A DNA stretch of 64,000 nt from the NCBI GenBank assembly GCA_910575255.1, contig CAJTEM010000002.1, forward strand, positions 1 through 64,000, given 5' to 3'. The notes beneath the pieces are model-generated. The model searched no databases. It was not told the DNA's origin and saw only the letters and a program-made list of their open reading frames with translations. This DNA comes from Lachnospiraceae bacterium. Its GTDB lineage: Bacteria > Bacillota > Clostridia > Lachnospirales > Lachnospiraceae. Below are positions 1-64,000 of this stretch, piece by piece; positions within the stretch are counted from its first letter, which is position 1, and each line of letters starts with the position of its first letter. The translations under genes were made by a program, and so were the position numbers.

Positions 1-42
1 AATACCAAGAAAAATACAACAGTTTTATACATTTCAGAAATA

Positions 43-83
43 CCCTGAACACCGCTATTCATGCGGTTTTCAGGGCATTTTTT
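43..83 (+). terminator. Rho-independent terminator
   Basis: CCCTGAA (43-49) pairs with TTCAGGG (69-75) and ACCGC (51-55) with GCGGT (63-67), then CATTTTTT. The T-run lies on the plus-strand side, so it probably ends a plus-strand transcript from left of the window, converging on the DUF815 gene. Confidence 0.75.
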
Positions 84-227
84 ACACAATCCCTTGCAAA
101 ATTCAGGACATGACCGGACAGGAAAGTCAATCATTTTTCCCGTCCGAATCCTGTTTCCCGTCTTTTTCTGCCTTTTTTCCAATTTTAGAGGCAATGATTT
201 GTGGATTGTCTACAATTATTTTCCGTT

Positions 228-1535
228 CTAATCCATCTGCCCCAAAAGATAATTCACAAACTGCTGTGCCGTCCTCCCTGAAATCCCGCCATGGCTCAGC
301 TCCCACTTATTCGCCTCCGCACACAGTTCCTTTTCCCCCATCGGGATCCCGGCCCTTTTTGCCAGCTCTGTCACAATTCGGAAATACTCCTTCTGTGACG
401 GCTTGGAATAACAGATCGTCACCCCGAAGCGGTTCACCAGCGAAAGCTTCTCCTCCATGGTATCCGAGCGATGCATTCCGTTGTCATGTTCCATATCATC
501 GCGGTCGCTCCAGTTCTCCTTGATCAGGTGGCGCCGGTTCGAGGTGGCGTAAATGAGGATATTGTCCGGCCGTGTCTCCACGCCTCCCTCAATCACTGCC
601 TTTAAAAACTTATATTCCACTTCAAACTCTTCAAAGGAAAGATCATCCATATAAATGATAAATTTATAGTTCCGGTTCTTAATCCGCGCAATCACTGCCG
701 ACAGATCCTTGAACTGATGCTTATAGATCTCGATCATCCGCAGTCCCTGAGGATAAAAGGCATTGACAATCGCCTTGATACTGGTTGACTTCCCGGTCCC
801 GCTGTCCCCGAACAGCAGCACATTGTTGGCCTTTTTCCCCTGCACAAAGGCTGTCGTGTTATCGATCAGTTTCTTTTTCTGCAGCTCATAACCCACCAGA
901 TCATCCAGCATCACTGCATCCATATTATTGATGGGGTGGAATACCACTTCCTCCCTGGCATCCGAAGAGATCCGGAACGCCTTGTTCAGCCCGAACATCC
1001 CTACACCGTAATCCTTATAAAACCCGGTCACACAATCAAAGAATTCATTCTCGTCCTTTGCCGCCTCCAGACGTGCGCTCAGAGCCTGTACCTTCTCACT
1101 GACATTCTTATTATACATCAGCTCCTTCTTGCCGATCGCCTGATAATGCGAAATTCTGCTAAAACAGTCCACTCCCAGGAATTCCTCCAGCCTGCCGAAA
1201 TCATAATCGAACAATTCCTTAAAAGCCCGGAAATCCCCTTTTGCAAAATAATTCACGCTTCCTTCATTCGCTCCCACCTTTTCGCAGGTGATGCTGAAAG
1301 GATTCTCACTGGTAATCAACAGAAATGTCAGATAATTGTGCCACAGATTCTTGTCAAAACCATAATCTGTCGCCACCTGCAGAAGATGCTTCATCTGGGT
1401 AAACACCCTCGTTACCAGCTCTTCCTTCTTCTGACTTTTGTCATCCATCCGCCGGACAATATCCGCCAGCTGCATCAGGATCGTATCCTCCGGCATATCC
1501 CCATAAATCAGCAACCGGGAAACAATCTTATCCAT
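228..1535 (-). CDS. DUF815-family AAA+ ATPase
   Basis: A 435-residue protein matching the DUF815 family of predicted cytoplasmic AAA+ ATPases. The N-terminal ~200 residues form the helical family-specific part. A Walker A loop GDSGTGKST lies near residues 243-251, an acidic Walker B (FIIYMDDLSFEE) near 292-303, and a sensor-1-like ATSNRR follows. The C-terminus (GGISGRTAQQFVNYLL) is typical of the family. The start is preceded by an AGGAGG-like site on the minus strand. The substrate of the family is unknown. It stands downstream of a decayed alcohol dehydrogenase and an HPr-like gene, with no clear functional link. Family assignment is firm, function is not. Confidence 0.92.
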   Translation of the reverse strand: MDKIVSRLLIYGDMPEDTILMQLADIVRRMDDKSQKKEELVTRVFTQMKHLLQVATDYGFDKNLWHNYLTFLLITSENPFSITCEKVGANEGSVNYFAKGDFRAFKELFDYDFGRLEEFLGVDCFSRISHYQAIGKKELMYNKNVSEKVQALSARLEAAKDENEFFDCVTGFYKDYGVGMFGLNKAFRISSDAREEVVFHPINNMDAVMLDDLVGYELQKKKLIDNTTAFVQGKKANNVLLFGDSGTGKSTSIKAIVNAFYPQGLRMIEIYKHQFKDLSAVIARIKNRNYKFIIYMDDLSFEEFEVEYKFLKAVIEGGVETRPDNILIYATSNRRHLIKENWSDRDDMEHDNGMHRSDTMEEKLSLVNRFGVTICYSKPSQKEYFRIVTELAKRAGIPMGEKELCAEANKWELSHGGISGRTAQQFVNYLLGQMD

Positions 1536-1587
1536 GCTATCTTATCCTCCTGTCTTTATGTACCCTTTTTCTGTCCTGAGGCGCGTC

Positions 1588-2068
1588 TCAACGGGAAGCC
1601 GCCATCCGATAGATTGCCAGCATATCCTCCTCATACAGCACTTTGGCTGAGCCTCTTTTTCCTCCGCTTGCCGCGCTGCATCTGTGCGCCATCTCTTTAA
1701 GCTTCTCCTCTGCCTCAATTTCTCTTAAGGCCACCTCTTGTTCTGGACCGTCCGCGGGTATCCCCATAACCTTTACCGCAAAACCACATCATCTCTGCCC
1801 TCACTTCATAGCTGCCGGGATTCTCCCGCAGCAGTCTCGCCGTTTTGATAACCGTGGCCATCAGCGCCTCTGCCATACTGTCCGTAATCTCCATATGGCT
1901 GCCATTCGTAAAATAATGCTCCAATTGCAGGCCCTCGCGGCATTCGTCAAGTGCCCGTGCAAGCATGCCGCCTGGTTCATTGCTCGCGAGAATCAGGCTC
2001 CGAAAAGAAAAGACCCTCTCCGAAAAAGATACCCGCATTTCTGATATCCGTTCCGAAAAGAGCCTCAT
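1588..2068 (-). pseudogene. Remnant of iron-containing (butanol-type) alcohol dehydrogenase
   Basis: Two blocks of a YqhD/BdhA-like iron alcohol dehydrogenase survive in different frames. Residues such as EHYFTNGSHMEITDSMAEAL and VRAEMMW (about 1,790-1,960) match the middle of the family, and a second frame ending in EEDMLAIYRMAASR with a stop at 1,588-1,590 matches the C-terminus. The N-terminal NAD-binding half and the full metal-ligand set are missing and the frame is broken near 1,770. This is therefore a decayed gene. The parent enzyme would reduce aldehydes to alcohols with NAD(P)H. Confidence 0.75.
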
Positions 2069-2114
2069 TCCGGAATTCCTGCATTCTGACCGTCTCTGTC
2101 CTCACACAGACAGC

Positions 2115-2345
2115 CTATGCCGCAATATACTTTTCAATATCGCGAAACAGCTGTCCGCAGTCATCCGCATAAATGTCCAGGCTCATCACCTGATTGAAAC
2201 CCAGAATCATCACTCCCAGCAGAGATTTGGCATCTACCACCACACTCCCTCTGCTTAAATCCATGGCATACGGATACCGTTCCACCCGTGTCACAAAGTC
2301 TGCCACTTCACCCGGATTCCGGAAGCTCACATGCAATCGGCTCAT
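2115..2345 (-). CDS. HPr-like protein lacking the phosphorylatable His
   Basis: A 76-residue protein with an HPr fold signature: the segment SVVVDAKSLLGVMILG matches the conserved Ser46 region of HPr. The active-site motif GLHARPA is replaced by FRNPGEVAD, so the His that accepts phosphate from enzyme I is absent. The start at 2,345 is chosen because an AGGAGGGGG site lies 5 nt upstream; the open frame extends further upstream without a site. It may be a regulatory or structural HPr paralogue rather than a PTS phosphocarrier. Cytoplasmic. It is the gene upstream of the decayed dehydrogenase. Confidence 0.75.
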   Translation of the reverse strand: MSRLHVSFRNPGEVADFVTRVERYPYAMDLSRGSVVVDAKSLLGVMILGFNQVMSLDIYADDCGQLFRDIEKYIAA

Positions 2346-2570
2346 TCTGCCCCCTCCTTCTTCTGACGTTCTCATACTCAGGATTCTAACCATTTCTGAG
2401 AAGTTTATACCCCTTTGTCCTTACCTTCTTCCGTGTTTTCCTGATGAAAGAGCTTACAAATACAGAAAAAAACCTGCAGATGAAACAAAAAACGGCAGTA
2501 TCCAGCGATACCACCGCCCCCATCGGCACAACCGTACACAAAGCCTTCTGCTACATAAAAACAACGAAAT

Positions 2571-2653
2571 GCGGGTAGCCGGACTTGAACCGGCACGGGA
2601 TTGCTCCCGAGAGATTTTAAGTCTCTTGTGTCTGCCTATTCCACCATACCCGC
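2571..2653 (-). tRNA. tRNA-Leu (TAA)
   Basis: An 83-nt cloverleaf with a long variable arm, acceptor GCGGGTA/TACCCGC, and anticodon loop ACTTAAAA giving anticodon TAA. First in the plus-coordinate order of a five-gene minus-strand tRNA cluster. Confidence 0.95.
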
Positions 2654-2731
2654 AAAACAGACGGCCTCTGTCTCCTGACAGATACTTCCTTACCTGATAA
2701 AAACGCGCCCACGGCGCGTTCTGCCAGATAA

Positions 2732-2805
2732 CGACCCGGATGGGATTCGAACCCACGACCTCCGCCGTGACAGGGCGGCGCTCTAACCAGCTGAGCCACC
2801 GGGCC
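2732..2805 (-). tRNA. tRNA-Asp (GTC)
   Basis: Cloverleaf with acceptor GGCCCGG/CCGGGTC (one G-T pair), anticodon loop CTGTCAC giving GTC, and a standard TTCGAAT T-loop. Confidence 0.95.
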
Positions 2806-2840
2806 AGAAATAACAATATGCAATTCTTATAACGAGTAAA

Positions 2841-2914
2841 TGGACCTTCGGGGACTCGAACCCAGGACCGACCGGTTATGAGCCGGTTGCTCTAACCAAC
2901 TGAGCTAAAGGTCC
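2841..2914 (-). tRNA. tRNA with CAT anticodon (elongator Met or lysidine Ile2)
   Basis: Acceptor GGACCTT/AAGGTCC and anticodon loop CTCATAA giving CAT. Resemblance to the Bacillus Ile2 gene, from memory, makes the lysidine-modified Ile(CAT) form possible. Elongator Met cannot be excluded and initiator Met is unlikely, since the acceptor is fully paired. The T-stem as printed has one T-C mismatch (positions 2850/2864). Confidence 0.85.
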
Positions 2915-2931
2915 GAAAACAATGTTGCCAA

Positions 2932-3003
2932 TGACCCCAACGAGATTCGAACTCGTGTTACCGCCGTGAAAGGGCGATGTCTTAACCGCTTGACCATGGG
3001 GCC
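2932..3003 (-). tRNA. tRNA-Glu (TTC)
   Basis: Acceptor GGCCCCA/TGGGGTC, anticodon loop CTTTCAC giving TTC, T-loop TTCGAAT. Confidence 0.95.
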
Positions 3004-3029
3004 AGAGATACCGGTCACCATGGACCAAC

Positions 3030-3102
3030 CTCCCCGAGTAGGACTTGAACCTACGACAGCGCGGTTAACAGCCGCGTGCTCTACCGACTGAGCTATCGAG
3101 GA
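3030..3102 (-). tRNA. tRNA-Asn (GTT)
   Basis: Acceptor TCCTCGA/TCGGGGA, anticodon loop CTGTTAA giving GTT, T-loop TTCAAGT. First gene in transcription order of the tRNA cluster. Confidence 0.95.
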
Positions 3103-3194
3103 ATATACTTACTTGTGCAACGAGGGTATTATACAACAAATATCGTCAGGCTGTCAAGGAATTTTGCAAACTTTTCCGAAATATGATAAAGAAC

Positions 3195-3223
3195 TTGACA
3201 AATGCCTGGCAGTGGCGTAAAAT
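3195..3223 (+). promoter_or_regulatory. Sigma-A promoter of the metNIQ leader
   Basis: Perfect -35 TTGACA (3195-3200), 17-nt spacer and -10 TAAAAT (3218-3223). It predicts transcription starting near 3,230, about 43 nt before the Met-rich leader ORF and 430 nt before metN. Confidence 0.85.
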
Positions 3224-3272
3224 ACGCCCATAAGCAAAAGCTGACTGCTTTTGAGAAAGATGGAGAATTGTT

Positions 3273-3365
3273 ATGAGTAACCGGACAAACCTGCAGATGG
3301 ATATGGCTATGATGAGCGGCATGATGATGGGCATGTGCCGCATGTTCGTATGCTTAAATATCTGA
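3273..3365 (+). CDS. Methionine-rich leader peptide (30 aa) upstream of metNIQ
   Basis: A 30-codon ORF with ATG at 3,273 and TGA at 3,363, preceded by GGAG seven nucleotides upstream. Ten of the 30 residues are Met, clustered at residues 9-24 (including MDMAMM, MMM, MGM). It lies between a consensus promoter and a perfect intrinsic terminator, ahead of the methionine ABC importer genes. The arrangement is that of a leader peptide in transcription attenuation, where ribosomes stall on the codons of the amino acid being sensed. The Met codons sit inside a possible hairpin, GCGGCA (3316-3321) with TGCCGC (3336-3341). A SAM riboswitch or T-box signature was not seen. The mechanism is inference; the ORF and its codon content are seen directly. 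Confidence 0.7.
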   Translation: MSNRTNLQMDMAMMSGMMMGMCRMFVCLNI

Positions 3366-3427
3366 AACAGCTGCATGGATTGTGAGAAGAATGAGACAGT
3401 TCCCGGTGATAAAGCCACGGATATCCG

Positions 3428-3458
3428 ATCGCAAACCTGCTGAGGTTTGCGATTTTTT
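3428..3458 (+). terminator. Leader terminator (probable attenuator) of metNIQ
   Basis: An 11-bp perfect stem ATCGCAAACCT (3428-3438) / AGGTTTGCGAT (3443-3453), loop GCTG, then TTTTTT. It lies 62 nt after the leader peptide stop and 200 nt before metN, so readthrough must be controlled for metNIQ to be expressed from this promoter. I did not find an obvious competing antiterminator by eye. Confidence 0.85.
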
Positions 3459-3659
3459 GTATCACAGGAAAGAGCGTCCTTTGATACAAAATCCTCCGGG
3501 GGATGCGCAACACGGTGTGGGCTTGTTCACTGAGCTCATTGCATTCGCTAAGTGAGCCAATGCCTCCGCGCAAGGGAAGATGGCTGCTGCCGCAGCCGCG
3601 CTCCGGCGCGAGAGTCCGGCAAGCCGGACTCTTTATAAAGAGAAAGGAAAGGAACAGTT
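3458..3659 (+). promoter_or_regulatory. Structured 5' region between the leader terminator and metN
   Basis: No gene seen. It holds several inverted repeats: TGTATCA (3458-3464) with TGATACA (3482-3488), enclosing AGGA/TCCT; GGCTGC/GCAGCC near 3,583-3,598; and AGAGTCCGG (3611-3619) with CCGGACTCT (3624-3632) just before the metN ribosome binding site AAAGGAAAGG. The string CTCCGGGGGATGCGCA near 3,494 recurs in the tandem repeat at 48.7 kb, so part of this stretch may be repeat-derived. Confidence 0.5.
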
Positions 3660-4679
3660 ATGGCATCAGAAGAACCTATTATCAGCCTGCGAAACGTAGG
3701 AAAGGAATTCAAGACGGCAAACGGCCCGGTGACCGCGCTGGATGATATCAATCTGGATATTCGGCGGGGAGAGATTTTCGGAATCATCGGCCTGTCGGGC
3801 GCCGGCAAAAGCACACTGGTGCGATGCATCAATATGCTGGAGACCCCGACTTCCGGACAGGTTATCTTTGAAGGCGACAATCTGGCTGCCCAGAATGACA
3901 GACAAAAGCGAATGGCCAGACGATCCATGGGCATGATCTTTCAGCAATTCAACCTGCTGGCTCAGCGCAATATTCTAAAGAACGTATGCTTCCCCTTAGA
4001 GATCGCCGGCGTTTCCCGGCAGGAGGGACGCAAGCGGGCTATGGAGCTTTTGGAACTGGTCGGGCTGGCGGATCGGGCCGGCGCTTATCCGGCTCAGCTT
4101 TCCGGAGGACAGAAACAGCGGGTCGCGATCGCCCGGGCTCTGGCAACCAATCCCAAGGTAATCCTGTGCGACGAAGCCACCAGCGCTCTGGATCCCAATA
4201 CCACCAAGTCCATACTTGCTCTGTTAAAGGAGATCAACCAAAGCATGGGCGTGACGGTTATCGTCATCACCCACGAGATGGCCGTGATCGAAGCCATCTG
4301 TGACCGGGTGGCAATCATTGATCAGAGCCACATTGCAGAGCTGGGAACCGTATCCGAGATTTTCTCAGAACCCAAATCCAGAATCGGCCGCCAGCTGATC
4401 CTGGGCGATGCAGTCAACCAGGTAAAGTTCAGCGATTCGCGTCAGCTTCGCATCATTTTTGACGGCCGCGAATCCACGGAACCGATCATTTCCAACCTGG
4501 TTCTGGCCTGCAAGGTGCCGGTAAATATCATGTACGCAGCAACCAAGGATATCCAGGGCACGGCAATGGGACAGATGATCATTCAGCTGCCCGAGGATGA
4601 GTCCGATGCCAACCGGATTGTCAATTATCTGAAAAGCATTCATATTCCCTATGAGGAGGTGACCAGACATGACGTTTGA
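3660..4679 (+). CDS. metN: Methionine ABC transporter ATP-binding protein MetN
   Basis: A 339-residue ABC ATPase of the methionine uptake (MUT) family, energising uptake of L- and D-methionine with MetI and MetQ. Walker A GLSGAGKST is near residues 44-52, the signature LSGGQKQRVAIARAL near 140, and Walker B VILCDEATSALD follows. The C-terminal ~80 residues after the ATPase core form the NIL/ACT-like domain that binds methionine and inhibits transport when the cell is replete. Length is normal for the family. It overlaps metI by 11 nt, indicating translational coupling. Expression is probably set by the Met-rich leader and terminator upstream. Confidence 0.97.
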   Translation: MASEEPIISLRNVGKEFKTANGPVTALDDINLDIRRGEIFGIIGLSGAGKSTLVRCINMLETPTSGQVIFEGDNLAAQNDRQKRMARRSMGMIFQQFNLLAQRNILKNVCFPLEIAGVSRQEGRKRAMELLELVGLADRAGAYPAQLSGGQKQRVAIARALATNPKVILCDEATSALDPNTTKSILALLKEINQSMGVTVIVITHEMAVIEAICDRVAIIDQSHIAELGTVSEIFSEPKSRIGRQLILGDAVNQVKFSDSRQLRIIFDGRESTEPIISNLVLACKVPVNIMYAATKDIQGTAMGQMIIQLPEDESDANRIVNYLKSIHIPYEEVTRHDV

Positions 4680-5334
4680 TGCAACCACGATTTCCATGTT
4701 AAAGACCGCGATTTGGGAGACCTTTTATATGGTAGCTTTGTCTTCCCTGTTTGCCTATGTGATCGGTCTTCCATTCGGAATTATACTGGTGGTGACCGAC
4801 AATGGCGGAATTTATCCGATCCCCTGGCTGCAGAAAATCCTGGGACTGGTGATCAATCTGCTCCGCTCGGTTCCGTTTCTGATTCTGTTATTTATCGTGT
4901 TGCCGCTTTCCAAGATTGTGATCGGTACACGCATCGGCTCGCCGGCGATTGTGATTCCTCTGACCATTGCCGCTGCTCCCTACATTGCCCGCGTGGTGGA
5001 ATCCTCCTTTCGGGAGATTGATCCCGGGGTGATAGAAGCCGCCAAATCCATGGGTGCCTCCACCTGGCAGATCATCTGGAAGGTTTTGCTTCCGGAATCC
5101 AGGCCTTCCCTGCTTTTAGGCGCCGCACTGGCCGTGACTACGATCCTCAGCTATTCCGCCATGGCCGGCTTTACCGGCGGCGGCGGATTGGGCGCCGTTG
5201 CCATCAACTACGGCTATTACCGATATGAACCAGGGCTGATGTGGATCGCTGTCATTTTGCTGGTTGTGATGGTACAGATCATTCAGGAGATCGGAACTCA
5301 GCTTTCCAAAAGAGGCGATAAGCGAATTCGCTGA
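4669..5334 (+). CDS. metI: Methionine ABC transporter permease MetI
   Basis: A 221-residue integral membrane permease with about five hydrophobic segments and an EAA loop (EAAKSMGAS near residue 124) that contacts the MetN ATPase. It forms the channel for methionine. The start codon lies inside the end of metN (11-nt overlap), and the gene is followed after 119 nt by metQ. Confidence 0.97.
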   Translation: MTFDATTISMLKTAIWETFYMVALSSLFAYVIGLPFGIILVVTDNGGIYPIPWLQKILGLVINLLRSVPFLILLFIVLPLSKIVIGTRIGSPAIVIPLTIAAAPYIARVVESSFREIDPGVIEAAKSMGASTWQIIWKVLLPESRPSLLLGAALAVTTILSYSAMAGFTGGGGLGAVAINYGYYRYEPGLMWIAVILLVVMVQIIQEIGTQLSKRGDKRIR

Positions 5335-5453
5335 CCGGAACCGTCGTTTTCGTTGTTGTGAAGTGAACAGGGATTTAGCAGCCGGCAGGGGAATCCCATG
5401 CTGCTGTTGGCAAAATGCCATATAAATCAAAACAAAAAGAGGAGGAACTATTT

Positions 5454-6365
5454 ATGAAAAAATCCATTGTTATTCTGACTGCCTTTATGGCAGCCGCGGC
5501 CGCTCTGACTGCCTGCCAGGGAAAAGCTTCCGAAGCTACCACTGCCGCTCCTGCTGCCACTACTGCCGCCACAGACGAAACCAGCGCGGAAGCAGAAACA
5601 ACGGCTGAAGCTGAGACCGAGGCTGCCCCGGCTGATCTGGAGAAAATTATTGTCGGTGCAAGTCCTGCTCCCCACGCTGAGATTCTGCGTGCGGCACAGG
5701 ATGTCCTCGCACAGAAGGGCTACGAGCTGGAGGTTCTGGAATATGTGGATTACATCCAGCCCAACCTGGCTCTGGAATCCGGGGATCTGGACGCTAACTA
5801 TTTCCAGCATTTCCCTTACCTGGAGTCTTTCAATGAAGAGAACGGAACCAAGCTGGTTTCTGCAGCTTCCATTCACTATGAACCCTTTGGTATCTATGCC
5901 GGCAAAGCCTCTTCTTTAGAGGAACTGGCGGACGGTGCTACGGTTGCCGTTCCCAATGATACCAGCAATGAAGCCAGGGCGCTGCTGCTTTTGGAGGCAC
6001 AGGGCCTGATCAAGCTGAAGGACGGCGCAGATCTGACCGTTACCAAGAACGATATTGTCGAGAATCCCAAGAACCTCAGCCTGTATGAGGTGGAAGCCGC
6101 ACAGATTCCGCGTGTGGTGGAGGATGTGGATGTCGCGGTCATCAACGGCAACTATGCTATCGAAGCCGGCTTCAAGGTATCAGAGGCCTTAGCTGTCGAG
6201 GACTCTGAGTCCATCGCTGCCACGACCTACGGCAATGTTATCGCAGTAAGAGAAGGCCAGGAGAATGACGCAAAGACCAAGGCTCTGGTAGAAGCTCTGA
6301 CCAGCGATGAGGTGAAGTCCTTCATCGAGAGCACCTATGACGGCGCCGTGGTACCGCTGTTCTGA
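5454..6365 (+). CDS. metQ: Methionine-binding lipoprotein MetQ
   Basis: A 303-residue NlpA/MetQ family substrate-binding lipoprotein. The start at 5,454 is chosen from the GAGGAGG site 8 nt upstream; an upstream in-frame ATG has no site. Residues 1-20 form a signal peptide ending in lipobox LTAC with the lipidated Cys at 21. A low-complexity Ala/Thr/Glu linker runs to about residue 60, followed by the binding domain (KIIVGASPAPHAEIL, GDLDANYFQHFPYLE). It captures methionine at the outer face of the membrane and passes it to MetI. It completes metNIQ. Confidence 0.97.
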   Translation: MKKSIVILTAFMAAAAALTACQGKASEATTAAPAATTAATDETSAEAETTAEAETEAAPADLEKIIVGASPAPHAEILRAAQDVLAQKGYELEVLEYVDYIQPNLALESGDLDANYFQHFPYLESFNEENGTKLVSAASIHYEPFGIYAGKASSLEELADGATVAVPNDTSNEARALLLLEAQGLIKLKDGADLTVTKNDIVENPKNLSLYEVEAAQIPRVVEDVDVAVINGNYAIEAGFKVSEALAVEDSESIAATTYGNVIAVREGQENDAKTKALVEALTSDEVKSFIESTYDGAVVPLF

Positions 6366-6472
6366 TATCCCAGACCGGTTTTAACCATGTCCGCCAAAAG
6401 ATCCGCCTTAGAAAGAACCATTGCCCGTTTCTGTGCATAAGATAGAAAAAGGGTATTTCGGCCGGTGATCGC

Positions 6473-6738
6473 ATGCGTATTTTTGACTTAAAAAAAAAGA
6501 AGTAATCAATATCTGTGACTGTAAGCGGCTGGGATATGTCGGTGATATCGAATTTGACGAGTGCACGGGATGCATCACGCACCTGATTATCCCCGGCCCG
6601 GGATGCCTCTGCGGGATCTTTGGACGGGAAAAAGAATATGTGATTCCTTTCTGCGACGTCAAACAGATTGGAGATGACATCATTTTAGTCGAAATCCCCA
6701 AGCTGAAAGATGCAGAAAAAAGCTGTCCTGGTAGCTGA
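6473..6738 (+). pseudogene. YlmC/YmxH-family PRC-barrel gene with a -1 frameshift
   Basis: The start MRIFDLKKK (ATG 6,473) and the body EVINICDCKRLGYVGDIEFD through ILVEIPKLKD belong to a sporulation-linked YlmC/YmxH PRC-barrel protein of about 85 residues, but lie in different frames. Reading from the ATG stops at TAA 6,503. The frames join after TTAAAAAAAAAG, which contains the slippery heptamer A_AAA_AAG in the correct register (6493-6499); a -1 shift there restores GAA-GTA-ATC exactly. So this is either a pseudogene, a homopolymer error in the sequence or a programmed frameshift. The ribosome binding site is weak. The downstream terminator overlaps the stop codon, which suggests an intact transcription unit. 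Confidence 0.8.
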
Positions 6739-6752
6739 CGGACAGCTTTTTT
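6713..6752 (+). terminator. Terminator of the ylmC-like gene
   Basis: AAAAAAGCTGTCC pairs with GGACAGCTTTTTT around a TGGTAGCTGAC loop; the stem overlaps the last codons of the ylmC-like reading frame. Confidence 0.85.
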
Positions 6753-6780
6753 CATCGGGAAAGGTTGCACTTCGCGGGGT

Positions 6781-6863
6781 AGTTCCGAGAGGTGCGCCAT
6801 GGGAAAAGGAAGAAGGGCATGAGCAAGGCTCAGACCGAGGAGGGGTGGTTCCGAGAGGTACGC
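6781..6863. repeat. Two direct copies of an element-boundary motif
   Basis: GTTCCGAGAGGTGCGCCATGG near 6,782 and GTTCCGAGAGGTACGCCATGG near 6,848 are nearly identical, 66 nt apart. The string GAGGTACGCC recurs at the edges of most palindromic elements in this window (40.77, 49.19, 49.50, 49.60 kb). Confidence 0.7.
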
Positions 6864-7051
6864 CATGGGAAAAGGGGAGAGAAGCCGTGCGCAATGCTCT
6901 GCCGCTTTTCCGGTTTCGAGATTAAGAATTCCTAAAATTCCCAACTTTTGCTAAGAGCGAAACGAAAAACCCGGGAATTTAAGGACTTCTAAATCTCTGC
7001 AAAGTCAAAGCGGCAGACCATTGCGCACGGCTTCTCTCCCCTTTTCCCATG
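6864..7051. repeat. Palindromic element, type B copy 1
   Basis: A 188-nt imperfect palindrome. The outer arm CATGGGAAAAGGGGAGAGAA at 6864 is the reverse complement of the right end at 7051, and the complementarity continues inward through AATTCCT and AAATCTCTGC segments. It shares inner arm sequence with copies at 22,966 and 49,197 but lacks their central CTGTCTGAGCG loop (deleted near 6,960-6,970). Its outer arms differ in sequence from the other two copies. Confidence 0.85.
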
Positions 7052-7145
7052 ACTGAATATTCTCTGAGCTGAACGAAATGGCATTGAAGCGAATGTTCCA
7101 AGGCGTACCTCCCGTTCTCTATTCTTTCAAGGCTGGTAGATACCA

Positions 7146-7345
7146 GCTCTGGAAAAAGGCTTCCCCGGATTGCGTTTGCAGGATGCCTAGAAACTCTTAG
7201 CTCGCAGGAATCTGCGTCAGTGTCAAAAATACAGCTGTCTGAGCGAAGCGAGTTCTGTATTTTTGACACTGCTTTTAGCAGATTTCTGCAAGCTTAGAGT
7301 TTCTGCATCCGAAACCCGCAAGCCGGGGAAGCCTTTTTCCAGAGC
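7146..7345. repeat. Palindromic element, type A copy 1
   Basis: A 200-nt imperfect palindrome bounded by GCTCTGG / CCAGAGC. The central stem is GTGTCAAAAATACAG / CTGTATTTTTGACAC with loop core CTGTCTGAGCGAAGCGAG. In this copy the arm reads GGCTTCC / GGAAGCC where the other A copies read GGGTTCC / GGAACCC, a compensated change. Three further copies lie at 40.82, 49.60 and 51.36 kb. Confidence 0.9.
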
Positions 7346-7423
7346 GTACCTTCCGGAACCTCCCCCCGCCCCGCGAAAAATTACGTAAGAGCAATCGAAT
7401 ATCCAAGTTTTGGAAAAAATTGG

Positions 7424-7452
7424 TTGCACTTAAACCGTCGGTAGGTTAGAAT
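7424..7452 (+). promoter_or_regulatory. Promoter of the nrdR operon
   Basis: TTGCAC (7424-7429), 17-nt spacer, TAGAAT (7447-7452), 82 nt upstream of the nrdR start. Confidence 0.65.
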
Positions 7453-7533
7453 AAAGAAGGTGGAGAAGAAACGTATTGGGCAGGTGACGCGAAGAGCCGC
7501 GTGCCGTTATTGATTATACGAGGAGGAAGCACA

Positions 7534-7989
7534 GTGAAATGTCCGTATTGTAATGCGTCAGATACTAAAGTAATCGACTCCCGTCCGGCTGATGAGAACA
7601 GCTCGATCCGCCGCCGCCGTCAATGCGAAAAATGCAAGAAACGATTCACGACCTATGAGAAGCTGGAGACGATGCCCCTGATGGTAATCAAGAAGGATCG
7701 GACCAGAGAAACCTACGAACGTTCTAAAATCGAAGACGGTGTCCTTCGATCCTGCCACAAGAGGCCGGTATCCACCGAACAGATCAATGCCGTCATCGAT
7801 GAGATCGAGAACCGTATTTTTAATATGGAGGAAAAGGAGATTGAGACCTCTGTCATCGGTGAACTGGTCATGGATAAGCTGAAGGATCTGGATGAGGTTG
7901 CTTATGTCCGCTTTGCTTCTGTTTACCGGGAGTTCAAGGATGTCAATACCTTTATGGAGGAGCTTGGCAAGCTGTTGAAGAATAAATGA
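7534..7989 (+). CDS. nrdR: Transcriptional repressor NrdR
   Basis: A 151-residue NrdR, the nucleotide-sensing repressor of ribonucleotide reductase genes. A GTG start at 7,534 is chosen because AGGAGG lies 7 nt upstream and it gives the canonical N-terminus (M/V)KCPYC. The zinc ribbon uses CPYC and CEKC (residues 3-6 and ~31-34), followed by an ATP-cone domain (RDRTRETYERSKIEDGV-like) that binds ATP or dATP. Length is normal. The stop overlaps the yqeG start as ATGA, so the genes are translationally coupled. Confidence 0.97.
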   Translation: MKCPYCNASDTKVIDSRPADENSSIRRRRQCEKCKKRFTTYEKLETMPLMVIKKDRTRETYERSKIEDGVLRSCHKRPVSTEQINAVIDEIENRIFNMEEKEIETSVIGELVMDKLKDLDEVAYVRFASVYREFKDVNTFMEELGKLLKNK

Positions 7990-8501
7990 TACTGGACCGA
8001 TTTTATCCGCAGGAATGGGCAGACAGCGTCTATGAACTTGACTGGGATCTCTGGCATCAGAAGGGAATCCTCGGCGCTGTCTTTGATATCGATAATACGC
8101 TGGTGCCTCATGGCGCTCCGGCCGACGAGCGGGCCAGGGCGCTGTTTTGGCGTCTTCATGAACTGAATATCCGAACCTGTCTTCTTTCCAATAACAAAGA
8201 ACCCCGGGTGGCCTCCTTTGCCAGGGAAGTAGATTCCCCCTATATTTTTAAGGCCAAAAAGCCTGCCGTGCGCAATTACCAAAAAGCGATGGAATGGATG
8301 GGAAGTACCCCACAGACCACCATTTTTGTCGGTGATCAGCTCTTCACCGATGTATATGGCGCCAACCGGGCCGGTATCTACAGCATACTGGTAAAGCCGA
8401 TTCATCCGAAGGAGGAGATCCAGATAGTCCTGAAGCGTTATCTGGAGGCAATTGTCCTTCACTTCTATCAGAGACAAAAAAACAAGGGAGAACTTCAATG
8501 A
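7986..8501 (+). CDS. YqeG-family HAD-IIIA phosphatase
   Basis: A 171-residue HAD hydrolase of the YqeG type. The nucleophile motif FDIDNTLVPHG lies near residues 34-44, LLSNN (motif II) near 66-70, and FVGDQLFTDVYGANRAG (motifs III/IV) near 111-127. The cytoplasmic phosphatase substrate is not established. The gene is coupled at both ends by ATGA overlaps, with nrdR before and the glycosyltransferase-like gene after. Confidence 0.9.
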   Translation: MILDRFYPQEWADSVYELDWDLWHQKGILGAVFDIDNTLVPHGAPADERARALFWRLHELNIRTCLLSNNKEPRVASFAREVDSPYIFKAKKPAVRNYQKAMEWMGSTPQTTIFVGDQLFTDVYGANRAGIYSILVKPIHPKEEIQIVLKRYLEAIVLHFYQRQKNKGELQ

Positions 8502-10051
8502 TTATCAGTGTACCCGGAGAATATTATGTGTTTGAAACCAGCGAAGTCCCTTCCCGGGAAAGCCTGTCCGCCTTCTTTCAGGATTTAAATGAAAATGACA
8601 TCCTAAAGGTGCGGATCCGCCCTGAAAACGGAGACTGCCAGATCTTTCATGTCACCCGGTTCTATCTGGAACATCAGCTGGAATTCACGAATCTTGCCCT
8701 TCCTAAGGGACCCGATACCTTTTGGCTGGCTTCCCGGGTCTGCCCGTACTATGCCGTTCTTCCCGTACTGGATCCGGACGGCAATTGTGTCAGCATTCTG
8801 AAAAAGATCTGGACCTATTATGAACATCCCTATCAATATGAGGGAGGCTTGGATCTCAGCTTCCTCAACCGCTATGAGCGCATTGTTCTGGTATCCCTGA
8901 ATGAATATTCCGTGGAGCTTTACAGACGGGTTCTCCCGCACTGGTACGGCAAACGGCTCTGTCTGGTCGGTGAGGAATGGAATGATTATCTGGATGTGCT
9001 GCCTCCCCTCTCCCACGTACCTGTGACCGTCTATGGGCAGCTGGATGAGATCGGCCGGAGTTTCCGGGAGGAGGATTATGTCCGGCTTTTGTACATCGCG
9101 GATAAGCTGCCTGAAAATGAAGGCATTGCACGTTATGAGCACGGAATTATGAGCTATGATGAGGTCATGACTCTGACCTTTCTTTTTTCCCATGTCACCC
9201 ATCCCGGCACCCGGTATCCGGACCGGCGCTTCTTCCTGATCGACGGCCGGTTCAATGTGGAAGGAATCTTCGGCATCTGGAACAAGGTATTTACTGCAGC
9301 AAGATATGCCCTGTCAAAGGGCTACACTCCTGCCTTTGCCATTACCTCCTCTGACGATAACCTCTACTGCGACCATCCGGGAGACGATATCTGGGACAAG
9401 TTCTTCCTTCAGCCGGAAGGATTTACCCTTTCCGATATCAGGGAGAGCTGTTATCTGGCTCACTCTCCCAATATGAATATCCTCACCATCATGCGTCATA
9501 TCATGAATGAGAACTCCGAAAACCGGAAGCTCTCCTGGCCGGACGGCATTTTCAATGCCCATGTCCGTCAATATCTTGCCGACCGGCAACAACGCTTCCT
9601 TCCTCACCCGCAGCGTACTCTCGGTGTCCTGATCCGCGGCACGGATTACATTCACAATCCGCTGCCGAATCACCCCAGACAAGCCTCCCTGGAGATGGTC
9701 ATGGAAAAGATATCCGAGATCGAAGCCTCCTGGGATTTCGACTGGATCTATCTGTCCACCGAAGACCAGAATATCTGCGAAAAGATGAAAGAACGCTACC
9801 AAAAACGGCTTCTTTTCACAGACCAGGAACGCTACCAGGTAAGACCCGGACAGCTTCTGGCGGATCTCCATCGCACCAAAGAAGAAGGCAAGGGCTTTCG
9901 CTTAGGGGCCGAATATCTGTGTTCCATCCGGCTTCTCTCCCAGTGCCGCAGCCTGATTGCCTCCGGAGAATGCGGCGCCCTGACCGAAGCGCTGAGAGAA
10001 AATGACGGAAAATATGAGCATGTTTTTGTCTTTCACCTTTCTTCCTCATAA
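8498..10051 (+). CDS. Putative fucosyltransferase-like protein
   Basis: A 517-residue protein without a signal peptide. The C-terminal third has GVLIRGTDYIHNPLPNHPRQ (about residues 372-391) followed by WIYLSTEDQNICEKM, a pattern like the peptide-O-/alpha-1,6-fucosyltransferase superfamily, where the Arg-Gly-Thr-Asp loop contacts GDP-sugar. The N-terminal ~200 residues are not recognised. It is coupled to yqeG by a 4-nt overlap and followed by a strong hairpin. A role in surface glycan synthesis is inferred from the motif only; no other glycan genes are nearby. Confidence 0.55.
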   Translation: MIISVPGEYYVFETSEVPSRESLSAFFQDLNENDILKVRIRPENGDCQIFHVTRFYLEHQLEFTNLALPKGPDTFWLASRVCPYYAVLPVLDPDGNCVSILKKIWTYYEHPYQYEGGLDLSFLNRYERIVLVSLNEYSVELYRRVLPHWYGKRLCLVGEEWNDYLDVLPPLSHVPVTVYGQLDEIGRSFREEDYVRLLYIADKLPENEGIARYEHGIMSYDEVMTLTFLFSHVTHPGTRYPDRRFFLIDGRFNVEGIFGIWNKVFTAARYALSKGYTPAFAITSSDDNLYCDHPGDDIWDKFFLQPEGFTLSDIRESCYLAHSPNMNILTIMRHIMNENSENRKLSWPDGIFNAHVRQYLADRQQRFLPHPQRTLGVLIRGTDYIHNPLPNHPRQASLEMVMEKISEIEASWDFDWIYLSTEDQNICEKMKERYQKRLLFTDQERYQVRPGQLLADLHRTKEEGKGFRLGAEYLCSIRLLSQCRSLIASGECGALTEALRENDGKYEHVFVFHLSSS

Positions 10052-10053
10052 AA

Positions 10054-10085
10054 AGCACTCTCGGAAACTCATTTCCGAGAGTGCT
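10054..10085. terminator. Hairpin after the glycosyltransferase-like gene
   Basis: AGCACTCTCGGAAA pairs perfectly with TTTCCGAGAGTGCT around a short CTCA loop. It has AAAA before and no long T-run after, so it would be most efficient for minus-strand transcripts but probably serves both sides. Confidence 0.7.
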
Positions 10086-10105
10086 CATAACTGCCCCGGA
10101 CAGGC

Positions 10106-10197
10106 TTATTCCTCAGCCACACACTCAATCTCCACCAGGCCGCCAAGCGGCCCCACAGCCTTGGGGCCTTTGGGGTAAAAATGATTTCCTTTGCCAT
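10106..10197 (-). pseudogene. RidA (YjgF) gene with internal deletion and frameshift
   Basis: The reading frame opens MAKEIIFTPKAP, the canonical start of RidA enamine/imine deaminases, shifts frame, continues KAVGP and then jumps to LVEIECVAEE and a stop at 10,106-10,108, the canonical C-terminus. About 95 internal residues, including the catalytic Arg region, are missing. The ATG follows directly on the end of the sigma-54 regulator remnant. Confidence 0.75.
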
Positions 10198-10581
10198 TAG
10201 AATCTCTTCCTGCAGCTGCAAGGTCTTCGGGTCTCTTCCGATCATGTCAGACACTCCCACATGACTGACCATGTTCGTCATCTCATAGTATCGTTCCTGG
10301 ACCGTCCTTGTGCTTTCAAAAATCAGCACACGGGAATACTGACGCGGATCCTGCTCCAGAAGCTTTAGGTACATGGATTCATTTTCCAGGATCCTCTCCT
10401 TCTGCTCCCGGCTGCTGCCTACCAGGCCAATTACGCCAATGTTTTCACTCTTCAGCCGGATCGGCATGGAGATCTCAATCTCCTCCTGACAGATATTCTG
10501 CTTGGGACAGTTCCGGCACAGCCTTTCCCTGCCCGGATTGTAGATAATCTCCTGTTTCCCGGTATTTAAATCTTCCTGCAC
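10198..10581 (-). pseudogene. Remnant of sigma-54-dependent regulator (sensor domain)
   Basis: The segment with CRNCPKQNIC, then PIRLKSENIGVIGLVG and SSREQKERIL resembles the N-terminal sensory domain of sigma-54-dependent activators found beside amino-acid fermentation genes. It ends at IGRDPKTLQLQEEIL, where the AAA+ ATPase domain should begin. The ATPase and DNA-binding domains are gone, and an upstream in-frame TGA removes the normal start. Downstream, the frame runs into the ridA remnant. Confidence 0.65.
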
Positions 10582-10628
10582 TCGCTCCCTCGTGCAGATC
10601 TCCTCATACCGTCAGTCCGTCATTGTTG

Positions 10629-11183
10629 TTATTGAGACAATGACGGTTTCTCAGCGACAATTCCAATGCGAGAGATCTGAAAGAATTCCTTTTCATCTAA
10701 TGTAACATAGGCATATTCCTTTTCGCCCTTATGTTTTACATAGGTTTTGGATTTGTTATCCGTCTCCTGCGGCTTTCCATACATCTTCTCAAGGCTTTCC
10801 ATTGCCTTGTTCCGCCCTTTCATGCCCTGTTTTCCCTGCTCTCGCAGCACAAACCCCATATCGATATTTCCGTAGATCTCCAGATCACAGAACACCTCAT
10901 CTGTATAGATCTCGTATACCATTCCATTTTCATCCTGTGTGATATAAAGGGTTCCCACTCCCCACTCATTCTGATCACATTCACCGGTAACCTCATTTAC
11001 CTGGAAACCACACATCTGAATATCCTCCACCGTGCATGGCAGCCTCAGGCGATTGCCCTCCAGACGAAACTCCAGTACATCCAAATGCGTATATCGGTAT
11101 CTTCGATAGAACACCGCCCCGGCCAAGACAAAAAAAATAAGAAAAATCACAAAAAACCACTTTTTTACACCGTTCTTTTCCAT
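10629..11183 (-). CDS. Membrane-anchored hypothetical protein
   Basis: A 184-residue protein with one N-terminal membrane segment (WFFVIFLIFFVLAGAVFY, about residues 9-26) and a polar extracytoplasmic domain of about 155 residues. The start at 11,183 is set by a GGGAGGAG site 4 nt upstream; the longer frame has no site. The domain alternates predicted strands (LEFRLEGNRLRLPCTV, TLYITQDENGMVYEIYT) with one Cys pair possible. I do not recognise the family. It stands alone, divergent from the transporter promoter at 11.3 kb. Confidence 0.7.
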   Translation of the reverse strand: MEKNGVKKWFFVIFLIFFVLAGAVFYRRYRYTHLDVLEFRLEGNRLRLPCTVEDIQMCGFQVNEVTGECDQNEWGVGTLYITQDENGMVYEIYTDEVFCDLEIYGNIDMGFVLREQGKQGMKGRNKAMESLEKMYGKPQETDNKSKTYVKHKGEKEYAYVTLDEKEFFQISRIGIVAEKPSLSQ

Positions 11184-11306
11184 ATTACTCCTCCCATGCT
11201 GACAGCAAACCCATGCCTCTACTATATCATGAACTCTCTTAAAATGACAACCCAAAAGTTAAATGCCACAACCGTCCGTTAATTTTTCAACAAAGCTTTG
11301 ACAAAC

Positions 11307-11348
11307 ATAACATAGGTTATATCCTTTTTTTGAATTCTATGCTACAAT
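11307..11348 (+). promoter_or_regulatory. CRP/FNR-type operator and promoter of DASS transporter 1
   Basis: Inverted repeat ATAACATAGGTTAT (11307-11320) has its centre exactly 29 nt upstream of a TACAAT -10 box (11343-11348), which is position -41.5. No good -35 hexamer is present, as expected for an activator-dependent class II promoter. The same geometry occurs at 13,004, 36,297 and 38,003. Confidence 0.8.
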
Positions 11349-11406
11349 TTGAACATAAGTTACAAATTTAACAATCTTTCAAAAAAGGGAAAGGGGTATT
11401 TTAGCA

Positions 11407-12882
11407 ATGGCTAGTACAGCAAACAAAAAAGAGCAAGCCACTCTGATTCACTCCGCTGTCGGTGTAGGTATCATGCTATTCTTCCGGTTCCTGCCTCTCA
11501 GCCTCCCGGAGGTCACTCCGGTCGGTATGGAAATCCTGGGTGTATTCCTGGGGACTCTGTACCTGTGGACCTTTGTTGACCCGATCTGGGGCAGCATCAT
11601 GTCCATCGCCATGGTTGGTTTTTCCTCCTACAGCAACATGTCTGCAGTAATCGGTGAAGCCTTCGGCTCCCCGGTGGTCTGCCAGGTATTGTTCATGCAG
11701 ATCATGTCCGGCGGTCTGGCCTACTACAAGATCACCGGCTATATGGGACGTTTCTTCCTGACCAGGAAATTCACCAACGGCAAGCCCTGGCTGCTGATGG
11801 GCGTCATCTGTATGGGATGCTATTTCATCGCTGGTTTCGTCAATGCATTCACTCCCATCTTCGTCATGTGGCCCGTCCTTTACGGAGTATTTGACGAGGT
11901 TGGCTACAAGAAAGGCGATCCGTTCCCGAGAGTTGCCATCACCCTTGTTGTGATTGCCTCCCTGATCGGTTTCCCGATGGCTCCCTTCGCACAGAACGGC
12001 CTGGCCCTCTTAAGCAACTTCGAAAAGATCAGCGCCGAGATGCCTGGCGGCCCGATTGCAGTCAACAGCGGCGGATATCTGCTGACAGCCATTATCCTGG
12101 GCATGATTCTGATTGTTGCCGTTGTCCTGTTTGCCAAGTTTGTCCTGCGTCCGGATGCTTCCCGGCTCAAGGACTACGATGTGGAAAGCTTAAACCGCAA
12201 TCCGCTTCCGCCTCTTTCCCTGGGACAGAAGCTGTATATCCTGGGCTTTGTCCTGGTAATTCTTGGTATGATGATCCCGTCTTTGGTTCCTGCCCTGCCC
12301 TTCATGGGATACTTAAAGGGCTGTGTCTACGGCCTGGCCATGTTTATCGCTGCCTGCCTGGCTGCCATCCGCATCAAGGGTGAGCCGGTGCTCGATATCG
12401 CCAAGGTTCTGGAGACCAACAGCTGGGGCGCTTACTTTATCATTGTTGCTGCCATCCTGTTAGGCGGCGTACTTACCAACCAGGCCACCGGTATTTCCGG
12501 ATTCCTGCGGGTAATGCTTACCCCCATTTTCCAGGGCATGTCCCCCACCGTCTTCATCATCCTGCTGCTGGGTCTTGGCGGTATCCTGACAAACCTTTGC
12601 AACAGCCTGGTGATCGGTATGCTTTTGCAGCCCATCATCATCACCTATTGTACCCAGGCCGGTGCAGATCCCAGGCCGATTGTGACCCTGATGATCCAGT
12701 TTGTACTGCTGTCTGCCTGCGTAACTCCGGCTGCTTCTCCCTTTGCCGCGCTTTTGCACAGCAATAAGGAATGGGTTCCTACCAAATATGTATATTCCTA
12801 CACTCTGCCCATGGTTCTTATCGAACTGGTGCTGATGTTAATCATCGGAATCCCGTTGGCCACCATGCTGTGTGGCGCCTGA
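11407..12882 (+). CDS. DASS-type anion transporter 1 (SLC13/CitT-like)
   Basis: A 491-residue polytopic membrane protein with roughly 12 hydrophobic segments in the divalent anion:sodium symporter / ion transporter superfamily. Family-like loops include GGVLTNQATGISG, LTNLCNSLVIG and TPAASPFAALLHSNKEW. The start has an AAAGGGG site 8-9 nt upstream. It is paralogous over its whole length to the carrier at 34,756. It is followed by a terminator and then by the thioredoxin reductase-thioredoxin-sulfotransferase operon under the same operator type. Inferred substrate: an organic anion such as an aryl sulfate, or sulfate itself. The substrate cannot be read from sequence. Confidence 0.85.
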   Translation: MASTANKKEQATLIHSAVGVGIMLFFRFLPLSLPEVTPVGMEILGVFLGTLYLWTFVDPIWGSIMSIAMVGFSSYSNMSAVIGEAFGSPVVCQVLFMQIMSGGLAYYKITGYMGRFFLTRKFTNGKPWLLMGVICMGCYFIAGFVNAFTPIFVMWPVLYGVFDEVGYKKGDPFPRVAITLVVIASLIGFPMAPFAQNGLALLSNFEKISAEMPGGPIAVNSGGYLLTAIILGMILIVAVVLFAKFVLRPDASRLKDYDVESLNRNPLPPLSLGQKLYILGFVLVILGMMIPSLVPALPFMGYLKGCVYGLAMFIAACLAAIRIKGEPVLDIAKVLETNSWGAYFIIVAAILLGGVLTNQATGISGFLRVMLTPIFQGMSPTVFIILLLGLGGILTNLCNSLVIGMLLQPIIITYCTQAGADPRPIVTLMIQFVLLSACVTPAASPFAALLHSNKEWVPTKYVYSYTLPMVLIELVLMLIIGIPLATMLCGA

Positions 12883-12890
12883 TTCTGAAT

Positions 12891-12941
12891 GTTATCCGGC
12901 AAGGTGCATTTTCACCGCACTTTGCCGGATAACAGCAATTT
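12891..12941 (+). terminator. Terminator after DASS transporter 1
   Basis: GTTATCCGGCAA-G-GTGC (12891-12907) pairs with GCAC-T-TTGCCGGATAAC (12917-12933), followed by AGCAATTTT. Confidence 0.85.
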
Positions 12942-13003
12942 TACAAGGTTATTCTTCACTTTCAGCAAATAGAAAATAAAGTTTTCACAAAACTCAATTT
13001 TTC

Positions 13004-13045
13004 TTAACATTTTTTATAGAATATTTTGCCAAAAACCGTTATAAT
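13004..13045 (+). promoter_or_regulatory. CRP/FNR-type operator and promoter of trxB-trxA-assT
   Basis: A weaker repeat TTAACATTTTTTAT (13004-13017; left half perfect, right half 4 of 5) is centred exactly 29 nt upstream of a consensus TATAAT (13040-13045). Geometry is identical to the two transporter promoters. Confidence 0.65.
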
Positions 13046-13174
13046 AAAGGGTAGTTGGGCACAAGGTGCAAAACTATCCGTTTTCAGAACGCCATATTAC
13101 GGAGTTTGGACTTTCCTCCCGTTTTGGGAGGGGAAGGCGGACGGATTAAGACAAAATGGAGGAGGTCGATTAAA

Positions 13175-14095
13175 ATGGCACAATACGATCTGATCATCAT
13201 CGGCGCCGGCCCTGCCGGCATGACCGCCGCTATCTACGGTGCACGGGCAGATATGAATGTCCTGATGCTGGATAAGCTGGCGCCCGGCGGGCAGATCATC
13301 AACACAAATGAGATTCAGAACTATACCGGTGTGGGTACCGTTAACGGTGCTGAACTTGCCTATCAGATGTTTGAACATACCCAGCAGTTTGACACCATCA
13401 CCTTTGACTATGCAACCGTCAAGGAGGTTGTGGACAAGGGCGGGGAAAAACTGGTCCGCTGCGAGGAGGATGACAAAGAATTTACCGCCAGTTCCGTGAT
13501 CCTTGCCACCGGCACCCGTCCCAGATGCCTGCATGTCACCGGCGAAGACAAGTTCCGGGGCAACGGCATCAGCTGGTGTGCAATCTGCGACGGCGCCCAA
13601 TACCGGGACAAGGACGTGGTTGTGATCGGAGGCGGCAACTCTGCTGTGGAGGAATCCATTTTCCTGGCAGGCATTGTGAAATCTCTGACCATTGTCACCA
13701 TGTTTGACCTGACTGCCGACCCCATTGCCTGTGACAAGCTGCGGGCCATGGACAAGGTAAGCATTTATCCCTACCAGGATATTCTTGAGTTTGTGGGCGA
13801 TACCCGCCTGGAGGGAGTCCGCTTCCGTTCCACCAAGACCGGCGAGGAAAAGACCGTAAGCTGCGACGGTGTGTTTGAGTACATCGGCCTGACTCCCACC
13901 ACCGAGTGCTTCAAGGAACTGGGCGTGTTAAACCAGATGGGATATGTGGAGGTCAATGACCGGATGGTAACCAAGGTTCCCGGTATTTTCGGCGCCGGAG
14001 ACTGTGTCACCAAGAACCTGCGCCAGGTGATCACCGCCTGTGCGGACGGTGCCATCGCTGCCCAGGAAGCATCCCATTACGTAAAGAACCTGTAG
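13175..14095 (+). CDS. trxB: Thioredoxin reductase
   Basis: A 306-residue low-molecular-weight thioredoxin reductase; it uses NADPH to reduce thioredoxin through FAD and a redox disulfide. The start at 13,175 follows GGAGG by 9 nt and gives the standard MAQYDLIIIGAGPAG FAD-binding N-terminus. The redox centre is CAIC (usual CATC) near residues 134-137, followed by the NADPH-binding GGGNSAVEE. The C-terminal GIFGAGDC FAD motif is intact. It is first gene of trxB-trxA-assT, 89 nt before trxA, under a CRP/FNR-type operator. The context suggests a reductase dedicated to the sulfotransferase module rather than, or in addition to, a general one. Confidence 0.95.
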   Translation: MAQYDLIIIGAGPAGMTAAIYGARADMNVLMLDKLAPGGQIINTNEIQNYTGVGTVNGAELAYQMFEHTQQFDTITFDYATVKEVVDKGGEKLVRCEEDDKEFTASSVILATGTRPRCLHVTGEDKFRGNGISWCAICDGAQYRDKDVVVIGGGNSAVEESIFLAGIVKSLTIVTMFDLTADPIACDKLRAMDKVSIYPYQDILEFVGDTRLEGVRFRSTKTGEEKTVSCDGVFEYIGLTPTTECFKELGVLNQMGYVEVNDRMVTKVPGIFGAGDCVTKNLRQVITACADGAIAAQEASHYVKNL

Positions 14096-14184
14096 GCTTT
14101 CCGAGTTTTCTCCCGCTGGTTTGCTCCGTCAAAGCAAGGGCGGGAGGGAGTTTTGAGAGTACACAATATATAAGGAGGTACAAC

Positions 14185-14496
14185 ATGTTAAAAGAAGTAA
14201 ACAGTACAGAATTCAAGGAGTTGGTCGACAAGGGACTGGTGCTTGCCGACTTCTTCTCCACCACCTGCGGCCCCTGCAAGATGCTGAGTTTCGTCTTAAA
14301 GGATGTGGAAAAGGAGTTCGGTGATGACCTGACCATCTTAAAGGTGGATTTTGACCAGAACAAGGAACTGACTGCCGAATACAATGTTGCCGGCTATCCC
14401 ACCCTGATTCTGCTGAAGGACGGGGCTGAGGTGAAGCGCCTGCAGGGCCTGCAGCAGAAACCGGTTATTGTCAAACTGGTTAAGGAGAATATCTGA
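14185..14496 (+). CDS. trxA: Thioredoxin
   Basis: A 103-residue thioredoxin with the active-site CGPC near residues 30-33 (STTCGPCKML) and the cis-Pro loop GYPTLIL. Normal length, cytoplasmic. AAGGAGG lies 6-7 nt upstream. It sits between thioredoxin reductase and the aryl-sulfate sulfotransferase, 38 nt before the latter's start, so the three are almost certainly co-transcribed. Inference: it keeps a Cys in the sulfotransferase reduced, or serves another enzyme of the regulon. Confidence 0.95.
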   Translation: MLKEVNSTEFKELVDKGLVLADFFSTTCGPCKMLSFVLKDVEKEFGDDLTILKVDFDQNKELTAEYNVAGYPTLILLKDGAEVKRLQGLQQKPVIVKLVKENI

Positions 14497-14534
14497 ATCA
14501 GCCAATTATAATGTATAATGGAGGAAAACAACCC

Positions 14535-16412
14535 ATGAGTGTTAAATATATCTTAGAAAAACATTTGATCGACCGCCAGGCAGAAGCTGAGGAAGCCATG
14601 TTAAAGGAATTTGAGGCCGGCAATTTTACCATCCAGAATCCTCTGGTAAAATACAACCTCTATGAGGTCAGCCCCTTGAGCGCCGTGGTTTGCTTTGAGA
14701 CCAAGAACGAGACCCCTGTGACGATTACCGTGCTGGGCAAGACCAAAGAAGCCAACATCAGCCACACCTTCCCCAAGGCAAAGAAGCATGTCCTGCCGGT
14801 TGTGGGACTGTACTCCAACTATGCCAACCAGGTAGAGATCCGCGCTTACCGGGGCGAGTCCAACGTGATTACCATCGATGTGCCGGATGTGTACGACGGC
14901 GAGAATCCCATCTACCACATGCACACCACTCCGGAATATCTCCAGGACAATGTGATCATGGTATCTCCGGCCGGCCTGCAGCTTTCTTCTGCTTTTGACT
15001 ATGCAGGGGACGCCCGCTGGCACATGAACGTGGCCTGTGTATTTGATATCAAGCGCTTAAGAAACGGCAACCTGATCATGGGCACCCATCGTCTGTTAAA
15101 GATGCCCTACTATATGTCCGGCCTTTATGAGATCAGCCCCTGCGGCAAGGTCTACAAAGAATTCCGCCTCCCCGGCGGCTACCACCACGATGAGTTTGAG
15201 ATGGAGGACGGCAACCTGCTGGTGCTGACCGATGACTTAGAGAGCGATACCGTGGAGGATATGTGTGTCCTGATCGACCGCAACACCGGCGAGATCTTAA
15301 AGACCTGGGATTACAAGAAATTCCTCAATCCTGAGACCGTAAGCCATTCCGGCAGCTGGTCTGAGGAAGACTGGTTCCACAACAACGCAGTATGGTATGA
15401 CAAGAACACCAATTCCCTGACCTTCTCCGGCCGCCATATCGATTCCATGGTGAACATCGATTTTGACAGCGGGGAACTGAACTGGATCATCGGGGATCCG
15501 GCCGGCTGGCCCCAGGATATGGTGGACAAATACTTCTTCAAACCTGTTGGCAATAACTTCGGCTGGCAGTATGAGCAGCATGCCAATGTGATCACCCCCA
15601 ACGGTGATGTGATGTGCTTTGACAACCACCACTATGGCTGCAAGCAGGTAGACCGGGATACCAAGAACCTGGCTGCCAAGGACAACTACTCCAGAGGCGT
15701 CCGTTACCGCATCAACACCGAGGATATGACCATCGAGCAGGTATGGGAGTACGGAAAAGACCGGGGCGCCGAGTTCTTCTCTCCCTACATCTGTAATGTA
15801 GAGTACTACAATGAGGGGCACTACATGGTTCACTCCGGCGGTATTGCCTATGACAAGGACGGGGCTCCTTCTGAGGCTTTGGGTGCATTTGTTAAGGATG
15901 TGGGCGGCACCTGCCGCAGCATCACGGTTGAGGTATGCGACGGCAAGGTAATGCTGGATCTGGAGGTTCCCGGCAACTACTACCGTGCCGAGAAGCTGAA
16001 ACTGTACAGCGACGGCATCAACCTGGAACTGGGCAAGGGACAGATCTTAGGTAAGATGGGCCACACCAAAGAATTCGACACCGAGATCCCCATGGAGAAT
16101 TCCGGCGAGATGCTTCCCGACAGCTGCAATGCCAGAATCGAGGAAGAGATCGACCGCTTCACCTTCTTCTCCCGCTTCGAAAAGGGCCAGATGGTGATGA
16201 TGCTCTTAGAACAGGGCGATGAGGTTCACAGATATTACATCTCTACCACCGCTGTTTCCTACCTGGCTATGTGCTGCGGAACCTTCTTAGATTCCGACGA
16301 GCGCAACACCAGAACCAGCGTCAACAAGGCCGGCTTAAAGGGTGTCTATGATGTGAGAGTGATTGTGGATGACAAGAAATATGAGACCGGTGTAAAGATC
16401 ACCTGCGAATAA
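14535..16412 (+). CDS. Aryl-sulfate sulfotransferase 1 (cytoplasmic, PAPS-independent)
   Basis: A 625-residue arylsulfotransferase (ASST/AssT family), which moves a sulfuryl group from a phenolic sulfate ester to another phenol without PAPS. The start at 14,535 follows GGAGGAAAA by 6-8 nt; an ATG 24 nt upstream has no site. Residues 1-120 form the N-terminal beta domain. The beta-propeller carries the family's His-rich motifs: GYHHDEFEMEDGN (~215-227), DWFHNN (His ~282), SGRH (~301), EQHAN (~349), SRGVRYR (~386-391) and HSGG (His ~433), the last being the likely counterpart of the sulfated His of E. coli AssT. No signal peptide is present, unlike periplasmic AssT. It is ~70% alike by eye to the copy at 32,823. 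Confidence 0.92.
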   Translation: MSVKYILEKHLIDRQAEAEEAMLKEFEAGNFTIQNPLVKYNLYEVSPLSAVVCFETKNETPVTITVLGKTKEANISHTFPKAKKHVLPVVGLYSNYANQVEIRAYRGESNVITIDVPDVYDGENPIYHMHTTPEYLQDNVIMVSPAGLQLSSAFDYAGDARWHMNVACVFDIKRLRNGNLIMGTHRLLKMPYYMSGLYEISPCGKVYKEFRLPGGYHHDEFEMEDGNLLVLTDDLESDTVEDMCVLIDRNTGEILKTWDYKKFLNPETVSHSGSWSEEDWFHNNAVWYDKNTNSLTFSGRHIDSMVNIDFDSGELNWIIGDPAGWPQDMVDKYFFKPVGNNFGWQYEQHANVITPNGDVMCFDNHHYGCKQVDRDTKNLAAKDNYSRGVRYRINTEDMTIEQVWEYGKDRGAEFFSPYICNVEYYNEGHYMVHSGGIAYDKDGAPSEALGAFVKDVGGTCRSITVEVCDGKVMLDLEVPGNYYRAEKLKLYSDGINLELGKGQILGKMGHTKEFDTEIPMENSGEMLPDSCNARIEEEIDRFTFFSRFEKGQMVMMLLEQGDEVHRYYISTTAVSYLAMCCGTFLDSDERNTRTSVNKAGLKGVYDVRVIVDDKKYETGVKITCE

Positions 16413-16434
16413 CAGAAAGAAAATTTCCTGGATT

Positions 16435-16472
16435 CAGGGGAAGGGCCGCAGCCCTTCCCCTGTGCTTTGTCA
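16435..16472 (+). terminator. Terminator of the trxB-trxA-assT operon
   Basis: An 11-bp perfect stem CAGGGGAAGGG (16435-16445) / CCCTTCCCCTG (16452-16462), loop CCGCAG, followed by TGCTTTG. The T-run is poor. Confidence 0.65.
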
Positions 16473-16537
16473 GGGACATTCCTCCCCTGACAGCCCTATA
16501 TTCTATCCGCTAAATACAGCGTTGCCTAAATCCCCTC

Positions 16538-16804
16538 TTACCCCGGCCACAAATTCGCCTCGATAAATTCCTTCAACCTTATCCCTTCCTCCTGCTCCTT
16601 TTCGCCTTCCACCAGAATCTCCAGGGTTTCACCTGCCTTGGCGGAAAGGGAGAGCACATGAAAAATCAACTTGGCGTCACCGCTTTTTTCTCCCTTCCTG
16701 ATCTGCACCCTGCTGGTACACTGAATCGCTTCTTTTACCAGCCTTCCGGCAGCCTCCGGCAAAAGGCCGGCAGGATCTTTTATCTGAAATTCCCATTTGA
16801 CCAT
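16538..16804 (-). CDS. HPr-like protein lacking the phosphorylatable His (second copy)
   Basis: An 88-residue HPr-fold protein. The N-terminal motif DPAGLLPEAAGRLVKEA aligns with the HPr active-site motif NPxGLHARPAxxLV, with His replaced by Leu and Arg by Glu, so phosphate transfer as in a PTS is not expected. The C-terminal ETLEILVEGEKEQ matches the HPr strand pattern. An AAGGGGAG site precedes the start. It is last gene of a minus-strand cluster with a Cof-type phosphatase, a small membrane protein and PTS IID/IIC remnants, so it may be the leftover HPr-like part of a sugar locus. Confidence 0.7.
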   Translation of the reverse strand: MVKWEFQIKDPAGLLPEAAGRLVKEAIQCTSRVQIRKGEKSGDAKLIFHVLSLSAKAGETLEILVEGEKEQEEGIRLKEFIEANLWPG

Positions 16805-16819
16805 AGTTTTTCTCCCCTT

Positions 16820-17629
16820 TTACACGGACAGATAGCGGTTCAGCCCCAAGGCAATTCCTCCCTCATTGTTGCTCCTTGTGACGAAATCCGCCATATTCTT
16901 TACTTCCTCAATGGCATTTCCCATGGCAATGGCTGTGCCCGCCTTTAAAAGCATGGGAATGTCCAGTTCCTGATCGCCAAAGGCAATGCTCTCCTCAGGG
17001 CTGACAGCCAGCCTCTCACAGATCGCCTCCAGCGCCTCCCCTTTGTTGGCTCCCTCAGGAAATATTTCAAGATAAATCTCTGAGGAACGTGCCATATCCA
17101 CTCCGGAAGGCCCGTGGGCCTTCATTTTGGCCTGGACCTGGCAAACCGTCTCCGGATCTGCGCCGATCAGAAGCTTGTTGGGGCCGTATCCCTCCCTTTT
17201 CCACTCCTGTTCCAACGTCTTTAAATCCCTGACTTCGGGCTGATAATGAATAATCCGGCTCTCTCGCTCCACATAGGCATCCTTTCCGGTCACATACCAT
17301 CTTCTCCCCTGGAAAATCCACAAAGGAATATTCCAGTCTGCCAAAAAGCCTTCCTCAATCTCCCGGGCTGCCTCATAGGGCAGGCATCTGCTGTGGATGC
17401 ATTCCTCTCCCATAAGAATATACGTCCCTGCATTGCAGGCCTTGATACAGGGAATAGAAAGCTCCTTCTCCACCAGTTCGGCTGCCGCCGGCATCCTTCC
17501 TGTAATCAGTGCAATCCGGATCCCCATATCGTGTGCCTTTTTCAGGCTTTCCTTTACCGGATCCGGAACCCTTTTTTCATCATTCAAAAGGGTTCCGTCC
17601 ACGTCCAAACAAATCAGCTTATACGACAT
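16820..17629 (-). CDS. Cof-type HAD-IIB phosphatase
   Basis: A 269-residue HAD-IIB hydrolase. Motif I CLDVDGTLLND is near residues 7-17, motif II ITGRMP near 42-47, and motif IV FGDQELDIPML near 215-225. The C-terminal GGIALGLNRYL region is typical of Cof proteins. It dephosphorylates a sugar phosphate or flavin-type substrate, not determinable here. It overlaps the upstream small membrane-protein gene by 16 nt and is followed after 15 nt by the HPr-like gene. Confidence 0.92.
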   Translation of the reverse strand: MSYKLICLDVDGTLLNDEKRVPDPVKESLKKAHDMGIRIALITGRMPAAAELVEKELSIPCIKACNAGTYILMGEECIHSRCLPYEAAREIEEGFLADWNIPLWIFQGRRWYVTGKDAYVERESRIIHYQPEVRDLKTLEQEWKREGYGPNKLLIGADPETVCQVQAKMKAHGPSGVDMARSSEIYLEIFPEGANKGEALEAICERLAVSPEESIAFGDQELDIPMLLKAGTAIAMGNAIEEVKNMADFVTRSNNEGGIALGLNRYLSV

Positions 17630-17913
17630 GCTTCACCTGCCTCCAACCGATTTAATATCTTTTCCACATTGCGCTTTCCGTTCCGAATCCCCAGATTCAA
17701 TACTGCCGCGCTCCCCACGCCGGCAAGAATCAGAAGAATGCCCGAAATGCCGAAGAAAAGATTTTCCCCCTGTCCCCCAAAACCTGCATAGAGAAATGCC
17801 ACACCAATGGCAGACAGGGCAAGTGCTGTTTTTTTCCATCCCTCAATCTGTCCCAAAGCCTTTATCTGAAGCGCCGCCTCCCGGGATAACCGGTTCTTCT
17901 CCGCAATATTCAT
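17614..17913 (-). CDS. Small two-TM membrane protein of unknown function
   Basis: A 99-residue protein with two hydrophobic segments (TALALSAIGVAFLYAGF, then LFFGISGILLILAGVGSAAV) flanked by charged ends. The start at 17,913 has GGAGG 6-7 nt upstream. The family is not recognised. It overlaps the Cof phosphatase by 16 nt and follows the PTS IID remnant. Confidence 0.65.
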   Translation of the reverse strand: MNIAEKNRLSREAALQIKALGQIEGWKKTALALSAIGVAFLYAGFGGQGENLFFGISGILLILAGVGSAAVLNLGIRNGKRNVEKILNRLEAGEACRIS

Positions 17914-17950
17914 AACATTTCCTCCGCCATACACCGTCAGGTTTCCTCTT

Positions 17951-18670
17951 TTAGTACACAAGCCCCGGATTGAAGAATCCCAGCAGCACGCCCACAAAGG
18001 CAACCACCACCAAGAGCAGCATCACTTTAATGGGCGACATCCGTTTTTTTGCCATCAAAAACCAGCAGGCAATCACGAAAACGGCTGTCAGAAGACCAGG
18101 AAACACCTCGTTCAACTTATCCTGCAGCACCAGATAGGGTTCTCCGGCTTCATTGAGAAGCTGCAGGGATGTGGTGACGCTGACCCAGGTTGCGGATACG
18201 GCTCCGATCACCATTCCGCCCAGGATGGAAACTGACTCCCGGATGGCATCTCCCTGTGCCCCGATCAGGAACTCCACCGCTTTGGTGCCCAGGCTGTAGC
18301 CTTTAAAATACAGAAACCGCATTCCCAGATAGGCGAATAAGTTCCAGACAACAATGTAGAAAATCGCTCCCAGGGGAGAACCTCCGGTGGACATTCCCAT
18401 GGCAATACCCAGGAGAATGGGAATCACGGTTCCCACCACCAGGGAATCCCCAATTCCCGCAATGGGTCCCATCAGGCCGGCGCGGAGGCCATTGATGGTC
18501 TCGTCATCCACATCCTCGGTTCCGCTTGCCCTTGCCTCCTCCAGGCCCGCGGTAATGCCTACAATCAGGGTCCCCAGCTGAGGCTCTGTGTTGAAAAATG
18601 CAGTGTAGGTATTCATAGCCTTTGCTTTGTCGTCCTCATTGTCATATAAGTCCTCCACCAGAGGAAGCAT
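17951..18670 (-). pseudogene. Mannose-family PTS component IID, N-terminally truncated
   Basis: The body is a clear IID subunit (FNTEPQLGTLIVGITAGLEE, then MGPIAGIGDSLVVGTVIP, C-terminal FNPGLVY), an inner-membrane part of a mannose/sorbose-type sugar uptake system. The family's first ~40 residues are missing. The sequence before the ATG still reads GYLCSMLP, where intact IID has GYxxAMLP, in frame but joined out of frame to IIC. It could still be translated from internal ATG 18,670, so function is uncertain. IIA and IIB genes are absent. Confidence 0.75.
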
Positions 18671-19062
18671 GGAACACAGATATCCTCCTCGTCATCATCA
18701 TATCCGCCGGCAACAGCAGCCCTGCTCACGGACAGCATTTTAATCTTATAGTTAATGACTGCAAACATTCCGGCAATCACGGTTGCCGATACCAGGTTGA
18801 TTCCCATGGATGCTGCCAGGGTAAACCCAAACAGATAGGGAATAAAGTCTGTCACCTGCTTGACAATCTGCTTTAACAGAATCGCAATACCTACACAGGG
18901 AAGGAGCGAGCCTACGGTAAACAGGGTTTTCATGGCAATCCCGTCCATGGGAAGGGTGGTCTTAATCAATTCTACCACACTGGTTCCCATCTTACACATG
19001 ATCAATGTGGGAATAAAGGAACAGATGAAGTGGGATACCCAGGGCAAAACCATGTCAACCAC
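18613..19062 (-). pseudogene. Mannose-family PTS component IIC, C-terminal fragment
   Basis: Residues TLPMDGIAMKTLFTVGSLLP through FGFTLAASMGINLVSATVI and the acidic tail GGYDDDEED are the C-terminal half of a IIC subunit. The N-terminal half and a proper start are missing. The frame runs past the natural end into IID in another frame, showing that a deletion removed the IIC stop and the IID start together. Confidence 0.75.
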
Positions 19063-19182
19063 ATATAACAGGCAGGTACAAAAGAAGGTTGAACAGGATA
19101 AATAGTTTCCGGAAATTGATGTTCATCTTCCATTCCTTTCCCTTTGGTTCCGAAGGGGCATCCACAGAATCGGGCTGTTGGA

Positions 19183-19404
19183 TTAAAGTTCTTCTGCCTT
19201 GTAAGCGGAATATCCCTCGTAACCGCAGCTGTAATCCAGACCCTTCATGTAGACTTCCCGGTCATCTGTTTTTTCTGTCAAAGCTTCCTTAAGCAAAGTT
19301 TTTATTTCTGTATCCCTGACCGGGCTTCTCTCCATGGCAAGCAGATAATCCTCTCTGGCCGGTTCTGCAAAACTTGTTATGTTTAACTTGTTTTTCAATG
19401 CCAT
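19183..19404 (-). pseudogene. Fic-family gene with large internal deletion
   Basis: The 73-residue frame begins MALKNKLNIT..AEPARE, the usual N-terminus of class III-like Fic proteins, and then jumps to DYLLAMERSPVRDTEIKTLL and ends REVYMKGLDYSCGYEGY.., the usual C-terminus. About 130 residues, including the HPFxxGNGR AMPylation motif, are gone. The frame remains open, so a peptide could be made, but it cannot be an active adenylyltransferase. Confidence 0.75.
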
Positions 19405-19426
19405 AAATCTTTTGTTTCTCCTCTTT

Positions 19427-20011
19427 CTATATCAGATTCCCTTTTCTTATATTTTCCTGAATGATCTCATCCGCTGCCTGATACAGCCTCCCGGAGCCTT
19501 CTTTCGTCTTCTCATGCCTTCCATAAACCTGTTTCGCACAGATTCCATGCTCCTTCCAGTCGCCCCCGTTGTTGCTGTTGTTCAGAATCAGCGGCTGAAG
19601 ATTATCCATTGCATGGGCAAACTTAGCCTCTGCTGTCTTGCTCTCCTCAAACTCATCAAACAAAGCGATCATCTCCTGCTTCTGATCCTCCGGCAAAAGG
19701 GAATATATTTTTTCCTTTGCCGTCTCCTCCCTCTGCTTCTGGGTCTTTAAATTCTCCTCGTCATAGGCATAGGTATCACCGGACTCGATCTCCACAATGT
19801 CATGAATCAGGCACATAATCATCACCCGGCCAATATCGACTTCTTCATTGGAATATTCCCTCAGAAGATAGGCCATCACTGCCATATGCCAGGCATGTTC
19901 CGCATCATTTTCCCTTCTCCCATGGCCAGATAAATGGGTCTGGCGGAAGATATTTTTTTCCTTATCAATCTCCAGGGCAAAATCCAGTTGCCTTTTCAGC
20001 CTTTCTTCCAT
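19427..20011 (-). CDS. HD-domain hydrolase (YfbR-like nucleotidase family)
   Basis: A 194-residue HD-domain phosphohydrolase. The metal-binding HD motif is seen as END-AEHAWHMAVMAY (His near 34) and CLIHDIVEIESGDTYAYD (His-Asp near 68-69), with NLQPLILN further on. Such proteins are cytoplasmic, metal-dependent 5'-deoxynucleotidases or related hydrolases. The start is chosen at MEERLKRQ because GGAGGAGG precedes it; the upstream open frame is low-complexity and lacks a site. I placed the start from the reading frame, so it may be off by a base relative to the printed sequence. Confidence 0.82.
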   Translation of the reverse strand: MEERLKRQLDFALEIDKEKNIFRQTHLSGHGRRENDAEHAWHMAVMAYLLREYSNEEVDIGRVMIMCLIHDIVEIESGDTYAYDEENLKTQKQREETAKEKIYSLLPEDQKQEMIALFDEFEESKTAEAKFAHAMDNLQPLILNNSNNGGDWKEHGICAKQVYGRHEKTKEGSGRLYQAADEIIQENIRKGNLI

Positions 20012-20242
20012 TTTCCAAATTCCTCCTCCCTGTGGCCATCTCTCTGTCTTCTGTTTACCTGCTTCTATCTGCCTGCTGCTGTCTGCCTGTTTTCTTTCCT
20101 GTGCGACATTTCCTCTGGTGTACTCTCTGGTATCTGCTCTGATATCTTCTCCGGCATTTTTCGCTCTGCTCCTTTCCTTTACAAACAGGCCGTTCCCTGT
20201 TTTTCTTTGACATAGGCAATCAGTCCTTCCGGACGGCAAAGG

Positions 20243-20704
20243 TCAGTCCCGGCCTCCTGCCCGGTGTTTTTTCAGTTCCTCTTTGAGAAACTCGTACCGC
20301 AATCGCTTCTCCTCCTTAGCAAAATGCTTCTCGCGAAACTGCTCCGGATTATTTTCGTAGTTTAACTCTTCCTCCCCGAACTGCTCGCTGGTAAGGTCAA
20401 ACACACAGCCATTTACCACATTATAACAGTGATAATTCCCGCCGGGAAGGGGGATTCCGTACACCTTTCCGCCGAATATGTCCTGAGCCAGGAAGGCTGT
20501 GATGGAGCACTGGCCTGCGGTCTTGTTCTCCCTGCTCCATTTTTCCCGCAGCCTGGGGGCGCAGGTGTACTCGCACCAGATAGGGGAAAGTGCGTCATAT
20601 AACTTGCAGGGAGTCCAGTCCTCCCCGTATTCCCTGGTGATTGCAAAAACCTCTCCATGATTCCATCCGTAGAATTTGTAGGTCATTTTTCCCCTTTCCT
20701 TCAT
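20243..20704 (-). CDS. YunG-like / papain-fold-like hypothetical protein
   Basis: A 153-residue cytoplasmic protein. The motif TAGQCSITAFLAQDIFGG (Cys near 66) with a later NYHCYNVVNG (His near 90) and FDLTSEQF (Asp near 102) gives a Cys-His-Asp order like transglutaminase/papain-fold proteins and the Bacillus YunG family. Catalysis is untested. Two starts are possible: 20,704, overlapping the lipoprotein stop as ATGA, or the Met six codons later with an AGGGG site. It is third in an M20 amidohydrolase-lipoprotein-YunG-like operon. Confidence 0.6.
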   Translation of the reverse strand: MKERGKMTYKFYGWNHGEVFAITREYGEDWTPCKLYDALSPIWCEYTCAPRLREKWSRENKTAGQCSITAFLAQDIFGGKVYGIPLPGGNYHCYNVVNGCVFDLTSEQFGEEELNYENNPEQFREKHFAKEEKRLRYEFLKEELKKHRAGGRD

Positions 20705-21276
20705 TCCTCTTCCTCTAACCGCTCTCCGGAAACGATCTGTTCGTTCAGTTCCTCTATAAACTCGTCCCAGCCCTCCGGCCAGGTGAGAGCGCCGCTTTCG
20801 CTGTAATAATCATCATAATCCCCGTCATAGGAAACCTGATAATCAAAGAGTTCGGTCATCGTGCAATAATCACCGGTAGGCCAATAGGGACTTCCCTCAT
20901 GAACCGTGACGGTATAGTCCAGAAGCAGACGGTTCAGGCTGTCAATCTGACCGGAATCCAGAAGATAGGTCTCCTCCTCCTGTCCCTCAATCCGAATCGT
21001 GGCAGTGGCTCTGCCCAAATCCACCAGATACTCATATTCCGTGCCCGCGCCGATCTTGTTAAGGCCCGTCACGATTGTGGCGCTTCTTACCGAGGACTCC
21101 TCCCGCAGCTTTTCCAGCCGTTCCCGCTCTTCCTCGTGTATGGCCATCCGCATCTTTTTTTCCAACAAATCCGCCGCACTGACCGGCTTTTCCTCCCATT
21201 TTCCGCAGGCTGCCAGGCTTAAAAGCAAGACCATGGCCAATGCCTGCTGCCTCATCCGTTTCAAAGTCATCCTCAT
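20701..21276 (-). CDS. Lipoprotein of unknown function
   Basis: A 191-residue predicted lipoprotein. The signal peptide (RQQALAMVLLLSLAAC) ends in lipobox LAAC with the Cys near residue 24. The mature part has a charged helix and a beta-rich domain (TATIRIEGQEEETYLLDSGQ, then DYTVTVHEGSPYWPTGDYC). The start at 21,276 follows AAGGAG and overlaps the amidohydrolase stop as ATGA. Family not recognised; anchored outside the membrane. Confidence 0.75.
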   Translation of the reverse strand: MRMTLKRMRQQALAMVLLLSLAACGKWEEKPVSAADLLEKKMRMAIHEEERERLEKLREESSVRSATIVTGLNKIGAGTEYEYLVDLGRATATIRIEGQEEETYLLDSGQIDSLNRLLLDYTVTVHEGSPYWPTGDYCTMTELFDYQVSYDGDYDDYYSESGALTWPEGWDEFIEELNEQIVSGERLEEEE

Positions 21277-22601
21277 ACGGTCTCCTTTTCCCTCCTGCAC
21301 AAATCCCACACAATGGCCGCAAATACCTCGATCCCCTCTGTAAGCACCTTTTCGTCAAAATCAAAGGCCGTGGTATGCTGGGCTGAGGCCATGGATGTCA
21401 TGGAGCGCATATAAGCGGCCTTGCCCCCGTGCTCCTGCACCCGGTTCATCATCAGGGAAATGTCCTCGCTGCCCCAGTTTCTGGCATTCCGGCAGCTGCT
21501 GACCCGGAGATGGGGAAGTTCCCTCTCCACAATCCCTGCGATCTGTTCCAGGAAGTCTAAGTCGCTGTGCTGGGACTCTGCGCCCCCCTGGAGCACCATT
21601 TTGCAGGCACATCCGTTCATCCTTGCAGCCCCCTCGCAGATTCTCACTGCCTCCTGGTCCAGGTACCGGTTGATCTCCGTCGTCTCCCCCCGCACCTCGA
21701 ATTGAATCATGGCATGGTCCGGAACCACATTCCTTCCGGTTCCGCCCTCAATCCTCCCCACATTGACCCGGGAAATCCCGCCGCTGTGCCTGGGAAGGGC
21801 GGTGAGGTTCAGCACCGCATTGGCCGCCGCCACGATGGCGCTCCTCCCCTTTTCCGGAAACCCGCCTGCATGGGCGGCCTGGCCGTAAAAATGGGCATCA
21901 TACTTGCTGGTGGCAAGGGAGCCCCAGGTTCCCGGAGTCACGTCCCCGTCATCCGGTTCCCCGGCAGGGGCAATGTGGGTTCCCACAAAATAGTCCACAT
22001 CATCCAGATGTCCGTGGGCCACGATAGCCCTGGCTCCCTTGGCTCCCTCCTCCCCGGGCTGGAAGATCAGCTTGACGGTTCCCTTAAGTTCCTCTCTCAG
22101 CTTCATGAGAACCTCTGCCACCCCAAGGCCAATGGCTCCGTGGCCGTCGTGGCCGCAGGCATGCATTTTTCCCTTATTCACGGAGGAAAAGCCTTCCCGG
22201 AAGGGCCGGTGGGATTCCTTCTCCTCCTCAATAAGCCCCAGGGCGTCAATGTCAAACCGCAGGGCAACCACCGGCCCCGGGCCGCAGCGCAGAATCCCCA
22301 TGGCGCCGGTAAAGCCTTCTTTCATGTCCTCTGTCAGGTATTCCTGCGGCGCCCCCTGGCTGAGTGCCAGTTCTGCATGGGCTTTTAACTCCTCTGGCGA
22401 GGGAACCCCGATTCTTGCCTCCTCCAGGCACAGAGCCTTTCCTGTTACCACTTCATAGCCAAGCTCGGTCAATACCTGGTTAATCACGGCGGATGTCCTC
22501 ATTTCCAGCCATGCGGTTTCTGCGTATCGGTGAAAATCCCGCCTTCTTTCCCTGCTTATCCGAGACAGGCTTTTGGCATAATCTGTAATTTTGGTGTTCA
22601 T
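21273..22601 (-). CDS. M20-family amidohydrolase (AbgB/IAA-amino-acid hydrolase-like)
   Basis: A 442-residue zinc-dependent amidohydrolase of peptidase family M20D. Metal ligands and catalytic residues are visible in MHACGHDGHGAIGL (near 148-161), FQPGEEGAKGA (near 184-194) and the late AQHTTAFDFDE. The dimerisation domain holds the GQAAHAGGFPEKGRSA motif. It cleaves N-acyl amino acids or small amide conjugates such as aminobenzoyl-glutamate; the substrate is not determinable. The start at 22,601 follows AGGAGG; the longer frame upstream has no site. First gene of an operon with a lipoprotein and a YunG-like protein. Confidence 0.9.
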   Translation of the reverse strand: MNTKITDYAKSLSRISRERRRDFHRYAETAWLEMRTSAVINQVLTELGYEVVTGKALCLEEARIGVPSPEELKAHAELALSQGAPQEYLTEDMKEGFTGAMGILRCGPGPVVALRFDIDALGLIEEEKESHRPFREGFSSVNKGKMHACGHDGHGAIGLGVAEVLMKLREELKGTVKLIFQPGEEGAKGARAIVAHGHLDDVDYFVGTHIAPAGEPDDGDVTPGTWGSLATSKYDAHFYGQAAHAGGFPEKGRSAIVAAANAVLNLTALPRHSGGISRVNVGRIEGGTGRNVVPDHAMIQFEVRGETTEINRYLDQEAVRICEGAARMNGCACKMVLQGGAESQHSDLDFLEQIAGIVERELPHLRVSSCRNARNWGSEDISLMMNRVQEHGGKAAYMRSMTSMASAQHTTAFDFDEKVLTEGIEVFAAIVWDLCRREKETV

Positions 22602-22965
22602 TTCCGGCTCCTCCTTTTGGGGCATCGGTTGTTGGCAGCACTGAAGGCACAAAAATCCCGGGGCATCCGTTCCTCCCTGCTCTTCCTCCCTCCCGGCCGG
22701 GACAGTACATACCCTTCTGAATAACGGTTCAAAAGCCATTCTGTATAGTATTGGACGGTATCGGTCCGTCCGCCGGTGTTAATAATCATGCTTCCCCCCT
22801 GATTTCATCAAATTTTTCTTCCTGCAGCCGGAAAACAGTGCGGTCCGCCTCTGCATCCGTCCGGGACAGATACCCCGTTTTCCGGAATTTTTTTGATAAT
22901 TGTATCAGATCTGTGGGAGGACGTCAAGAAAACCTAAAGGTAAGCTTTTGCAATCTGAGGGGGCC

Positions 22966-23208
22966 GCCTTGGAGGAAGGGAGGGCCGCAGCGGGAAAGGG
23001 TCTGCGGATGTTGACTTTGCAGAGATTTAGAAGTCCTTAAATTTCTGAGTTTTGCGTGGAAACGAAAATTCACACTGTCTGAGCGCAGCGAGTTTGTGAA
23101 TTTTCGTTTCGTTTTTAGCAAAAATCGGAAATTTTAGGAATTCTTGATCTCGAAACCGGAAACATCCGCAGACCCTTTCCCGCTGCGCCCCTCCCCTTGT
23201 TTCAAGGC
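22966..23208. repeat. Palindromic element, type B copy 2
   Basis: A 243-nt imperfect palindrome between the amidohydrolase and the chemoreceptor, bounded by GCCTTG / CAAGGC. The inner stem is GAAACGAAAATTCAC / GTGAATTTTCGTTTC around CTGTCTGAGCGCAGCGAG. Outer arms (GCAGCGGGAAAGGGTCTGCG and its complement) differ from the other B copies but are mutually complementary. The rest of 22,602-23,280 shows no gene. Confidence 0.88.
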
Positions 23209-23278
23209 GTACCCTCTGGATCTCCCCGTGAAAAGTATCAATACTCTTATTAAATTTATCGGAAAATCAAGAAATCAG

Positions 23279-23307
23279 TTGAATTTCTTTGTTATCTTGT
23301 GTAAACT
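23279..23307 (+). promoter_or_regulatory. Promoter of the chemoreceptor gene
   Basis: TTGAAT (23279-23284), 17-nt spacer, TAAACT (23302-23307), 65 nt before the start codon. Confidence 0.6.
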
Positions 23308-23371
23308 GAAAGAAGCTGCAGTACATAAAAATGCAGTTTCGGAATGTAAAGGGAAAGGACAATCGAAGAAA

Positions 23372-25051
23372 ATGAAAAAAGCAATGGATCAATCAAAACT
23401 GAATATGATTTTAAACGGCATTTCTTTAACCTCTCTTTTTTTAATGATTCTCCTTCTGTTCGCCTACGGCAATATTAAGGGGAAATTAAATAATGCCAAT
23501 GAGGACAGGTTCAGCCTGACCTACAACGCCAACCGTTTTATGAATGGCTCTGCCTACCTGACCAACGAGGTGCGGGCCTATGCCTCCACCGGAGACCAGG
23601 TACACTACAATAACTACTGGAATGAGATCAACAACTTAAAAAACCGGGATCTGGGGGTGGCAGCCATGCAGGAGATCGGCATCACTGCCGGCGAGCAATC
23701 CATGATTGACCAGATGTCTGCCCTCTCCAACAACCTGGTTCCCCTCGAGGAGGGCGCCATGGAGCAGGTGCAGGCCGGAGAGATGGCGGAAGCCCTGGCC
23801 TATGTGTACGGCTCTGACTACAGTTCTGTCACCGCCAATATCAATACCTTAAAAGAACAGTTTTTAACCGCCTTAGAGACCCGCTCCAAGGCACAGGTGG
23901 ATAAACTGACCTTAGAATCGGATATTATCATGGGCATTATTTTCCTTTGCATGATTCTGGTGGGGATTATGCAGATTTTCGTGATGGTGATTACCAAAAA
24001 ACGGATTCTTGCTCCTGTGATCACGGTTCGTGACCAGATGGGGGAGATCTCCAGAGGCAACCTTTCCGCCCCCTTCTCCCTGGAGCCGGATACCTCTGAG
24101 ATCGGGATGCTGGTGGCATCCATCCATGAGACAAAGACGGAACTGAAAAAATATATTTCCGATATCAATTCCAAGCTGACCCAGATGGCCCAGGGACAGA
24201 TGGATTTGTCCATTGGCCATGATTACCGGGGTGAGTTCCAGCCGATTCAGCTGGCCATGGGACAGATTCTGGACTCCCTCAACCGGGCCTTATCCCGAAT
24301 CAACCAGACAGCGGAGCAGGTTTCCACGGAATCGGAGAAAATGGCCACAGATTCCCAGACCCTCTCCAACGGCGCAGTCGCCCAGGCATCTGCCGTGGAG
24401 GAGTTGTCCGCCAGCATCCAGGATCTTTCCGGCCAGGTCAACAGCACCTCCGCAGATGCTGACAATGCCCGCAAATTATCCATTGACACTGCTGCCCAGC
24501 TGGAGGCCTGCAACCAGAAGATGGCAGACCTGACCACTGCCATGGGGGATATCTCCAAGTCTTCCCAGCAGATCAGCGGAATCATCAAAACCATTGAGGA
24601 TATCTCCTTCCAGACCAACATCCTGGCACTCAATGCCGCCGTGGAAGCCGCCCGGGCAGGAATCGCCGGTAAGGGCTTTGCCGTGGTGGCGGACGAGGTA
24701 CAGAGCCTGGCCAACAAAAGTTCTGAGGCGGCCCAGGATATCACCAACCTGATTCAGAATTCCCTAAGCCTTGTGGAACGGGGAACGGCGCTTTCCGCAG
24801 ACAGCACCAAGACCCTGGATGCCGGGGTCGCCAAAGCCAAAAAGTCCACGGAGCTTGTGGAACGCATCGCCCAGTCCGCCAGGGAGCAGGCCGAATCCCT
24901 GGCCCAGCTGACCCAGGGCATGGAGCAGATCTCCGAGGTGGTTCAGACCAATGCCTCCACTGCGGAAAAATCCGCCGATTCTGCCCAGGAACTCCGCCTT
25001 CAGGCCGCAGAACTAAAAGAGTCGGTTCAGATGTTCCGGCTCCGCAGATAA
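23372..25051 (+). CDS. Methyl-accepting chemotaxis protein
   Basis: A 559-residue chemoreceptor. Membrane segment 1 is near residues 15-33 ([16 protein letters not shown]); the extracytoplasmic sensor of ~155 residues is helical (four-helix-bundle type); membrane segment 2 is near 188-210 ([20 protein letters not shown]), then HAMP and the coiled-coil signalling domain with the hairpin signature [20 protein letters not shown] and [13 protein letters not shown]. It relays an unknown ligand signal to CheA. The start is chosen at 23,372 after AAAGGGAAAGG; upstream in-frame sequence is the palindromic element. No other chemotaxis genes are nearby. Confidence 0.95.
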
Positions 25052-25162
25052 CCATTCCCCGGAGAGCCAGAGGAATCCCCTCCCCAATACTACCGGCACA
25101 ATCCGGATAACCCATTTTCCGGCGAAACTTCACATCCCATAATCATTTGCTCCTTATATTAT

Positions 25163-25183
25163 CCAGCCTTGGAGGAAGGGAGG
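25163..25183. repeat. Solo fragment of a type B palindrome arm
   Basis: CCTTGGAGGAAGGGAGGGC repeats the left outer arm of the element at 22,968 exactly. It lies alone between the chemoreceptor and the MATE gene. Confidence 0.6.
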
Positions 25184-25204
25184 GCGCCCAGATAAAAACA
25201 TATA

Positions 25205-26545
25205 TTACAAGGCCAGCATCCTCCTCCCCTCCCTTACCACAAGCCACAGCGACAGCCCGGTTGCCAAAAGATCACTGATGGGCTGGGCAAAGAAAATCCC
25301 GTTGATCTCCAGAAATACCGGCAGAACATAGATAAAAGGCACCAGAAAAACCACCTGCCTGAGCAAAGTAATCACAATGGACGGCCCCGGGCGGTTAATG
25401 GACTGGAAAAAGGTAGTAGCCAGCATCACAAACCCCAAAGCCGGAGTAATGCAGAAATTAATCCGCAGGCCAGGGATTCCGATCAGAAACATTTCTTCCG
25501 TCCCGCCAAAGGCCGCCAGAATCCGCCTGGGAAATACCAGCACAGCCAGCCAGATCACGCAGGTAATGCCAACGGAAAATGCCGTGGCCAGAAACATGGT
25601 GGACATCACCCTTTTGTAATTGCCCGAGCCATAATTATTTCCCAGAATCGGCTGAATCCCCTGGCTGATGCCGCTGGCAGGCATAATCACAAAGGTCATA
25701 ATGCTGGACACCACCGCATAGACGCTGATGGCAATATCCCCTCCGTATTTCCCCAGCCGGCTGTTATACACCAGGCTGATAAATCCCATAGCCATCTGCG
25801 CCACCCAAAAGGCAAAACCGCAGGAAATAATCGAAAAACAAAAGCCCCTTTCCAGCCGGAATATCCCCCTGGTAACGCGCACCTGGGTATGATTCCCAAA
25901 CACCAGGCAAGCTCCAAAAAGGGCGGAAGCCACCTGGCCTGCCACAGTGGCAGCCGCCGCCCCCGCCACACCCCAGTCAAACACAATAATAAACAAGGCA
26001 TCCAGCCCGATATTGGTCACAGCCCCCAGCCCGGTGACACACATTCCCAGCACCGGCTTGCCGGAAACCCGGACAAAATCGCAAAACAGCTGGGACAACC
26101 CCTGAAACAGGCACCCGAGAGCCACAATCCGGTAATAGGCAATGGCATAGGGATATGCGGTCCGGGTAACCCCGAAAATCCTCAGAAAGAAATCCGGAAA
26201 AAGCAGCAGCAAAACACTCAAGGCAATCTCTGACCCACAGACCATCACCAGGGCATTTCCAAAAGACCGGTTCCCCTTCTCCGGTTCATTCTGACCGGAG
26301 AACAAGCTGAAAAAAGTGGAACCTCCTGCACTGCAAGTCAGGGCAAACGCCATCATCATAAAAGACAGGGGAAAACACACCGACAGCCCGGCCAAAGCCG
26401 ATGTGCCGTTAAAATTCCCCACAAACATCCTGTCCACAATGTTGTAAATTGCGGTGATCAGAAGGGAAATCGCCGCCGGGACGGAAAACTTCAGAATCAT
26501 GGGAAACAGCTTCCCGTTCACATAGTCAACCTTCTTTGTGTTCAT
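25205..26545 (-). CDS. MATE-family efflux transporter
   Basis: A 446-residue transporter of the MATE/MOP family with about 12 membrane segments in two halves (FSVPAAISLLITAIYNIVDR in the first; GISQGIQPILGNNYGSGNYK in the second). It exports cationic drugs or metabolites by Na+ or H+ antiport. It lies downstream of a MarR regulator on the same strand, and both genes carry the same TTAGTWWACTAA operator, so it is probably repressed by that regulator. Confidence 0.93.
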   Translation of the reverse strand: MNTKKVDYVNGKLFPMILKFSVPAAISLLITAIYNIVDRMFVGNFNGTSALAGLSVCFPLSFMMMAFALTCSAGGSTFFSLFSGQNEPEKGNRSFGNALVMVCGSEIALSVLLLLFPDFFLRIFGVTRTAYPYAIAYYRIVALGCLFQGLSQLFCDFVRVSGKPVLGMCVTGLGAVTNIGLDALFIIVFDWGVAGAAAATVAGQVASALFGACLVFGNHTQVRVTRGIFRLERGFCFSIISCGFAFWVAQMAMGFISLVYNSRLGKYGGDIAISVYAVVSSIMTFVIMPASGISQGIQPILGNNYGSGNYKRVMSTMFLATAFSVGITCVIWLAVLVFPRRILAAFGGTEEMFLIGIPGLRINFCITPALGFVMLATTFFQSINRPGPSIVITLLRQVVFLVPFIYVLPVFLEINGIFFAQPISDLLATGLSLWLVVREGRRMLAL

Positions 26546-26562
26546 AATCGCTCCTCCAATAA

Positions 26563-26574
26563 TTAGTTTACTAA
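26563..26574 (-). promoter_or_regulatory. MarR-type operator upstream of MATE
   Basis: TTAGTTTACTAA (half-sites TTAGT and ACTAA, spacer 2) 18 nt upstream of the MATE start. The reverse-complement form of the same site precedes the marR gene at 27,059. Confidence 0.75.
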
Positions 26575-26619
26575 GTATTTGTGTAAAAACACAGTTGCCC
26601 CAGCTTTAAGAAACTTTTT

Positions 26620-27042
26620 TCAGGAAACATTCTCCGTCATTTTCCTGATGACCTTAAAAAAGACATCCATCTCCTCCTCCGCAATGCCCCTGGTCAGTTC
26701 CTTCTCCAGGCTGGTTATATCCGCAATCACGATATCCTGATACTGCCGGGCTTTCTCGCTGACCAGAATCCTCTTCATCCGCCCGTCCTCCGCCGCAACC
26801 TCCCGGCGTATGAGCCCGCCCTGCTCCATCTTTTTGAGAAGCTGGGTGGCTGTGGGGGGGCGCAGGCTGAACTCTTCCTCAATATCCTTCTGGAAAACAT
26901 CACGGCTCTGTGCCAGGACAAAATGCAGCACCCTGCCCTGGGAGCCGCTGAACACGGCTCTGCTGGAGAAAGCGTCAATCTTCCTGCGCAGCTTATTTGA
27001 CAGATTGTTGATATAACGGGCCGCATGATTGCTGGTGTCCAT
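26620..27042 (-). CDS. MarR-family transcriptional regulator
   Basis: A 140-residue MarR regulator with the winged-helix core FQKDIEEEFSLRPPTATQLL (recognition helix near 60-72) and the wing RREVAAEDGRMKRILVS. It acts as a dimer that releases DNA on binding a small ligand. The ATG at 27,042 is preceded by GGAGGG; a TTG four codons upstream overlaps the site and is rejected. Autoregulation and control of the MATE pump are inferred from matching operators. Confidence 0.9.
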   Translation of the reverse strand: MDTSNHAARYINNLSNKLRRKIDAFSSRAVFSGSQGRVLHFVLAQSRDVFQKDIEEEFSLRPPTATQLLKKMEQGGLIRREVAAEDGRMKRILVSEKARQYQDIVIADITSLEKELTRGIAEEEMDVFFKVIRKMTENVS

Positions 27043-27058
27043 ATGTCCCTCCAATTAT

Positions 27059-27070
27059 TTAGTAAACTAA
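27059..27070 (-). promoter_or_regulatory. MarR-type operator upstream of marR
   Basis: TTAGTAAACTAA, 17 nt upstream of the marR start, the reverse complement of the site before the MATE gene. Confidence 0.75.
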
Positions 27071-27080
27071 GTATAGCAAG

Positions 27081-27352
27081 GAGGCCCGCACCTGTCAAGA
27101 GAAGAAATATCTGTTTCAGCAGGGCTGGGGGCCTCTGCCCTGTGCTTTGTCACCTGGAATTTCGGGGTAAAGGTGTTTGGAGCAGTCAAGACCAGCATCT
27201 ACATGGTTCCCGTGATTACGGTGATCACCTCTGTGGCAATCTTCGGGGAGAGAATCCCCCCCCTGGCGGCCGGGGGAACCCTTCTCACCCTGGCAGGGCT
27301 CTTCCTCTCAGAAAGCAAACGGTTTGGGGGAAAAGAAGAAAGGCAGGATTGA
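27081..27352 (+). pseudogene. C-terminal fragment of an EamA/DMT-family transporter
   Basis: Plus-strand frame with [36 protein letters not shown] and [13 protein letters not shown], ending TGA 27,350-27,352. This is the last ~80 residues of a drug/metabolite transporter of the EamA family. The first ~220 residues are missing and two residues are lost after KTSIY. Confidence 0.75.
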
Positions 27353-27363
27353 CCTGCCTCCCT
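27340..27363 (-). terminator. Terminator of the coiled-coil protein gene
   Basis: AGGCAGG / CCTGCCT stem with ATTGA loop; on the minus strand it is followed by TTCTTCTTTT. It also overlaps the end of the DMT fragment. Confidence 0.7.
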
Positions 27364-27364
27364 T

Positions 27365-27856
27365 TTACACGCTTACGTCCACATTGTTTCCCGTCTCCTG
27401 GACTGCCTCCACAACCTCCCCGGAGGGATCGTAGGCCACATCCGGGACACTGGCCCCGGAATCGGAGCAATCCGGCCCTGACGTCCCGGCCTGGGCCGCC
27501 GCCTGATTTTTCCCTGCCTCGCTGATCTCGACCGTATCCTGGGGAGAATTGTCCTGTCTTGCTGCCTGGAGCCGTTCTTCCTGCTCCTTCCTCTCTGCAA
27601 TTCTCGCCTCTTTCAGTTCCTCCTGCAGCTTTTTCTCCTTTTCCTTTGCTTCTTTTGCCTCAATCTCCATTCCCTGGCTGGCCTTTTCGCCATATTCCTC
27701 CGCCTGCTCCCTGAGCCCGGCCGCATAGCCCAGGGCCCGCTGCATTTTATCCGTATCTCCCTTCCGCTCAGCCTCATCCGCCACGCTCATCGGGGTGGAG
27801 ATCATGCGGATACTGGCACTGGCTCCTGCCAGGCCTTCCATTGTTTTTACATTCAT
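27365..27856 (-). CDS. Charged coiled-coil protein of unknown function
   Basis: A 163-residue protein with a short N-terminal motif (MISTPMSVADEAERKGDTDK), a helix-forming region, and a long Glu/Lys/Ala/Gln-rich coiled coil (residues ~65-115), then an acidic, Ser/Gly-rich tail. No signal peptide or membrane segment. The start at 27,856 is fixed by AGGAGG; the upstream frame has no site. I do not recognise a functional family. It is 156 nt downstream of the histidine kinase gene on the same strand. Confidence 0.6.
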   Translation of the reverse strand: MNVKTMEGLAGASASIRMISTPMSVADEAERKGDTDKMQRALGYAAGLREQAEEYGEKASQGMEIEAKEAKEKEKKLQEELKEARIAERKEQEERLQAARQDNSPQDTVEISEAGKNQAAAQAGTSGPDCSDSGASVPDVAYDPSGEVVEAVQETGNNVDVSV

Positions 27857-28012
27857 AAGGCAACCTCCTGGTATCATCATGTACTGCCCCCTCACCTTCG
27901 TTCGGCGGCATTTTCTCTGCTTCACCTCTTTTTTCGTCAAATACCAAAAAAAACTTAGAATCCTGGCACATAAGGATTCTCTGATGATACATACGGCCGC
28001 CCGCAGAATGCC

Positions 28013-29398
28013 TCAGACGGAAAATCTCTCCGGAACCAGGGCCGGAACCAGCGGCAGCAGGACAGATATGGTGAAAATCCCCTTTTCCGCCTCCATATGC
28101 ACGGCCCCGTTATAGCGGGCTGCAGCTGCCTGGATATTTCCCAGCCCCAGCCCATGCTCCCCCGGACTCCCCCTCCTGTCCCCCGAAGGCTTCCAGCCTT
28201 CCTTCAAATCGGTACTGTTTTGCACCTCCAAAAACAGGCATTTCTTAATGGTCCCCACCCAGACCCGGATAAACGGCGCTTCTCCCTTGGGCAGCCGGCC
28301 ACAGGCCTCCAGGGCATTATCTAAAATATTTCCCATGATGATGCAAAGATCCATATCTTTCACCGCACAATCCACTGGCATTCTCGCATCACACTGCCAG
28401 CGGATTCCGTTTTGCAAAGCCTGCCTTCTTTTCTGATAAAAAAGGGCATCCATCACCAGGCTTCCCGTGACCTCATCCCCTGCCTCCACGCCCCCTGCCT
28501 CTGCCATCTCCTTCAGATAATCCTTCGCCTTCTCCCACTGGCGGTTCTCCACCAGGCCTTCCAGGGCAATCACATGGTTTTTCATGTCATGCCTCAGGCG
28601 CTCCATCTGACCATACTGCTCCTCCATCATCTGATAATACCTGACCTGAGAGCCATATTCCTCCCCTGCCCGCTCCTCCCGGTACATCCGCTCCATGCCA
28701 AACACCAGCGCCCCTGCCGCTCCCATGGCCAGCCCGGTAAACAGACACATGGCAATGTGGCTGAAAAACTGGTTGGCATACACCCCGTACCTCCCCCAGT
28801 CATGAACCACAATGCCATTGCTGGCCGCCCAGTTGGCCAAATCCGTTACCAGGACAATGCAGAAAAGGGGGATTGCCAGGCCAAGATAACAGCTTTTCCT
28901 CTTGCCTGTAAATACGGGCTCCAGAGGCTTTGACAGCAGACAGATCACTCCCAGGCCTGTGGCCCAGGTCATCAGTGTCACCCCCCTGCCTGCCCACACC
29001 TCCATGGCTGCCGCCTGCCCATGGCCGAAGGCACGGGGAAGCAGAAACAATCCCAGGCAGGACAGGAAGGACTCGGCAAAATTCCATACCAGGCCAGTCA
29101 TGGCCACCAAAACAATCGCCGCCAGAAATGTTTTCTCCTTCTCTCCCCGAAACACCGTCAGAGCCAGCCCCACCAGCGCCCCTTGTCTGGCCAAAATATA
29201 GAGGATATAGGGAACCTCCCCTCCCTCCAGGCCCCATGCCAGGGCCACGTAACAGACCAAAAGAAGCCCGGCAAAGACTCTGGCCTCTGGCACCGTGCCC
29301 TGTAAATGCCTTTTTAAAAAACAGGAACCGCCCCAGGCATAGAAAAAGTAACAAGCCAGTGACAAAGAAATATCCCATGCCTCAATACCCTGCCTCAT
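28013..29398 (-). CDS. GHKL-family sensor histidine kinase
   Basis: A 461-residue membrane sensor kinase of the AgrC/VirS-like GHKL class. About six hydrophobic segments occupy residues 1-235. The H-box RHDMKNH is near 285, a helical dimerisation region follows, and the GHKL ATPase has the N-box IIMGNILDNALEA near 365 and the G-box GEHGLGLGNI near 422. It phosphorylates the LytTR regulator whose gene overlaps by 4 nt upstream (29,395). The signal is unknown; this class often senses peptides, and no agrD-like gene was recognised nearby. Confidence 0.9.
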   Translation of the reverse strand: MRQGIEAWDISLSLACYFFYAWGGSCFLKRHLQGTVPEARVFAGLLLVCYVALAWGLEGGEVPYILYILARQGALVGLALTVFRGEKEKTFLAAIVLVAMTGLVWNFAESFLSCLGLFLLPRAFGHGQAAAMEVWAGRGVTLMTWATGLGVICLLSKPLEPVFTGKRKSCYLGLAIPLFCIVLVTDLANWAASNGIVVHDWGRYGVYANQFFSHIAMCLFTGLAMGAAGALVFGMERMYREERAGEEYGSQVRYYQMMEEQYGQMERLRHDMKNHVIALEGLVENRQWEKAKDYLKEMAEAGGVEAGDEVTGSLVMDALFYQKRRQALQNGIRWQCDARMPVDCAVKDMDLCIIMGNILDNALEACGRLPKGEAPFIRVWVGTIKKCLFLEVQNSTDLKEGWKPSGDRRGSPGEHGLGLGNIQAAAARYNGAVHMEAEKGIFTISVLLPLVPALVPERFSV

Positions 29399-30111
29399 AC
29401 GATCCCTCCGTTTTCCCTCATATACGCAAGAACTGCCTGACAGAATGCCTCATACCTGCGCCTGGCAATGATAATTCTCTCTCCGTTGTCAAGAATTGCC
29501 TCCTGCCGGTTGTACCCCTCCACATGCTTTAAATTGATCAGATAGCTTTTGTGGCACCGGAAAAATCCCTTCCCCTTAAGCTGGTTTTCCAAAACCCCGA
29601 TCTGCTCATAATAGGTATAGCTTTCCTTCTCCTGATGAACATCAATCTGCCTTCCTCTGATCTCAAAATACCAGACAGAATCCAAAAAGAACTTCCGCCT
29701 CTGCCGTTCCCGGCTCACCACGATATAGTCCTGGCAGGCCTGCCGCTCCCTGTCCGCCACCCGCCTTAACACATCCCTAAGCTTCTCCTCCTCCACCGGT
29801 TTTACCAGGTAATGAAACGCCTCCACATCGTAAGCATCAAAGACATAACTCCGGCTTGAGGACAGAAAAATCAGGGGTTTATGAAAGTCCAGTTCCCGGC
29901 ATCGTCTGGCTGTCTCCATACCGTCCATTCCTTTCATGAGAATATCCAGAAAAATAAGGTCAAACCGTTCCAGGGAAGCCAAAAGTTCCCTTCCGCTGTA
30001 AAACTGCTCAACACAGCAGGGTATCTTCATCTCCTCCATAAGGCTTTGAATCTTTGCCGATATCCGCAAACATTCCAGAAGTTCATCGTCACAAACTGCA
30101 ATGGATAGCAT
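29395..30111 (-). CDS. LytTR-family response regulator
   Basis: A 238-residue regulator. The receiver domain has acidic pair CDDE (residues 7-10), phospho-acceptor in LIFLDILMKGMDG (Asp near 57) and Lys in YLVKPVEE (near 107). A LytTR DNA-binding domain (YFEIRGRQIDVHQEKESYTYY to CHKSYLINLKHVEGY) occupies the C-terminal half. The start at 30,111 is preceded by GGGAGAAG; an upstream in-frame start is rejected. Two LytTR-type boxes lie 83-112 nt upstream, suggesting autoregulation. It is coupled to the kinase gene. Confidence 0.92.
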   Translation of the reverse strand: MLSIAVCDDELLECLRISAKIQSLMEEMKIPCCVEQFYSGRELLASLERFDLIFLDILMKGMDGMETARRCRELDFHKPLIFLSSSRSYVFDAYDVEAFHYLVKPVEEEKLRDVLRRVADRERQACQDYIVVSRERQRRKFFLDSVWYFEIRGRQIDVHQEKESYTYYEQIGVLENQLKGKGFFRCHKSYLINLKHVEGYNRQEAILDNGERIIIARRRYEAFCQAVLAYMRENGGIV

Positions 30112-30193
30112 GTACTTTTCTTCTCCCTTCTTCAAGTGCAGCATCATAAATTTTGTTTATCGGCAAAATTCGGGGAAACATTCCCTCTATGTC

Positions 30194-30223
30194 ATGAACT
30201 GGCAAAACCATGTCATAAACGGG
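30194..30223 (-). promoter_or_regulatory. LytTR direct-repeat binding site
   Basis: On the minus strand CCCGTTTAT (30215-30223) and CCAGTTCAT (30194-30202) both fit the LytTR 9-mer pattern xMMGTTNRK-like and are spaced 21 bp (12-nt gap), the canonical geometry. Confidence 0.7.
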
Positions 30224-30328
30224 TTCCCGTTATTGTTTCTTTTGTTTCTTTTCCGTCACATCATATTGACAAACGGCATAAGCTACGTTATAACCAAATA
30301 ACTTTTTGCACTGCATTACATTCTGTAT

Positions 30329-30603
30329 GGCTGCTGGGCGCGATTCTGCTGGTCACCGGTTTCGGAATCGGTAAGATCGGGCTGGAAAAGATTTTTGCCG
30401 GCCACTATGAAACTCTGGCCGTTTCCAGCGTCCTCGCCCTGGCTGCCGCCCTCATTTCTATCGTTTCCAAGGAGATCATGTACTGCTACCCCCGGCATTA
30501 CGCCAAAATCGTGAACTCCCCGGCCTTTATGGCCGATGCCTGGCATCACCGGTCGGACGTCAAGCATATCACGATCCATCCGAATCCCTCGACGTACGGA
30601 TAA
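30329..30603 (+). pseudogene. Cation diffusion facilitator (CDF) gene with internal deletions
   Basis: Plus-strand frame with LLGAILLVTGFGIGKIGLEK, SVLALAAALISIVSKEIMY and FMADAWHHRSD, the zinc-site helix of CDF exporters, which then jumps to VKHITIHPNP, the end of the CDF cytoplasmic domain. The N-terminal membrane segments and ~100 residues between the two blocks are missing. Confidence 0.75.
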
Positions 30604-30612
30604 GCAATCCGC

Positions 30613-32520
30613 TCAGTCCGTCACCACCACATACCTGGCCTCCCCGAAGAATCCCTGTTCCTCCAGATCTTCCTCTGGCCACTCTGCCACCAGTTCGTAG
30701 ACCTTGTCCGGCTTAAGAGGCAGCATCACTTGTCCTGTATACACCTTCACCGCAGGCTCTGCTGTCTCTGCCTTCCCCAACTGGGAGATGTCCCACTCAT
30801 GGAGAGTCACCCTCCCCGGCATCCTCGCGCAGCTTAACCTATAATTCACCTCTTCCTGTCCCTTATAGTGCGGAATCTTCAACCTTTTTGTTTTTTCCGG
30901 ATCCACATCCAGGGGATGGCTCCCGCAGGCCACCTGGCCCACCATCTCCCCGTTCTCCCTCCAATTCCAGGAACAATTGCCCGGCTGCACCGTAAACGAC
31001 TGCCAGCTGCTGGACAATACATCCACCAGCCCGATTTCCGGGGCCGAGGTCAGAAGCAGGTCATTCTCCGCCTTTTCGGCTTCCCCCTCGGGATTCCTGC
31101 ACACTCCCAGAAACAGCCAGGTACCGTGGGTATCATCCCGGATCCCGAACAAAAAGGGTCGGTCAAGAATCATCTCCGCCATCTCCTCATTCTGAATCAT
31201 GGCTCCCCTGGCCAGGGTCATCATGGTGTAGGCAGCCCCCTCCACTCCATTCTCATCCACACCGATGTGGGTCTCCTGAATCACATCCGACACCATCAGC
31301 GGATCCGGGGAAATGCCTCCGAACTCTGCCTGTTCCCCGAACATCCTCTCCATTCCCATGGCCTTTAAGGTATCCTTAAGCTGGTAGCTGCTGCCAAAGT
31401 CGAACTTCGGCACCTTCCAGACCACCTTTCCGCTGACCCAGTCCTCCTCCTTCACCTCCAGGGCCTCTCCAAGCCTCTCCTGGCTTTCCAGAAATTCCCC
31501 CACGGTTCTGTCCTCATCCGGCAAAAGAAACATCATCCGGCAGTTATTGTCGGTTCCCAGATAAGACAAGGTATATCCCTCTCCCCTTTTGAAGGCTCCC
31601 TCCATCTGCGTCCGGTTCAGATAAGGAACCACAACCTGGCCTCCCTCCTCTAAGTAAAACGCATCCTCCTGTGTCATTTCCCCGGAAAACGGCTCTGCCC
31701 ATCCTCCGTAAAAATACAGGGTATTGAGAATCGCCAGAAGGGTTGCCGGATCTGGCTCAAGCCGGGGGGAAAGCACTCCTCTGGTCTTTTGGGAAATCCA
31801 CTCTCCCATCTTCTTGCCTGTATCCGGACTCCCGAAATCCACCCCATAGGAGGAGGCAAAAAAATTCTCCCCTGCCAGCTTCTGGTATTCCTGAAAAATA
31901 TTCAGCTGATCGGATATCCACAGGGAATTGCCCAACTGGATGGTACTCCGGTAATCCTCCATGCCGTAATACTCCATCCTTTCCTGTTCCCTCTGACTGT
32001 GGTATGCATAGGACTGATAAAGCCTGCGGCACTGGTCCGCCAGTTCCTCTTGGTCGGTTACCCCCAGCCTTTCCAAAATCTGTTCCGCCGTCTCCCCCTC
32101 GGCGCCGCAGCCTGCCAGCGCCAGGGTATAGTAGAGGCTTAAAGGACTGTAATTCCCGTTTCCTTCGGCACATTTCAGAACCGCGCTCCCGCTCTCATAG
32201 GCAAAGGCATCAAGCCCTTTGGCAAAGGCCTCCGAAATCTGATTCTCGGCCAACAGCTGATTCCAGCCCTCATAATCCTCCGGGGAAAGTTCTGCCTTCT
32301 CCGGTTCCCGGGCTTTACAGGTTTCCCCCTTGCTATACTTCTGCTTCTCCATAGGTTCCTGTTCTTCCTTTCCCGTCATATCGGCCTCTGGTCCGGAACT
32401 TTCCCCGGCCACCTGGCTCTGCCCCGGGGATGCCCCCGTCTTCTGGCAGCCGGTTACTGCCGTTACTGCCATTGCCGCTGCCATCAGGCAGGCTATCCGC
32501 TGTTTTCTGTGATTCCTCAT
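30613..32520 (-). CDS. Serpin lipoprotein with C-terminal extension
   Basis: A 635-residue surface lipoprotein. The signal peptide ends with VTGC, the Cys near residue 25, followed by a Glu-rich linker to ~residue 75. Residues ~80-490 are a serpin: NYSPLSLYYTLALAGCGAEG, then LNTLYFYGGWAEPFSG, KVPKFDFGSSYQLKDTL and the reactive-loop hinge DENGVEGAAYT leading to RPFLFGIRD. Counting from the hinge puts the scissile bond around ARGAM. The last ~145 residues are a beta-rich extension (FTVQPGNCSWNWRENGEMVG) not found in standard serpins. Serpins trap serine or cysteine proteases irreversibly; in gut bacteria they target host proteases. Preceded by a strong leader hairpin. Confidence 0.9.
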   Translation of the reverse strand: MRNHRKQRIACLMAAAMAVTAVTGCQKTGASPGQSQVAGESSGPEADMTGKEEQEPMEKQKYSKGETCKAREPEKAELSPEDYEGWNQLLAENQISEAFAKGLDAFAYESGSAVLKCAEGNGNYSPLSLYYTLALAGCGAEGETAEQILERLGVTDQEELADQCRRLYQSYAYHSQREQERMEYYGMEDYRSTIQLGNSLWISDQLNIFQEYQKLAGENFFASSYGVDFGSPDTGKKMGEWISQKTRGVLSPRLEPDPATLLAILNTLYFYGGWAEPFSGEMTQEDAFYLEEGGQVVVPYLNRTQMEGAFKRGEGYTLSYLGTDNNCRMMFLLPDEDRTVGEFLESQERLGEALEVKEEDWVSGKVVWKVPKFDFGSSYQLKDTLKAMGMERMFGEQAEFGGISPDPLMVSDVIQETHIGVDENGVEGAAYTMMTLARGAMIQNEEMAEMILDRPFLFGIRDDTHGTWLFLGVCRNPEGEAEKAENDLLLTSAPEIGLVDVLSSSWQSFTVQPGNCSWNWRENGEMVGQVACGSHPLDVDPEKTKRLKIPHYKGQEEVNYRLSCARMPGRVTLHEWDISQLGKAETAEPAVKVYTGQVMLPLKPDKVYELVAEWPEEDLEEQGFFGEARYVVVTD

Positions 32521-32553
32521 GGTTTTCTCCTCTCTTCGGTTTACCGGGACCTG

Positions 32554-32585
32554 GCCACTGGTGTGCTGGTCAGTACACCAGTGGC
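32554..32585 (-). promoter_or_regulatory. Hairpin in the serpin 5' leader
   Basis: GCCACTGGTGT (32554-32564) pairs perfectly with ACACCAGTGGC (32575-32585), loop of 10 nt, 34 nt upstream of the serpin start. It could be an operator or an RNA element. The remainder of 32,586-32,741 shows no gene. Confidence 0.5.
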
Positions 32586-32742
32586 TTGTCTTGTTTCTTC
32601 ATGATACATACCATACGGATGGCGGAATGGAATTTATGGAAAATATTTCTTACGAATTGTTTACAGCCATTGCTTCCGCCCCCTGCATTACCCTGTATTT
32701 CAACAAATGAAAATATTTCCGGCTTTTTCATTGATTCAAAAA

Positions 32743-32782
32743 ATACAGACCGGAATCCCATCCTTTCCGGTCTGTTTTTTAT
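32743..32782. terminator. Bidirectional terminator between assT2 and the serpin gene
   Basis: ACAGACCGGAA pairs with TTCCGGTCTGT (loop TCCCATCCT), T-run on the plus side and AAAAAA-flank giving T-run on the minus side. It would end the minus-strand assT2 transcript. Confidence 0.8.
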
Positions 32783-32822
32783 TTCTGCGATCTATATACC
32801 AAAACTGTACTGGCACCGATGA

Positions 32823-34691
32823 TCAGCAATGAATCTTAACCCCGGTCTCAAACTTCTCGTCATCCACGATCACCCGCACATCATAGTCACCGGAAAGCCC
32901 TGCCTTGTTGACACTCAGCATAATCGCCCGCCCGTCCTTGTTGATAAAGGTGCCGCAGCAAAGAGCCTCAAACTTGTTGGCAGCCGTGGAGATATAATAG
33001 CGGTGCTTCTCCTCCCCCTGCTCCAGCATAAGCATCACCAGCTGGCCCTTTTCAAAAACTGCCTTGTAGGTGAAACGGTCATCTTCCTCAATCAGTTCGG
33101 AACCATACTTATCCGGAATCATAACGCCAGAGGTCTCCAGCGGGATATCCGTGTCAAATTCCTTCGTCACTCCCATGGAACCCAAAAATACCCCCTTGCC
33201 CATGGTAAGATTATCCTGGTCATGATACAGATGCAGTTTCTCTGCCCGATAGAAGTTCCCTTCCACCTCCAGTTCCATCATCACCTGGTCATCTAACACC
33301 TCCACCGTGATACTCCTGGTGGACACATCCGGATCATCCTGCATCAATGCAGCAAACTGCTCAGAGGCCACTCCCTTATAATACTGAATACCGCCGGAAT
33401 GAACCATATAGTGGCCTTCCTTATAATATTCCACATTGCAGATATAGGAAGAGAAAAACTCCGCTCCCCGCTCCTTACCATACTGCCATACCTGGCGGAT
33501 GGTCATATCATCCGTATTGATCTTATAGCGGACGCCCCGGGAGAAATTGTCCTTGTTCAGGCGGTACTGCTCCCGGATCTTGGAACGGAAATGCCCATTG
33601 TCAAAGCACATCACATCTCCGTCCGGGGTAATCAGGTTTGCATGCTGCTCATACTGCCAGTCAAACTCCCCATCCCCCACAGGAGTAAAGAAATACTTCT
33701 GATACTTCTCCGGCCATCCGGTAGGATCCCCGATAATCCAGTTCAGTTCCCCGCTGTCATAATCAATATTCACCATAGAGTCAATATGACGCCCGGAGAA
33801 AGTGAGCGAATTGGTATTCTTGTCGTACCATACCGCATTGTTGTGGAACCAGTCATGGGCAGACCAGCTTCCCGACTTGCTGCACCCCGGATCCAAAAAC
33901 TTCTTGTAATCCCAGGTCTTTAAGATCTCACCCGTATTCCGGTCCACCAGGACACACATATCCTCCACGGTATCGCTTCTTAAATCCTCGGTCAGAACCA
34001 GCAGGTTGCCGTCCTCCATTTCAAACTGGTCATGGTGATAGCCTCCCGGGATTCCGAACTCCTTATAAATCTTACCCGCCATGCTCATCTCATAAATGCC
34101 GGACATATAATAAGGAATCTGCAGCAAACGGTCTGTGCCCACACAGATATTGCCGTTCTTCAGACGTTTTAAGTCAAATACCACCGGAATATTCAGATAC
34201 CAGCGGATCTCACCCTGATAATCAAAACCTGTTGCCAGCTGAGTCAGAGCCGGGGTGATAATGATAATCTGATCCCGCAGATAGCCGGCTGTGGTATTCA
34301 TATGTATCAGCTTCGGCACATCCTTTCCCAAAGGCTCTGTCTTGATATGGATGGTTTTCTTAAAGCCCCGGTACAGTTCAATCTCCACCGTATTGTCATA
34401 ATCCGCATACAATCCCAGAACCGGCAGAATGTGGGTCTTTGCCCGGGGGAAGGTATGGCTGATATTCCCCTGGGGCTGCTCCTTGCCCAGAACCGTCACC
34501 GTCACAGCGGTCTCCTCCTCGGTCTTGAAAAGCACCACCGCAGCCAAGGGATTGATCAGATACGGATTATACTTCACAAGAGGCTCCTGGATCGTATAAT
34601 TGCCAGCCTCAAACTCCGCCAGCATAGCAGCTTCCGCCTCCGCCTGGCGGGTCAGGATTGACGGCAGGAACGAATACTTAATGGACTCCAT
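32823..34691 (-). CDS. Aryl-sulfate sulfotransferase 2 (cytoplasmic)
   Basis: A 622-residue ASST-family enzyme paralogous along its whole length to the copy at 14,535. The same His/Arg motifs are kept: GYHHDQFEMEDGN, DWFHNNAVWYD, SGRHIDSMVNID, YEQHANLITPDGD, SRGVRYKIN and HYMVHSGG. No signal peptide (N-terminus MESIKYSFLP), so the protein is cytoplasmic. A Cys shared with copy 1 lies 13 residues before the last His (YICNVEYY). AGGAGG precedes the start. It lies 64 nt downstream of DASS transporter 2 in the same orientation, so transporter and enzyme form an operon driven by the operator at 36.3 kb. Confidence 0.92.
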   Translation of the reverse strand: MESIKYSFLPSILTRQAEAEAAMLAEFEAGNYTIQEPLVKYNPYLINPLAAVVLFKTEEETAVTVTVLGKEQPQGNISHTFPRAKTHILPVLGLYADYDNTVEIELYRGFKKTIHIKTEPLGKDVPKLIHMNTTAGYLRDQIIIITPALTQLATGFDYQGEIRWYLNIPVVFDLKRLKNGNICVGTDRLLQIPYYMSGIYEMSMAGKIYKEFGIPGGYHHDQFEMEDGNLLVLTEDLRSDTVEDMCVLVDRNTGEILKTWDYKKFLDPGCSKSGSWSAHDWFHNNAVWYDKNTNSLTFSGRHIDSMVNIDYDSGELNWIIGDPTGWPEKYQKYFFTPVGDGEFDWQYEQHANLITPDGDVMCFDNGHFRSKIREQYRLNKDNFSRGVRYKINTDDMTIRQVWQYGKERGAEFFSSYICNVEYYKEGHYMVHSGGIQYYKGVASEQFAALMQDDPDVSTRSITVEVLDDQVMMELEVEGNFYRAEKLHLYHDQDNLTMGKGVFLGSMGVTKEFDTDIPLETSGVMIPDKYGSELIEEDDRFTYKAVFEKGQLVMLMLEQGEEKHRYYISTAANKFEALCCGTFINKDGRAIMLSVNKAGLSGDYDVRVIVDDEKFETGVKIHC

Positions 34692-34755
34692 AACAAATTC
34701 CTCCTTTTAAGAAAATATAATAAATACTACCCTCAACAGATGAGAGCATTATCAC

Positions 34756-36231
34756 TCAATGAATCAGCGCCGTGGCAAAGGGAATCCCCACCGCAATCAC
34801 CAGAACCAGCTCAATAACCGCAAACATCATGGTATACTTGTAAATCTCCCCGGATTTCAGCCACTCCTTATTGCCATGAATCATAGCCGCAAAGGGCGAG
34901 GCCGAGGGAGTCACGGAAGCGCTTGCCAGCACAAAGATAATAATCAAGGATGTAATCGGCGCCGAATTAATCCCGCTCGACAGGCAGAAGGAGGCGATCA
35001 CCGGCTGCATCAGCATCCCCACCACCAGGCTGTTGCAGATGTTCGTCAACAGCAAAGTGATCACCAGCAGGGCCACATAGAACATCACCAGGGACATGCT
35101 GCTGAAAACCGGGCGCAAAATGGTATTCAGGAATGCGGAAATACCGGTGGACTCATTGGTCAGCACACTTCCCAGAAGAATGGCAGCCGTACAGAGGAAA
35201 AAGGTTCCCCAGGCAAAGCCATTCAGCACCTTGCCAAAAGGCAGCACCGGCTCATGCTTCTCCTTATCCAGGCTGACGCAGCAAAGCAATGCCGTATAGC
35301 CCAGGGCAATCCCGTAATTGTTCACACTCAAAAACTGCATAATCTTCAGCTTTGGCAGCATACTTGGCAGAAGCATGGTGAGAATATAGATCACAAAAGA
35401 CACTGCCATGAACTTCTGATTGCCGTTTAAGGGAGGCAGCGGATTCCTCTTCAGCATCTCCACATCCAGATTCTTAAGCTTGGACACATCCGGCCTCAGC
35501 ACATATTTACAGAAGAGAACAATCACCGCGATAGACACAAAGCCGTACACCAGAGCCACCGCCAGATAGGCCGCATTATTGATGATCACCTTGCTGCCCA
35601 TATTCTCCGTAATCCCGGCGTAGTTACCGATCAGAGCCAGGGAATTCCCGCTGTACGGCGGAACCGGAAACCCCAGGAGTGTGGCAATGGCCACCAGAAT
35701 CAGCATAATCGTAGGATATTTCTCCCCCTTCTCAATGCCGATCTCCTGGAAAATATCATAAAGCACTGGCCAGAACAAAAAGATCGGAGAAAAAGGCCCC
35801 ACAAAAGCAGCCATCAGCATGGCTCCTACCATCAACATGGCGGTAAACACCCAGGGGCGTCCATTATTGATCTTCATGGTCAGAAAAAAACGCCCGATAT
35901 AGGCAGTCAGCTTATTGTAGACCATCGAATTCATGACAATCATCAAAAACAGCATCTGAATCACTACCGGATTCCCAAAGGCAGCGGACAGCACCTGGTT
36001 CATAGGCCCATAGCTGGACACCCCGATCATAAAGATACTTAAAAGACTTGACCAGACCGGATCCACCGTCGTCCACAGATATAAGGTTCCGATAAACACC
36101 CCGATAATCTCCATACCTACAGGAGTGACTTCCGGAAGATGAAGTGGAAGGTAACGAAACAAAAACATAATGGCCACACCCACCAGAGAGTGGACCGCCC
36201 GTCGGCTGATTGAAGCAGAAGAATTGCTCAT
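34756..36231 (-). CDS. DASS-type anion transporter 2 (SLC13/CitT-like)
   Basis: A 491-residue polytopic carrier, the same length as the paralogue at 11,407 and colinear with it: LPEVTPVGMEI, LRPDVSKLKNLDVE, NPLPPL, LTNESTGISAFL, LTNICNSLVVG and TPSASPFAAMIHGNKEW. The start at 36,231 follows GGAGG; upstream in-frame codons run through the operator and are rejected. Co-transcribed with assT2. Inferred role: import or exchange of an organic sulfate anion used by the sulfotransferase. Some DASS carriers are exchangers, which would suit substrate-product antiport. Confidence 0.87.
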   Translation of the reverse strand: MSNSSASISRRAVHSLVGVAIMFLFRYLPLHLPEVTPVGMEIIGVFIGTLYLWTTVDPVWSSLLSIFMIGVSSYGPMNQVLSAAFGNPVVIQMLFLMIVMNSMVYNKLTAYIGRFFLTMKINNGRPWVFTAMLMVGAMLMAAFVGPFSPIFLFWPVLYDIFQEIGIEKGEKYPTIMLILVAIATLLGFPVPPYSGNSLALIGNYAGITENMGSKVIINNAAYLAVALVYGFVSIAVIVLFCKYVLRPDVSKLKNLDVEMLKRNPLPPLNGNQKFMAVSFVIYILTMLLPSMLPKLKIMQFLSVNNYGIALGYTALLCCVSLDKEKHEPVLPFGKVLNGFAWGTFFLCTAAILLGSVLTNESTGISAFLNTILRPVFSSMSLVMFYVALLVITLLLTNICNSLVVGMLMQPVIASFCLSSGINSAPITSLIIIFVLASASVTPSASPFAAMIHGNKEWLKSGEIYKYTMMFAVIELVLVIAVGIPFATALIH

Positions 36232-36268
36232 TAGTAAATACCTCCATTTCTTTTTTATTCCTGTTATT

Positions 36269-36310
36269 ATTTTAACATCCATTTGTCCAATATAGCATAA
36301 CATATGTTAA
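36269..36310 (-). promoter_or_regulatory. CRP/FNR-type operator and promoter of DASS2-assT2
   Basis: Plus-strand ATAACATATGTTAA (36297-36310); on the minus strand its centre is exactly 29 nt upstream of a TAAAAT -10 box (36269-36274). It lies in the divergent region before the CRP/FNR gene. Confidence 0.8.
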
Positions 36311-36443
36311 GTTTTTGAAAAAATATGGTAAAACTCTCTAAACAGTGGTATACTGTTTCCAGACGAGCTTTTGTACAGCATTCCATTCATTCTCGAGTAA
36401 TCCATGCTGTACCAGGAATTTCAATAAGGATGGTAATCGTATT

Positions 36444-37130
36444 ATGGAAACAAAATACGGAGTATTTGATTGCTTTTTTACCTATGGGGAACGAATTGTG
36501 GTAGAAAAGAACAAGATTATCTATGCCCCGGACAATAAAGCCCAGTCAGACTCCCTCTACTTTCTGGAATCCGGGCTGGTGGCTCTGATGAGCTATTCCC
36601 GGGGAGGCGAGGAACGGGTATATCTCTATATGAAGGGACCGCGGATCATTTCCTTTATGTCTCTTTTGCTGGACGCCACCAACTGCCAGGAAATCACTGG
36701 CAATGCCATACCCAGCCACTTAGTCCAGATGACCAAAACCCGCTGTGTGCTTTACCGGATGCAGGGATCCGTCTTCCGCAGACTTTTAGACGAGGATCTG
36801 AAATTCAACCGCCTGATGCTGCAGGCAACTGCCTCCAATTTCCAGGAGGTCTTAAGCCATTTCCAGCAGGCTTTAGAGGACAGCGCCAGTGTTCGTCTGT
36901 GCCGCCTGCTCCTGGATTTCTACATCACCAGAGACGGCAAAAAGTTTCTTCCCAAAACCATGAGCTTCTTGGAGATGTCTAAATACTTAGGCACCCATCC
37001 TGTCACGGTCTCCCGCATTGTGGCTATCCTGAAAAAAGAAGGCTGCATTGCCAAAGAACAGGGTTATGTAGTAATCCGGGATGAAAACCGGCTGCAGGAA
37101 ATGATTGAAAACGGAATTGATATTAAATAA
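36444..37130 (+). CDS. CRP/FNR-family regulator, CprK-like
   Basis: A 228-residue regulator with an N-terminal cyclic-nucleotide-binding-type beta-roll (KNKIIYAPDNKAQSDSLYFL, then SGLVALMSYSRGGEERVYLY), a long dimer helix (NFQEVLSHFQQALEDSAS), and a C-terminal winged helix with recognition helix THPVTVSRIVAILKK. The HPVTVSR helix and the ~230-residue length resemble CprK, the phenol-responsive activator of Desulfitobacterium (from memory). No N-terminal Cys cluster for an FNR iron-sulfur centre. The start at 36,444 follows AAGGATGG. Its gene is divergent from DASS2-assT2 and it is the obvious candidate for the four shared operators. Confidence 0.88.
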   Translation: METKYGVFDCFFTYGERIVVEKNKIIYAPDNKAQSDSLYFLESGLVALMSYSRGGEERVYLYMKGPRIISFMSLLLDATNCQEITGNAIPSHLVQMTKTRCVLYRMQGSVFRRLLDEDLKFNRLMLQATASNFQEVLSHFQQALEDSASVRLCRLLLDFYITRDGKKFLPKTMSFLEMSKYLGTHPVTVSRIVAILKKEGCIAKEQGYVVIRDENRLQEMIENGIDIK

Positions 37131-37141
37131 AATCCGACCAA

Positions 37142-37195
37142 AAAGCTGCCCTGTCAGCCCAAATACCCATACAGCCGACAGGACAGCTTTTCCCA
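37142..37195. terminator. Bidirectional terminator between the regulator and PRTase-like genes
   Basis: AAAAAGCTG-CCCTGTC pairs with GACAGG-ACAGCTTTT around a ~22-nt loop, with A-run and T-run on opposite sides; the two flanking genes converge. Confidence 0.75.
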
Positions 37196-37214
37196 CTCAA
37201 AAGTTCAGAACTCC

Positions 37215-37943
37215 TTAATCCAGAACCGTGTACCCATAGCTGTTGACAATCGCATCCAGTTTCACACCATTCTGACAATCCGGACAATTGGCAGGATCGG
37301 AAAGTCTGAAATCCGGCAGATCCGTCACGTCAAACACAGAATTCACCGGATAGCCGTCAATCTCATCCACAGCTGAGAAAACCACAGAGATCCCCTCAAT
37401 GATACCGCCATAGGAATTAATGCAGCGGATACTCTTGGCAATGGTCCTGCCGGACATCGCAGTTGCAAGAACCACCAGCACATGCTTATCCTTTAGCATA
37501 GGACGGATATTATCCCGCACCACCATCTGACCTGCAGAGTCAAATTCCGGGGTAATGATATAACTGGTATGATGGCTGTTCAAGGTAGTAACTCCCACAT
37601 TGGAAAGTTCCTCTGCCACATAAGCCCCGATCACCTCACACCCATCCATACAGATAATCGTATCAATAGGAGTCTTGGTAGCCAGAGAAGCCATCATCTG
37701 CTGCATCTCTGCACCGGCAAGGGAAATATTCCCGGCCAAATTCTCCAGGTTTACCCGCTTCACATAGCGGGACACCATGGCCTTCGCCACCTCCTGCGCA
37801 TCCTTGCGGCGCATTTTCAAAGAGGTCATGTCAATATAATAGTTAATATGAAAACGATCCGAGGAAAAGTGTCCCTTTGTAACCTTCAGCATTACCTCAG
37901 GATGTTCCTTTGCATAGATTTTTATTGGTTTCTGCATACTCAT
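37215..37943 (-). CDS. Phosphoribosyltransferase-like protein (orotate PRTase fold)
   Basis: A 242-residue protein with a type I phosphoribosyltransferase fold: the hood and core include TPIDTIICMDGCEVIGAYVA and a PRPP-loop-like VLVVLATAMSGRTI (near 155-168), where the usual acidic pair plus TGGS is altered to ATAMSGRT. The C-terminus has a CPDC pair (NCPDCQNG). AGGAGG precedes the start at 37,943. It converges on the CRP/FNR gene and its own promoter carries the same operator, so it appears to belong to the sulfotransferase regulon. Its substrate is unknown; I would not call it pyrE. Confidence 0.75.
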   Translation of the reverse strand: MSMQKPIKIYAKEHPEVMLKVTKGHFSSDRFHINYYIDMTSLKMRRKDAQEVAKAMVSRYVKRVNLENLAGNISLAGAEMQQMMASLATKTPIDTIICMDGCEVIGAYVAEELSNVGVTTLNSHHTSYIITPEFDSAGQMVVRDNIRPMLKDKHVLVVLATAMSGRTIAKSIRCINSYGGIIEGISVVFSAVDEIDGYPVNSVFDVTDLPDFRLSDPANCPDCQNGVKLDAIVNSYGYTVLD

Positions 37944-37974
37944 AGCCGATACCTCCTGTGATATTCTTATAGTC

Positions 37975-38016
37975 AGCGTACCGCAAAAACCACAAAAAAT
38001 CCATAACAAAGGTTAA
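37975..38016 (-). promoter_or_regulatory. CRP/FNR-type operator and promoter of the PRTase-like gene
   Basis: Plus-strand ATAACAAAGGTTAA (38003-38016); on the minus strand the centre is 29 nt upstream of TACGCT (37975-37980), a TAxxxT -10 hexamer. The -10 is weak, so the assignment rests mainly on the repeat and spacing. Confidence 0.6.
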
Positions 38017-38034
38017 TAAACCGGAAACATTCTT

Positions 38035-38253
38035 TCATTTTTGTTCCGCAGTCAATGCTTTCTGCATTTCCCTCTTTCTTTTGGTAATCAGCCCTCCGAT
38101 TCTGCCGCTTTCCTTAGAAGTCAGGCTTCGCCAGCCGCTTTCCAGGACCCTGGCTCCCAGCCCCAGTTCCTCGGCAATCTCAAACTTCAGCTGCTCCTCC
38201 GGTGTCATGTTGTTTATGTCGAACGGTTTCTTTGCTTTCTTACTTTTAGGCAT
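38035..38253 (-). CDS. Small acid-soluble spore protein, alpha/beta type
   Basis: A 72-residue SASP of the Clostridia type: FEIAEELGLGARVLESGWRS, then SLTSKESGRIGGLITKRKRE. These coat and protect DNA in the dormant spore, changing its conformation and UV chemistry. Lys-rich ends and the ESGRIGG core are diagnostic. Monocistronic. The ribosome binding site AAGGAG is partly inside a 9-bp hairpin formed by the 5' leader (38,260-38,296), and expression is expected only in the forespore. Confidence 0.85.
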   Translation of the reverse strand: MPKSKKAKKPFDINNMTPEEQLKFEIAEELGLGARVLESGWRSLTSKESGRIGGLITKRKREMQKALTAEQK

Positions 38254-38259
38254 AATAAA

Positions 38260-38296
38260 GGCATACTCCTTTCCGTTATTTCCCTAAGAGTATGCC
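38260..38296 (-). promoter_or_regulatory. Hairpin covering the SASP ribosome binding site
   Basis: GGCATACTC (38260-38268) pairs with GAGTATGCC (38288-38296). On the mRNA the 3' arm contains the GAG of the AAGGAG ribosome binding site, so the structure could limit translation. Confidence 0.5.
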
Positions 38297-38336
38297 CTTT
38301 GCTATCTGTACTTATACAAAATATCCGGTTCTGTTA

Positions 38337-38531
38337 TCAATCAGATTCCATGGGAATAATAATCGCCGCTATCAGATAAGCCAAAATACTCATACCGGCC
38401 CAACAGGTTAACAGCACCCAGATCAGTCGGATCAGGGTCGGATCCACGTCCAGATATTCTCCCAGACCTCCGCATACCCCACAAATCATCTTGTCCTTAC
38501 TGGAACGATGTAATCTCCGGTTTCTATCCAT
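38337..38531 (-). CDS. PspC-domain membrane protein
   Basis: A 64-residue PspC protein: cytoplasmic N-terminus, the motif MICGVCGGLGEYLDVDPTLI and one or two membrane segments (RLIWVLLTCWAGMSILAYLI). PspC domains act in envelope-stress responses, often with DUF4097 or toast-rack proteins, as here. It lies 40 nt downstream of the DUF4097 gene and is likely the last gene of the PadR-DUF1700-DUF4097-PspC operon. Confidence 0.9.
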   Translation of the reverse strand: MDRNRRLHRSSKDKMICGVCGGLGEYLDVDPTLIRLIWVLLTCWAGMSILAYLIAAIIIPMESD

Positions 38532-38571
38532 GATTCTTTCTCCTTTCGCTCTTTTATTGCCAATCCGCCTG

Positions 38572-39495
38572 CTACGGAGTGTCTGACTCTTCTTCCCGAT
38601 AGCTTACCACAATATTCCCTGCTGAGCATTCCAGCTCTGCCCTCTTTCCGGCAGAATTATCCAGCACTTCTTTATGGTGCAGCCCCAGATATTCTGCAGG
38701 CTGATCATCTTCCAGGACGATCCTTCCCGCCTGGCACTCCAATTCATAATTAAAGTCTTCCTTTTTCCCCTTCAGGGTAAGAAGAATCTCTCCCAGATCG
38801 CTGTCCGCAGATACCTTTTTCGCCACATCCGCCTGACAGATGATCTGCCCTGCATCTACCTCCAGCTCCAAATCATCAGCCTCTCCATGTCTTACTGCTG
38901 CCATTCCTGCCTTCACCTCCACAGAGAGTTCTCTCGCCCTCAGGATCTCTGCCTGGAATTCTCCGGCGTTTACTTCTATGTCTGCCTTTTCCAGGTAGCA
39001 TCCGACAGGCACCAGGATGGTAATGGTATTATGAAAGTTTTCGTTCTTCCTCCAATTTCTCAAGCTCCCGTCAATCTTCAGTGTATCTCCTTCCTGCCTG
39101 TACTCATAATCTTCTCCGTCATCCCCTATCGCGATCCTTACCTGGCCGTCTTCCAGCTCTGCGGATTCCTGAAAAAATACGGTTCCTGTAATCTCTGCCT
39201 CCAGCTTGCGGATATCCTCGTACTGGCTTGCTGCTTTTAGGGGAAGCTCTGTGTCCCCTGGTTCTGCTGTTTCTTCCTCCCGGAACACGATAGTCTCCGT
39301 CACATCTGTCCCACGCTTTGCCTGCGGGAATTCGTCCGTCCATTCCTCATAATCACAATCCCATCGGTCTGCCTCTCTCAAAGCCTGTCCCAGATAATGG
39401 CTTCCTCCCATCATTGCCCCTGCTGTTATAATTCCGATACCCAGCAGACAGAAAAACACAGAAAAAATCGTCATCCATTTTATCAGCTTCTTCAT
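38572..39495 (-). CDS. DUF4097 beta-strand-repeat membrane protein
   Basis: A 307-residue protein with an N-terminal membrane anchor (residues ~8-30) and an extracytoplasmic beta-repeat domain (VEVKAGMAAVRHGEADDLEL, then GRIVLEDDQPAEYLG), characteristic of DUF4097/toast-rack proteins. It overlaps the DUF1700 gene by 4 nt. Such proteins are paired with PspC and PadR/HAAS proteins in envelope-stress operons. The exact role is unknown. Confidence 0.85.
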   Translation of the reverse strand: MKKLIKWMTIFSVFFCLLGIGIITAGAMMGGSHYLGQALREADRWDCDYEEWTDEFPQAKRGTDVTETIVFREEETAEPGDTELPLKAASQYEDIRKLEAEITGTVFFQESAELEDGQVRIAIGDDGEDYEYRQEGDTLKIDGSLRNWRKNENFHNTITILVPVGCYLEKADIEVNAGEFQAEILRARELSVEVKAGMAAVRHGEADDLELEVDAGQIICQADVAKKVSADSDLGEILLTLKGKKEDFNYELECQAGRIVLEDDQPAEYLGLHHKEVLDNSAGKRAELECSAGNIVVSYREEESDTP

Positions 39496-40310
39496 GTTCT
39501 GTCTCTCCTTCCTCGATACAGCAGCCGGTTAATCCAGTTGACTACACTGCACAGGCAAAAGGGAACCAGCTTCCCATATACCAGCACTGAGACAGCCACC
39601 CCCAGACAAGCCAGCCCCAGAACAAACACTCCGCAGCCGATAATCAATACTCCGCTCCAGGGATAGGCAAACAGCATCCCGGCTCCTAACACCAGCAATG
39701 CTGCTGCGCCGATCCACGCTGCTGCAGTCAATACCCCTGCCAGGAGCACAACGGCTATCAGCAGAGTCAGGAAACCGGCTGCTACTCCGACAATTCCTCC
39801 TCCCAATCCCAACAGAACCGGTGAAAGCACGCAAATCAACGCCAAAATGAGAATTATCTTCAGTACCTGGCTTCCTGCACTGCCTTTTGACAATAAGCCG
39901 CCTCTGTGCCTTCCCTGTTCCCTGCCCTCCCCTGAATATACTCCTTCTTCTCCCTGGATCCAATCGGAGGAATGGGAATTCCAGAATCGATCCTTCGCAT
40001 TTCTCTGTCCGTCCGAATCCCCCAGGCCCCTATGACGCTCTGCCACCTGAAATCTGGGATCCCGAAACCGTTCATCCTGATAACCACTTTCCGTAAATTC
40101 CCCTCCGCTATCCAGATCGCCCCTCAGATCTGCCCGAATAATCGCAGCCACTCTCTCCGGACTGCCGAACTCCCGAATCACATCTTCCTCCTGTTCCTCA
40201 CCTGCATCTTCCAGATAATCCCGATAATAAGCAATGGCGTCTGCTTTCTCCTCCTCGGGGATATCTTGCAGAAGATATTCCAACTCTCTTATAAATTCCC
40301 TTCTGTTCAT
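39492..40310 (-). CDS. DUF1700/HAAS-domain membrane protein
   Basis: A 272-residue protein. The N-terminal HAAS/DUF1700 helical domain (REFIRELEYLLQDIPEEEKA, then YRDYLEDAGEEQEEDVIREFG) is followed by a variable linker and about five membrane segments (residues ~155-255). HAAS proteins are thought to partner PadR-type regulators. It overlaps the PadR gene stop by 1 nt and DUF4097 by 4 nt. Confidence 0.88.
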   Translation of the reverse strand: MNRREFIRELEYLLQDIPEEEKADAIAYYRDYLEDAGEEQEEDVIREFGSPERVAAIIRADLRGDLDSGGEFTESGYQDERFRDPRFQVAERHRGLGDSDGQRNAKDRFWNSHSSDWIQGEEGVYSGEGREQGRHRGGLLSKGSAGSQVLKIILILALICVLSPVLLGLGGGIVGVAAGFLTLLIAVVLLAGVLTAAAWIGAAALLVLGAGMLFAYPWSGVLIIGCGVFVLGLACLGVAVSVLVYGKLVPFCLCSVVNWINRLLYRGRRDRT

Positions 40311-40627
40311 CAGTCCGCCTCCTCAAGTATCCTGGAAATCTTCCGGGAATAGCTGCTCCACTCTCCACGATACAGATTCAGCTGCAGCCTCCCGCTCTCC
40401 GTAATCCGATAATATCTCCGGTTCCTGCCGTCAATCGCCATATCATAGCTTTCCAGACATTCTTCCTTCAGAAGTCTTCTCAGCACCGGATATAAAGTGG
40501 ATTCCGAGATATCAATGGCTCCCCGGACATCCTGGGTGATCTTATAGCCATAAGTCCCCTGCTGCTCCCGCGACACTACCGCAAGCACGATCGCATCCAA
40601 AAGCGCTGCTCCTGTATTAAATACCAT
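40310..40627 (-). CDS. PadR-family transcriptional regulator
   Basis: A 105-residue PadR regulator: winged helix with GTYGYKITQDVRGAIDISES, TLYPVLRRLLKEE and the wing RRYYRITESGR. Short (PadR-s2) class. First gene of the operon. Its promoter contains an AT-rich palindrome in the spacer, the expected place for autorepression. It presumably responds to a membrane or envelope signal through the HAAS partner, which is inference from family context. Confidence 0.92.
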   Translation of the reverse strand: MVFNTGAALLDAIVLAVVSREQQGTYGYKITQDVRGAIDISESTLYPVLRRLLKEECLESYDMAIDGRNRRYYRITESGRLQLNLYRGEWSSYSRKISRILEEAD

Positions 40628-40693
40628 GATTTCTCTCCTGTTCTGAGTCCTGTTTCCATATATTTACTTCTATAATACTGTTTGTTTTTCCAT

Positions 40694-40724
40694 ATTATAT
40701 ATCATATAATATTATTTGTCAAGC
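40694..40724 (-). promoter_or_regulatory. Promoter and PadR-type palindrome of the padR operon
   Basis: On the minus strand TTGACA (40719-40724), 17-nt spacer, TATAAT (40696-40701). The spacer and -10 hold the palindrome ATATTATAT-ATC-ATATAATAT, suited to repressor binding over the core promoter. Confidence 0.75.
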
Positions 40725-40823
40725 ATCTATAATTCATAATCCACGACAAAACAATCCATTTAGTTAAGTTTTTCCAGACGGTACGCCATGGAACAAGGAA
40801 CGGGAAGCGGCCGGCATGCATCG

Positions 40824-41022
40824 GCTCTGGAAATGGGTTCCCCGGCTTGCGTTTGCAGGATGCCTAGAAACTCTTAGCTCGCAGGAATCTGCGTCAGTGT
40901 CAAAAATACAGCTGTCTGAGCGAAGCGAGTTCTGTATTTTTGACACTGCTTTTAGCAGATTCCTGCAAGCTTAGAGTTTCTGCATCCGAAACCCGCAAGC
41001 CGGGGAACCCTTTTTCCAGAGC
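40824..41022. repeat. Palindromic element, type A copy 2
   Basis: A 199-nt palindrome bounded by GCTCTGG / CCAGAGC with the GTGTCAAAAATACAG stem and CTGAGCGAAGCGAG core. Flanked on the left by CAGACGGTACGCCATGG and on the right by GCGTACCTT. It occupies the gap between the padR promoter and the end of the S1 gene; no gene seen in 40,725-41,103. Confidence 0.9.
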
Positions 41023-41103
41023 GTACCTTCGGCACCCAAACTTTCCTGCAAATAAAAAAGCCAGATAAGAGAACTCCTACCTGGCTTTCCTGTCATCTTT
41101 CTG

Positions 41104-42246
41104 TTATTCTGCATCCATCTGTGCAGCAACTGCTTCAATGTCCACATCTGCCACATCCGGATTCTCCTCCTGCACCGGCTCCGGCGCATTCTGAAGAGCT
41201 TTAATGCTAAGGCTGATCTTGCGATCCTCTCCATTGAAATCAACCACCCGGGCCTCGATCTCCTGACCGATCTTCAATGCATCCGCCGGCTTCTCCACAT
41301 GCTCACGGGAAATCTGGGATACGTGCAGCAGAGCATCCACCCCTGGTTCCAGCTCGATAAAAGCGCCGAAATCAGTCATCCGTGCCACCCGTCCGGTCAC
41401 GATGCTTCCGGCAGCGTACTTCTCATCCGCATTCGCCCACGGATTCTGATCCGGAAACTTCAGGCTGAGTGCGATCTTCTCGCCGTTGATATCCTTGATC
41501 AGGACGGTCAACGGTTCTCCGCTCTTGAATACCTTCTTCGGATTCTCCACACGTCCCCAGGACATCTCGGAGATATGAAGCAGTCCGTCTGCTCCGCCCA
41601 GATCGATAAAGGCGCCGAAGTCGGTAACATTCTTTACTGTACCTTCAACCACATCTCCTACCTGAATACGCTCAAACAGCTCTCTCTGCATCTCCGCCTT
41701 GCGAGCTACCATCAACTGCTTCCGGTCACCGATAATCCGTCTTCTGCGCGGATTGAACTCAGTTACTACAAACTCGATCTCCTGATCCGCATACTTGGTC
41801 AGGTCTCTCTCATAGGTATCGGACACCAGGCTGGCAGGGATGAATACTCTCGTGCCTTCCACTTCCACACTCAGTCCGCCATCCAGCACCTGAGTTACTT
41901 TTGCCGTCAGAACCTCCTGGTTGTTGAATGCCTCTTCAAGGCGCTTGTTGCCCTTGTCAATGGCAAGCCTCTTGTAAGAGAGCGCCACCTGGCCTTCACC
42001 GTCATTGACCTTTACTACCTTTGCTTCCATCTCATCGCCTACATGAACCAGATTCCGCAGATCCGCATTATTCTCGTTGGTATACTCGTTGCGTGGAATG
42101 ATTCCGTCGGATTTGTAGCCTATATTTAAGACAATCTCATCATCTTTCACATCAATGACTTTACCAGTGACGATCTCTCCTGTACGTATTGTCTTTAAAG
42201 ACTCCTCTAACATTTGTTCAAACTCATTTAATTCTGGCATTTGCAT
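41104..42246 (-). CDS. rpsA: S1-domain protein (30S ribosomal protein S1 homologue)
   Basis: A 380-residue protein with four S1 OB-fold RNA-binding domains: near residues 20-95 (VIDVKDDEIVLNIGYKSDGI), 110-175, 195-265 (VKNVTDFGAFIDLGGADGLL) and 280-350 (VARMTDFGAFIELEPGVDAL). Four domains is the Firmicutes form. In many Clostridia it is fused to IspH; here the genes overlap by 23 nt in different frames, which implies translational coupling rather than fusion. The C-terminus is acidic. Confidence 0.92.
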   Translation of the reverse strand: MQMPELNEFEQMLEESLKTIRTGEIVTGKVIDVKDDEIVLNIGYKSDGIIPRNEYTNENNADLRNLVHVGDEMEAKVVKVNDGEGQVALSYKRLAIDKGNKRLEEAFNNQEVLTAKVTQVLDGGLSVEVEGTRVFIPASLVSDTYERDLTKYADQEIEFVVTEFNPRRRRIIGDRKQLMVARKAEMQRELFERIQVGDVVEGTVKNVTDFGAFIDLGGADGLLHISEMSWGRVENPKKVFKSGEPLTVLIKDINGEKIALSLKFPDQNPWANADEKYAAGSIVTGRVARMTDFGAFIELEPGVDALLHVSQISREHVEKPADALKIGQEIEARVVDFNGEDRKISLSIKALQNAPEPVQEENPDVADVDIEAVAAQMDAE

Positions 42247-43072
42247 GAACCTCCTCGATAATTTGTTTCGGGGTAGACGCCCCGGCTGTAATACCTACGT
42301 TGCGTACAGAATTCACACATTCAGGATTGAAATCGCCTACTGTCTGGATAAAGTAAGTGTTCTTACATTTCTTTTGGCATATTTCGTACAGTTTCTGCGA
42401 GTTGGAGCTCTTCTTGTCGCCAATAACAATCATCACATCCACCTCTGAAGCAATACGGCTGGCTTCTACTTGTCTTTCCTGAGTTGCACTGCAAATCGTA
42501 TTTAAAACAATTATATCATAACCCTTTTTCTCAAATTTTTCAACTAAATCTTGAAATTTATTGTAATTAAATGTCGTCTGCGCCACAAAACACAGGGCTT
42601 CTCCCTTCCGGACAGGCAGGGTATCGATCCCGGAAGTATCCTGAACCACCAGAATGTTACCGCCGGACCAGCCGCATATTCCTTTCACCTCGGGATGCGC
42701 CGGATCCCCGATGACGACTACCCGACGGCCGGCCGCTTCCTGTTCCTGCACAATCCGGTGAATTTTCTTTACAAACGGACAGGTCGCATCCACAACCGTG
42801 ACCCCGTTTTTCTCCAGAATATCGTACACCTGGCGACCGGCTCCATGAGACCGGATAATTACAATCCCCTCTCTGAGAGCCGCCAATTCTTCGACTGTGT
42901 TCAGCACATGGACACCCTTATTTTCTAAGTCCCGTACCACCTCCTGGTTATGGATAATGGGACCATACGTATATACCGGTTTTTCTGCCTTCTCAATCTG
43001 TTCATATACCTGTTCCACCGCCCGCTTCACTCCAAAGCAAAAGCCGGCGGTTTTTGCCACGATTACCTCCAT
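42224..43072 (-). CDS. ispH: 4-hydroxy-3-methylbut-2-enyl diphosphate reductase IspH
   Basis: A 282-residue IspH (LytB), the last enzyme of the MEP isoprenoid pathway, reducing HMBPP to IPP and DMAPP with a [4Fe-4S] cluster. The three cluster Cys are in GFCFGVKRA (residue ~12), DATCPFVKK (~96) and LNTICSATQERQ (~193); the active-site Glu is in TICSATQERQ context and IRSHGAG (~73) is kept. Overlaps cmk by 10 nt and S1 by 23 nt. Confidence 0.96.
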   Translation of the reverse strand: MEVIVAKTAGFCFGVKRAVEQVYEQIEKAEKPVYTYGPIIHNQEVVRDLENKGVHVLNTVEELAALREGIVIIRSHGAGRQVYDILEKNGVTVVDATCPFVKKIHRIVQEQEAAGRRVVVIGDPAHPEVKGICGWSGGNILVVQDTSGIDTLPVRKGEALCFVAQTTFNYNKFQDLVEKFEKKGYDIIVLNTICSATQERQVEASRIASEVDVMIVIGDKKSSNSQKLYEICQKKCKNTYFIQTVGDFNPECVNSVRNVGITAGASTPKQIIEEVHANARIK

Positions 43073-43764
43073 ACGCTCGATTTGACCAAAAGTCCGCAGC
43101 CCTTTGCCACCTCAATGATGGCGGATACCACCTGATCAATGCTCATATCCGAACCGTCCACTAACACTGCATCCTCTGCCTTCTTTAGCGGTGCAGCCGC
43201 ACGGTTCATGTCCCTTTGGTCCCTTTCTATAATATCTTGCTCAATTTCCTGCAAATTACACATCTCACCTTTTTCTTTCAGCTCTTTATAGCGTCTCATA
43301 GCACGTACCTTGGGGCTTGCGGTCAGAAATACTTTGGCCTGTGCATTCGGAAGCACACAAGTACCGATATCCCGCCCATCCATGATCACACTGCTTTTTG
43401 CCGCCAGTTCACGCTGCAGATCGAGAAGATGGGTACGCACGGCCGGATAAGCGCTGATTGTCGAAGCCGTATTGCCTACCTCTTCTGTACGAATCTGTCC
43501 AGACACATCCTCACCGTTCAGAAGTACCCGCTGTGTTCCGTTCTGATGACGGATGTTGATATGAGCCTCCGTAATCGCCGTACAGACTTCTGTCTCATCC
43601 TCCGGTTGAATTCCCCTCTGCAGACAAAAAAGTGCAATCGCCCGGTACATCGCCCCGGTATCCACATAGATAAATCCCAGCCGCTCCGCCACCAAACGGG
43701 CGATGGTACTCTTCCCGGCGCCAGCCGGTCCGTCTACCGCAATAGCAAAAATCTGATCCTGCAT
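43063..43764 (-). CDS. cmk: Cytidylate kinase
   Basis: A 233-residue (d)CMP kinase. P-loop VDGPAGAGKSTIA is near residues 9-21, YVDTGAMYRAIAL (substrate site) near 33-45, and MDGRDIGTCVLPNA near 125-138. It transfers phosphate from ATP to CMP/dCMP. Located in an order common in Clostridia (FAD oxidoreductase, cmk, ispH, S1), with small gaps or overlaps. Confidence 0.97.
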   Translation of the reverse strand: MQDQIFAIAVDGPAGAGKSTIARLVAERLGFIYVDTGAMYRAIALFCLQRGIQPEDETEVCTAITEAHINIRHQNGTQRVLLNGEDVSGQIRTEEVGNTASTISAYPAVRTHLLDLQRELAAKSSVIMDGRDIGTCVLPNAQAKVFLTASPKVRAMRRYKELKEKGEMCNLQEIEQDIIERDQRDMNRAAAPLKKAEDAVLVDGSDMSIDQVVSAIIEVAKGCGLLVKSSVWR

Positions 43765-43767
43765 CTT

Positions 43768-45060
43768 TTATCCCCTCTCCTTCTCTTTTCCTTCGTCCAT
43801 TCCCTGACCGCTCCCATTCTGCCTGCCCGGCACCGACAATCCGGCCAGATAGCCGGTAGACCACGCAATCTGCAGATTAAAGCCACCTGTTACCGCATCT
43901 AAGTCCAGCACCTCTCCTGCAAAGTACAGTCCTTTCACCTTCCTGGACTCCATGGTATGAGGATCCACCTCCCGCACCGACACTCCTCCCTGGGTAATAA
44001 TCGCTTCCCGATAGTCCCGAAGCCCTGTCAGTGTCAACCGGAAATCCTTCATGGCAGCTGTCAGACGCTGCCGTTCCTCTCTGGTAATCTCATTTACCGG
44101 TTTATCCCCTGCAATACCGCTTTTCTCTATGATGACCGGAATCAGCTTCAGGGGCAGAAGCTGATCTAAGGCATTCTTCAGCTGCTTATTCTTCCGCTCC
44201 TCAAAATCCCTGCGGATCCGTGCATCCAGCTGCTCTGTTGTCAGTGCTGGCTTCAGGTCCACAGACAGCATCAATGCCTCTTTTTTCAAATCCTTTGCCA
44301 CATAACTGCTTGCCGAAAGCAGTACAGGACCGCTGACTCCGAAATGAGTGAACAGCATCTCCCCGAACGCCTCATACTTGATCCTGCTTCCCTTCTGCAC
44401 CCGTACCTGAATGTTCCGCAGGGAAAGTCCCTGCAATGCCTGTACCAGGCTCAGCTCCTGTACCTCAAAAGGCACCAGGGACGGACTGAGTTCCGTCATG
44501 GTATGTCCCATCCTTCTGGCAAAAGCATATCCGTCTCCGGTAGAGCCGGTAGAAGGATACGATAATCCGCCGCAGGCAATAATCACCGCATCCGCACGAA
44601 CCCGGCGGTCTCCCTTTTTCAAAAGAATCCCGGTCATATGACCAGACTCTTGTATCAGATCTGCAACCTCCTCCTGAAGAAATATCTCTACTCCCAGTTT
44701 GTTAAGACAACGGGAAAGTGCCCGTATCACATCCGAGGATTTATCGGATACCGGGAAGACTCTGCCGCCTCTCTCTGTCTTAACCGGACAACCATTTTTC
44801 TCCATGAAGGCAATCATATCCTGATTGGAAAAGGTATAAAAACAGCTGTAGAGAAATTTTGCATTATGGTTTACATGCTCAAACAGCTCCTGTGTGTCAC
44901 AGGCATTAGTCAGATTGCAGCGTCCTTTTCCGGTAATATAAAGCTTTTTCCCCAGCTTTTCATTCTTTTCATATATCTGTACCTGATGTCCGACACTGGC
45001 GGCGGATACGGCCGCCATCATGCCTGCCGCTCCGCCGCCGATAATCACTACTTTACTCAT
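43768..45060 (-). CDS. NAD(P)/FAD-dependent oxidoreductase (HI0933/YhiN family)
   Basis: A 430-residue flavoprotein. An N-terminal dinucleotide fold VVIIGGGAAGMMAAVSAA (residues 3-20), the family motif GKKLYITGKGRCNLTN (~37-52) and a C-terminal FAD loop DLDAVTGGFNLQIAWSTGY (~388-406) identify the HI0933-like family. The reaction is not known. It precedes cmk with a 3-nt gap. Confidence 0.93.
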   Translation of the reverse strand: MSKVVIIGGGAAGMMAAVSAASVGHQVQIYEKNEKLGKKLYITGKGRCNLTNACDTQELFEHVNHNAKFLYSCFYTFSNQDMIAFMEKNGCPVKTERGGRVFPVSDKSSDVIRALSRCLNKLGVEIFLQEEVADLIQESGHMTGILLKKGDRRVRADAVIIACGGLSYPSTGSTGDGYAFARRMGHTMTELSPSLVPFEVQELSLVQALQGLSLRNIQVRVQKGSRIKYEAFGEMLFTHFGVSGPVLLSASSYVAKDLKKEALMLSVDLKPALTTEQLDARIRRDFEERKNKQLKNALDQLLPLKLIPVIIEKSGIAGDKPVNEITREERQRLTAAMKDFRLTLTGLRDYREAIITQGGVSVREVDPHTMESRKVKGLYFAGEVLDLDAVTGGFNLQIAWSTGYLAGLSVPGRQNGSGQGMDEGKEKERG

Positions 45061-45062
45061 AA

Positions 45063-46577
45063 CTAATGTTTCTGTTCTGCTTTCACCTGCCGGATCTTCT
45101 CTTCCAGCGCATTCACGACCGTCTGCAAGACCTTGACCCGGGCATAATATTTGCTGTTCCCCTCTACAACAATCCAGGGAGCATAGGTCGTGGAGGTCCT
45201 CACCAGCATCTCATTGACTGCGATCTCATACTGATCCCATTTTTCCCGGTTACGCCAGTCCTCGTCCGTTATCTTCCACTGCTTTTCCGGAATCTCCATC
45301 CGCTCCTTAAAGCGCCTCTCCTGCTCATCCTTATCAATGTGAAGCCAGAATTTCAGCACAACTGCACCGGCATTAGCCATATGCGCTTCCATCTCGTTGA
45401 TCTCCTGATAAGCCCGTTTCCAATCATCCTCCGTGCAGAATCCTTCGATTCGTTCTACCATCACCCGGCCATACCAGGTACGATCAAAGATTGCCACATG
45501 CCCGGCCTTGGGTACCTTATTCCAGAAACGCCACAGATAATGATGCTTTCTCTCGATATCGTTCGGAGATGCTGTCGGACACACCTGATAGCCTCGCGGA
45601 TCCATATGGCTGGTCAGACGCTTGATCGCTCCGCCCTTGCCGCCGGCATCCCAGCCCTCAAAACCCAACACAACCGGAATCCTCAGTCGGTAAATGTCAC
45701 TGTGAAGGATCTCCAGCCGCCTTTGCAGCTTGCCAAGCTTCTCTTTATATTCTTCCTTAGTCAGAGACTTGGAAAGGTCTACTCCTGACAGTACTCCGTT
45801 CTGATAACGGCTTCCCGCATCCAGAGAAATCCCGGAATCCACCTTCTTCATGGCTTTCTGCGCCTGCTTTTCTGTCAACGCCCGCTCCAATCTCTCTGTC
45901 ACGGTCTTTATGATCTTCATTGCCGCATAATTACGGTCCGTGGCCTCAATGATCGTCCAGGGTGCAAACTCCGTATCCGTCCTTTCCAGCATTTCTTCAT
46001 TGATCTGAAGATATTCCTCATAATTCCGATTCTTTTCCCAGTCACTGTCATTGACATGCCAGCGGGTCTCCACGGACTTCTCCAGCTTTTTGAAACGTTT
46101 CCTCTGCTCCTCCTGGGAAATATATAAAAACAGCTTAATGATCACTGCACCGCCATCGCTTAACTGCTTTTCAAAAGAGCAGATATCCCGAAATGCTTCC
46201 GGAAGCTCCTTCTTCTTTGTCACCTTGTTGAATCGGTCTGTCAGTACCTTCCGGTACCAGCTGCGGTCATAGATAGCGATCCGTCCGTTCTCCGGTGTCA
46301 GGGTCCAGAATTTCCACAAAAACGGCCGCATATTCTCTTCCTCTGTGGGTTGGTTGCTGGCATACACATCAAATCCTCTCGGATCCAGTGCCTGGATCAG
46401 ACGATTGATCTGGGTTCCCTTACCGGCTGCTCCCATCCCTTCAAAGAGAACCAGCACGGGTATTCCGGCATCCTTCAGGCGTCTCTGCAGCTGTCCTAAC
46501 TTTGCGCTTTCTTCCTCCTGAACCTTCTTATAGATCTCCTTGTCTACGGTTCTCGATAAATCAATCTTCTCTAACAT
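45063..46577 (-). CDS. pap: Polyphosphate:AMP phosphotransferase (two-domain PPK2)
   Basis: A 504-residue protein with two PPK2 domains. Domain 1 has LFEGMGAAGKGTQINRL (~44-60) and YDRSWYRKVLTDR; domain 2 has GFEGWDAGGKGGAIKRL (~306-322) and FDRTWYGRVMVER. Tandem PPK2 proteins of this size are class II enzymes that phosphorylate AMP to ADP with polyphosphate. In tandem enzymes only the second domain keeps the full active site; domain 1 here also retains the P-loop Lys. Cytoplasmic, energy and phosphate metabolism. Confidence 0.93.
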   Translation of the reverse strand: MLEKIDLSRTVDKEIYKKVQEEESAKLGQLQRRLKDAGIPVLVLFEGMGAAGKGTQINRLIQALDPRGFDVYASNQPTEEENMRPFLWKFWTLTPENGRIAIYDRSWYRKVLTDRFNKVTKKKELPEAFRDICSFEKQLSDGGAVIIKLFLYISQEEQRKRFKKLEKSVETRWHVNDSDWEKNRNYEEYLQINEEMLERTDTEFAPWTIIEATDRNYAAMKIIKTVTERLERALTEKQAQKAMKKVDSGISLDAGSRYQNGVLSGVDLSKSLTKEEYKEKLGKLQRRLEILHSDIYRLRIPVVLGFEGWDAGGKGGAIKRLTSHMDPRGYQVCPTASPNDIERKHHYLWRFWNKVPKAGHVAIFDRTWYGRVMVERIEGFCTEDDWKRAYQEINEMEAHMANAGAVVLKFWLHIDKDEQERRFKERMEIPEKQWKITDEDWRNREKWDQYEIAVNEMLVRTSTTYAPWIVVEGNSKYYARVKVLQTVVNALEEKIRQVKAEQKH

Positions 46578-46605
46578 CCCTTTTCCCTCCAGATTCTCCT
46601 TAATT

Positions 46606-48639
46606 TTAGTCTCCTATCTTAAGGTTGTTCCGTATCTGTGTCCGGTATGCGACCAATTCTTCAAATCGATAAAAGAATCGGATCCTCGCTCCCCAACTGC
46701 CGGACTCTTCCCCTGGCTGGTCTGTCAGTACAAACCATAAAAAACTCTCCTTCATATCTGGCGGCGGCTCCACATAATCCCCTGGTTTTACCCCAAGCTG
46801 TACCTGTATCCCCGGATCCTCCTCTTCCGGAAATGCTGCCGCAAAGGCTAAACGATAGCTTTCCGTCTGTTCCAGCATCTGCCCATACAGCAAAAGGATC
46901 TGACGCACAAAATCCGTCTCATTTTGCCACCTGCCATCCGCCGTCAAAGCGTCCTCCACATCCACGCCCCACACAAATACCGGTTCATCATTCTCTGCGG
47001 CGTCCTCCTCAGGCGGTATTACCTCCAGAAAGGTCTTGGTCTTTCCTATCCCGTCCGTATAGAGATCAACCCGCAACAAACGCTGTTCTTGCCGCATCGG
47101 CAGAAGCTGACGCACCAGTGTCAGCAGTACATTCACCCGAAAATCCTGTGCGTTCTGACCTTCTGCCTCCCTGCGTCCCAGACTCAGCTGAGGATTCTGT
47201 TCAGACGAGGAGATAATCCCATAACTGTCCTCAACCGTCCTTTCTGTCGTATATTCCTGGAACTCCAGCTCGTATCCCTCTGTCTCCGGAGTCATGAGAA
47301 CAGAAGTCCGGCTGACTGTATCCTTCCAGACATATCCGGTTCCGGCCGGACCCTCGTTGATTTCAGCCGGCATGCCGTATACTGTGACAAGACGCTCCTG
47401 CATGTCTGCAAAATCCACCCCGGCCCCGTCTCCGTCTACCGTCACCACGCTCAGCCGGCCGTTGGTATAATAACAGTTCGTCAGAAGGACCTGGTTCACC
47501 CCCAGCCATTTTACCGGATACTGATACGCGGTGATCTCATTGCCCTCTCTGTCCGTATTCTCAGCCACGAGACTTCCCTCCATGCTCATACGTTCTTCAG
47601 TCTCGCGGGGAGTCTCCCCAAAGGGAATCGGCATTCTTACCGGCTGTATATAGGCAGTATCCCGCAAATCATTATAATGATGCGCTTTCGCCATCATGGA
47701 CGGGGTATCCGGACTCATAATATCGGACAGGGCACGGCTCAGTACATTGACAATCTGTGCCAGTCGCTCAATATCGACAATCTCCGGCCGGTCAAACCGT
47801 GATCCGGACACATAAGACTCCCGGCTCTGTCTCACAGACACTGCCGGCATCCGGCCACGGACAAAGCGGCTGTGACTGCCCTCTCCCTGCTCATAAGACC
47901 AGCTTTCCCGCAAAAGCTCTTGAGATGCTTCCAATAGTACATCCCCCAGCAAGGTCGGCTTTCCGTCTTCCGTCTCCAGGGTAATTCCTCCGTTCACCGA
48001 ACAATCCAGCTCGTCCAGCTGAATCGCCCCGATCACCCGGTATCGCTCCTCCTCCGATAAGGAATCCACATAAAAACGGCATCCGTCCATCCCTTGGGGA
48101 TATCCGGAAAAGCTGATGAAACGAAGTTCCGTGTCTGTGGGCATACGGGAGAGCAGCCTGGCAGTCTCCAAAAGAACCGCTACAGCTGATGCACTGTCAC
48201 CCGCTCCGGGACTCCCGGGCAAAGTGTTATGAGAAGCGCCCAGAATGATAATATCCGCATCTGGGGATTGCGCCAGCCTCACTGCCACCACATTCGTACC
48301 AATAACCCGCTCTTCCTCTGATCCCCAATACCTGGCAAACTGCTGCAAGGAGGTCTCATATCCGTAGTCCTCCAACAGCTGCCGAATGTAGCGGACCGCC
48401 TCCCGATCCTGCTCACTTCCGCAGACACGCGGAGACGCAGCAAGAATCTCCAGCTCCTCCTGAAGATAAAACGGATTGCTCTCCTCCAGTACAAAAGGCT
48501 CTTCCTGCATAGGAAAAGTCTCCTTGCTTTCCTGCGGCAGAACCCGGGTGGACGGCCCGGCGCATCCTCCTGCCATGCATCCCGCCGCCAGCGCTGCCGC
48601 CAGGAGAATCGCCCGTCGGGATCCTTGCCTGTTGTCCAT
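46606..48639 (-). CDS. M28-like lipoprotein, probably lacking peptidase activity
   Basis: A 677-residue lipoprotein: signal peptide with lipobox AGGC (Cys near 26). Residues ~55-300 match the M28 zinc aminopeptidase fold. The metal ligands His (IILGASHNT), Asp (GAGDSASAVAVLLE), Asp (IQLDELDC) and His (GEGSHSRF) are present, but the catalytic/bridging EE pair of the motif FxxxEExGLxG is YP (FISFSGYPQGMDG). The C-terminal ~370 residues are not recognised. The start at 48,639 follows AAAGGAGAG; an upstream ATG is rejected. Located outside the membrane; it may bind rather than cut peptides. Confidence 0.75.
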   Translation of the reverse strand: MDNRQGSRRAILLAAALAAGCMAGGCAGPSTRVLPQESKETFPMQEEPFVLEESNPFYLQEELEILAASPRVCGSEQDREAVRYIRQLLEDYGYETSLQQFARYWGSEEERVIGTNVVAVRLAQSPDADIIILGASHNTLPGSPGAGDSASAVAVLLETARLLSRMPTDTELRFISFSGYPQGMDGCRFYVDSLSEEERYRVIGAIQLDELDCSVNGGITLETEDGKPTLLGDVLLEASQELLRESWSYEQGEGSHSRFVRGRMPAVSVRQSRESYVSGSRFDRPEIVDIERLAQIVNVLSRALSDIMSPDTPSMMAKAHHYNDLRDTAYIQPVRMPIPFGETPRETEERMSMEGSLVAENTDREGNEITAYQYPVKWLGVNQVLLTNCYYTNGRLSVVTVDGDGAGVDFADMQERLVTVYGMPAEINEGPAGTGYVWKDTVSRTSVLMTPETEGYELEFQEYTTERTVEDSYGIISSSEQNPQLSLGRREAEGQNAQDFRVNVLLTLVRQLLPMRQEQRLLRVDLYTDGIGKTKTFLEVIPPEEDAAENDEPVFVWGVDVEDALTADGRWQNETDFVRQILLLYGQMLEQTESYRLAFAAAFPEEEDPGIQVQLGVKPGDYVEPPPDMKESFLWFVLTDQPGEESGSWGARIRFFYRFEELVAYRTQIRNNLKIGD

Positions 48640-48715
48640 CGCACTCTCCTTTCGGACAAATTTTTTTACCATAAACCCGCAGTCCAGTTCGTCTTCACCG
48701 CGCTACGGTTTATTC

Positions 48716-48957
48716 CAGATTATATCATGTCCTCCGGACATCATCCCCTCCGGGGGATGCGCACGATTTGTTTCTGTAATTGTCCGGCCTCTGGACGGAC
48801 GCAAATCGGCGCAGGTATAATCTCTGTCGAGATTATATCATGTCCTCCGGACATCATCCCCTCCGGGGGATGCGCACGATTTGCTTCTGTAATTGTCCGA
48901 CCTCTGGACGGACGCAAATCGGCGCAGGTATAATCTCTGTCGAGATTATACCATATC
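48716..48957. repeat. Tandem palindromic repeat, 113-bp unit in two copies
   Basis: The unit from TGTCCTCCGGACATCATCCC (48728) recurs at 48,841 with only two or three differences. Each unit contains TGTCCTCCGGACA, CATCCCCTCCGGGGGATG, CGATTTG/CAAATCG and TATAATCTC-TGTC-GAGATTATA inverted repeats. The pair is bounded by TTCCAGATTATA on the left and TATCTGGAA on the right, so the whole array is also palindromic. Confidence 0.9.
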
Positions 48958-49016
48958 TGGAATTTTTTAGAAAGAGGAGATAAAAGAATTGTTGCTCTTT
49001 TCACGGGCAATATCAG

Positions 49017-49182
49017 CTAGTATAACCCGTTTTAAATACCTTTCTGTTTCGGCAAGGATACTTTTCCGAGAGTGCAGAGGGAAAAGCGGAGGCGTAGTGG
49101 GGCTACGTTGAGCATTTTCCCTCTGTGCTATCGGGAAAGCAGACTGGCGAAACGGAAGGTTATTTAAAACGGGTTATACTAG
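49017..49182. repeat. Palindromic element, type C
   Basis: TAGTATAACCCGTTTTAAAT at 49018 is the reverse complement of the right end at 49181. Inner arms AGAGGGAAAA / TTTTCCCTCT and a core GCGTAGTGGGGCTACGTTGAG. About 166 nt. Different sequence from types A and B but the same architecture. Confidence 0.85.
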
Positions 49183-49196
49183 TTCCAAAAGGTACG

Positions 49197-49436
49197 CCAA
49201 GGAAACAGGGAGGGAAGCAATCGGAAATGGTCTGCGGATTTTTCCGGTTTCGAGATTAAGAATTCCTAAAATTTCCGATTTTTGCTAAAAACGAAACGAA
49301 AATTCACAAACTCGCTCCGCTCAGACAGTGTGAATTTTCGTTTCAACGCAAAACTCAGAAATTCAAGGACTTCTAAATCTCTGCAAAGTCAAAATCCGCA
49401 GACCATTTCCGATTGCTTCCCTCCCTGTTTCCTTGG
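49197..49436. repeat. Palindromic element, type B copy 3
   Basis: A 240-nt palindrome with CCAAGG / CCTTGG ends, preceded by GGTACG. The inner stem CGAAAATTCAC / GTGAATTTTCG encloses the complement of CTGTCTGAGCGGAGCGAG. The core is inverted relative to copy 2, and the outer arms (GGGAGGGAAGCAATCGGAAA) are unique to this copy. Confidence 0.88.
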
Positions 49437-49453
49437 CTGTGTTTTCGTTTCCT

Positions 49454-49484
49454 TTAAATGACATTGTTTCACGGGCAATGTCAT
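49454..49484. repeat. Short hairpin between type B and type A copies
   Basis: AAATGACATTG pairs with CAATGTCATTT around TTTCACGGG. The loop string TTCACGGGCAAT also occurs at 48,999 beside element C, pointing to a shared origin. Confidence 0.7.
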
Positions 49485-49571
49485 TTAGTAAAACATTTCT
49501 GAGAGGTACGCCTTTTCCTAAATCAAATTACATGATACAGAGGACGGCTTCTTCAAGACCGGCAGATTCAA

Positions 49572-49840
49572 GCTCTGGAAAGGGTTGAGGTTTGAGGAGG
49601 TACGCTCTGGAAAAAGGGTTCCCCGGCTTGCGTTTGCAGGATGCCTGGAAACTCTTAGCTCGCAGGAATCTGCGTCAGTGTCAAAAATACAGCTGTCTGA
49701 GCGAAGCGAGTTCTGTATTTTTGACACTGCTTTTAGCAGATTTCTGCAAGCTTAGAGTTTCTGCATCCGAAACCCGCAAGCCAGGGAACCCTTTTTCCAG
49801 AGCGTACCTCCCCAAACCTCAACCCTTTCCAGAGCGCACC
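49572..49840. repeat. Palindromic element, type A copy 3, with extended arms
   Basis: The core 49,604-49,803 matches the other A copies. Here complementarity continues outward through GAGGTACGCTCTGG and a copy-specific GGAAAGGGTTGAGGTTTG arm, giving about 269 nt. No gene is seen in 48,640-49,877, which is filled by this and the preceding repeats. Confidence 0.9.
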
Positions 49841-49877
49841 CCTCGGAACCTCCTTCCGGATCGTACCCCCCGGAACT

Positions 49878-51203
49878 CTACCGCATTTCCGCCGAAACAA
49901 AGATATCATAGATCGCCTTAATTGCTGCCTCAAAATCCACGTTCTTCACCCCGATGATAATGTTCAGCTCACTGGAACCCTGATCGATCATCTTGACATT
50001 GATACGGGCGTGAGCCAGGGCGGAGAAGATCCTTCCGGCAGTTCCGCGGGTGGCCTTCATACCGCGCCCGACCACTGCTATCAATGCCAGATCCGACTCC
50101 AGATCCACACTGTCCGGTTCCACAGCGCGGTGAATTCCCGCGATCACAGACTGCTCGTACTCTTCAAACTCATCCTGATGGACCATAATGGTCATAGTAT
50201 CGATCCCAGACGGCATATGTTCAAAGGAGATCCCATAGTTCTCGAATACTCCCAGCACCTTCCTCCCAAAACCCACCTCGGCATTCATCATTGCCTTCTC
50301 GATATTGATGGCGCAAAAGCCCCGCTTTCCTGCAATCCCCGTGATCGTGTAGCGTGGCTTACGGCAGGTGCTTTCCACAATCAGCGTGCCCTTGTCCTCT
50401 GGCTTATTGGTATTACGGATATTAATGGGGATCCCTTCTTTTCTTACCGGAAAAATGGCATCCTCATGAAGCACACTGGCCCCCATATAGGCCAGCTCCC
50501 GCAGCTCCTTATACGTGATGGTTTCAATCACCTCCGGATCCTTGACAATCCGCGGATCTGCCACCAGAAATCCGGACACATCCGTCCAGTTTTCATAAAG
50601 GTCCGCATGGATCGCCTTTGCCACAATCGAGCCGGTCACATCAGAACCGCCCCGGGAAAAGGTTTTGATGCTTCCGTCATGCTTCGAGCCATAGAATCCC
50701 GGAATCACTGCCCGTTCTACATGCTCAAGACGCTCCGACAGTTCTTTATTGGTCGTATCCGGTTCAAAATTCCCCTGCTCGTCAAAAAATATCACCTCTG
50801 CGGCATCAATAAATTCATAGCCCAGGTAATTGGCCATCACAATACCGTTCAGATATTCGCCGCGGGAGGCCGCATAATCCCGGCCAATCCCTTTCACGAA
50901 ATTCTCCTCGATCCGGTCAAACTCATAATCCAGATTCAGTTCCAGATTCAGTCCATTGATAATCTCCAGATAACGATCCTTGATCCGGTTTAAAAGCTTT
51001 TTATAAGCCACGCCCGCGCTGGCGGCATCATAGCAGGCATACAGCATGTCAGTTACCTTCTCATCCTTATCGTTACGCTTACCCGGCGCGGAAGGAATCA
51101 CATACCGCCTTGTCTTATCCGAACGGATAATCTCCCCTGCTTTTTTAAACTGTCTGGTACTGGCAAGGGAACTTCCGCCAAATTTTACAACCTTTTTCAT
51201 CAT
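49878..51203 (-). CDS. Aspartate kinase
   Basis: A 441-residue monofunctional aspartokinase, first step of the aspartate family pathway (Lys, Thr, Met, diaminopimelate). The N-terminal VVKFGGSSLAS (residues 5-15) binds ATP; TFSRGGSDVTGS (~196-207) and EDAIFPV complete the kinase domain; two ACT domains occupy ~300-441 (AGKRGFCAINIEKAMM; VVGRGMKATRGTAGRIF) for feedback by end products. A Clostridial single-gene form. AGGAGAGG precedes the start. Flanked on both sides by palindromic elements. Confidence 0.95.
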   Translation of the reverse strand: MMKKVVKFGGSSLASTRQFKKAGEIIRSDKTRRYVIPSAPGKRNDKDEKVTDMLYACYDAASAGVAYKKLLNRIKDRYLEIINGLNLELNLDYEFDRIEENFVKGIGRDYAASRGEYLNGIVMANYLGYEFIDAAEVIFFDEQGNFEPDTTNKELSERLEHVERAVIPGFYGSKHDGSIKTFSRGGSDVTGSIVAKAIHADLYENWTDVSGFLVADPRIVKDPEVIETITYKELRELAYMGASVLHEDAIFPVRKEGIPINIRNTNKPEDKGTLIVESTCRKPRYTITGIAGKRGFCAINIEKAMMNAEVGFGRKVLGVFENYGISFEHMPSGIDTMTIMVHQDEFEEYEQSVIAGIHRAVEPDSVDLESDLALIAVVGRGMKATRGTAGRIFSALAHARINVKMIDQGSSELNIIIGVKNVDFEAAIKAIYDIFVSAEMR

Positions 51204-51361
51204 GTCCTCTCCTATCTGCTGGGATTTTCTGATCCCCCTTGTAATCCGTTATGTTCGACAACATAATACTGTAAATTCCGGATGCTGTCAAGAAAATTTC
51301 CGGCTGCATCCCTGCCCCGGGAAAACAATCGCTGCGATTCTTTCGATGCCGGCAAGTTTCA

Positions 51362-51561
51362 GCTCCGGAAAAAGGGTTCCCCGGCTTGCGTTTGCAGGAT
51401 GCCTGGAAACTCTTAGCTCGCAGGAATCTGCGTCAGTGTCAAAAATACAGCTGTCTGAGCGAAGCGAGTTCTGTATTTTTGACACTGCTTTTAGCAGATT
51501 CCTGCAAGCTTAGAGTTTCTGCATCCGAAACCCGCAAGCCGGGGAACCCTTTTTCCGGAGC
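51362..51561. repeat. Palindromic element, type A copy 4
   Basis: A 200-nt palindrome bounded by GCTCCGG / CCGGAGC, where the other A copies have GCTCTGG / CCAGAGC: a compensated substitution on both arms. The core stem and loop are identical to the other copies. A solo right-end motif CCAGAGCGTACCTCTCGG follows at 51,616. No gene is seen in 51,204-51,665. Confidence 0.9.
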
Positions 51562-51665
51562 GTACCTCTCGGAACTTCCTGATTTCGCGAATTTCTCTGG
51601 CGTTTCGAGAACCATTTTTCCAGAGCGTACCTCTCGGCCCCCCGCGAAAAGCAACAAACAATCTT

Positions 51666-54600
51666 TTACCGGAAATACTTCACCCCGGACTCAAAGATCT
51701 TCATATCCTGCTCTCCATAGATATTGATTGCCACGGCTTCCCCACGTCTCTCCGAATGTGCCATCTTTCCGAGGATTCTTCCGTCCGGACTGGTGATTCC
51801 CTCAATCGCCATGTATGAACCATTGGGATTCCAGAACTCATCCATGGTAGGCATGCCCTGATCATCCACATACTGAGTCGCTACCTGACCGTTGGCAAAA
51901 AGCTTCTCAAGCCACTCCCTGCCGGCCACAAAACGTCCCTCGCCATGAGAAGCCGGATTGCAGTATACCTTGCCTGGTTCTGCATTCTGAAGCCATGGTG
52001 AACGGTTGCTCACCACCCTGGTGTAAACCATCTTTGAGATATGACGTCCGATAGTATTCATCGCCAGAGTCGGGGAATCTGCATTCTGCTCTACAATGCG
52101 GCCTTCCGGCACCAGTCCCAGCTTGATTAACGCCTGGAATCCGTTACAGATTCCCAGCATCAGTCCGTCACGCTCATTCAAAAGCTTCTCGATCTCCTCC
52201 TGAATCACGGCATTCCGAAATACGGTCGCAAAGAATTTGGCGCTTCCCTCCGGCTCGTCGCCTGCCGAGAAGCCTCCCGGGAACATCACGATCTGTGCCC
52301 CCGCAATCTCCTTTTTATAGACCTCCACGGATTCCCGGATATCTTCTGCCGAAAGATTTTTAAATACCCGTGTCACAACCCTTGCACCGGCACGCTCAAA
52401 TGCCTTTGTGCTGTCATACTCGCAGTTCGTTCCCGGAAATACCGGAATAAATACCGTCGGCTGTGCCAGCTTATGGCGGCAGACAAAGACCGACTCTGCA
52501 TGAAAGACCTCACTGGGCACTGCTTCCTGTGCAACGCCTGAACGGGTGGGGAACACTTTTTCCAGAGTATGTGTCCAGCTCGTCAGCGCCTCGTCAAGAG
52601 AAATGCTGACAGATCCATATTCGAGCGCTGCCCGATCCGTCACCTCTCCGATCAGGGTATAGGTCATTGCCAGCTCACCGATCTTCCCGTCTGCAACCTC
52701 ACAGACAATATCTCCCCAGCCGGCTGCGAAGAAATCTCTCGGATCCACATGATGCTCAATCTTCACACCAAGCTTATTGCCGAATGCCATTTTGCTGACT
52801 GCTTCTGCCAGTCCATGCCTTTCCACCGCATAGGCAGAAATCACCCTTCCCGCACGGATATCGGCCTGCAATTTCTCATAGCCGTCCAGCAGCCGCTCAT
52901 AGACTGGCAGATCGCAGGCATCCCTCTCGGCCCGGAACACGACAATCTTACTGCCCGCTTTCTTAAACTCCGGCGTGATGATATCCCTGTAGCTGGCCAC
53001 ATCCACTGCAAAGGAAACCAGGGTCGGCGGCACATGGATCTCTCCATGCTGCTCATCATTGAAAGTGCCTGACATGCTGTCCTTGCCTCCGATGGAGGGC
53101 AGTCCGAAGCCTAACTGCGCCTGGTATGCACCCAGCAGCGCCGCGAACGGAACTCCCCAGCGTGCCGCATCCTCTGTCATCCGTTTGAAATACTCCTGGA
53201 AGGTAAAACGAATCTTTTTAAAATCCCCGCCGGCGGCCACAATCTTTGCTACGGAATCAACCACTGCATAGGTTGCCCCATGGTAAGGACTCCAGCTGGA
53301 CAGGTATGGATCAAAACCGTAGCTCATCATGGTCACGGTATCTGTGGTTCCTTGCAGAACCGGAAGCTTTGCCACCATAGTCTGGGTCTCTGTCAGCTGG
53401 TATTTCCCGCCGTAAGGCATGAATACCGAGCCAGCCCCGATGGAGCCGTCAAACATCTCCACCAGACCTTTCTGCGAACACACATTCAGATCAGCCAGTA
53501 TCTGCAGCCACGCCTTCCGCACATCCGGCACATCCTTTTTCGCAAACAGACAGCCTTCTCTGGAAGGAACCTCCAGCACGACCTTAGCCTCCTGATGTGC
53601 ACCGTTGGTATCCAGAAATGCCCGGCTGATGTCTACAATCGTCCTGCCCCGCCAGTTCATCACCAGTCTCGGCTTCTCCGTCACCACTGCCACGGAAACA
53701 GCCTCCAGATTCTCCTCTTTTGCATAAGCCAGGAACGCATCCACATCCTTCGGATCCAGTACCACTGCCATCCTCTCCTGAGATTCGGAAATGGCAATCT
53801 CCGTGCCATCCAGTCCTGCGTATTTCTTCGGCACCCGATCCAGATCAATCGTCAGTCCTGCTGCCAGCTCACCGATGGCCACGGACACACCGCCCGCACC
53901 GAAGTCATTGCATTTCTTGATGATGCTGCTGACCTCCGGGCGCCGAAACAGCCTTTGAATCTTTCTCTCTGTCGGTGCATTTCCCTTCTGCACCTCGGCG
54001 CCGCAGACCTCGATGGAAGCCTCCGTATGCACCTTGGAAGATCCGGTCGCCCCGCCGATGCCGTCACGTCCGGTCCGCCCGCCCAGCAATACAATGATAT
54101 CTCCCGGATCGGAAGTCATCCGTTTTACATATTTTCTGGGAGCCGCTCCCATCACCGCACCGATCTCCATTCTTTTTGCCGCATAATTCGGATGGTAGAT
54201 TTCTTTCACATATCCCGTCGCCAGCCCGATCTGATTGCCATAGGAGCTGTAGCCGGAGGCCGCGCCGTTCACCAGCTTTTTCTGCGGAAGCTTGCCCTTC
54301 ATCGTCTCGCTCAAGGGCAGGGTCGGATCCGCGGCTCCGGTCACACGCATTGCCTGATACACATAGGTCCGTCCGGAAAGCGGATCGCGGATCGCACCGC
54401 CCAGGCAGGTCGCCGCTCCTCCGAATGGCTCGATCTCTGTCGGATGATTGTGTGTCTCGTTTTTAAAATTAACCAGCCACTCCTCCGTCACCCCGTCAAT
54501 CGTAACCGGCACCACAATACTGCACGCATTGATCTCCTCTGACTCCTCTAGATCTGCAAGCTTTCCCTCGGCACGCAGCTTCTTCATAGCCAGCAGCGCC

Positions 54601-55430
54601 AGATCCATCAGACATACAAACTTGTCGTCCCGCCCCTGATAGATCACCTCACGGTCAGCCAGATATTGCTCATAGGTCTTCCGGATCGGCTCCTCATAAT
54701 CGCCGTCTGTGATGGTCACATCCTTAAGCTCTGTAGAAAACGTAGTATGGCGGCAGTGATCCGACCAGTAGGTATCCAGTACCCGTACCTCTGTCACGGT
54801 AGGCTCGCGATGCTCGTCATTCTGATAGTAGTTCTGAATATGCAAAAAATCCTCAAAGGTCATAGCCAGGTTCAGAGAATCATAAAGCCGTCTCAGCTCC
54901 TGCCTGTCATAACCGCAAAAGCCCTCAAAGCTTGCCACATCCGCCGGCGTATCAAATTTTGTCATCAGAGTCCGGGGCTTCTTTTCCTCCGCCTCTCTCG
55001 AATCCACCGGATTGATGCAGAATGCCTTAACCGCCTCTTTCTGCTCCTCTGTCAAAGAGCCGGTCAGCACATAAGTCGTAGCGGTTCGGATCACCGGCTC
55101 CTCATCCTCGTTCAAAAGCTTTACGCACTGCTCCGCCGAATCCGCCCTCTGATCAAACTGCCCTGGCAGATACTCCACCGAAAATACCGTATCCCCGGCC
55201 TCTTTCGGAAAATCCTCCTCATATACCAGGTCAACCGGAGGCTCAGAAAACACAGTCGCCAGCGCCTGCCTGTACACCTCGTCCGACAGGTTCTCCACAT
55301 CATACCGGATCAGCACCCGCACGGCGCTTACCGTATCCAAATGCAGATAGCTTCCGATCTCCTCCCTCAGTTCCTTCGCCTTTACGGCAAACTGCGGCTT
55401 CTTCTCTACAAACACCCGTCTCACTCTCAT
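51666..55430 (-). CDS. purL: Phosphoribosylformylglycinamidine synthase (single-chain PurL)
   Basis: A 1254-residue FGAM synthase, fourth step of purine synthesis: FGAR + Gln + ATP to FGAM. An N-terminal PurS-like domain leads into the two AIR-synthase-type halves (TYWSDHCRHTTFSTEL; FGAGGVSVAIGELAAG) and the C-terminal glutaminase with Cys in MLGICNGFQALIKLG and His in NPASHGEGRF. Single-chain type as in many Clostridia and proteobacteria. The start at 55,430 is set by AGGAGG; the frame extends 42 codons upstream through the leader hairpins without a site and is rejected. Monocistronic. Confidence 0.96.
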   Translation of the reverse strand: MRVRRVFVEKKPQFAVKAKELREEIGSYLHLDTVSAVRVLIRYDVENLSDEVYRQALATVFSEPPVDLVYEEDFPKEAGDTVFSVEYLPGQFDQRADSAEQCVKLLNEDEEPVIRTATTYVLTGSLTEEQKEAVKAFCINPVDSREAEEKKPRTLMTKFDTPADVASFEGFCGYDRQELRRLYDSLNLAMTFEDFLHIQNYYQNDEHREPTVTEVRVLDTYWSDHCRHTTFSTELKDVTITDGDYEEPIRKTYEQYLADREVIYQGRDDKFVCLMDLALLAMKKLRAEGKLADLEESEEINACSIVVPVTIDGVTEEWLVNFKNETHNHPTEIEPFGGAATCLGGAIRDPLSGRTYVYQAMRVTGAADPTLPLSETMKGKLPQKKLVNGAASGYSSYGNQIGLATGYVKEIYHPNYAAKRMEIGAVMGAAPRKYVKRMTSDPGDIIVLLGGRTGRDGIGGATGSSKVHTEASIEVCGAEVQKGNAPTERKIQRLFRRPEVSSIIKKCNDFGAGGVSVAIGELAAGLTIDLDRVPKKYAGLDGTEIAISESQERMAVVLDPKDVDAFLAYAKEENLEAVSVAVVTEKPRLVMNWRGRTIVDISRAFLDTNGAHQEAKVVLEVPSREGCLFAKKDVPDVRKAWLQILADLNVCSQKGLVEMFDGSIGAGSVFMPYGGKYQLTETQTMVAKLPVLQGTTDTVTMMSYGFDPYLSSWSPYHGATYAVVDSVAKIVAAGGDFKKIRFTFQEYFKRMTEDAARWGVPFAALLGAYQAQLGFGLPSIGGKDSMSGTFNDEQHGEIHVPPTLVSFAVDVASYRDIITPEFKKAGSKIVVFRAERDACDLPVYERLLDGYEKLQADIRAGRVISAYAVERHGLAEAVSKMAFGNKLGVKIEHHVDPRDFFAAGWGDIVCEVADGKIGELAMTYTLIGEVTDRAALEYGSVSISLDEALTSWTHTLEKVFPTRSGVAQEAVPSEVFHAESVFVCRHKLAQPTVFIPVFPGTNCEYDSTKAFERAGARVVTRVFKNLSAEDIRESVEVYKKEIAGAQIVMFPGGFSAGDEPEGSAKFFATVFRNAVIQEEIEKLLNERDGLMLGICNGFQALIKLGLVPEGRIVEQNADSPTLAMNTIGRHISKMVYTRVVSNRSPWLQNAEPGKVYCNPASHGEGRFVAGREWLEKLFANGQVATQYVDDQGMPTMDEFWNPNGSYMAIEGITSPDGRILGKMAHSERRGEAVAINIYGEQDMKIFESGVKYFR

Positions 55431-55451
55431 AGAAAATCCTCCTTTTGCTTT

Positions 55452-55550
55452 CGCTACCCTCAGTGGACAAAGAGACACGCGCCCTTGTCCACTGAGGGTA
55501 GCCTTATCAGTCCCCTCAACGGACAGAAGAGCACACTTGTCTGCTAAGGA
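55452..55550 (-). promoter_or_regulatory. purL leader with long hairpin
   Basis: CTACCCTCAGTGGACAA (55,455-) pairs perfectly with TTGTCCACTGAGGGTAG (ending ~55,501) in the 5' leader, about 25 nt before the start. A related but weaker inverted repeat (CAACGGACAG / TTGTCTG) lies just upstream in the transcript. There is no T-run, so it is not a standard terminator. No purine riboswitch core was recognised. Confidence 0.55.
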
Positions 55551-55631
55551 TATCATAGCACAAAGAAACTTATAAGTAAAATTAATATATCTAATTCTAT
55601 TAATTTTCCGTTCTAATAAATATTCCGCATC

Positions 55632-56309
55632 TCACGGTACATCCGGCAGATCCGCTGCCCGTCTCAATCCCGATCCCCGTACCTCCCGCCGATACCCCCG
55701 GCGAAGCAGCCAGAGTCCCAGCAGCAGCAGCACGATCCCGATCACCGCCATCACCCGGACAGCGGTAAAGCTGACATAGCGGACCACAATCGGAGCCCCC
55801 ATGGCTTCAATCTCTTCTTCCGTATATCCCAGCTCCGTAAGATACTCCTCATAATACGTTACCAGATTCCCTTCCAAAAGCTCTGCCTTGCCCTCGGTAA
55901 AAAATTCTGTTGACGGCTCTGTTCCCGAGGAAAGATAGGAAAATGTCTCGTCAGAGAGCTGATTCAATGCTTCTACATCCGCCTGCGGGCACTTCAAAGC
56001 AAAATATCCGTCCACGGACGGGATCAGATAATAATTGCCCGACTTGCGGTCGCCGCTGCGGGATCCGTCACTGCGTCTGGTATAGCTGCTCTCCGAAGCA
56101 AAATAATCCAGCGCATACACCACCTTGCCCGTCACATGGCTCCCTGATGTCAGCTCTCTGCCGTCCTCCTCCAAAAGCTCCTCAAAACTGATTGCCGGCT
56201 TGAAGGATATGATCAGATCCGGCACCGACAGATACAGCGCGATTCCGCCTCCTAAAAGCAGCATAACTACTGCCGTATTCAGACTCCGGATCAAATCCCC
56301 GATTTTCAT
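55632..56309 (-). CDS. Two-TM hypothetical membrane protein
   Basis: A 225-residue protein with an N-terminal membrane segment (TAVVMLLLGGGIALYLSV, ~12-29), an extracytoplasmic domain of ~140 residues and a C-terminal membrane segment (AVRVMAVIGIVLLLLGLWLL, ~183-202) with a basic tail. GGAGG precedes 56,309. Family not recognised. It may be co-transcribed with the next two upstream genes. Confidence 0.7.
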   Translation of the reverse strand: MKIGDLIRSLNTAVVMLLLGGGIALYLSVPDLIISFKPAISFEELLEEDGRELTSGSHVTGKVVYALDYFASESSYTRRSDGSRSGDRKSGNYYLIPSVDGYFALKCPQADVEALNQLSDETFSYLSSGTEPSTEFFTEGKAELLEGNLVTYYEEYLTELGYTEEEIEAMGAPIVVRYVSFTAVRVMAVIGIVLLLLGLWLLRRGYRREVRGSGLRRAADLPDVP

Positions 56310-56535
56310 TCTTTCTCCTCCTCGTATCATTAATTTAATATAGTGCCCCTCACGTACGTCCGGCGGCATGTCGTCGGAAGGCATTTGCCTTCCTCCTCCC
56401 GCTGCTGCATTTCTTGCTATGTATAATGCAACAATGCAGCATCACATCAATCATATCCCCGCATCCGGCTGTTAGGTATGAAATTGCAATGCTGCATCCA
56501 ATTTATGAATCATCTGCCATAACGGCAGCTGTCTG

Positions 56536-57141
56536 TTATGACTTCACCACGCGTCCCTTTTTGTCCACGCCCCGCTCACGGTTAACGCACTCCTGGAAAT
56601 CCTTTGCAAACTTCTCAAAGGCTTCCGCCTCCTCCTTCTGCTGGATATTCACCTGGCATTCCTTCCCCATCTTGGTATTGCTGGCGCTTACTGTGATCAG
56701 ATAGACATTCTTCTTCCCACCCGGAAAATTCAGCTGAAGCTGATAGGCATTGCCGCCGACATAATTGAGATTCTCCGAACTGGCTTTGATCGGTTCTGTA
56801 TAGACAATCTTTCCATGCTCCACGCCGATCGGCACCACCCAAAGGTGATCAGGCTTATCCGGCCGGAATCCGACCGCATAATAATGATAGACCTCCCGTC
56901 TCATGCGGGCAGAGCCATATACCTCTTTGCTGTGGGCATACGCTGCCGTATACTGTGTCCCGTCAGGAATCAGGTTACTGATAATCTTGCGGATCTCTGC
57001 CTTCTCCTCACTGTTCACCCCCTTCTTCTCATCCAGACTCATCTTAACGAAAAGAATAATAAACAAAACCACAAAAACAGCAATCGTAATCATAAATACC
57101 TGGGGAGTGACTCCGACCATCTCCGCCAATTTCTCAATCAT
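56536..57141 (-). CDS. Membrane-anchored hypothetical protein
   Basis: A 201-residue protein with one N-terminal membrane segment (VFMITIAVFVVLFIILFV, ~15-32) and a cytoplasmic or surface domain (RREVYHYYAVGFRPDKPDHL, then YQLQLNFPGGKKNVYLITVS). AGGAGG is present upstream. I do not recognise the family. The gap to the next gene (56,310-56,535) holds GGAAGGC/GCCTTCC and TGCTGCATT/AATGCAGCA inverted repeats, one of which may be a terminator. Confidence 0.7.
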   Translation of the reverse strand: MIEKLAEMVGVTPQVFMITIAVFVVLFIILFVKMSLDEKKGVNSEEKAEIRKIISNLIPDGTQYTAAYAHSKEVYGSARMRREVYHYYAVGFRPDKPDHLWVVPIGVEHGKIVYTEPIKASSENLNYVGGNAYQLQLNFPGGKKNVYLITVSASNTKMGKECQVNIQQKEEAEAFEKFAKDFQECVNRERGVDKKGRVVKS

Positions 57142-57185
57142 AGCTATGTTCCTCCTAAAATAAATCCTTTTCTTCTTTTCCTGCT

Positions 57186-57983
57186 TTAAAATTGCCGCAA
57201 AAGCTCTCCCATCTCGCCAAGGCCTGCAAATACGGCATCCGGCTTCACATCCGACTTCGCAACATCCTCCATCGTTGCTTCCCCGGAAAGCACCAGGATT
57301 CCCCGTGCTCCGTTATTCACCCCGGTCTTCACATCCGTATACAGCCGGTCTCCGACAAAGGTCACCTGCTCCCGCTGCACTCCTGTAAGCTCCAGCACCA
57401 TATCCACAGTCTCTGCATAGGGCTTCCCTACATACCGGGGATCCCTTCCGGTGGAAAGTGTAATCGCCGCACATATGGCGCCGCAGTCCGGAATAAAGCC
57501 ATCTGCCGTCGGACAGTTGATATCCGGATGTGTCGCCAGAAACTCCGCTCCGTTGCGAATATAGGTACATGCCCGCTCCAGCTTTTCATATGTCAGTGTC
57601 ATGTCAAATCCTGCCACCACAACATCCGGCATATCTGCAGTCAGACGGATTTTATTCTCTCTGAAGTTCTCCTCCAATGCCGGAGTCCCCAGAAGGTAAA
57701 CCGACTTTTCCGAATAGAAGCGTTTCAGATACTGAACCATCACATCTCCTGAGGTCATAATCTGCTGCCTCGTAATCCGGCAATCCATCCTTGCCAGCTT
57801 CTCTATATACTCCTTGGGCGACCGGGAAGAGTTGTTCGTGAAAAACACGAATCTCTTCCCCGATCGTTCTACCTGCAAAAGGAACTCCAGCGCCCCCTCC
57901 AAAATCTGATCTCCCAGATAGAACGTCCCGTCCATATCCAGCACAAAAAGCTCTGTTTCCCGAAGCAACTGCTCTCTTTCCAT
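57186..57983 (-). CDS. HAD-IIA family phosphatase (NagD-like)
   Basis: A 265-residue HAD-IIA hydrolase: motif I FVLDMDGTFYLGD (~13-25), motif II FFTNNSSRSP (~46-55) with the C2-type cap, and motif IV FVGDRLYTDVKTGVNNGA (~206-223). A cytoplasmic phosphatase for small phosphorylated metabolites, possibly nucleotides or glycerol/sugar phosphates. The start at 57,983 follows GAGGAGG. Next to MgtC with a 50-nt gap. Confidence 0.9.
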   Translation of the reverse strand: MEREQLLRETELFVLDMDGTFYLGDQILEGALEFLLQVERSGKRFVFFTNNSSRSPKEYIEKLARMDCRITRQQIMTSGDVMVQYLKRFYSEKSVYLLGTPALEENFRENKIRLTADMPDVVVAGFDMTLTYEKLERACTYIRNGAEFLATHPDINCPTADGFIPDCGAICAAITLSTGRDPRYVGKPYAETVDMVLELTGVQREQVTFVGDRLYTDVKTGVNNGARGILVLSGEATMEDVAKSDVKPDAVFAGLGEMGELLRQF

Positions 57984-58033
57984 GCATCCTCCTCTCTCAC
58001 CTGAAATCTTCTGTCCTGAAGCATTCTTTGTAC

Positions 58034-58726
58034 TCACTCACTGACTGTCAGCACATCCTCTCTCTCCGCCAGGGCCGAAAGCAGATGCTCCTTCTTAAAC
58101 CCTATCGGATAGATCACATCAAACTCCAGCGCGATCTCAGCTTTCTTCTTTTTATGTACCTTAGCGCCCAGCACCTCTACCTTCTGCGCAGCCAGAAATG
58201 CCTCGATCTCCTGCACTGCTCCTGGCTTTTGGGCAATCGTCATACGGACGCATCCATTATACGACTCCTGAGTAAAATAAGCAATATTCTGAAACACATA
58301 TTGCAAAAAAAGAATAATAAGAGCTGCCCCGATCCCGATCAGATACATCCCGGCTCCCAGTGCCAGCCCCATTCCTGCTGTCACCCAGATAATCGCCGCG
58401 CTGGTCAGACCGTTTACCAGGTTGTTCTTCACAAAGATCACCCCGGCTCCCAGAAATCCGATACCTCCGATCACCTGCGCCGCAATCCTTGCCGCATCAT
58501 AATCCGGCACATCCAGAAACCCGTATTTGGAAATCACCATAAATAACGCTGCCCCGAACGCCACTACCGACAAGGTACGTGTGGCCACCGACTTGCTGTT
58601 CTTCCTTCGTTCAAAGCCGATCCAAAAGCCAAAAAACAGAGCAAGCAAGGTTCGGAACAGATATTCCATCTGCACCAGAAAATCCGGGGAAAATATCCGT
58701 TCTCCCACTGTATATACGTATTTCAT
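58034..58726 (-). CDS. MgtC/SapB-family membrane protein
   Basis: A 230-residue protein. Membrane domain (residues ~20-155) with the MgtC signatures GFWIGFERR, RTLSVVAFGAALFM, AAQVIGGIGFLGAGVIF and GLTSAAIIWVTAGMGLALG, then a C-terminal ACT-like cytoplasmic domain. The family is linked to Mg2+ limitation and ATP-synthase control; the role here is undetermined. Confidence 0.92.
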   Translation of the reverse strand: MKYVYTVGERIFSPDFLVQMEYLFRTLLALFFGFWIGFERRKNSKSVATRTLSVVAFGAALFMVISKYGFLDVPDYDAARIAAQVIGGIGFLGAGVIFVKNNLVNGLTSAAIIWVTAGMGLALGAGMYLIGIGAALIILFLQYVFQNIAYFTQESYNGCVRMTIAQKPGAVQEIEAFLAAQKVEVLGAKVHKKKKAEIALEFDVIYPIGFKKEHLLSALAEREDVLTVSE

Positions 58727-58771
58727 AAACCCTTCTCCTCTCTTGGTACCTGACTTTGCAAAAGCCTGCCT

Positions 58772-59758
58772 TCACGGTCCTTCTTTTTTCTTCTGTTGTC
58801 CCGGACCATAACCTTCCTCGGCAACCCTGCGCGCACGCTCCTCTGCCGCTTTTTCCTGCTCCTGTCTGGCCTTTTCCTGCAAGTACAGCCGATTCTTATC
58901 ATCCTCTGGCAACATCAGAATCTCTGACAGGATCTCACAGGTCTTTGGAGAAAGGCGCATCAGAATTTCCCGTTCCTGCTCATCCAGATAGGCGGCAAAC
59001 ACCTTACCGAAATAGAATCTGGCATCGCTTGCATAGTAATCAGGAATCCCCAAAAAGGAGGCGATAGCCGGTTCCTGTGCCCACAAAGCCTCCATGCGCT
59101 CATTCCCCTCTCGATAACATCCGGAAGCATAGCCTACATATTCGCCAAAGGCCTGAAGCACACTGTCCACATCCGTGAATTTCACTTTCTTATAATGCGT
59201 GTCCACACTGTGATAGACATAATAGATTCCCTGATCCGTAGACGGGGCTGCAAAATATTTCTTCTGCTTGTAGAACATAAACTCCCACCCGTCGCGGATA
59301 AATCGGGCGATCCAGCTTCTGGGAACCTCATACATATAGTCAGAAAACAGATCCCGGTCCTCCCCGCTCGGAGACAGTTTCCCGATCACCCGGACATCAT
59401 GCTCCGGCTGCTGCTGCCCGTTTTCATCGTAAAATTTCATGCCCACATACTGATTCCATGCCATATGTCCGTTTATAAAAAAATAATAAGGCAAACCGTC
59501 GACCGTCCTCAAACCTCCGTCTGCCATCCATCCGTCACCATTAAACCAGTACCACTCCCCATGATACTCAAGCCACCCTGTATACAGGCTCTGATCCTCC
59601 TGCCGGTAACACCAGTGATGATTCTCCTGCCGGTAATACCACCCCGGATCCCCGTCCCCCGGCGCCTCCATCGCATATCCCAGGTGTCCCCCTTTAAAAA
59701 CCAATGCCAAAGCCAGCGCCAATAAAAACGCCAGTCTTCCGATTCTCCTCCCCTTCAC
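58772..59758 (-). CDS. Secreted protein with cell-wall-binding-type repeats
   Basis: A 328-residue protein with a signal peptide (residues ~1-29). Residues ~35-115 hold aromatic/Gly repeats of the choline- or cell-wall-binding type (GWLEYHGEWYWFNGDGWMAD; LPYYFFINGHMAWNQYVGMK). The remainder (~120-290) is an unrecognised domain with DVDSVLQAFGEYVGYASGCY; no HExxH-like protease motif was found. The C-terminus is Glu/Arg/Lys-rich coiled coil. Probably cell-surface attached. Confidence 0.75.
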   Translation of the reverse strand: MKGRRIGRLAFLLALALALVFKGGHLGYAMEAPGDGDPGWYYRQENHHWCYRQEDQSLYTGWLEYHGEWYWFNGDGWMADGGLRTVDGLPYYFFINGHMAWNQYVGMKFYDENGQQQPEHDVRVIGKLSPSGEDRDLFSDYMYEVPRSWIARFIRDGWEFMFYKQKKYFAAPSTDQGIYYVYHSVDTHYKKVKFTDVDSVLQAFGEYVGYASGCYREGNERMEALWAQEPAIASFLGIPDYYASDARFYFGKVFAAYLDEQEREILMRLSPKTCEILSEILMLPEDDKNRLYLQEKARQEQEKAAEERARRVAEEGYGPGQQKKKEGP

Positions 59759-59847
59759 AGGCTCTTCAATCCTCTCTTCTGTACTTCTTCCGCCGCAGAC
59801 TTCCTTTCTCAGCCGGACGCAACAACCTCTTCTCCCAACCTATGACA

Positions 59848-59871
59848 AAAAAGAGAGGACGAATCCTCTCC
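59848..59871 (-). terminator. Terminator of rnpB
   Basis: GAGAGGA-CGAA-TCCTCTC stem; on the minus strand it is followed by TTTTTT, just after the 3' end of the RNase P RNA. Confidence 0.9.
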
Positions 59872-59875
59872 TTCT

Positions 59876-60230
59876 GCCCCTGAGCAGGACGGTAAGCCGG
59901 GTTATGTCGCGGATGGCCATCTATCTAGGCCGGACGTCGCCGTCCGGCTCAAGCAACCTACCCGAAAGCAGGCGGGCCGCCTTATGCCTTCTGTTCGGTC
60001 TTGCTTCGGATGGGGTTTACATGTGCCCCGTCTGTTGCCAGGCGGGCGGTAGTCTCTTACACTGCCCTTCCACCCTTACCGGCTGGTAGCCGGCGGTATA
60101 TTTCTGTTGCACTGTCCCTGGAGTCGCCTCCGCCAGACGTTATCTGGCATCCTGCCCTGTGAAGCCCGGACTTTCCTCTCCCGCCGCCTTTCGGCGCTGC
60201 GGCAGCGGCCATCTGTCATACTCAGGCATT
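59876..60230 (-). ncRNA. rnpB: RNase P RNA (class A-like)
   Basis: On the minus strand the conserved P4 5' strand region (GAGGAAAGTCCGGGCTTC) is near 60,180-60,160, and the universal 3' region (ACATAACCCGGCTTA) is near 59,905-59,890, about 280 nt apart. The intervening CAGTGCAACAGAAATATACC and AGACTACCGCCC blocks match bacterial RNase P RNA, as does the 5' P1 helix region. Ends are approximate, ±10 nt. It processes tRNA 5' ends. Confidence 0.93.
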
Positions 60231-60266
60231 TCCCATTATATCATCAGTAAAAAACAGTGTCAACCG

Positions 60267-61922
60267 TTACACCTTAAAGCAGCTTCCTCCGATAAACTCC
60301 CGCAGAATCGAATTCTTGGGAATATCCTCACTGCTGACTCCCAGGAAATAATCCAGGAACTTCAAAAGCCTCTTTGCCTCCAGATATTCCGCACTGTCTC
60401 TCGGTACGCCGAACAGCAGCGGCTCTGCATACTGCTTGAGAACAGCAAACTCATACACCAGTGCAGAATTGAACATCACATCCGCCTCCTCCTGGTAGGG
60501 GAAGATGTTTTCCTCCTCTCCCCGACGCACGGACGGCCAGCGGCGAATCGTATCCTGAGCCGAAGCTCCCCGGGTCCGGGAATCCCGGATCATCCGGCGG
60601 ATCAGACGCCCGTCTGTCGTCGGAATCCGGTTGTGCTCATCGATATTCAGCTGTGTCAGCGCACTGATATAGATTTTAAACTTGTTCTCCTTGGGAAGGC
60701 TGTAGGACAGCTCCTCGTTCAGGCAGTGAATCCCCTCAATCACCAGAATGTCCTCTGTGCCCAGCTTCATCCGGTTGCCCCGATATTCCCGCCTGCCGCT
60801 GATAAAGTTATACTCCGGAAGCTCCACCGTCTTCCCTGCCAGCAGATCCTGCATGTCACGGTTAAACTGCTCCACATCGATGCATTTCAGGGATTCATAA
60901 TTATAATTTCCCTGCTCATCCCTGGGACTGTCCTCCCGGTTGACAAAGTAATTGTCCACGGCAATCGGGTGCGGCACCAGTCCCTTGGCCCGCAACTGAA
61001 TCGACAGTCGGTGAGAAAAGGTCGTTTTGCCAGAGGAAGAAGGACCTGCAATCATCACAAATTTCGTATCCGGCTTCTGCGCGATCCGATCAGCGATGTC
61101 GCCCATCTTCTTTTCCATCAGCGCTTCCTGGATCAGAATCAGCTCATTCATTCCTCCCGCGCTGATCCGCTCATTCAGGGAACCCACATTCGAGGTGTGG
61201 AGCTTTCTCCCCCATTCCCCGGACTCCTTAAGCACCTGGAACAGCTTCTCCTGGGGAGCAAATACCGGCACTCGTTTCGGTTCCGACATATCTGGCAAAA
61301 GCAGCACCATTCCCTGCTGATAGGGCACCAGATCAAAATATTTCAGGTATCCGGTATGCTGAACCATATATCCGTAATGATAATCCTCAAAGCCATCCAG
61401 ATTATAGATATTGACCCGGGAAACTCTCCGGAAGTGGAACAGTTTTTCCTTATCATACATCTTATAATGGCGGAACAGCTCGACTGCCTCATCGGTGCTG
61501 ATATTCCGCTTCATGATCGGCAGTCTGGCATCCACATATTCCTGCATCTTTGCTTTGATCTGACCGATCAATGCCGCGTCTGGCACAAAATCACCGGCCG
61601 ACTCCAGATACAGTCCCCCACCCATCGAAAATTTCACGGAAAGCTCTCTTAAGCGTTCCTCCCCCAGCACCTCATAGAACGCTTTCAGGCACATCAGAAG
61701 CACACTGCGGTGATAGGTCTGCATCCCCGGCTTATTCCGGGCTGTCAGGAAACGGATCTCAGAGCCATTGCGCACTACCTTGTGCAGCTCCTGCAGCTTT
61801 CCATTGACAAATGCCAGCAGAATATCATGATCAAACCGCGGCTGAAACTCTGCCGCAACATCCTTCAATAAGGTCCCCACCTCATACTCTCGTCTCTCGT
61901 TTTCTACCGTAACCGATACCAT
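60267..61922 (-). CDS. Nucleoside kinase with TGS domain (uridine kinase-like)
   Basis: A 551-residue protein common in Clostridia. The N-terminal TGS-like domain (residues ~1-65) and a second domain resembling the editing region of threonyl-tRNA synthetase (HYGYMVQHTGYLKYFDLVPY) precede a P-loop kinase: FVMIAGPSSSGKTTFSHRL (~288-306), AVDNYFVNREDSPRDE (~321-336) and LVIEGIHCLNEEL (~392-404), as in uridine/phosphoribulokinase-like enzymes. It probably phosphorylates a nucleoside; the substrate is not established. Confidence 0.88.
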   Translation of the reverse strand: MVSVTVENERREYEVGTLLKDVAAEFQPRFDHDILLAFVNGKLQELHKVVRNGSEIRFLTARNKPGMQTYHRSVLLMCLKAFYEVLGEERLRELSVKFSMGGGLYLESAGDFVPDAALIGQIKAKMQEYVDARLPIMKRNISTDEAVELFRHYKMYDKEKLFHFRRVSRVNIYNLDGFEDYHYGYMVQHTGYLKYFDLVPYQQGMVLLLPDMSEPKRVPVFAPQEKLFQVLKESGEWGRKLHTSNVGSLNERISAGGMNELILIQEALMEKKMGDIADRIAQKPDTKFVMIAGPSSSGKTTFSHRLSIQLRAKGLVPHPIAVDNYFVNREDSPRDEQGNYNYESLKCIDVEQFNRDMQDLLAGKTVELPEYNFISGRREYRGNRMKLGTEDILVIEGIHCLNEELSYSLPKENKFKIYISALTQLNIDEHNRIPTTDGRLIRRMIRDSRTRGASAQDTIRRWPSVRRGEEENIFPYQEEADVMFNSALVYEFAVLKQYAEPLLFGVPRDSAEYLEAKRLLKFLDYFLGVSSEDIPKNSILREFIGGSCFKV

Positions 61923-61955
61923 ATGGTTCCTCCTGTCTTTTGCTCTGCTTTTGGC

Positions 61956-62753
61956 CTATAAAACCTGCACCGGAAGCCGGATAACTTCTGTTGCAATCTC
62001 CACAGTTCCCATGGTCACCTGCTGCAGATACTCCTTCATAAACGGCATAAAAATATGCTCCAAACCGTAATGCCCTGCATCAATCACTGCCATCCCGCAA
62101 GCTGCCGCATCGATTCCCTCATGATGTCCGATATCCCCGGTAATCAGCACCTGTACCCCGCAGGCAAGGCCGTGTCGGATCATACTGCCTCCGGCCCCCG
62201 GAGAAACCGCTACCCGCATGACCGGCTCCGTCACCCGCTCCAGCCCATATACGGTCACAAAAGGCAGGTCAAACCGCTCCTTCACCAGCTTAGCCAGCTT
62301 TTCCACAGTCATCGCCCGCTCCAGTATTCCGATCTTTCCGATCCCCACCGGCTTTCCCTCGTATTCCCCGGTCACCTGAAGCGGCGCCTCGGCCCGCAGC
62401 CCCAGACGCTCTGCCGCCAGATCTGCCATACAGCCCGGCGCAATGTCAAAATTGGTATGCATGGCCACATAACAGATGTCCGCCTGAATCAGTCTTAATA
62501 TCCTCCGGCTGATAAAATCCTCGTCGTTCACTTTTTTCAGAGGTTTAAAAATCAGCGGATGATGGGTCAGAAGCAGGTCTGTTCCCGTTCCAATGGCCTG
62601 ATCCACCTGCTCATCCGTGGCATCCAGTGCAATCCGTATCCTGCGAATCTCTTTGTCTGCACGGCCCGCCAGAAAGCCAGGATTATCCCATTCACAAGCG
62701 TAGGAAACCGGCGCCAGTGCCTCCAGCTTCTCCATCAGTTCTTTACATCTCAT
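61956..62753 (-). CDS. Nif3-like dinuclear metal centre protein
   Basis: A 265-residue Nif3/YqfO family protein: YACEWDNPGFLAGR (~18-31), metal-binding TDLLLTHHPLIFKPLKK (~56-72), GIGKIGIL and C-terminal ITGDIGHHEGIDA / DAGHYGLEHIF. The family forms hexamers with two metal ions; its reaction is debated (possibly GTP cyclohydrolase-like). It follows trmK by 19 nt; this pair is conserved in Firmicutes. Confidence 0.93.
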   Translation of the reverse strand: MRCKELMEKLEALAPVSYACEWDNPGFLAGRADKEIRRIRIALDATDEQVDQAIGTGTDLLLTHHPLIFKPLKKVNDEDFISRRILRLIQADICYVAMHTNFDIAPGCMADLAAERLGLRAEAPLQVTGEYEGKPVGIGKIGILERAMTVEKLAKLVKERFDLPFVTVYGLERVTEPVMRVAVSPGAGGSMIRHGLACGVQVLITGDIGHHEGIDAAACGMAVIDAGHYGLEHIFMPFMKEYLQQVTMGTVEIATEVIRLPVQVL

Positions 62754-62772
62754 AATTCCCTTCTCCTGTTCT

Positions 62773-63510
62773 TCATTTTAATAACTGCTGCTTTGCCATC
62801 CTGACCTCTTCAAGATCTCTCTCCACCTCCTTCAAACGCTGCTTTGCCGCACCGTTCCCTTTTTTTATATTCTCCAAAAGCTGTCTTCGAATCCCCTCCA
62901 GCTTTCCCGTCTCCTGCTCCAAATATTCCTTCTGCACCGCAGGCTGCCTCTGAATCTCTCCCGCCCCGTAGCGATACGAATACTCCAATGGATAATGCAT
63001 CCTGCCAGGCTCTGCCATCATGACGGTATAGTATTTCCCGTCCTCCTTGATCATCTCCTCCTCGCGGATTGCCAGCCCCAGATCCTCCAGGCCGTGCCGG
63101 AACAACGCCTGTTCCGACTGCGGCGAGAAAATAAAACCTCTGACCGACTTCCTGACCTGCGCATTCTCTCTGAGGATCCGCAGCATCAGCTCTCCTCCCA
63201 TACCTGTCAGAATCACCAGCTGCGCTTCCGTCGGCTCGATCGGGCTCAGTCCATCTCCCAGCCGCAGCTCGATCCGTTCCTGCAATCCCCGTTCCCGCAC
63301 ATGTTCCTGCGCCCGAAGAAGAGGCCCCGTTCTCACATCCAGAGCCAATGCCCGGCCAACAATCCCCCGTTCCACCAGACAAATCGGCACAAATCCGTGA
63401 TCCGTCCCTACATCCGCCGCACAGATCTCATTTTGGCCTTCCGCTTCCTGACCAGACACCCAACGCTTGGCCATATCCAGGATCGTTTCCAGGCGTTTTG
63501 ATAATTTCAT
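62773..63510 (-). CDS. trmK: tRNA (adenine(22)-N1)-methyltransferase TrmK
   Basis: A 245-residue SAM-dependent methyltransferase that makes m1A22 in bacterial tRNAs. The SAM motif is ICAADVGTDHGFVPICLVER (~29-48), then ALDVRTGPLLRAQEHV, LRLGDGLSPIE and VILTGMGGELM (catalytic GMGG). C-terminal coiled coil. The trmK-nif3 order is typical of Firmicutes. Confidence 0.93.
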   Translation of the reverse strand: MKLSKRLETILDMAKRWVSGQEAEGQNEICAADVGTDHGFVPICLVERGIVGRALALDVRTGPLLRAQEHVRERGLQERIELRLGDGLSPIEPTEAQLVILTGMGGELMLRILRENAQVRKSVRGFIFSPQSEQALFRHGLEDLGLAIREEEMIKEDGKYYTVMMAEPGRMHYPLEYSYRYGAGEIQRQPAVQKEYLEQETGKLEGIRRQLLENIKKGNGAAKQRLKEVERDLEEVRMAKQQLLK

Positions 63511-63516
63511 CCGTTT

Positions 63517-64000
63517 TCATTCCTCTTTGTCCTTTTCCTGAGGCCGGACATCCCTTTCCAGTGTATTACCGCTTTTCAGCACATACCGTTCCAGCATTCT
63601 TGTCACTTCACGCATATCGATCGGCTTGGCAATATGCGCGTTCATTCCACAGGCCAGACATTTCTGAATGTCCTCGGAAAATGCATCTGCACTCATGGCT
63701 ATAATCGGAATCTCTGCGGCATCCCTCCGGTTAAGCGCCCGAATCGCCCGGGTAGCTTCATAGCCTGTCATCACCGGCATCCGGATATCCATCAACACCG
63801 CGTCATAAGTCCCTTCCGGAGCATCCGCAAACTTGTCCACGCAGATCTGACCGTTCTCTGCCCAATCCAGCTCCAGGCCCAGTTCTGATAAAAGCTCCTC
63901 GGCAATCTCCCAATTGAGTTCATTATCTTCCGCAAGCAGGATACGCTTTCCGGTAAAGTCAGGACCAGATGTCTGCTCTGCCAGCTTCGGCGTTTCATCC
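63517..64000 (-). CDS. Hybrid histidine kinase, C-terminal receiver domain (partial)
   Basis: The open frame runs off the right edge. It encodes KRILLAEDNELNWEIAEELL, the phospho-acceptor in YDAVLMDIRMPVMTGYEATR, and SADAF and HIAKPIDMREV, a complete receiver domain of the type found at the end of hybrid sensor kinases, with an ~25-residue charged tail. The kinase part is outside the window. It ends 7 nt before trmK starts. Confidence 0.85.
   Translation of the reverse strand, partial: DETPKLAEQTSGPDFTGKRILLAEDNELNWEIAEELLSELGLELDWAENGQICVDKFADAPEGTYDAVLMDIRMPVMTGYEATRAIRALNRRDAAEIPIIAMSADAFSEDIQKCLACGMNAHIAKPIDMREVTRMLERYVLKSGNTLERDVRPQEKDKEE

Follow-up and report, generated by a model that had tools for sequence, protein, structure and literature searches.

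A conserved operator connects aryl-sulfate sulfotransferase, thioredoxin and anion carrier genes of a Lachnospiraceae bacterium in a putative regulon for reductive aryl-sulfate metabolism

Genes of the locus

We analyzed a stretch of 64,000 nucleotides from a Lachnospiraceae bacterium, here referred to as the window. Two genes for putative anion carriers were found in it. DASS1 (11407..12882, plus strand) is of the CitMHS/DASS type (PF03600, E 1.8e-12); in a comparison with PDB sequences no carrier was matched, just a mechanosensitive channel and designed proteins, both weakly. Its paralogue DASS2 (34756..36231, minus strand, start chosen by the ribosome site) had no Pfam or NCBIfam match at 1e-3. 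An L206 relative shared 72% identity with DASS2 and 48% with DASS1. A PRTase-like protein with a changed PRPP-loop motif (37215..37943, minus strand) matched PRK02277 at E 1.4e-5, which is below the cut-off of this model, and weakly an adenine PRTase in the PDB (E 0.2). A CRP/FNR-type regulator, presumably an activator, is encoded at 36444..37130 on the plus strand (PF13545, PF00027). An Rfam search of positions 10000-39000 of the window gave no match.

Three further genes on the plus strand are trxB (13175..14095), trxA (14185..14496) and assT1 (14511..16412). TrxB, a thioredoxin reductase with the redox motif WCAICD, scored 320 bits with TIGR01292, below the cut-off of 343. TrxA (PF00085, E 9e-25) is a variant thioredoxin with a TTCGPC active site. 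Among the TrxA proteins linked in this way TCGPC was present in 43 of 51, and a Trp before the first active-site Cys in none of the 51; the two other thioredoxins of the window's genome both carry WCGPC. At the outlying loci L161 and L162 the gene after trxB-trxA-assT encodes a putative sulfate exporter of the YeiH type, which scored below its NCBIfam cut-off.

The product of assT1 is an aryl-sulfate sulfotransferase (AssT) with no evident signal peptide, and a second gene, assT2 (PF05935, E 3e-105), lies at 32823..34691 on the minus strand. Pfam domain and fold agreed on this identity, and the structural model was confident (pLDDT 92.5). Residues H226, H290, R308 and H357 of AssT1 were invariant in 63 sequences and aligned with H252, H356, R374 and H436 of E. 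coli AssT (3elq), which we take to be the catalytic residues (H436 also according to PDB titles). C588 of AssT was invariant as well.

Both cysteines of the E. coli AssT disulfide fall into a stretch that is absent from AssT1, therefore a Dsb-like folding role is unlikely. A DsbL/DsbI-dependent periplasmic AssT was rejected on the same missing stretch and on the lack, by eye, of a hydrophobic N-terminus; by inspection, the AssT of this locus is probably cytoplasmic. The AssT enzymes of E. coli and Klebsiella that come with DsbA or DsbL/DsbI, as presented in passages of PMC13426309, have the same fold and catalytic residues, and in both cases assT stands beside a gene of the thioredoxin fold. 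However, the partner in the window is a reducing TrxB/TrxA pair with a link to sulfite reductase, and the E. coli-type disulfide is missing. According to the same paper, donor aryl sulfates raise the production of AssT in Eubacterium A-44, the single hint in the literature at a response to such compounds. For Hungatella effluvii one of the AssT copies was proven active on p-nitrophenyl sulfate (PMC11576661, in part); the loci L134 and L155 of this species bear the genes described here. An order-wide search detected AssT in 8 of 295 genomes, and the number of close genomes did not suffice for a broader comparison of co-occurrence.

Operators and promoters

Four operators were present in the window. 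Operator 1, ATAACATAGGTTAT (11307..11320, plus strand), stands before DASS1 with the -10 hexamer TACAAT at 11343-11348, and operator 2, TTAACATTTTTTAT (13004..13017, plus strand, 9/10), before trxB with TATAAT at 13040-13045. Operator 3, TTAACATATGTTAT (36297..36310, minus strand), is common to DASS2 and the divergent CRP gene and is followed by TAAAAT at 36269-36274. Operator 4, TTAACCTTTGTTAT (38003..38016, minus strand), precedes the PRTase-like gene with TACGCT at 37975-37980, a poor -10 (3/6). On re-reading, these sequences agreed with those of the earlier note, and the distance of 29 nt from operator centre to -10 hexamer was measured in all four cases. In a class II activated promoter the operator centre is located at -41.5 from the transcription start. 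The 29 nt distance fits such an architecture at the predicted promoters.

Operator 3 overlaps the start given by the ORF-caller for DASS2 (36303); an alternative start at 36231 is preceded by a ribosome site of good quality. The CRP gene has a TATACT of its own, 45 nt from the centre of the shared operator, which fits neither -41.5 nor -61.5, and class I or II autoactivation of this gene was therefore rejected.

The palindrome by itself is not significant within the window: with at most one mismatch it matched 7 times compared to 3.1 expected, and at least 7 matches were reached in 6 of 100 shuffles. The significance of the operators stems rather from the spacing to the -10 hexamer and from the relatives.

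Site and spacing of operator 1 were kept in all of 9 close genomes (8 exact, 1 with one mismatch). For operator 2, seven of the 9 close genomes, the window included, had 8-9/10 positions and an equally spaced TATAAT, whereas in two (L071, L074) the site was decayed. Operator 3 was kept in 10/10 genomes, and at the PRTase-like gene 9-10/10 operator positions with TANNNT at N22 were found in all 10 genomes examined. In relatives, TANNNT at exactly the 29-nt spacing accompanied 29 of 30 exact operators upstream of the carrier gene and 10/10 upstream of the PRTase-like gene, compared to 0/6 preceding other genes. Scanning the genus for WTAAC-N4-GTTAW-N22-TANNNT gave 37 matches among 24 genomes; the reversed pattern, used as a control, gave 16. 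By position or BLAST, 34 of the 37 lay upstream of a DASS, a PRTase-like or an assT gene (in the assT-less genome G004, a DASS remnant). The match G008:C259 resembles a DASS1 promoter (judged from the promoter alone), and the matches G010:C206 and G005:C14 are inside apparently unrelated ORFs. Around the loci compared, an operator of 9-10/10 with a -10 of at least 4/6 at N22 was present in 32 of 59 DASS upstream regions and in 1 of 771 others. The earlier note's proposal of one operator at a fixed distance for DASS1, trxB-trxA-assT1, DASS2-assT2 and the PRTase-like gene is borne out, the unit being conserved in relatives. A regulon with a common operator is well supported.

Sulfite reductase genes and the regulator

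In relatives, DASS-trxB-trxA-assT formed a single operon. At 21 of 44 trxA-assT loci the genes of anaerobic sulfite reductase, asrABC, followed directly after assT on the same strand, and at a further 10 loci the genome has asrC elsewhere. No asr was detected in the flanking DNA examined at 12 of the 44 loci, some of the flanks being short; asr-less loci with about 10 kb of flank were L154, L158, L159, L161, L163, L164 and L141. AsrA, AsrB and AsrC exceeded the curated cut-offs (TIGR02910-02912) in both loci scanned (L135 and L183). In the window's genome asrC was above the cut-off, and asrA and asrB were found by tblastn. Here asrABC is located on a different contig and is preceded by an operator that is slightly relaxed in sequence but equal in spacing. 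The relaxed pattern WTAAY-N4-GTTAW-N22-TANNNT, written after the asrABC site had been seen, occurred at four places in 5.14 Mb, i.e. DASS1, DASS2, the PRTase-like gene and asrABC (reversed control, 2 matches). The asrABC site was present in 8/8 stand-alone asrABC promoters of close genomes, six with 9/10 and two with 8/10 positions. Across the genus asrC was over the cut-off in all 15 assT-bearing genomes compared to 1 of 9 without assT; genomes from a single genus are no independent samples. Exceptions were G003, with asrC and no assT, and G015, with assT and asrC and no CRP match.

Membership of the regulator in the CRP/FNR superfamily was indicated by PF00027 and PF13545 above gathering and by a CRP/FNR fold (AlphaFold2, pLDDT 90). 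The protein had been called CprK-like, a name which we retain only in part. CprK, the halorespiration regulator of Desulfitobacterium, shares the CRP/FNR fold and an operator built from two 5-bp halves separated by N4; its V192 demands a pyrimidine, and a T is found there in both operators (PMC2610375, in part). The corresponding V187 in the recognition helix of our regulator was Val in 28 of 30 sequences and Ile in 2, and would face the T at operator position 20. This is one DNA contact only. CprK was the best PDB sequence match (E 2.9e-4), with a Thermus regulator practically level (E 4.3e-4), and for the predicted fold NtcA, CRP and FNR ranked first, CprK being absent among the best 50 structural matches listed. 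The operators also differ, TTAAT-N4-ATTAA for CprK and TTAAC-N4-GTTAA in the window (WTAAC-N4-GTTAW across sites), as do the target genes; a half of the CprK type, TTAAT, was found only in one half of the asrABC site. In FNR of the 4Fe-4S type a conserved cysteine cluster holds the FeS centre. This identity was rejected, since only one Cys column, C101, was invariant across the 30 sequences (30/30).

A proposed route from aryl sulfate to sulfide

At the level of sequence our analysis establishes the genes as predicted, their common putative operator at one spacing, the linkage with asrABC and the altered thioredoxin. We consider it probable that they represent a regulon, run by the CRP/FNR-type protein at 36444-37130, through which aryl sulfates are used reductively. 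The DASS carriers would import aryl sulfates, their presumed transported compounds. In the cytoplasm, the catalytic histidine of AssT would accept the sulfuryl group, and the phenol would be set free. The dedicated TCGPC thioredoxin may receive this group as an S-sulfonate, directly or via a small thiol, whereupon its second cysteine would expel sulfite and TrxB would re-reduce TrxA. Sulfite would be converted to sulfide by AsrABC, whose genes lie elsewhere in the genome behind a promoter of the same architecture. The CRP/FNR-type protein would activate the regulon, perhaps in response to a phenol or an aryl sulfate. With sulfite released by AssT/TrxA and reduced by AsrABC, aryl sulfate would replace APS/PAPS as the pre-activated sulfate, and may serve as electron sink and/or sulfur source.

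The earlier note had seen the end function in intracellular transsulfation. Along these lines, aryl sulfates would be taken up and their sulfate transferred to other phenols in the cell for detoxification or exchange, with thioredoxin keeping AssT reduced. In vitro, AssT enzymes do sulfate phenols (PMC11576661 and PMC13426309, both in part), and Pfam domain and fold of AssT are consistent with it. However, asrABC in the operon of relatives and in the regulon would be left unexplained, and the absence of the disulfide stretch speaks against a role of thioredoxin in folding. Since asrABC is under the same promoter architecture, a reductive use of the sulfuryl group is indicated instead, and we regard transfer to phenols as an unlikely end function. 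Alternatively, a small thiol such as cysteine or CoA might be sulfonated first and thioredoxin then free the sulfite, the remaining pathway being unchanged. The same gene evidence applies, and thioredoxin-dependent reduction of S-sulfonates is established chemistry. The altered active site of the dedicated thioredoxin, however, suggests a special partner and not a general S-sulfonate; we consider this route improbable. A general anaerobic or redox regulator that happens to govern both the detoxification of sulfite and, as an unrelated function, the exchange of aryl sulfates might be suspected from the invariant C101 and from CRP/FNR proteins often sensing redox. This is very improbable, given that the four promoters picked out in the genome by the relaxed pattern all belong to this gene set, and that the same genes form one operon in relatives.

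The reductive reading resembles sulfate assimilation by PAPS reductase (CysH), which proceeds from activated sulfate over an S-sulfonate step with thioredoxin to sulfite and sulfite reductase. All these elements are shared with the proposed pathway, whereas ATP sulfurylase is not: PF01747 was found in 0 of 24 genomes of the genus, an ATP-sulfurylase route was rejected on this ground, and the aryl sulfate itself would be the activated form. Proteins with PF01507 (PAPS reductase/CysD-like) occurred in 10 of the 24 genomes; the three scanned (two of the window's genome, one of G012) missed the cut-offs of the cysH models. In gut routes from organosulfur compounds to sulfide, such as that of taurine/isethionate in Bilophila (PMC6386719), organic sulfur likewise passes to sulfite and by sulfite reductase to sulfide, as proposed here. 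There, a glycyl radical enzyme cleaves the C-S bond, whereas here an O-SO3 ester would be opened by AssT and thioredoxin.

AssT has so far been studied mainly as a sulfating enzyme in vitro. In the literature examined no AssT handing its sulfuryl group to a thiol was found, and the main text of PMC11576661 has no word beginning with "thiol". AssT, thioredoxin and Asr described together were not found in the open PMC literature as judged by titles, abstracts and passages, preprints being outside this scope. We give an even chance to the broader proposal of an undescribed sulfate-ester reduction in gut and environmental Firmicutes. Here, AssT and the dedicated TCGPC thioredoxin would turn imported aryl sulfates (for example p-cresol, indoxyl or drug sulfates) directly into sulfite without ATP, APS or PAPS, and AsrABC would form sulfide under a CRP/FNR regulator that senses phenols or aryl sulfates; in these bacteria AssT would be a sulfite-releasing and not a sulfating enzyme.

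The tie of AssT to thioredoxin and sulfite reductase provides a candidate natural role for AssT. For the human gut, one metagenome study (PMC9016944, in part) reports an abundance of asr genes double that of dsr. If true, the proposed pathway would be a source of sulfite for gut bacteria with Asr, and hydrogen sulfide production could draw on sulfated phenols of host, dietary and drug origin, with the free phenol returned.

Operators and gene arrangement

The four inverted repeats described in the earlier note are real, and the centre of each lies 29 nt 5' of a -10 hexamer. They precede DASS1 (an anion carrier gene, 11307), trxB-trxA-assT1 (13004), DASS2-assT2 (36297, minus strand) and a PRTase-like gene (38003, minus strand). 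The palindrome by itself is not rare in the window, with 7 matches at up to one mismatch versus 3.1 expected, and 6 of 100 shuffles gave as many. The motif is significant because of its -10 spacing and its conservation.

The scan of relatives proposed in that note gave 37 matches to WTAAC-N4-GTTAW-N22-TANNNT across the 24 genomes of the genus (control pattern: 16). Ahead of DASS, PRTase-like or assT genes stood 34 of these, and 2 sat within ORFs of seemingly unrelated kind. In close genomes the operator was kept at DASS1 in 9/9 (8 exact, 1 matching 9/10 palindrome positions), at DASS2 or assT2 in 10/10, at the PRTase-like gene in 10/10 (8 exact, 2 at 9/10) and at trxB in 7/9, here scoring 8-9/10. 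In G004, a genome without assT and the source of one of the 34, the operator is followed by a short DASS remnant (locus L211, 3290-3694), as if the system had decayed there.

A search for related loci yielded 67. Operator counts exclude loci of the genus genomes and duplicates, and are not independent since many close relatives are included: TANNNT stood at gap 22 in 29 of 30 exact operators ahead of DASS genes (20 of the 29 have it at gap 17 as well), in 10/10 at PRTase-like genes, in 0/6 at other ORFs and in 0/19 at CRP genes. Such loci occur, for example, in Diplocloster, in Hungatella hathewayi and H. effluvii, and in MAGs from other Clostridia. No exact operator with a -10 was found at loci L143-L146 and L155-L156, at the Erysipelotrichaceae and Desulfosporosinus loci, or at the second assT-DASS-CRP copies L080-L082. 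In these copies the CRP is more distant, and a TTAACGYATNNTGTATGTTAC-like upstream sequence is common to two of the three.

In relatives the CRP gene is divergent from DASS-trxB-trxA-assT(-assT2), and the PRTase-like gene is often present too. One lineage has a one-promoter operon; that of the window has a several-promoter regulon with the operator kept at each unit, the PRTase-like gene being under the same operator in both. The operator on each split unit gives independent support for common control, and we regard the regulon as almost certainly real.

Several neighbouring features were also observed. A serpin-type gene (635 aa, PF00079; 30613-32520, minus strand) adjoins assT2, as do serpin matches in L062 and L064. 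The trxB transcript leader (13046-13174) would exceed 100 nt well and contains the inverted repeat TCCTCCCGTTTTGGGAGGGGA; Rfam gave no match for it. In L161 and L162 a gene for a putative sulfate exporter of the YeiH type comes after trxB-trxA-assT, and in L161 a gene for a cNMP-binding-domain protein lies 5' of trxB. AraC-type regulator-like genes (below model cut-offs) take the place of the CRP gene ahead of the DASS-trx-assT operons of the Erysipelotrichaceae-type loci L154 (5717-7012) and L159 (5683-6969).

Linkage to anaerobic sulfite reductase

Directly 3' of assT, Hungatella hathewayi and Diplocloster modestus carry asrA, asrB and asrC, all over curated cut-offs. Among the 44 loci where trxA and assT are adjacent, tblastn placed asrA 3' of assT, in the same orientation and no more than 2.6 kb away, in 21. 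Ten of the remaining 23 come from genomes having asrC elsewhere, in L147 asrBC lies at the end of the contig, and the other 12 had no asr within the flanking DNA examined. Within the genus asrC was above cut-off in 16/24 genomes, namely 15/15 with assT and 1/9 without (Fisher 1.2e-5, relatedness ignored).

The window's genome carries asrABC on another contig (C12), preceded by TTAATTTTTGTTAA-N22-TACAAT. Relaxing operator position 5 to Y, a choice made after this site was seen, gave four matches in that genome, at DASS1, DASS2, the PRTase-like gene and asrABC (backward control: 2). The site recurs at 8/8 stand-alone asrABC promoters (6 at 9/10, 2 at 8/10). It is absent before the asrABC of L087, which is located 3' of an assT that itself has the operator.

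The regulator and the PRTase-like protein

The regulator (36444-37130, plus strand) has a CRP/FNR fold. The earlier designation as CprK-like holds in part: CprK is the top PDB sequence match, but a tied one. In PMC2610375, a recognition-helix Val of CprK is paired with T20 of the operator; V187, present in 28/30 regulator sequences, and the operator agree with this rule. The operator departs from the dehalobox in the inner base of both halves, with C/G where the dehalobox has T/A. Binding of the regulator to these operators is deduced from linkage. FNR-type iron-sulfur sensing is unlikely from the sequences, because there is just one invariant Cys. According to PMC13426309, donor sulfates induce the Eubacterium A-44 enzyme; this agrees with a ligand that is either an aryl sulfate or the corresponding phenol.

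The PRTase-like protein (37215-37943, minus strand) has VLATAMSGRT at the expected PRPP-binding loop. The usual Asp pair is missing, and the protein may thus serve as a sensor and not as an enzyme.

Proposed use of aryl sulfates

Aryl sulfates are energy-rich sulfate donors. In PAPS reductase an S-sulfonate is formed, from which a vicinal thiol drives out sulfite. Likewise, AssT with a thiol acceptor would yield an S-sulfonate, from which sulfite would then be expelled by a vicinal thiol. Such a mechanism would explain every conserved gene but the PRTase-like one, and under it Trx, TrxB and Asr would be expected to travel with AssT. Residue 588 of AssT1 (16272-16274), C-terminal and beyond the Pfam AssT domain, is a Cys invariant in 108/108 sequences; a role as relay or as docking site for thioredoxin is conceivable. 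We infer sulfuryl transfer to Trx; the bold part of the proposal, to which we give an even chance, is that the dedicated thioredoxin receives the group directly. Reductive use of aryl sulfates is the best reading of the system, and we consider it fairly probable.
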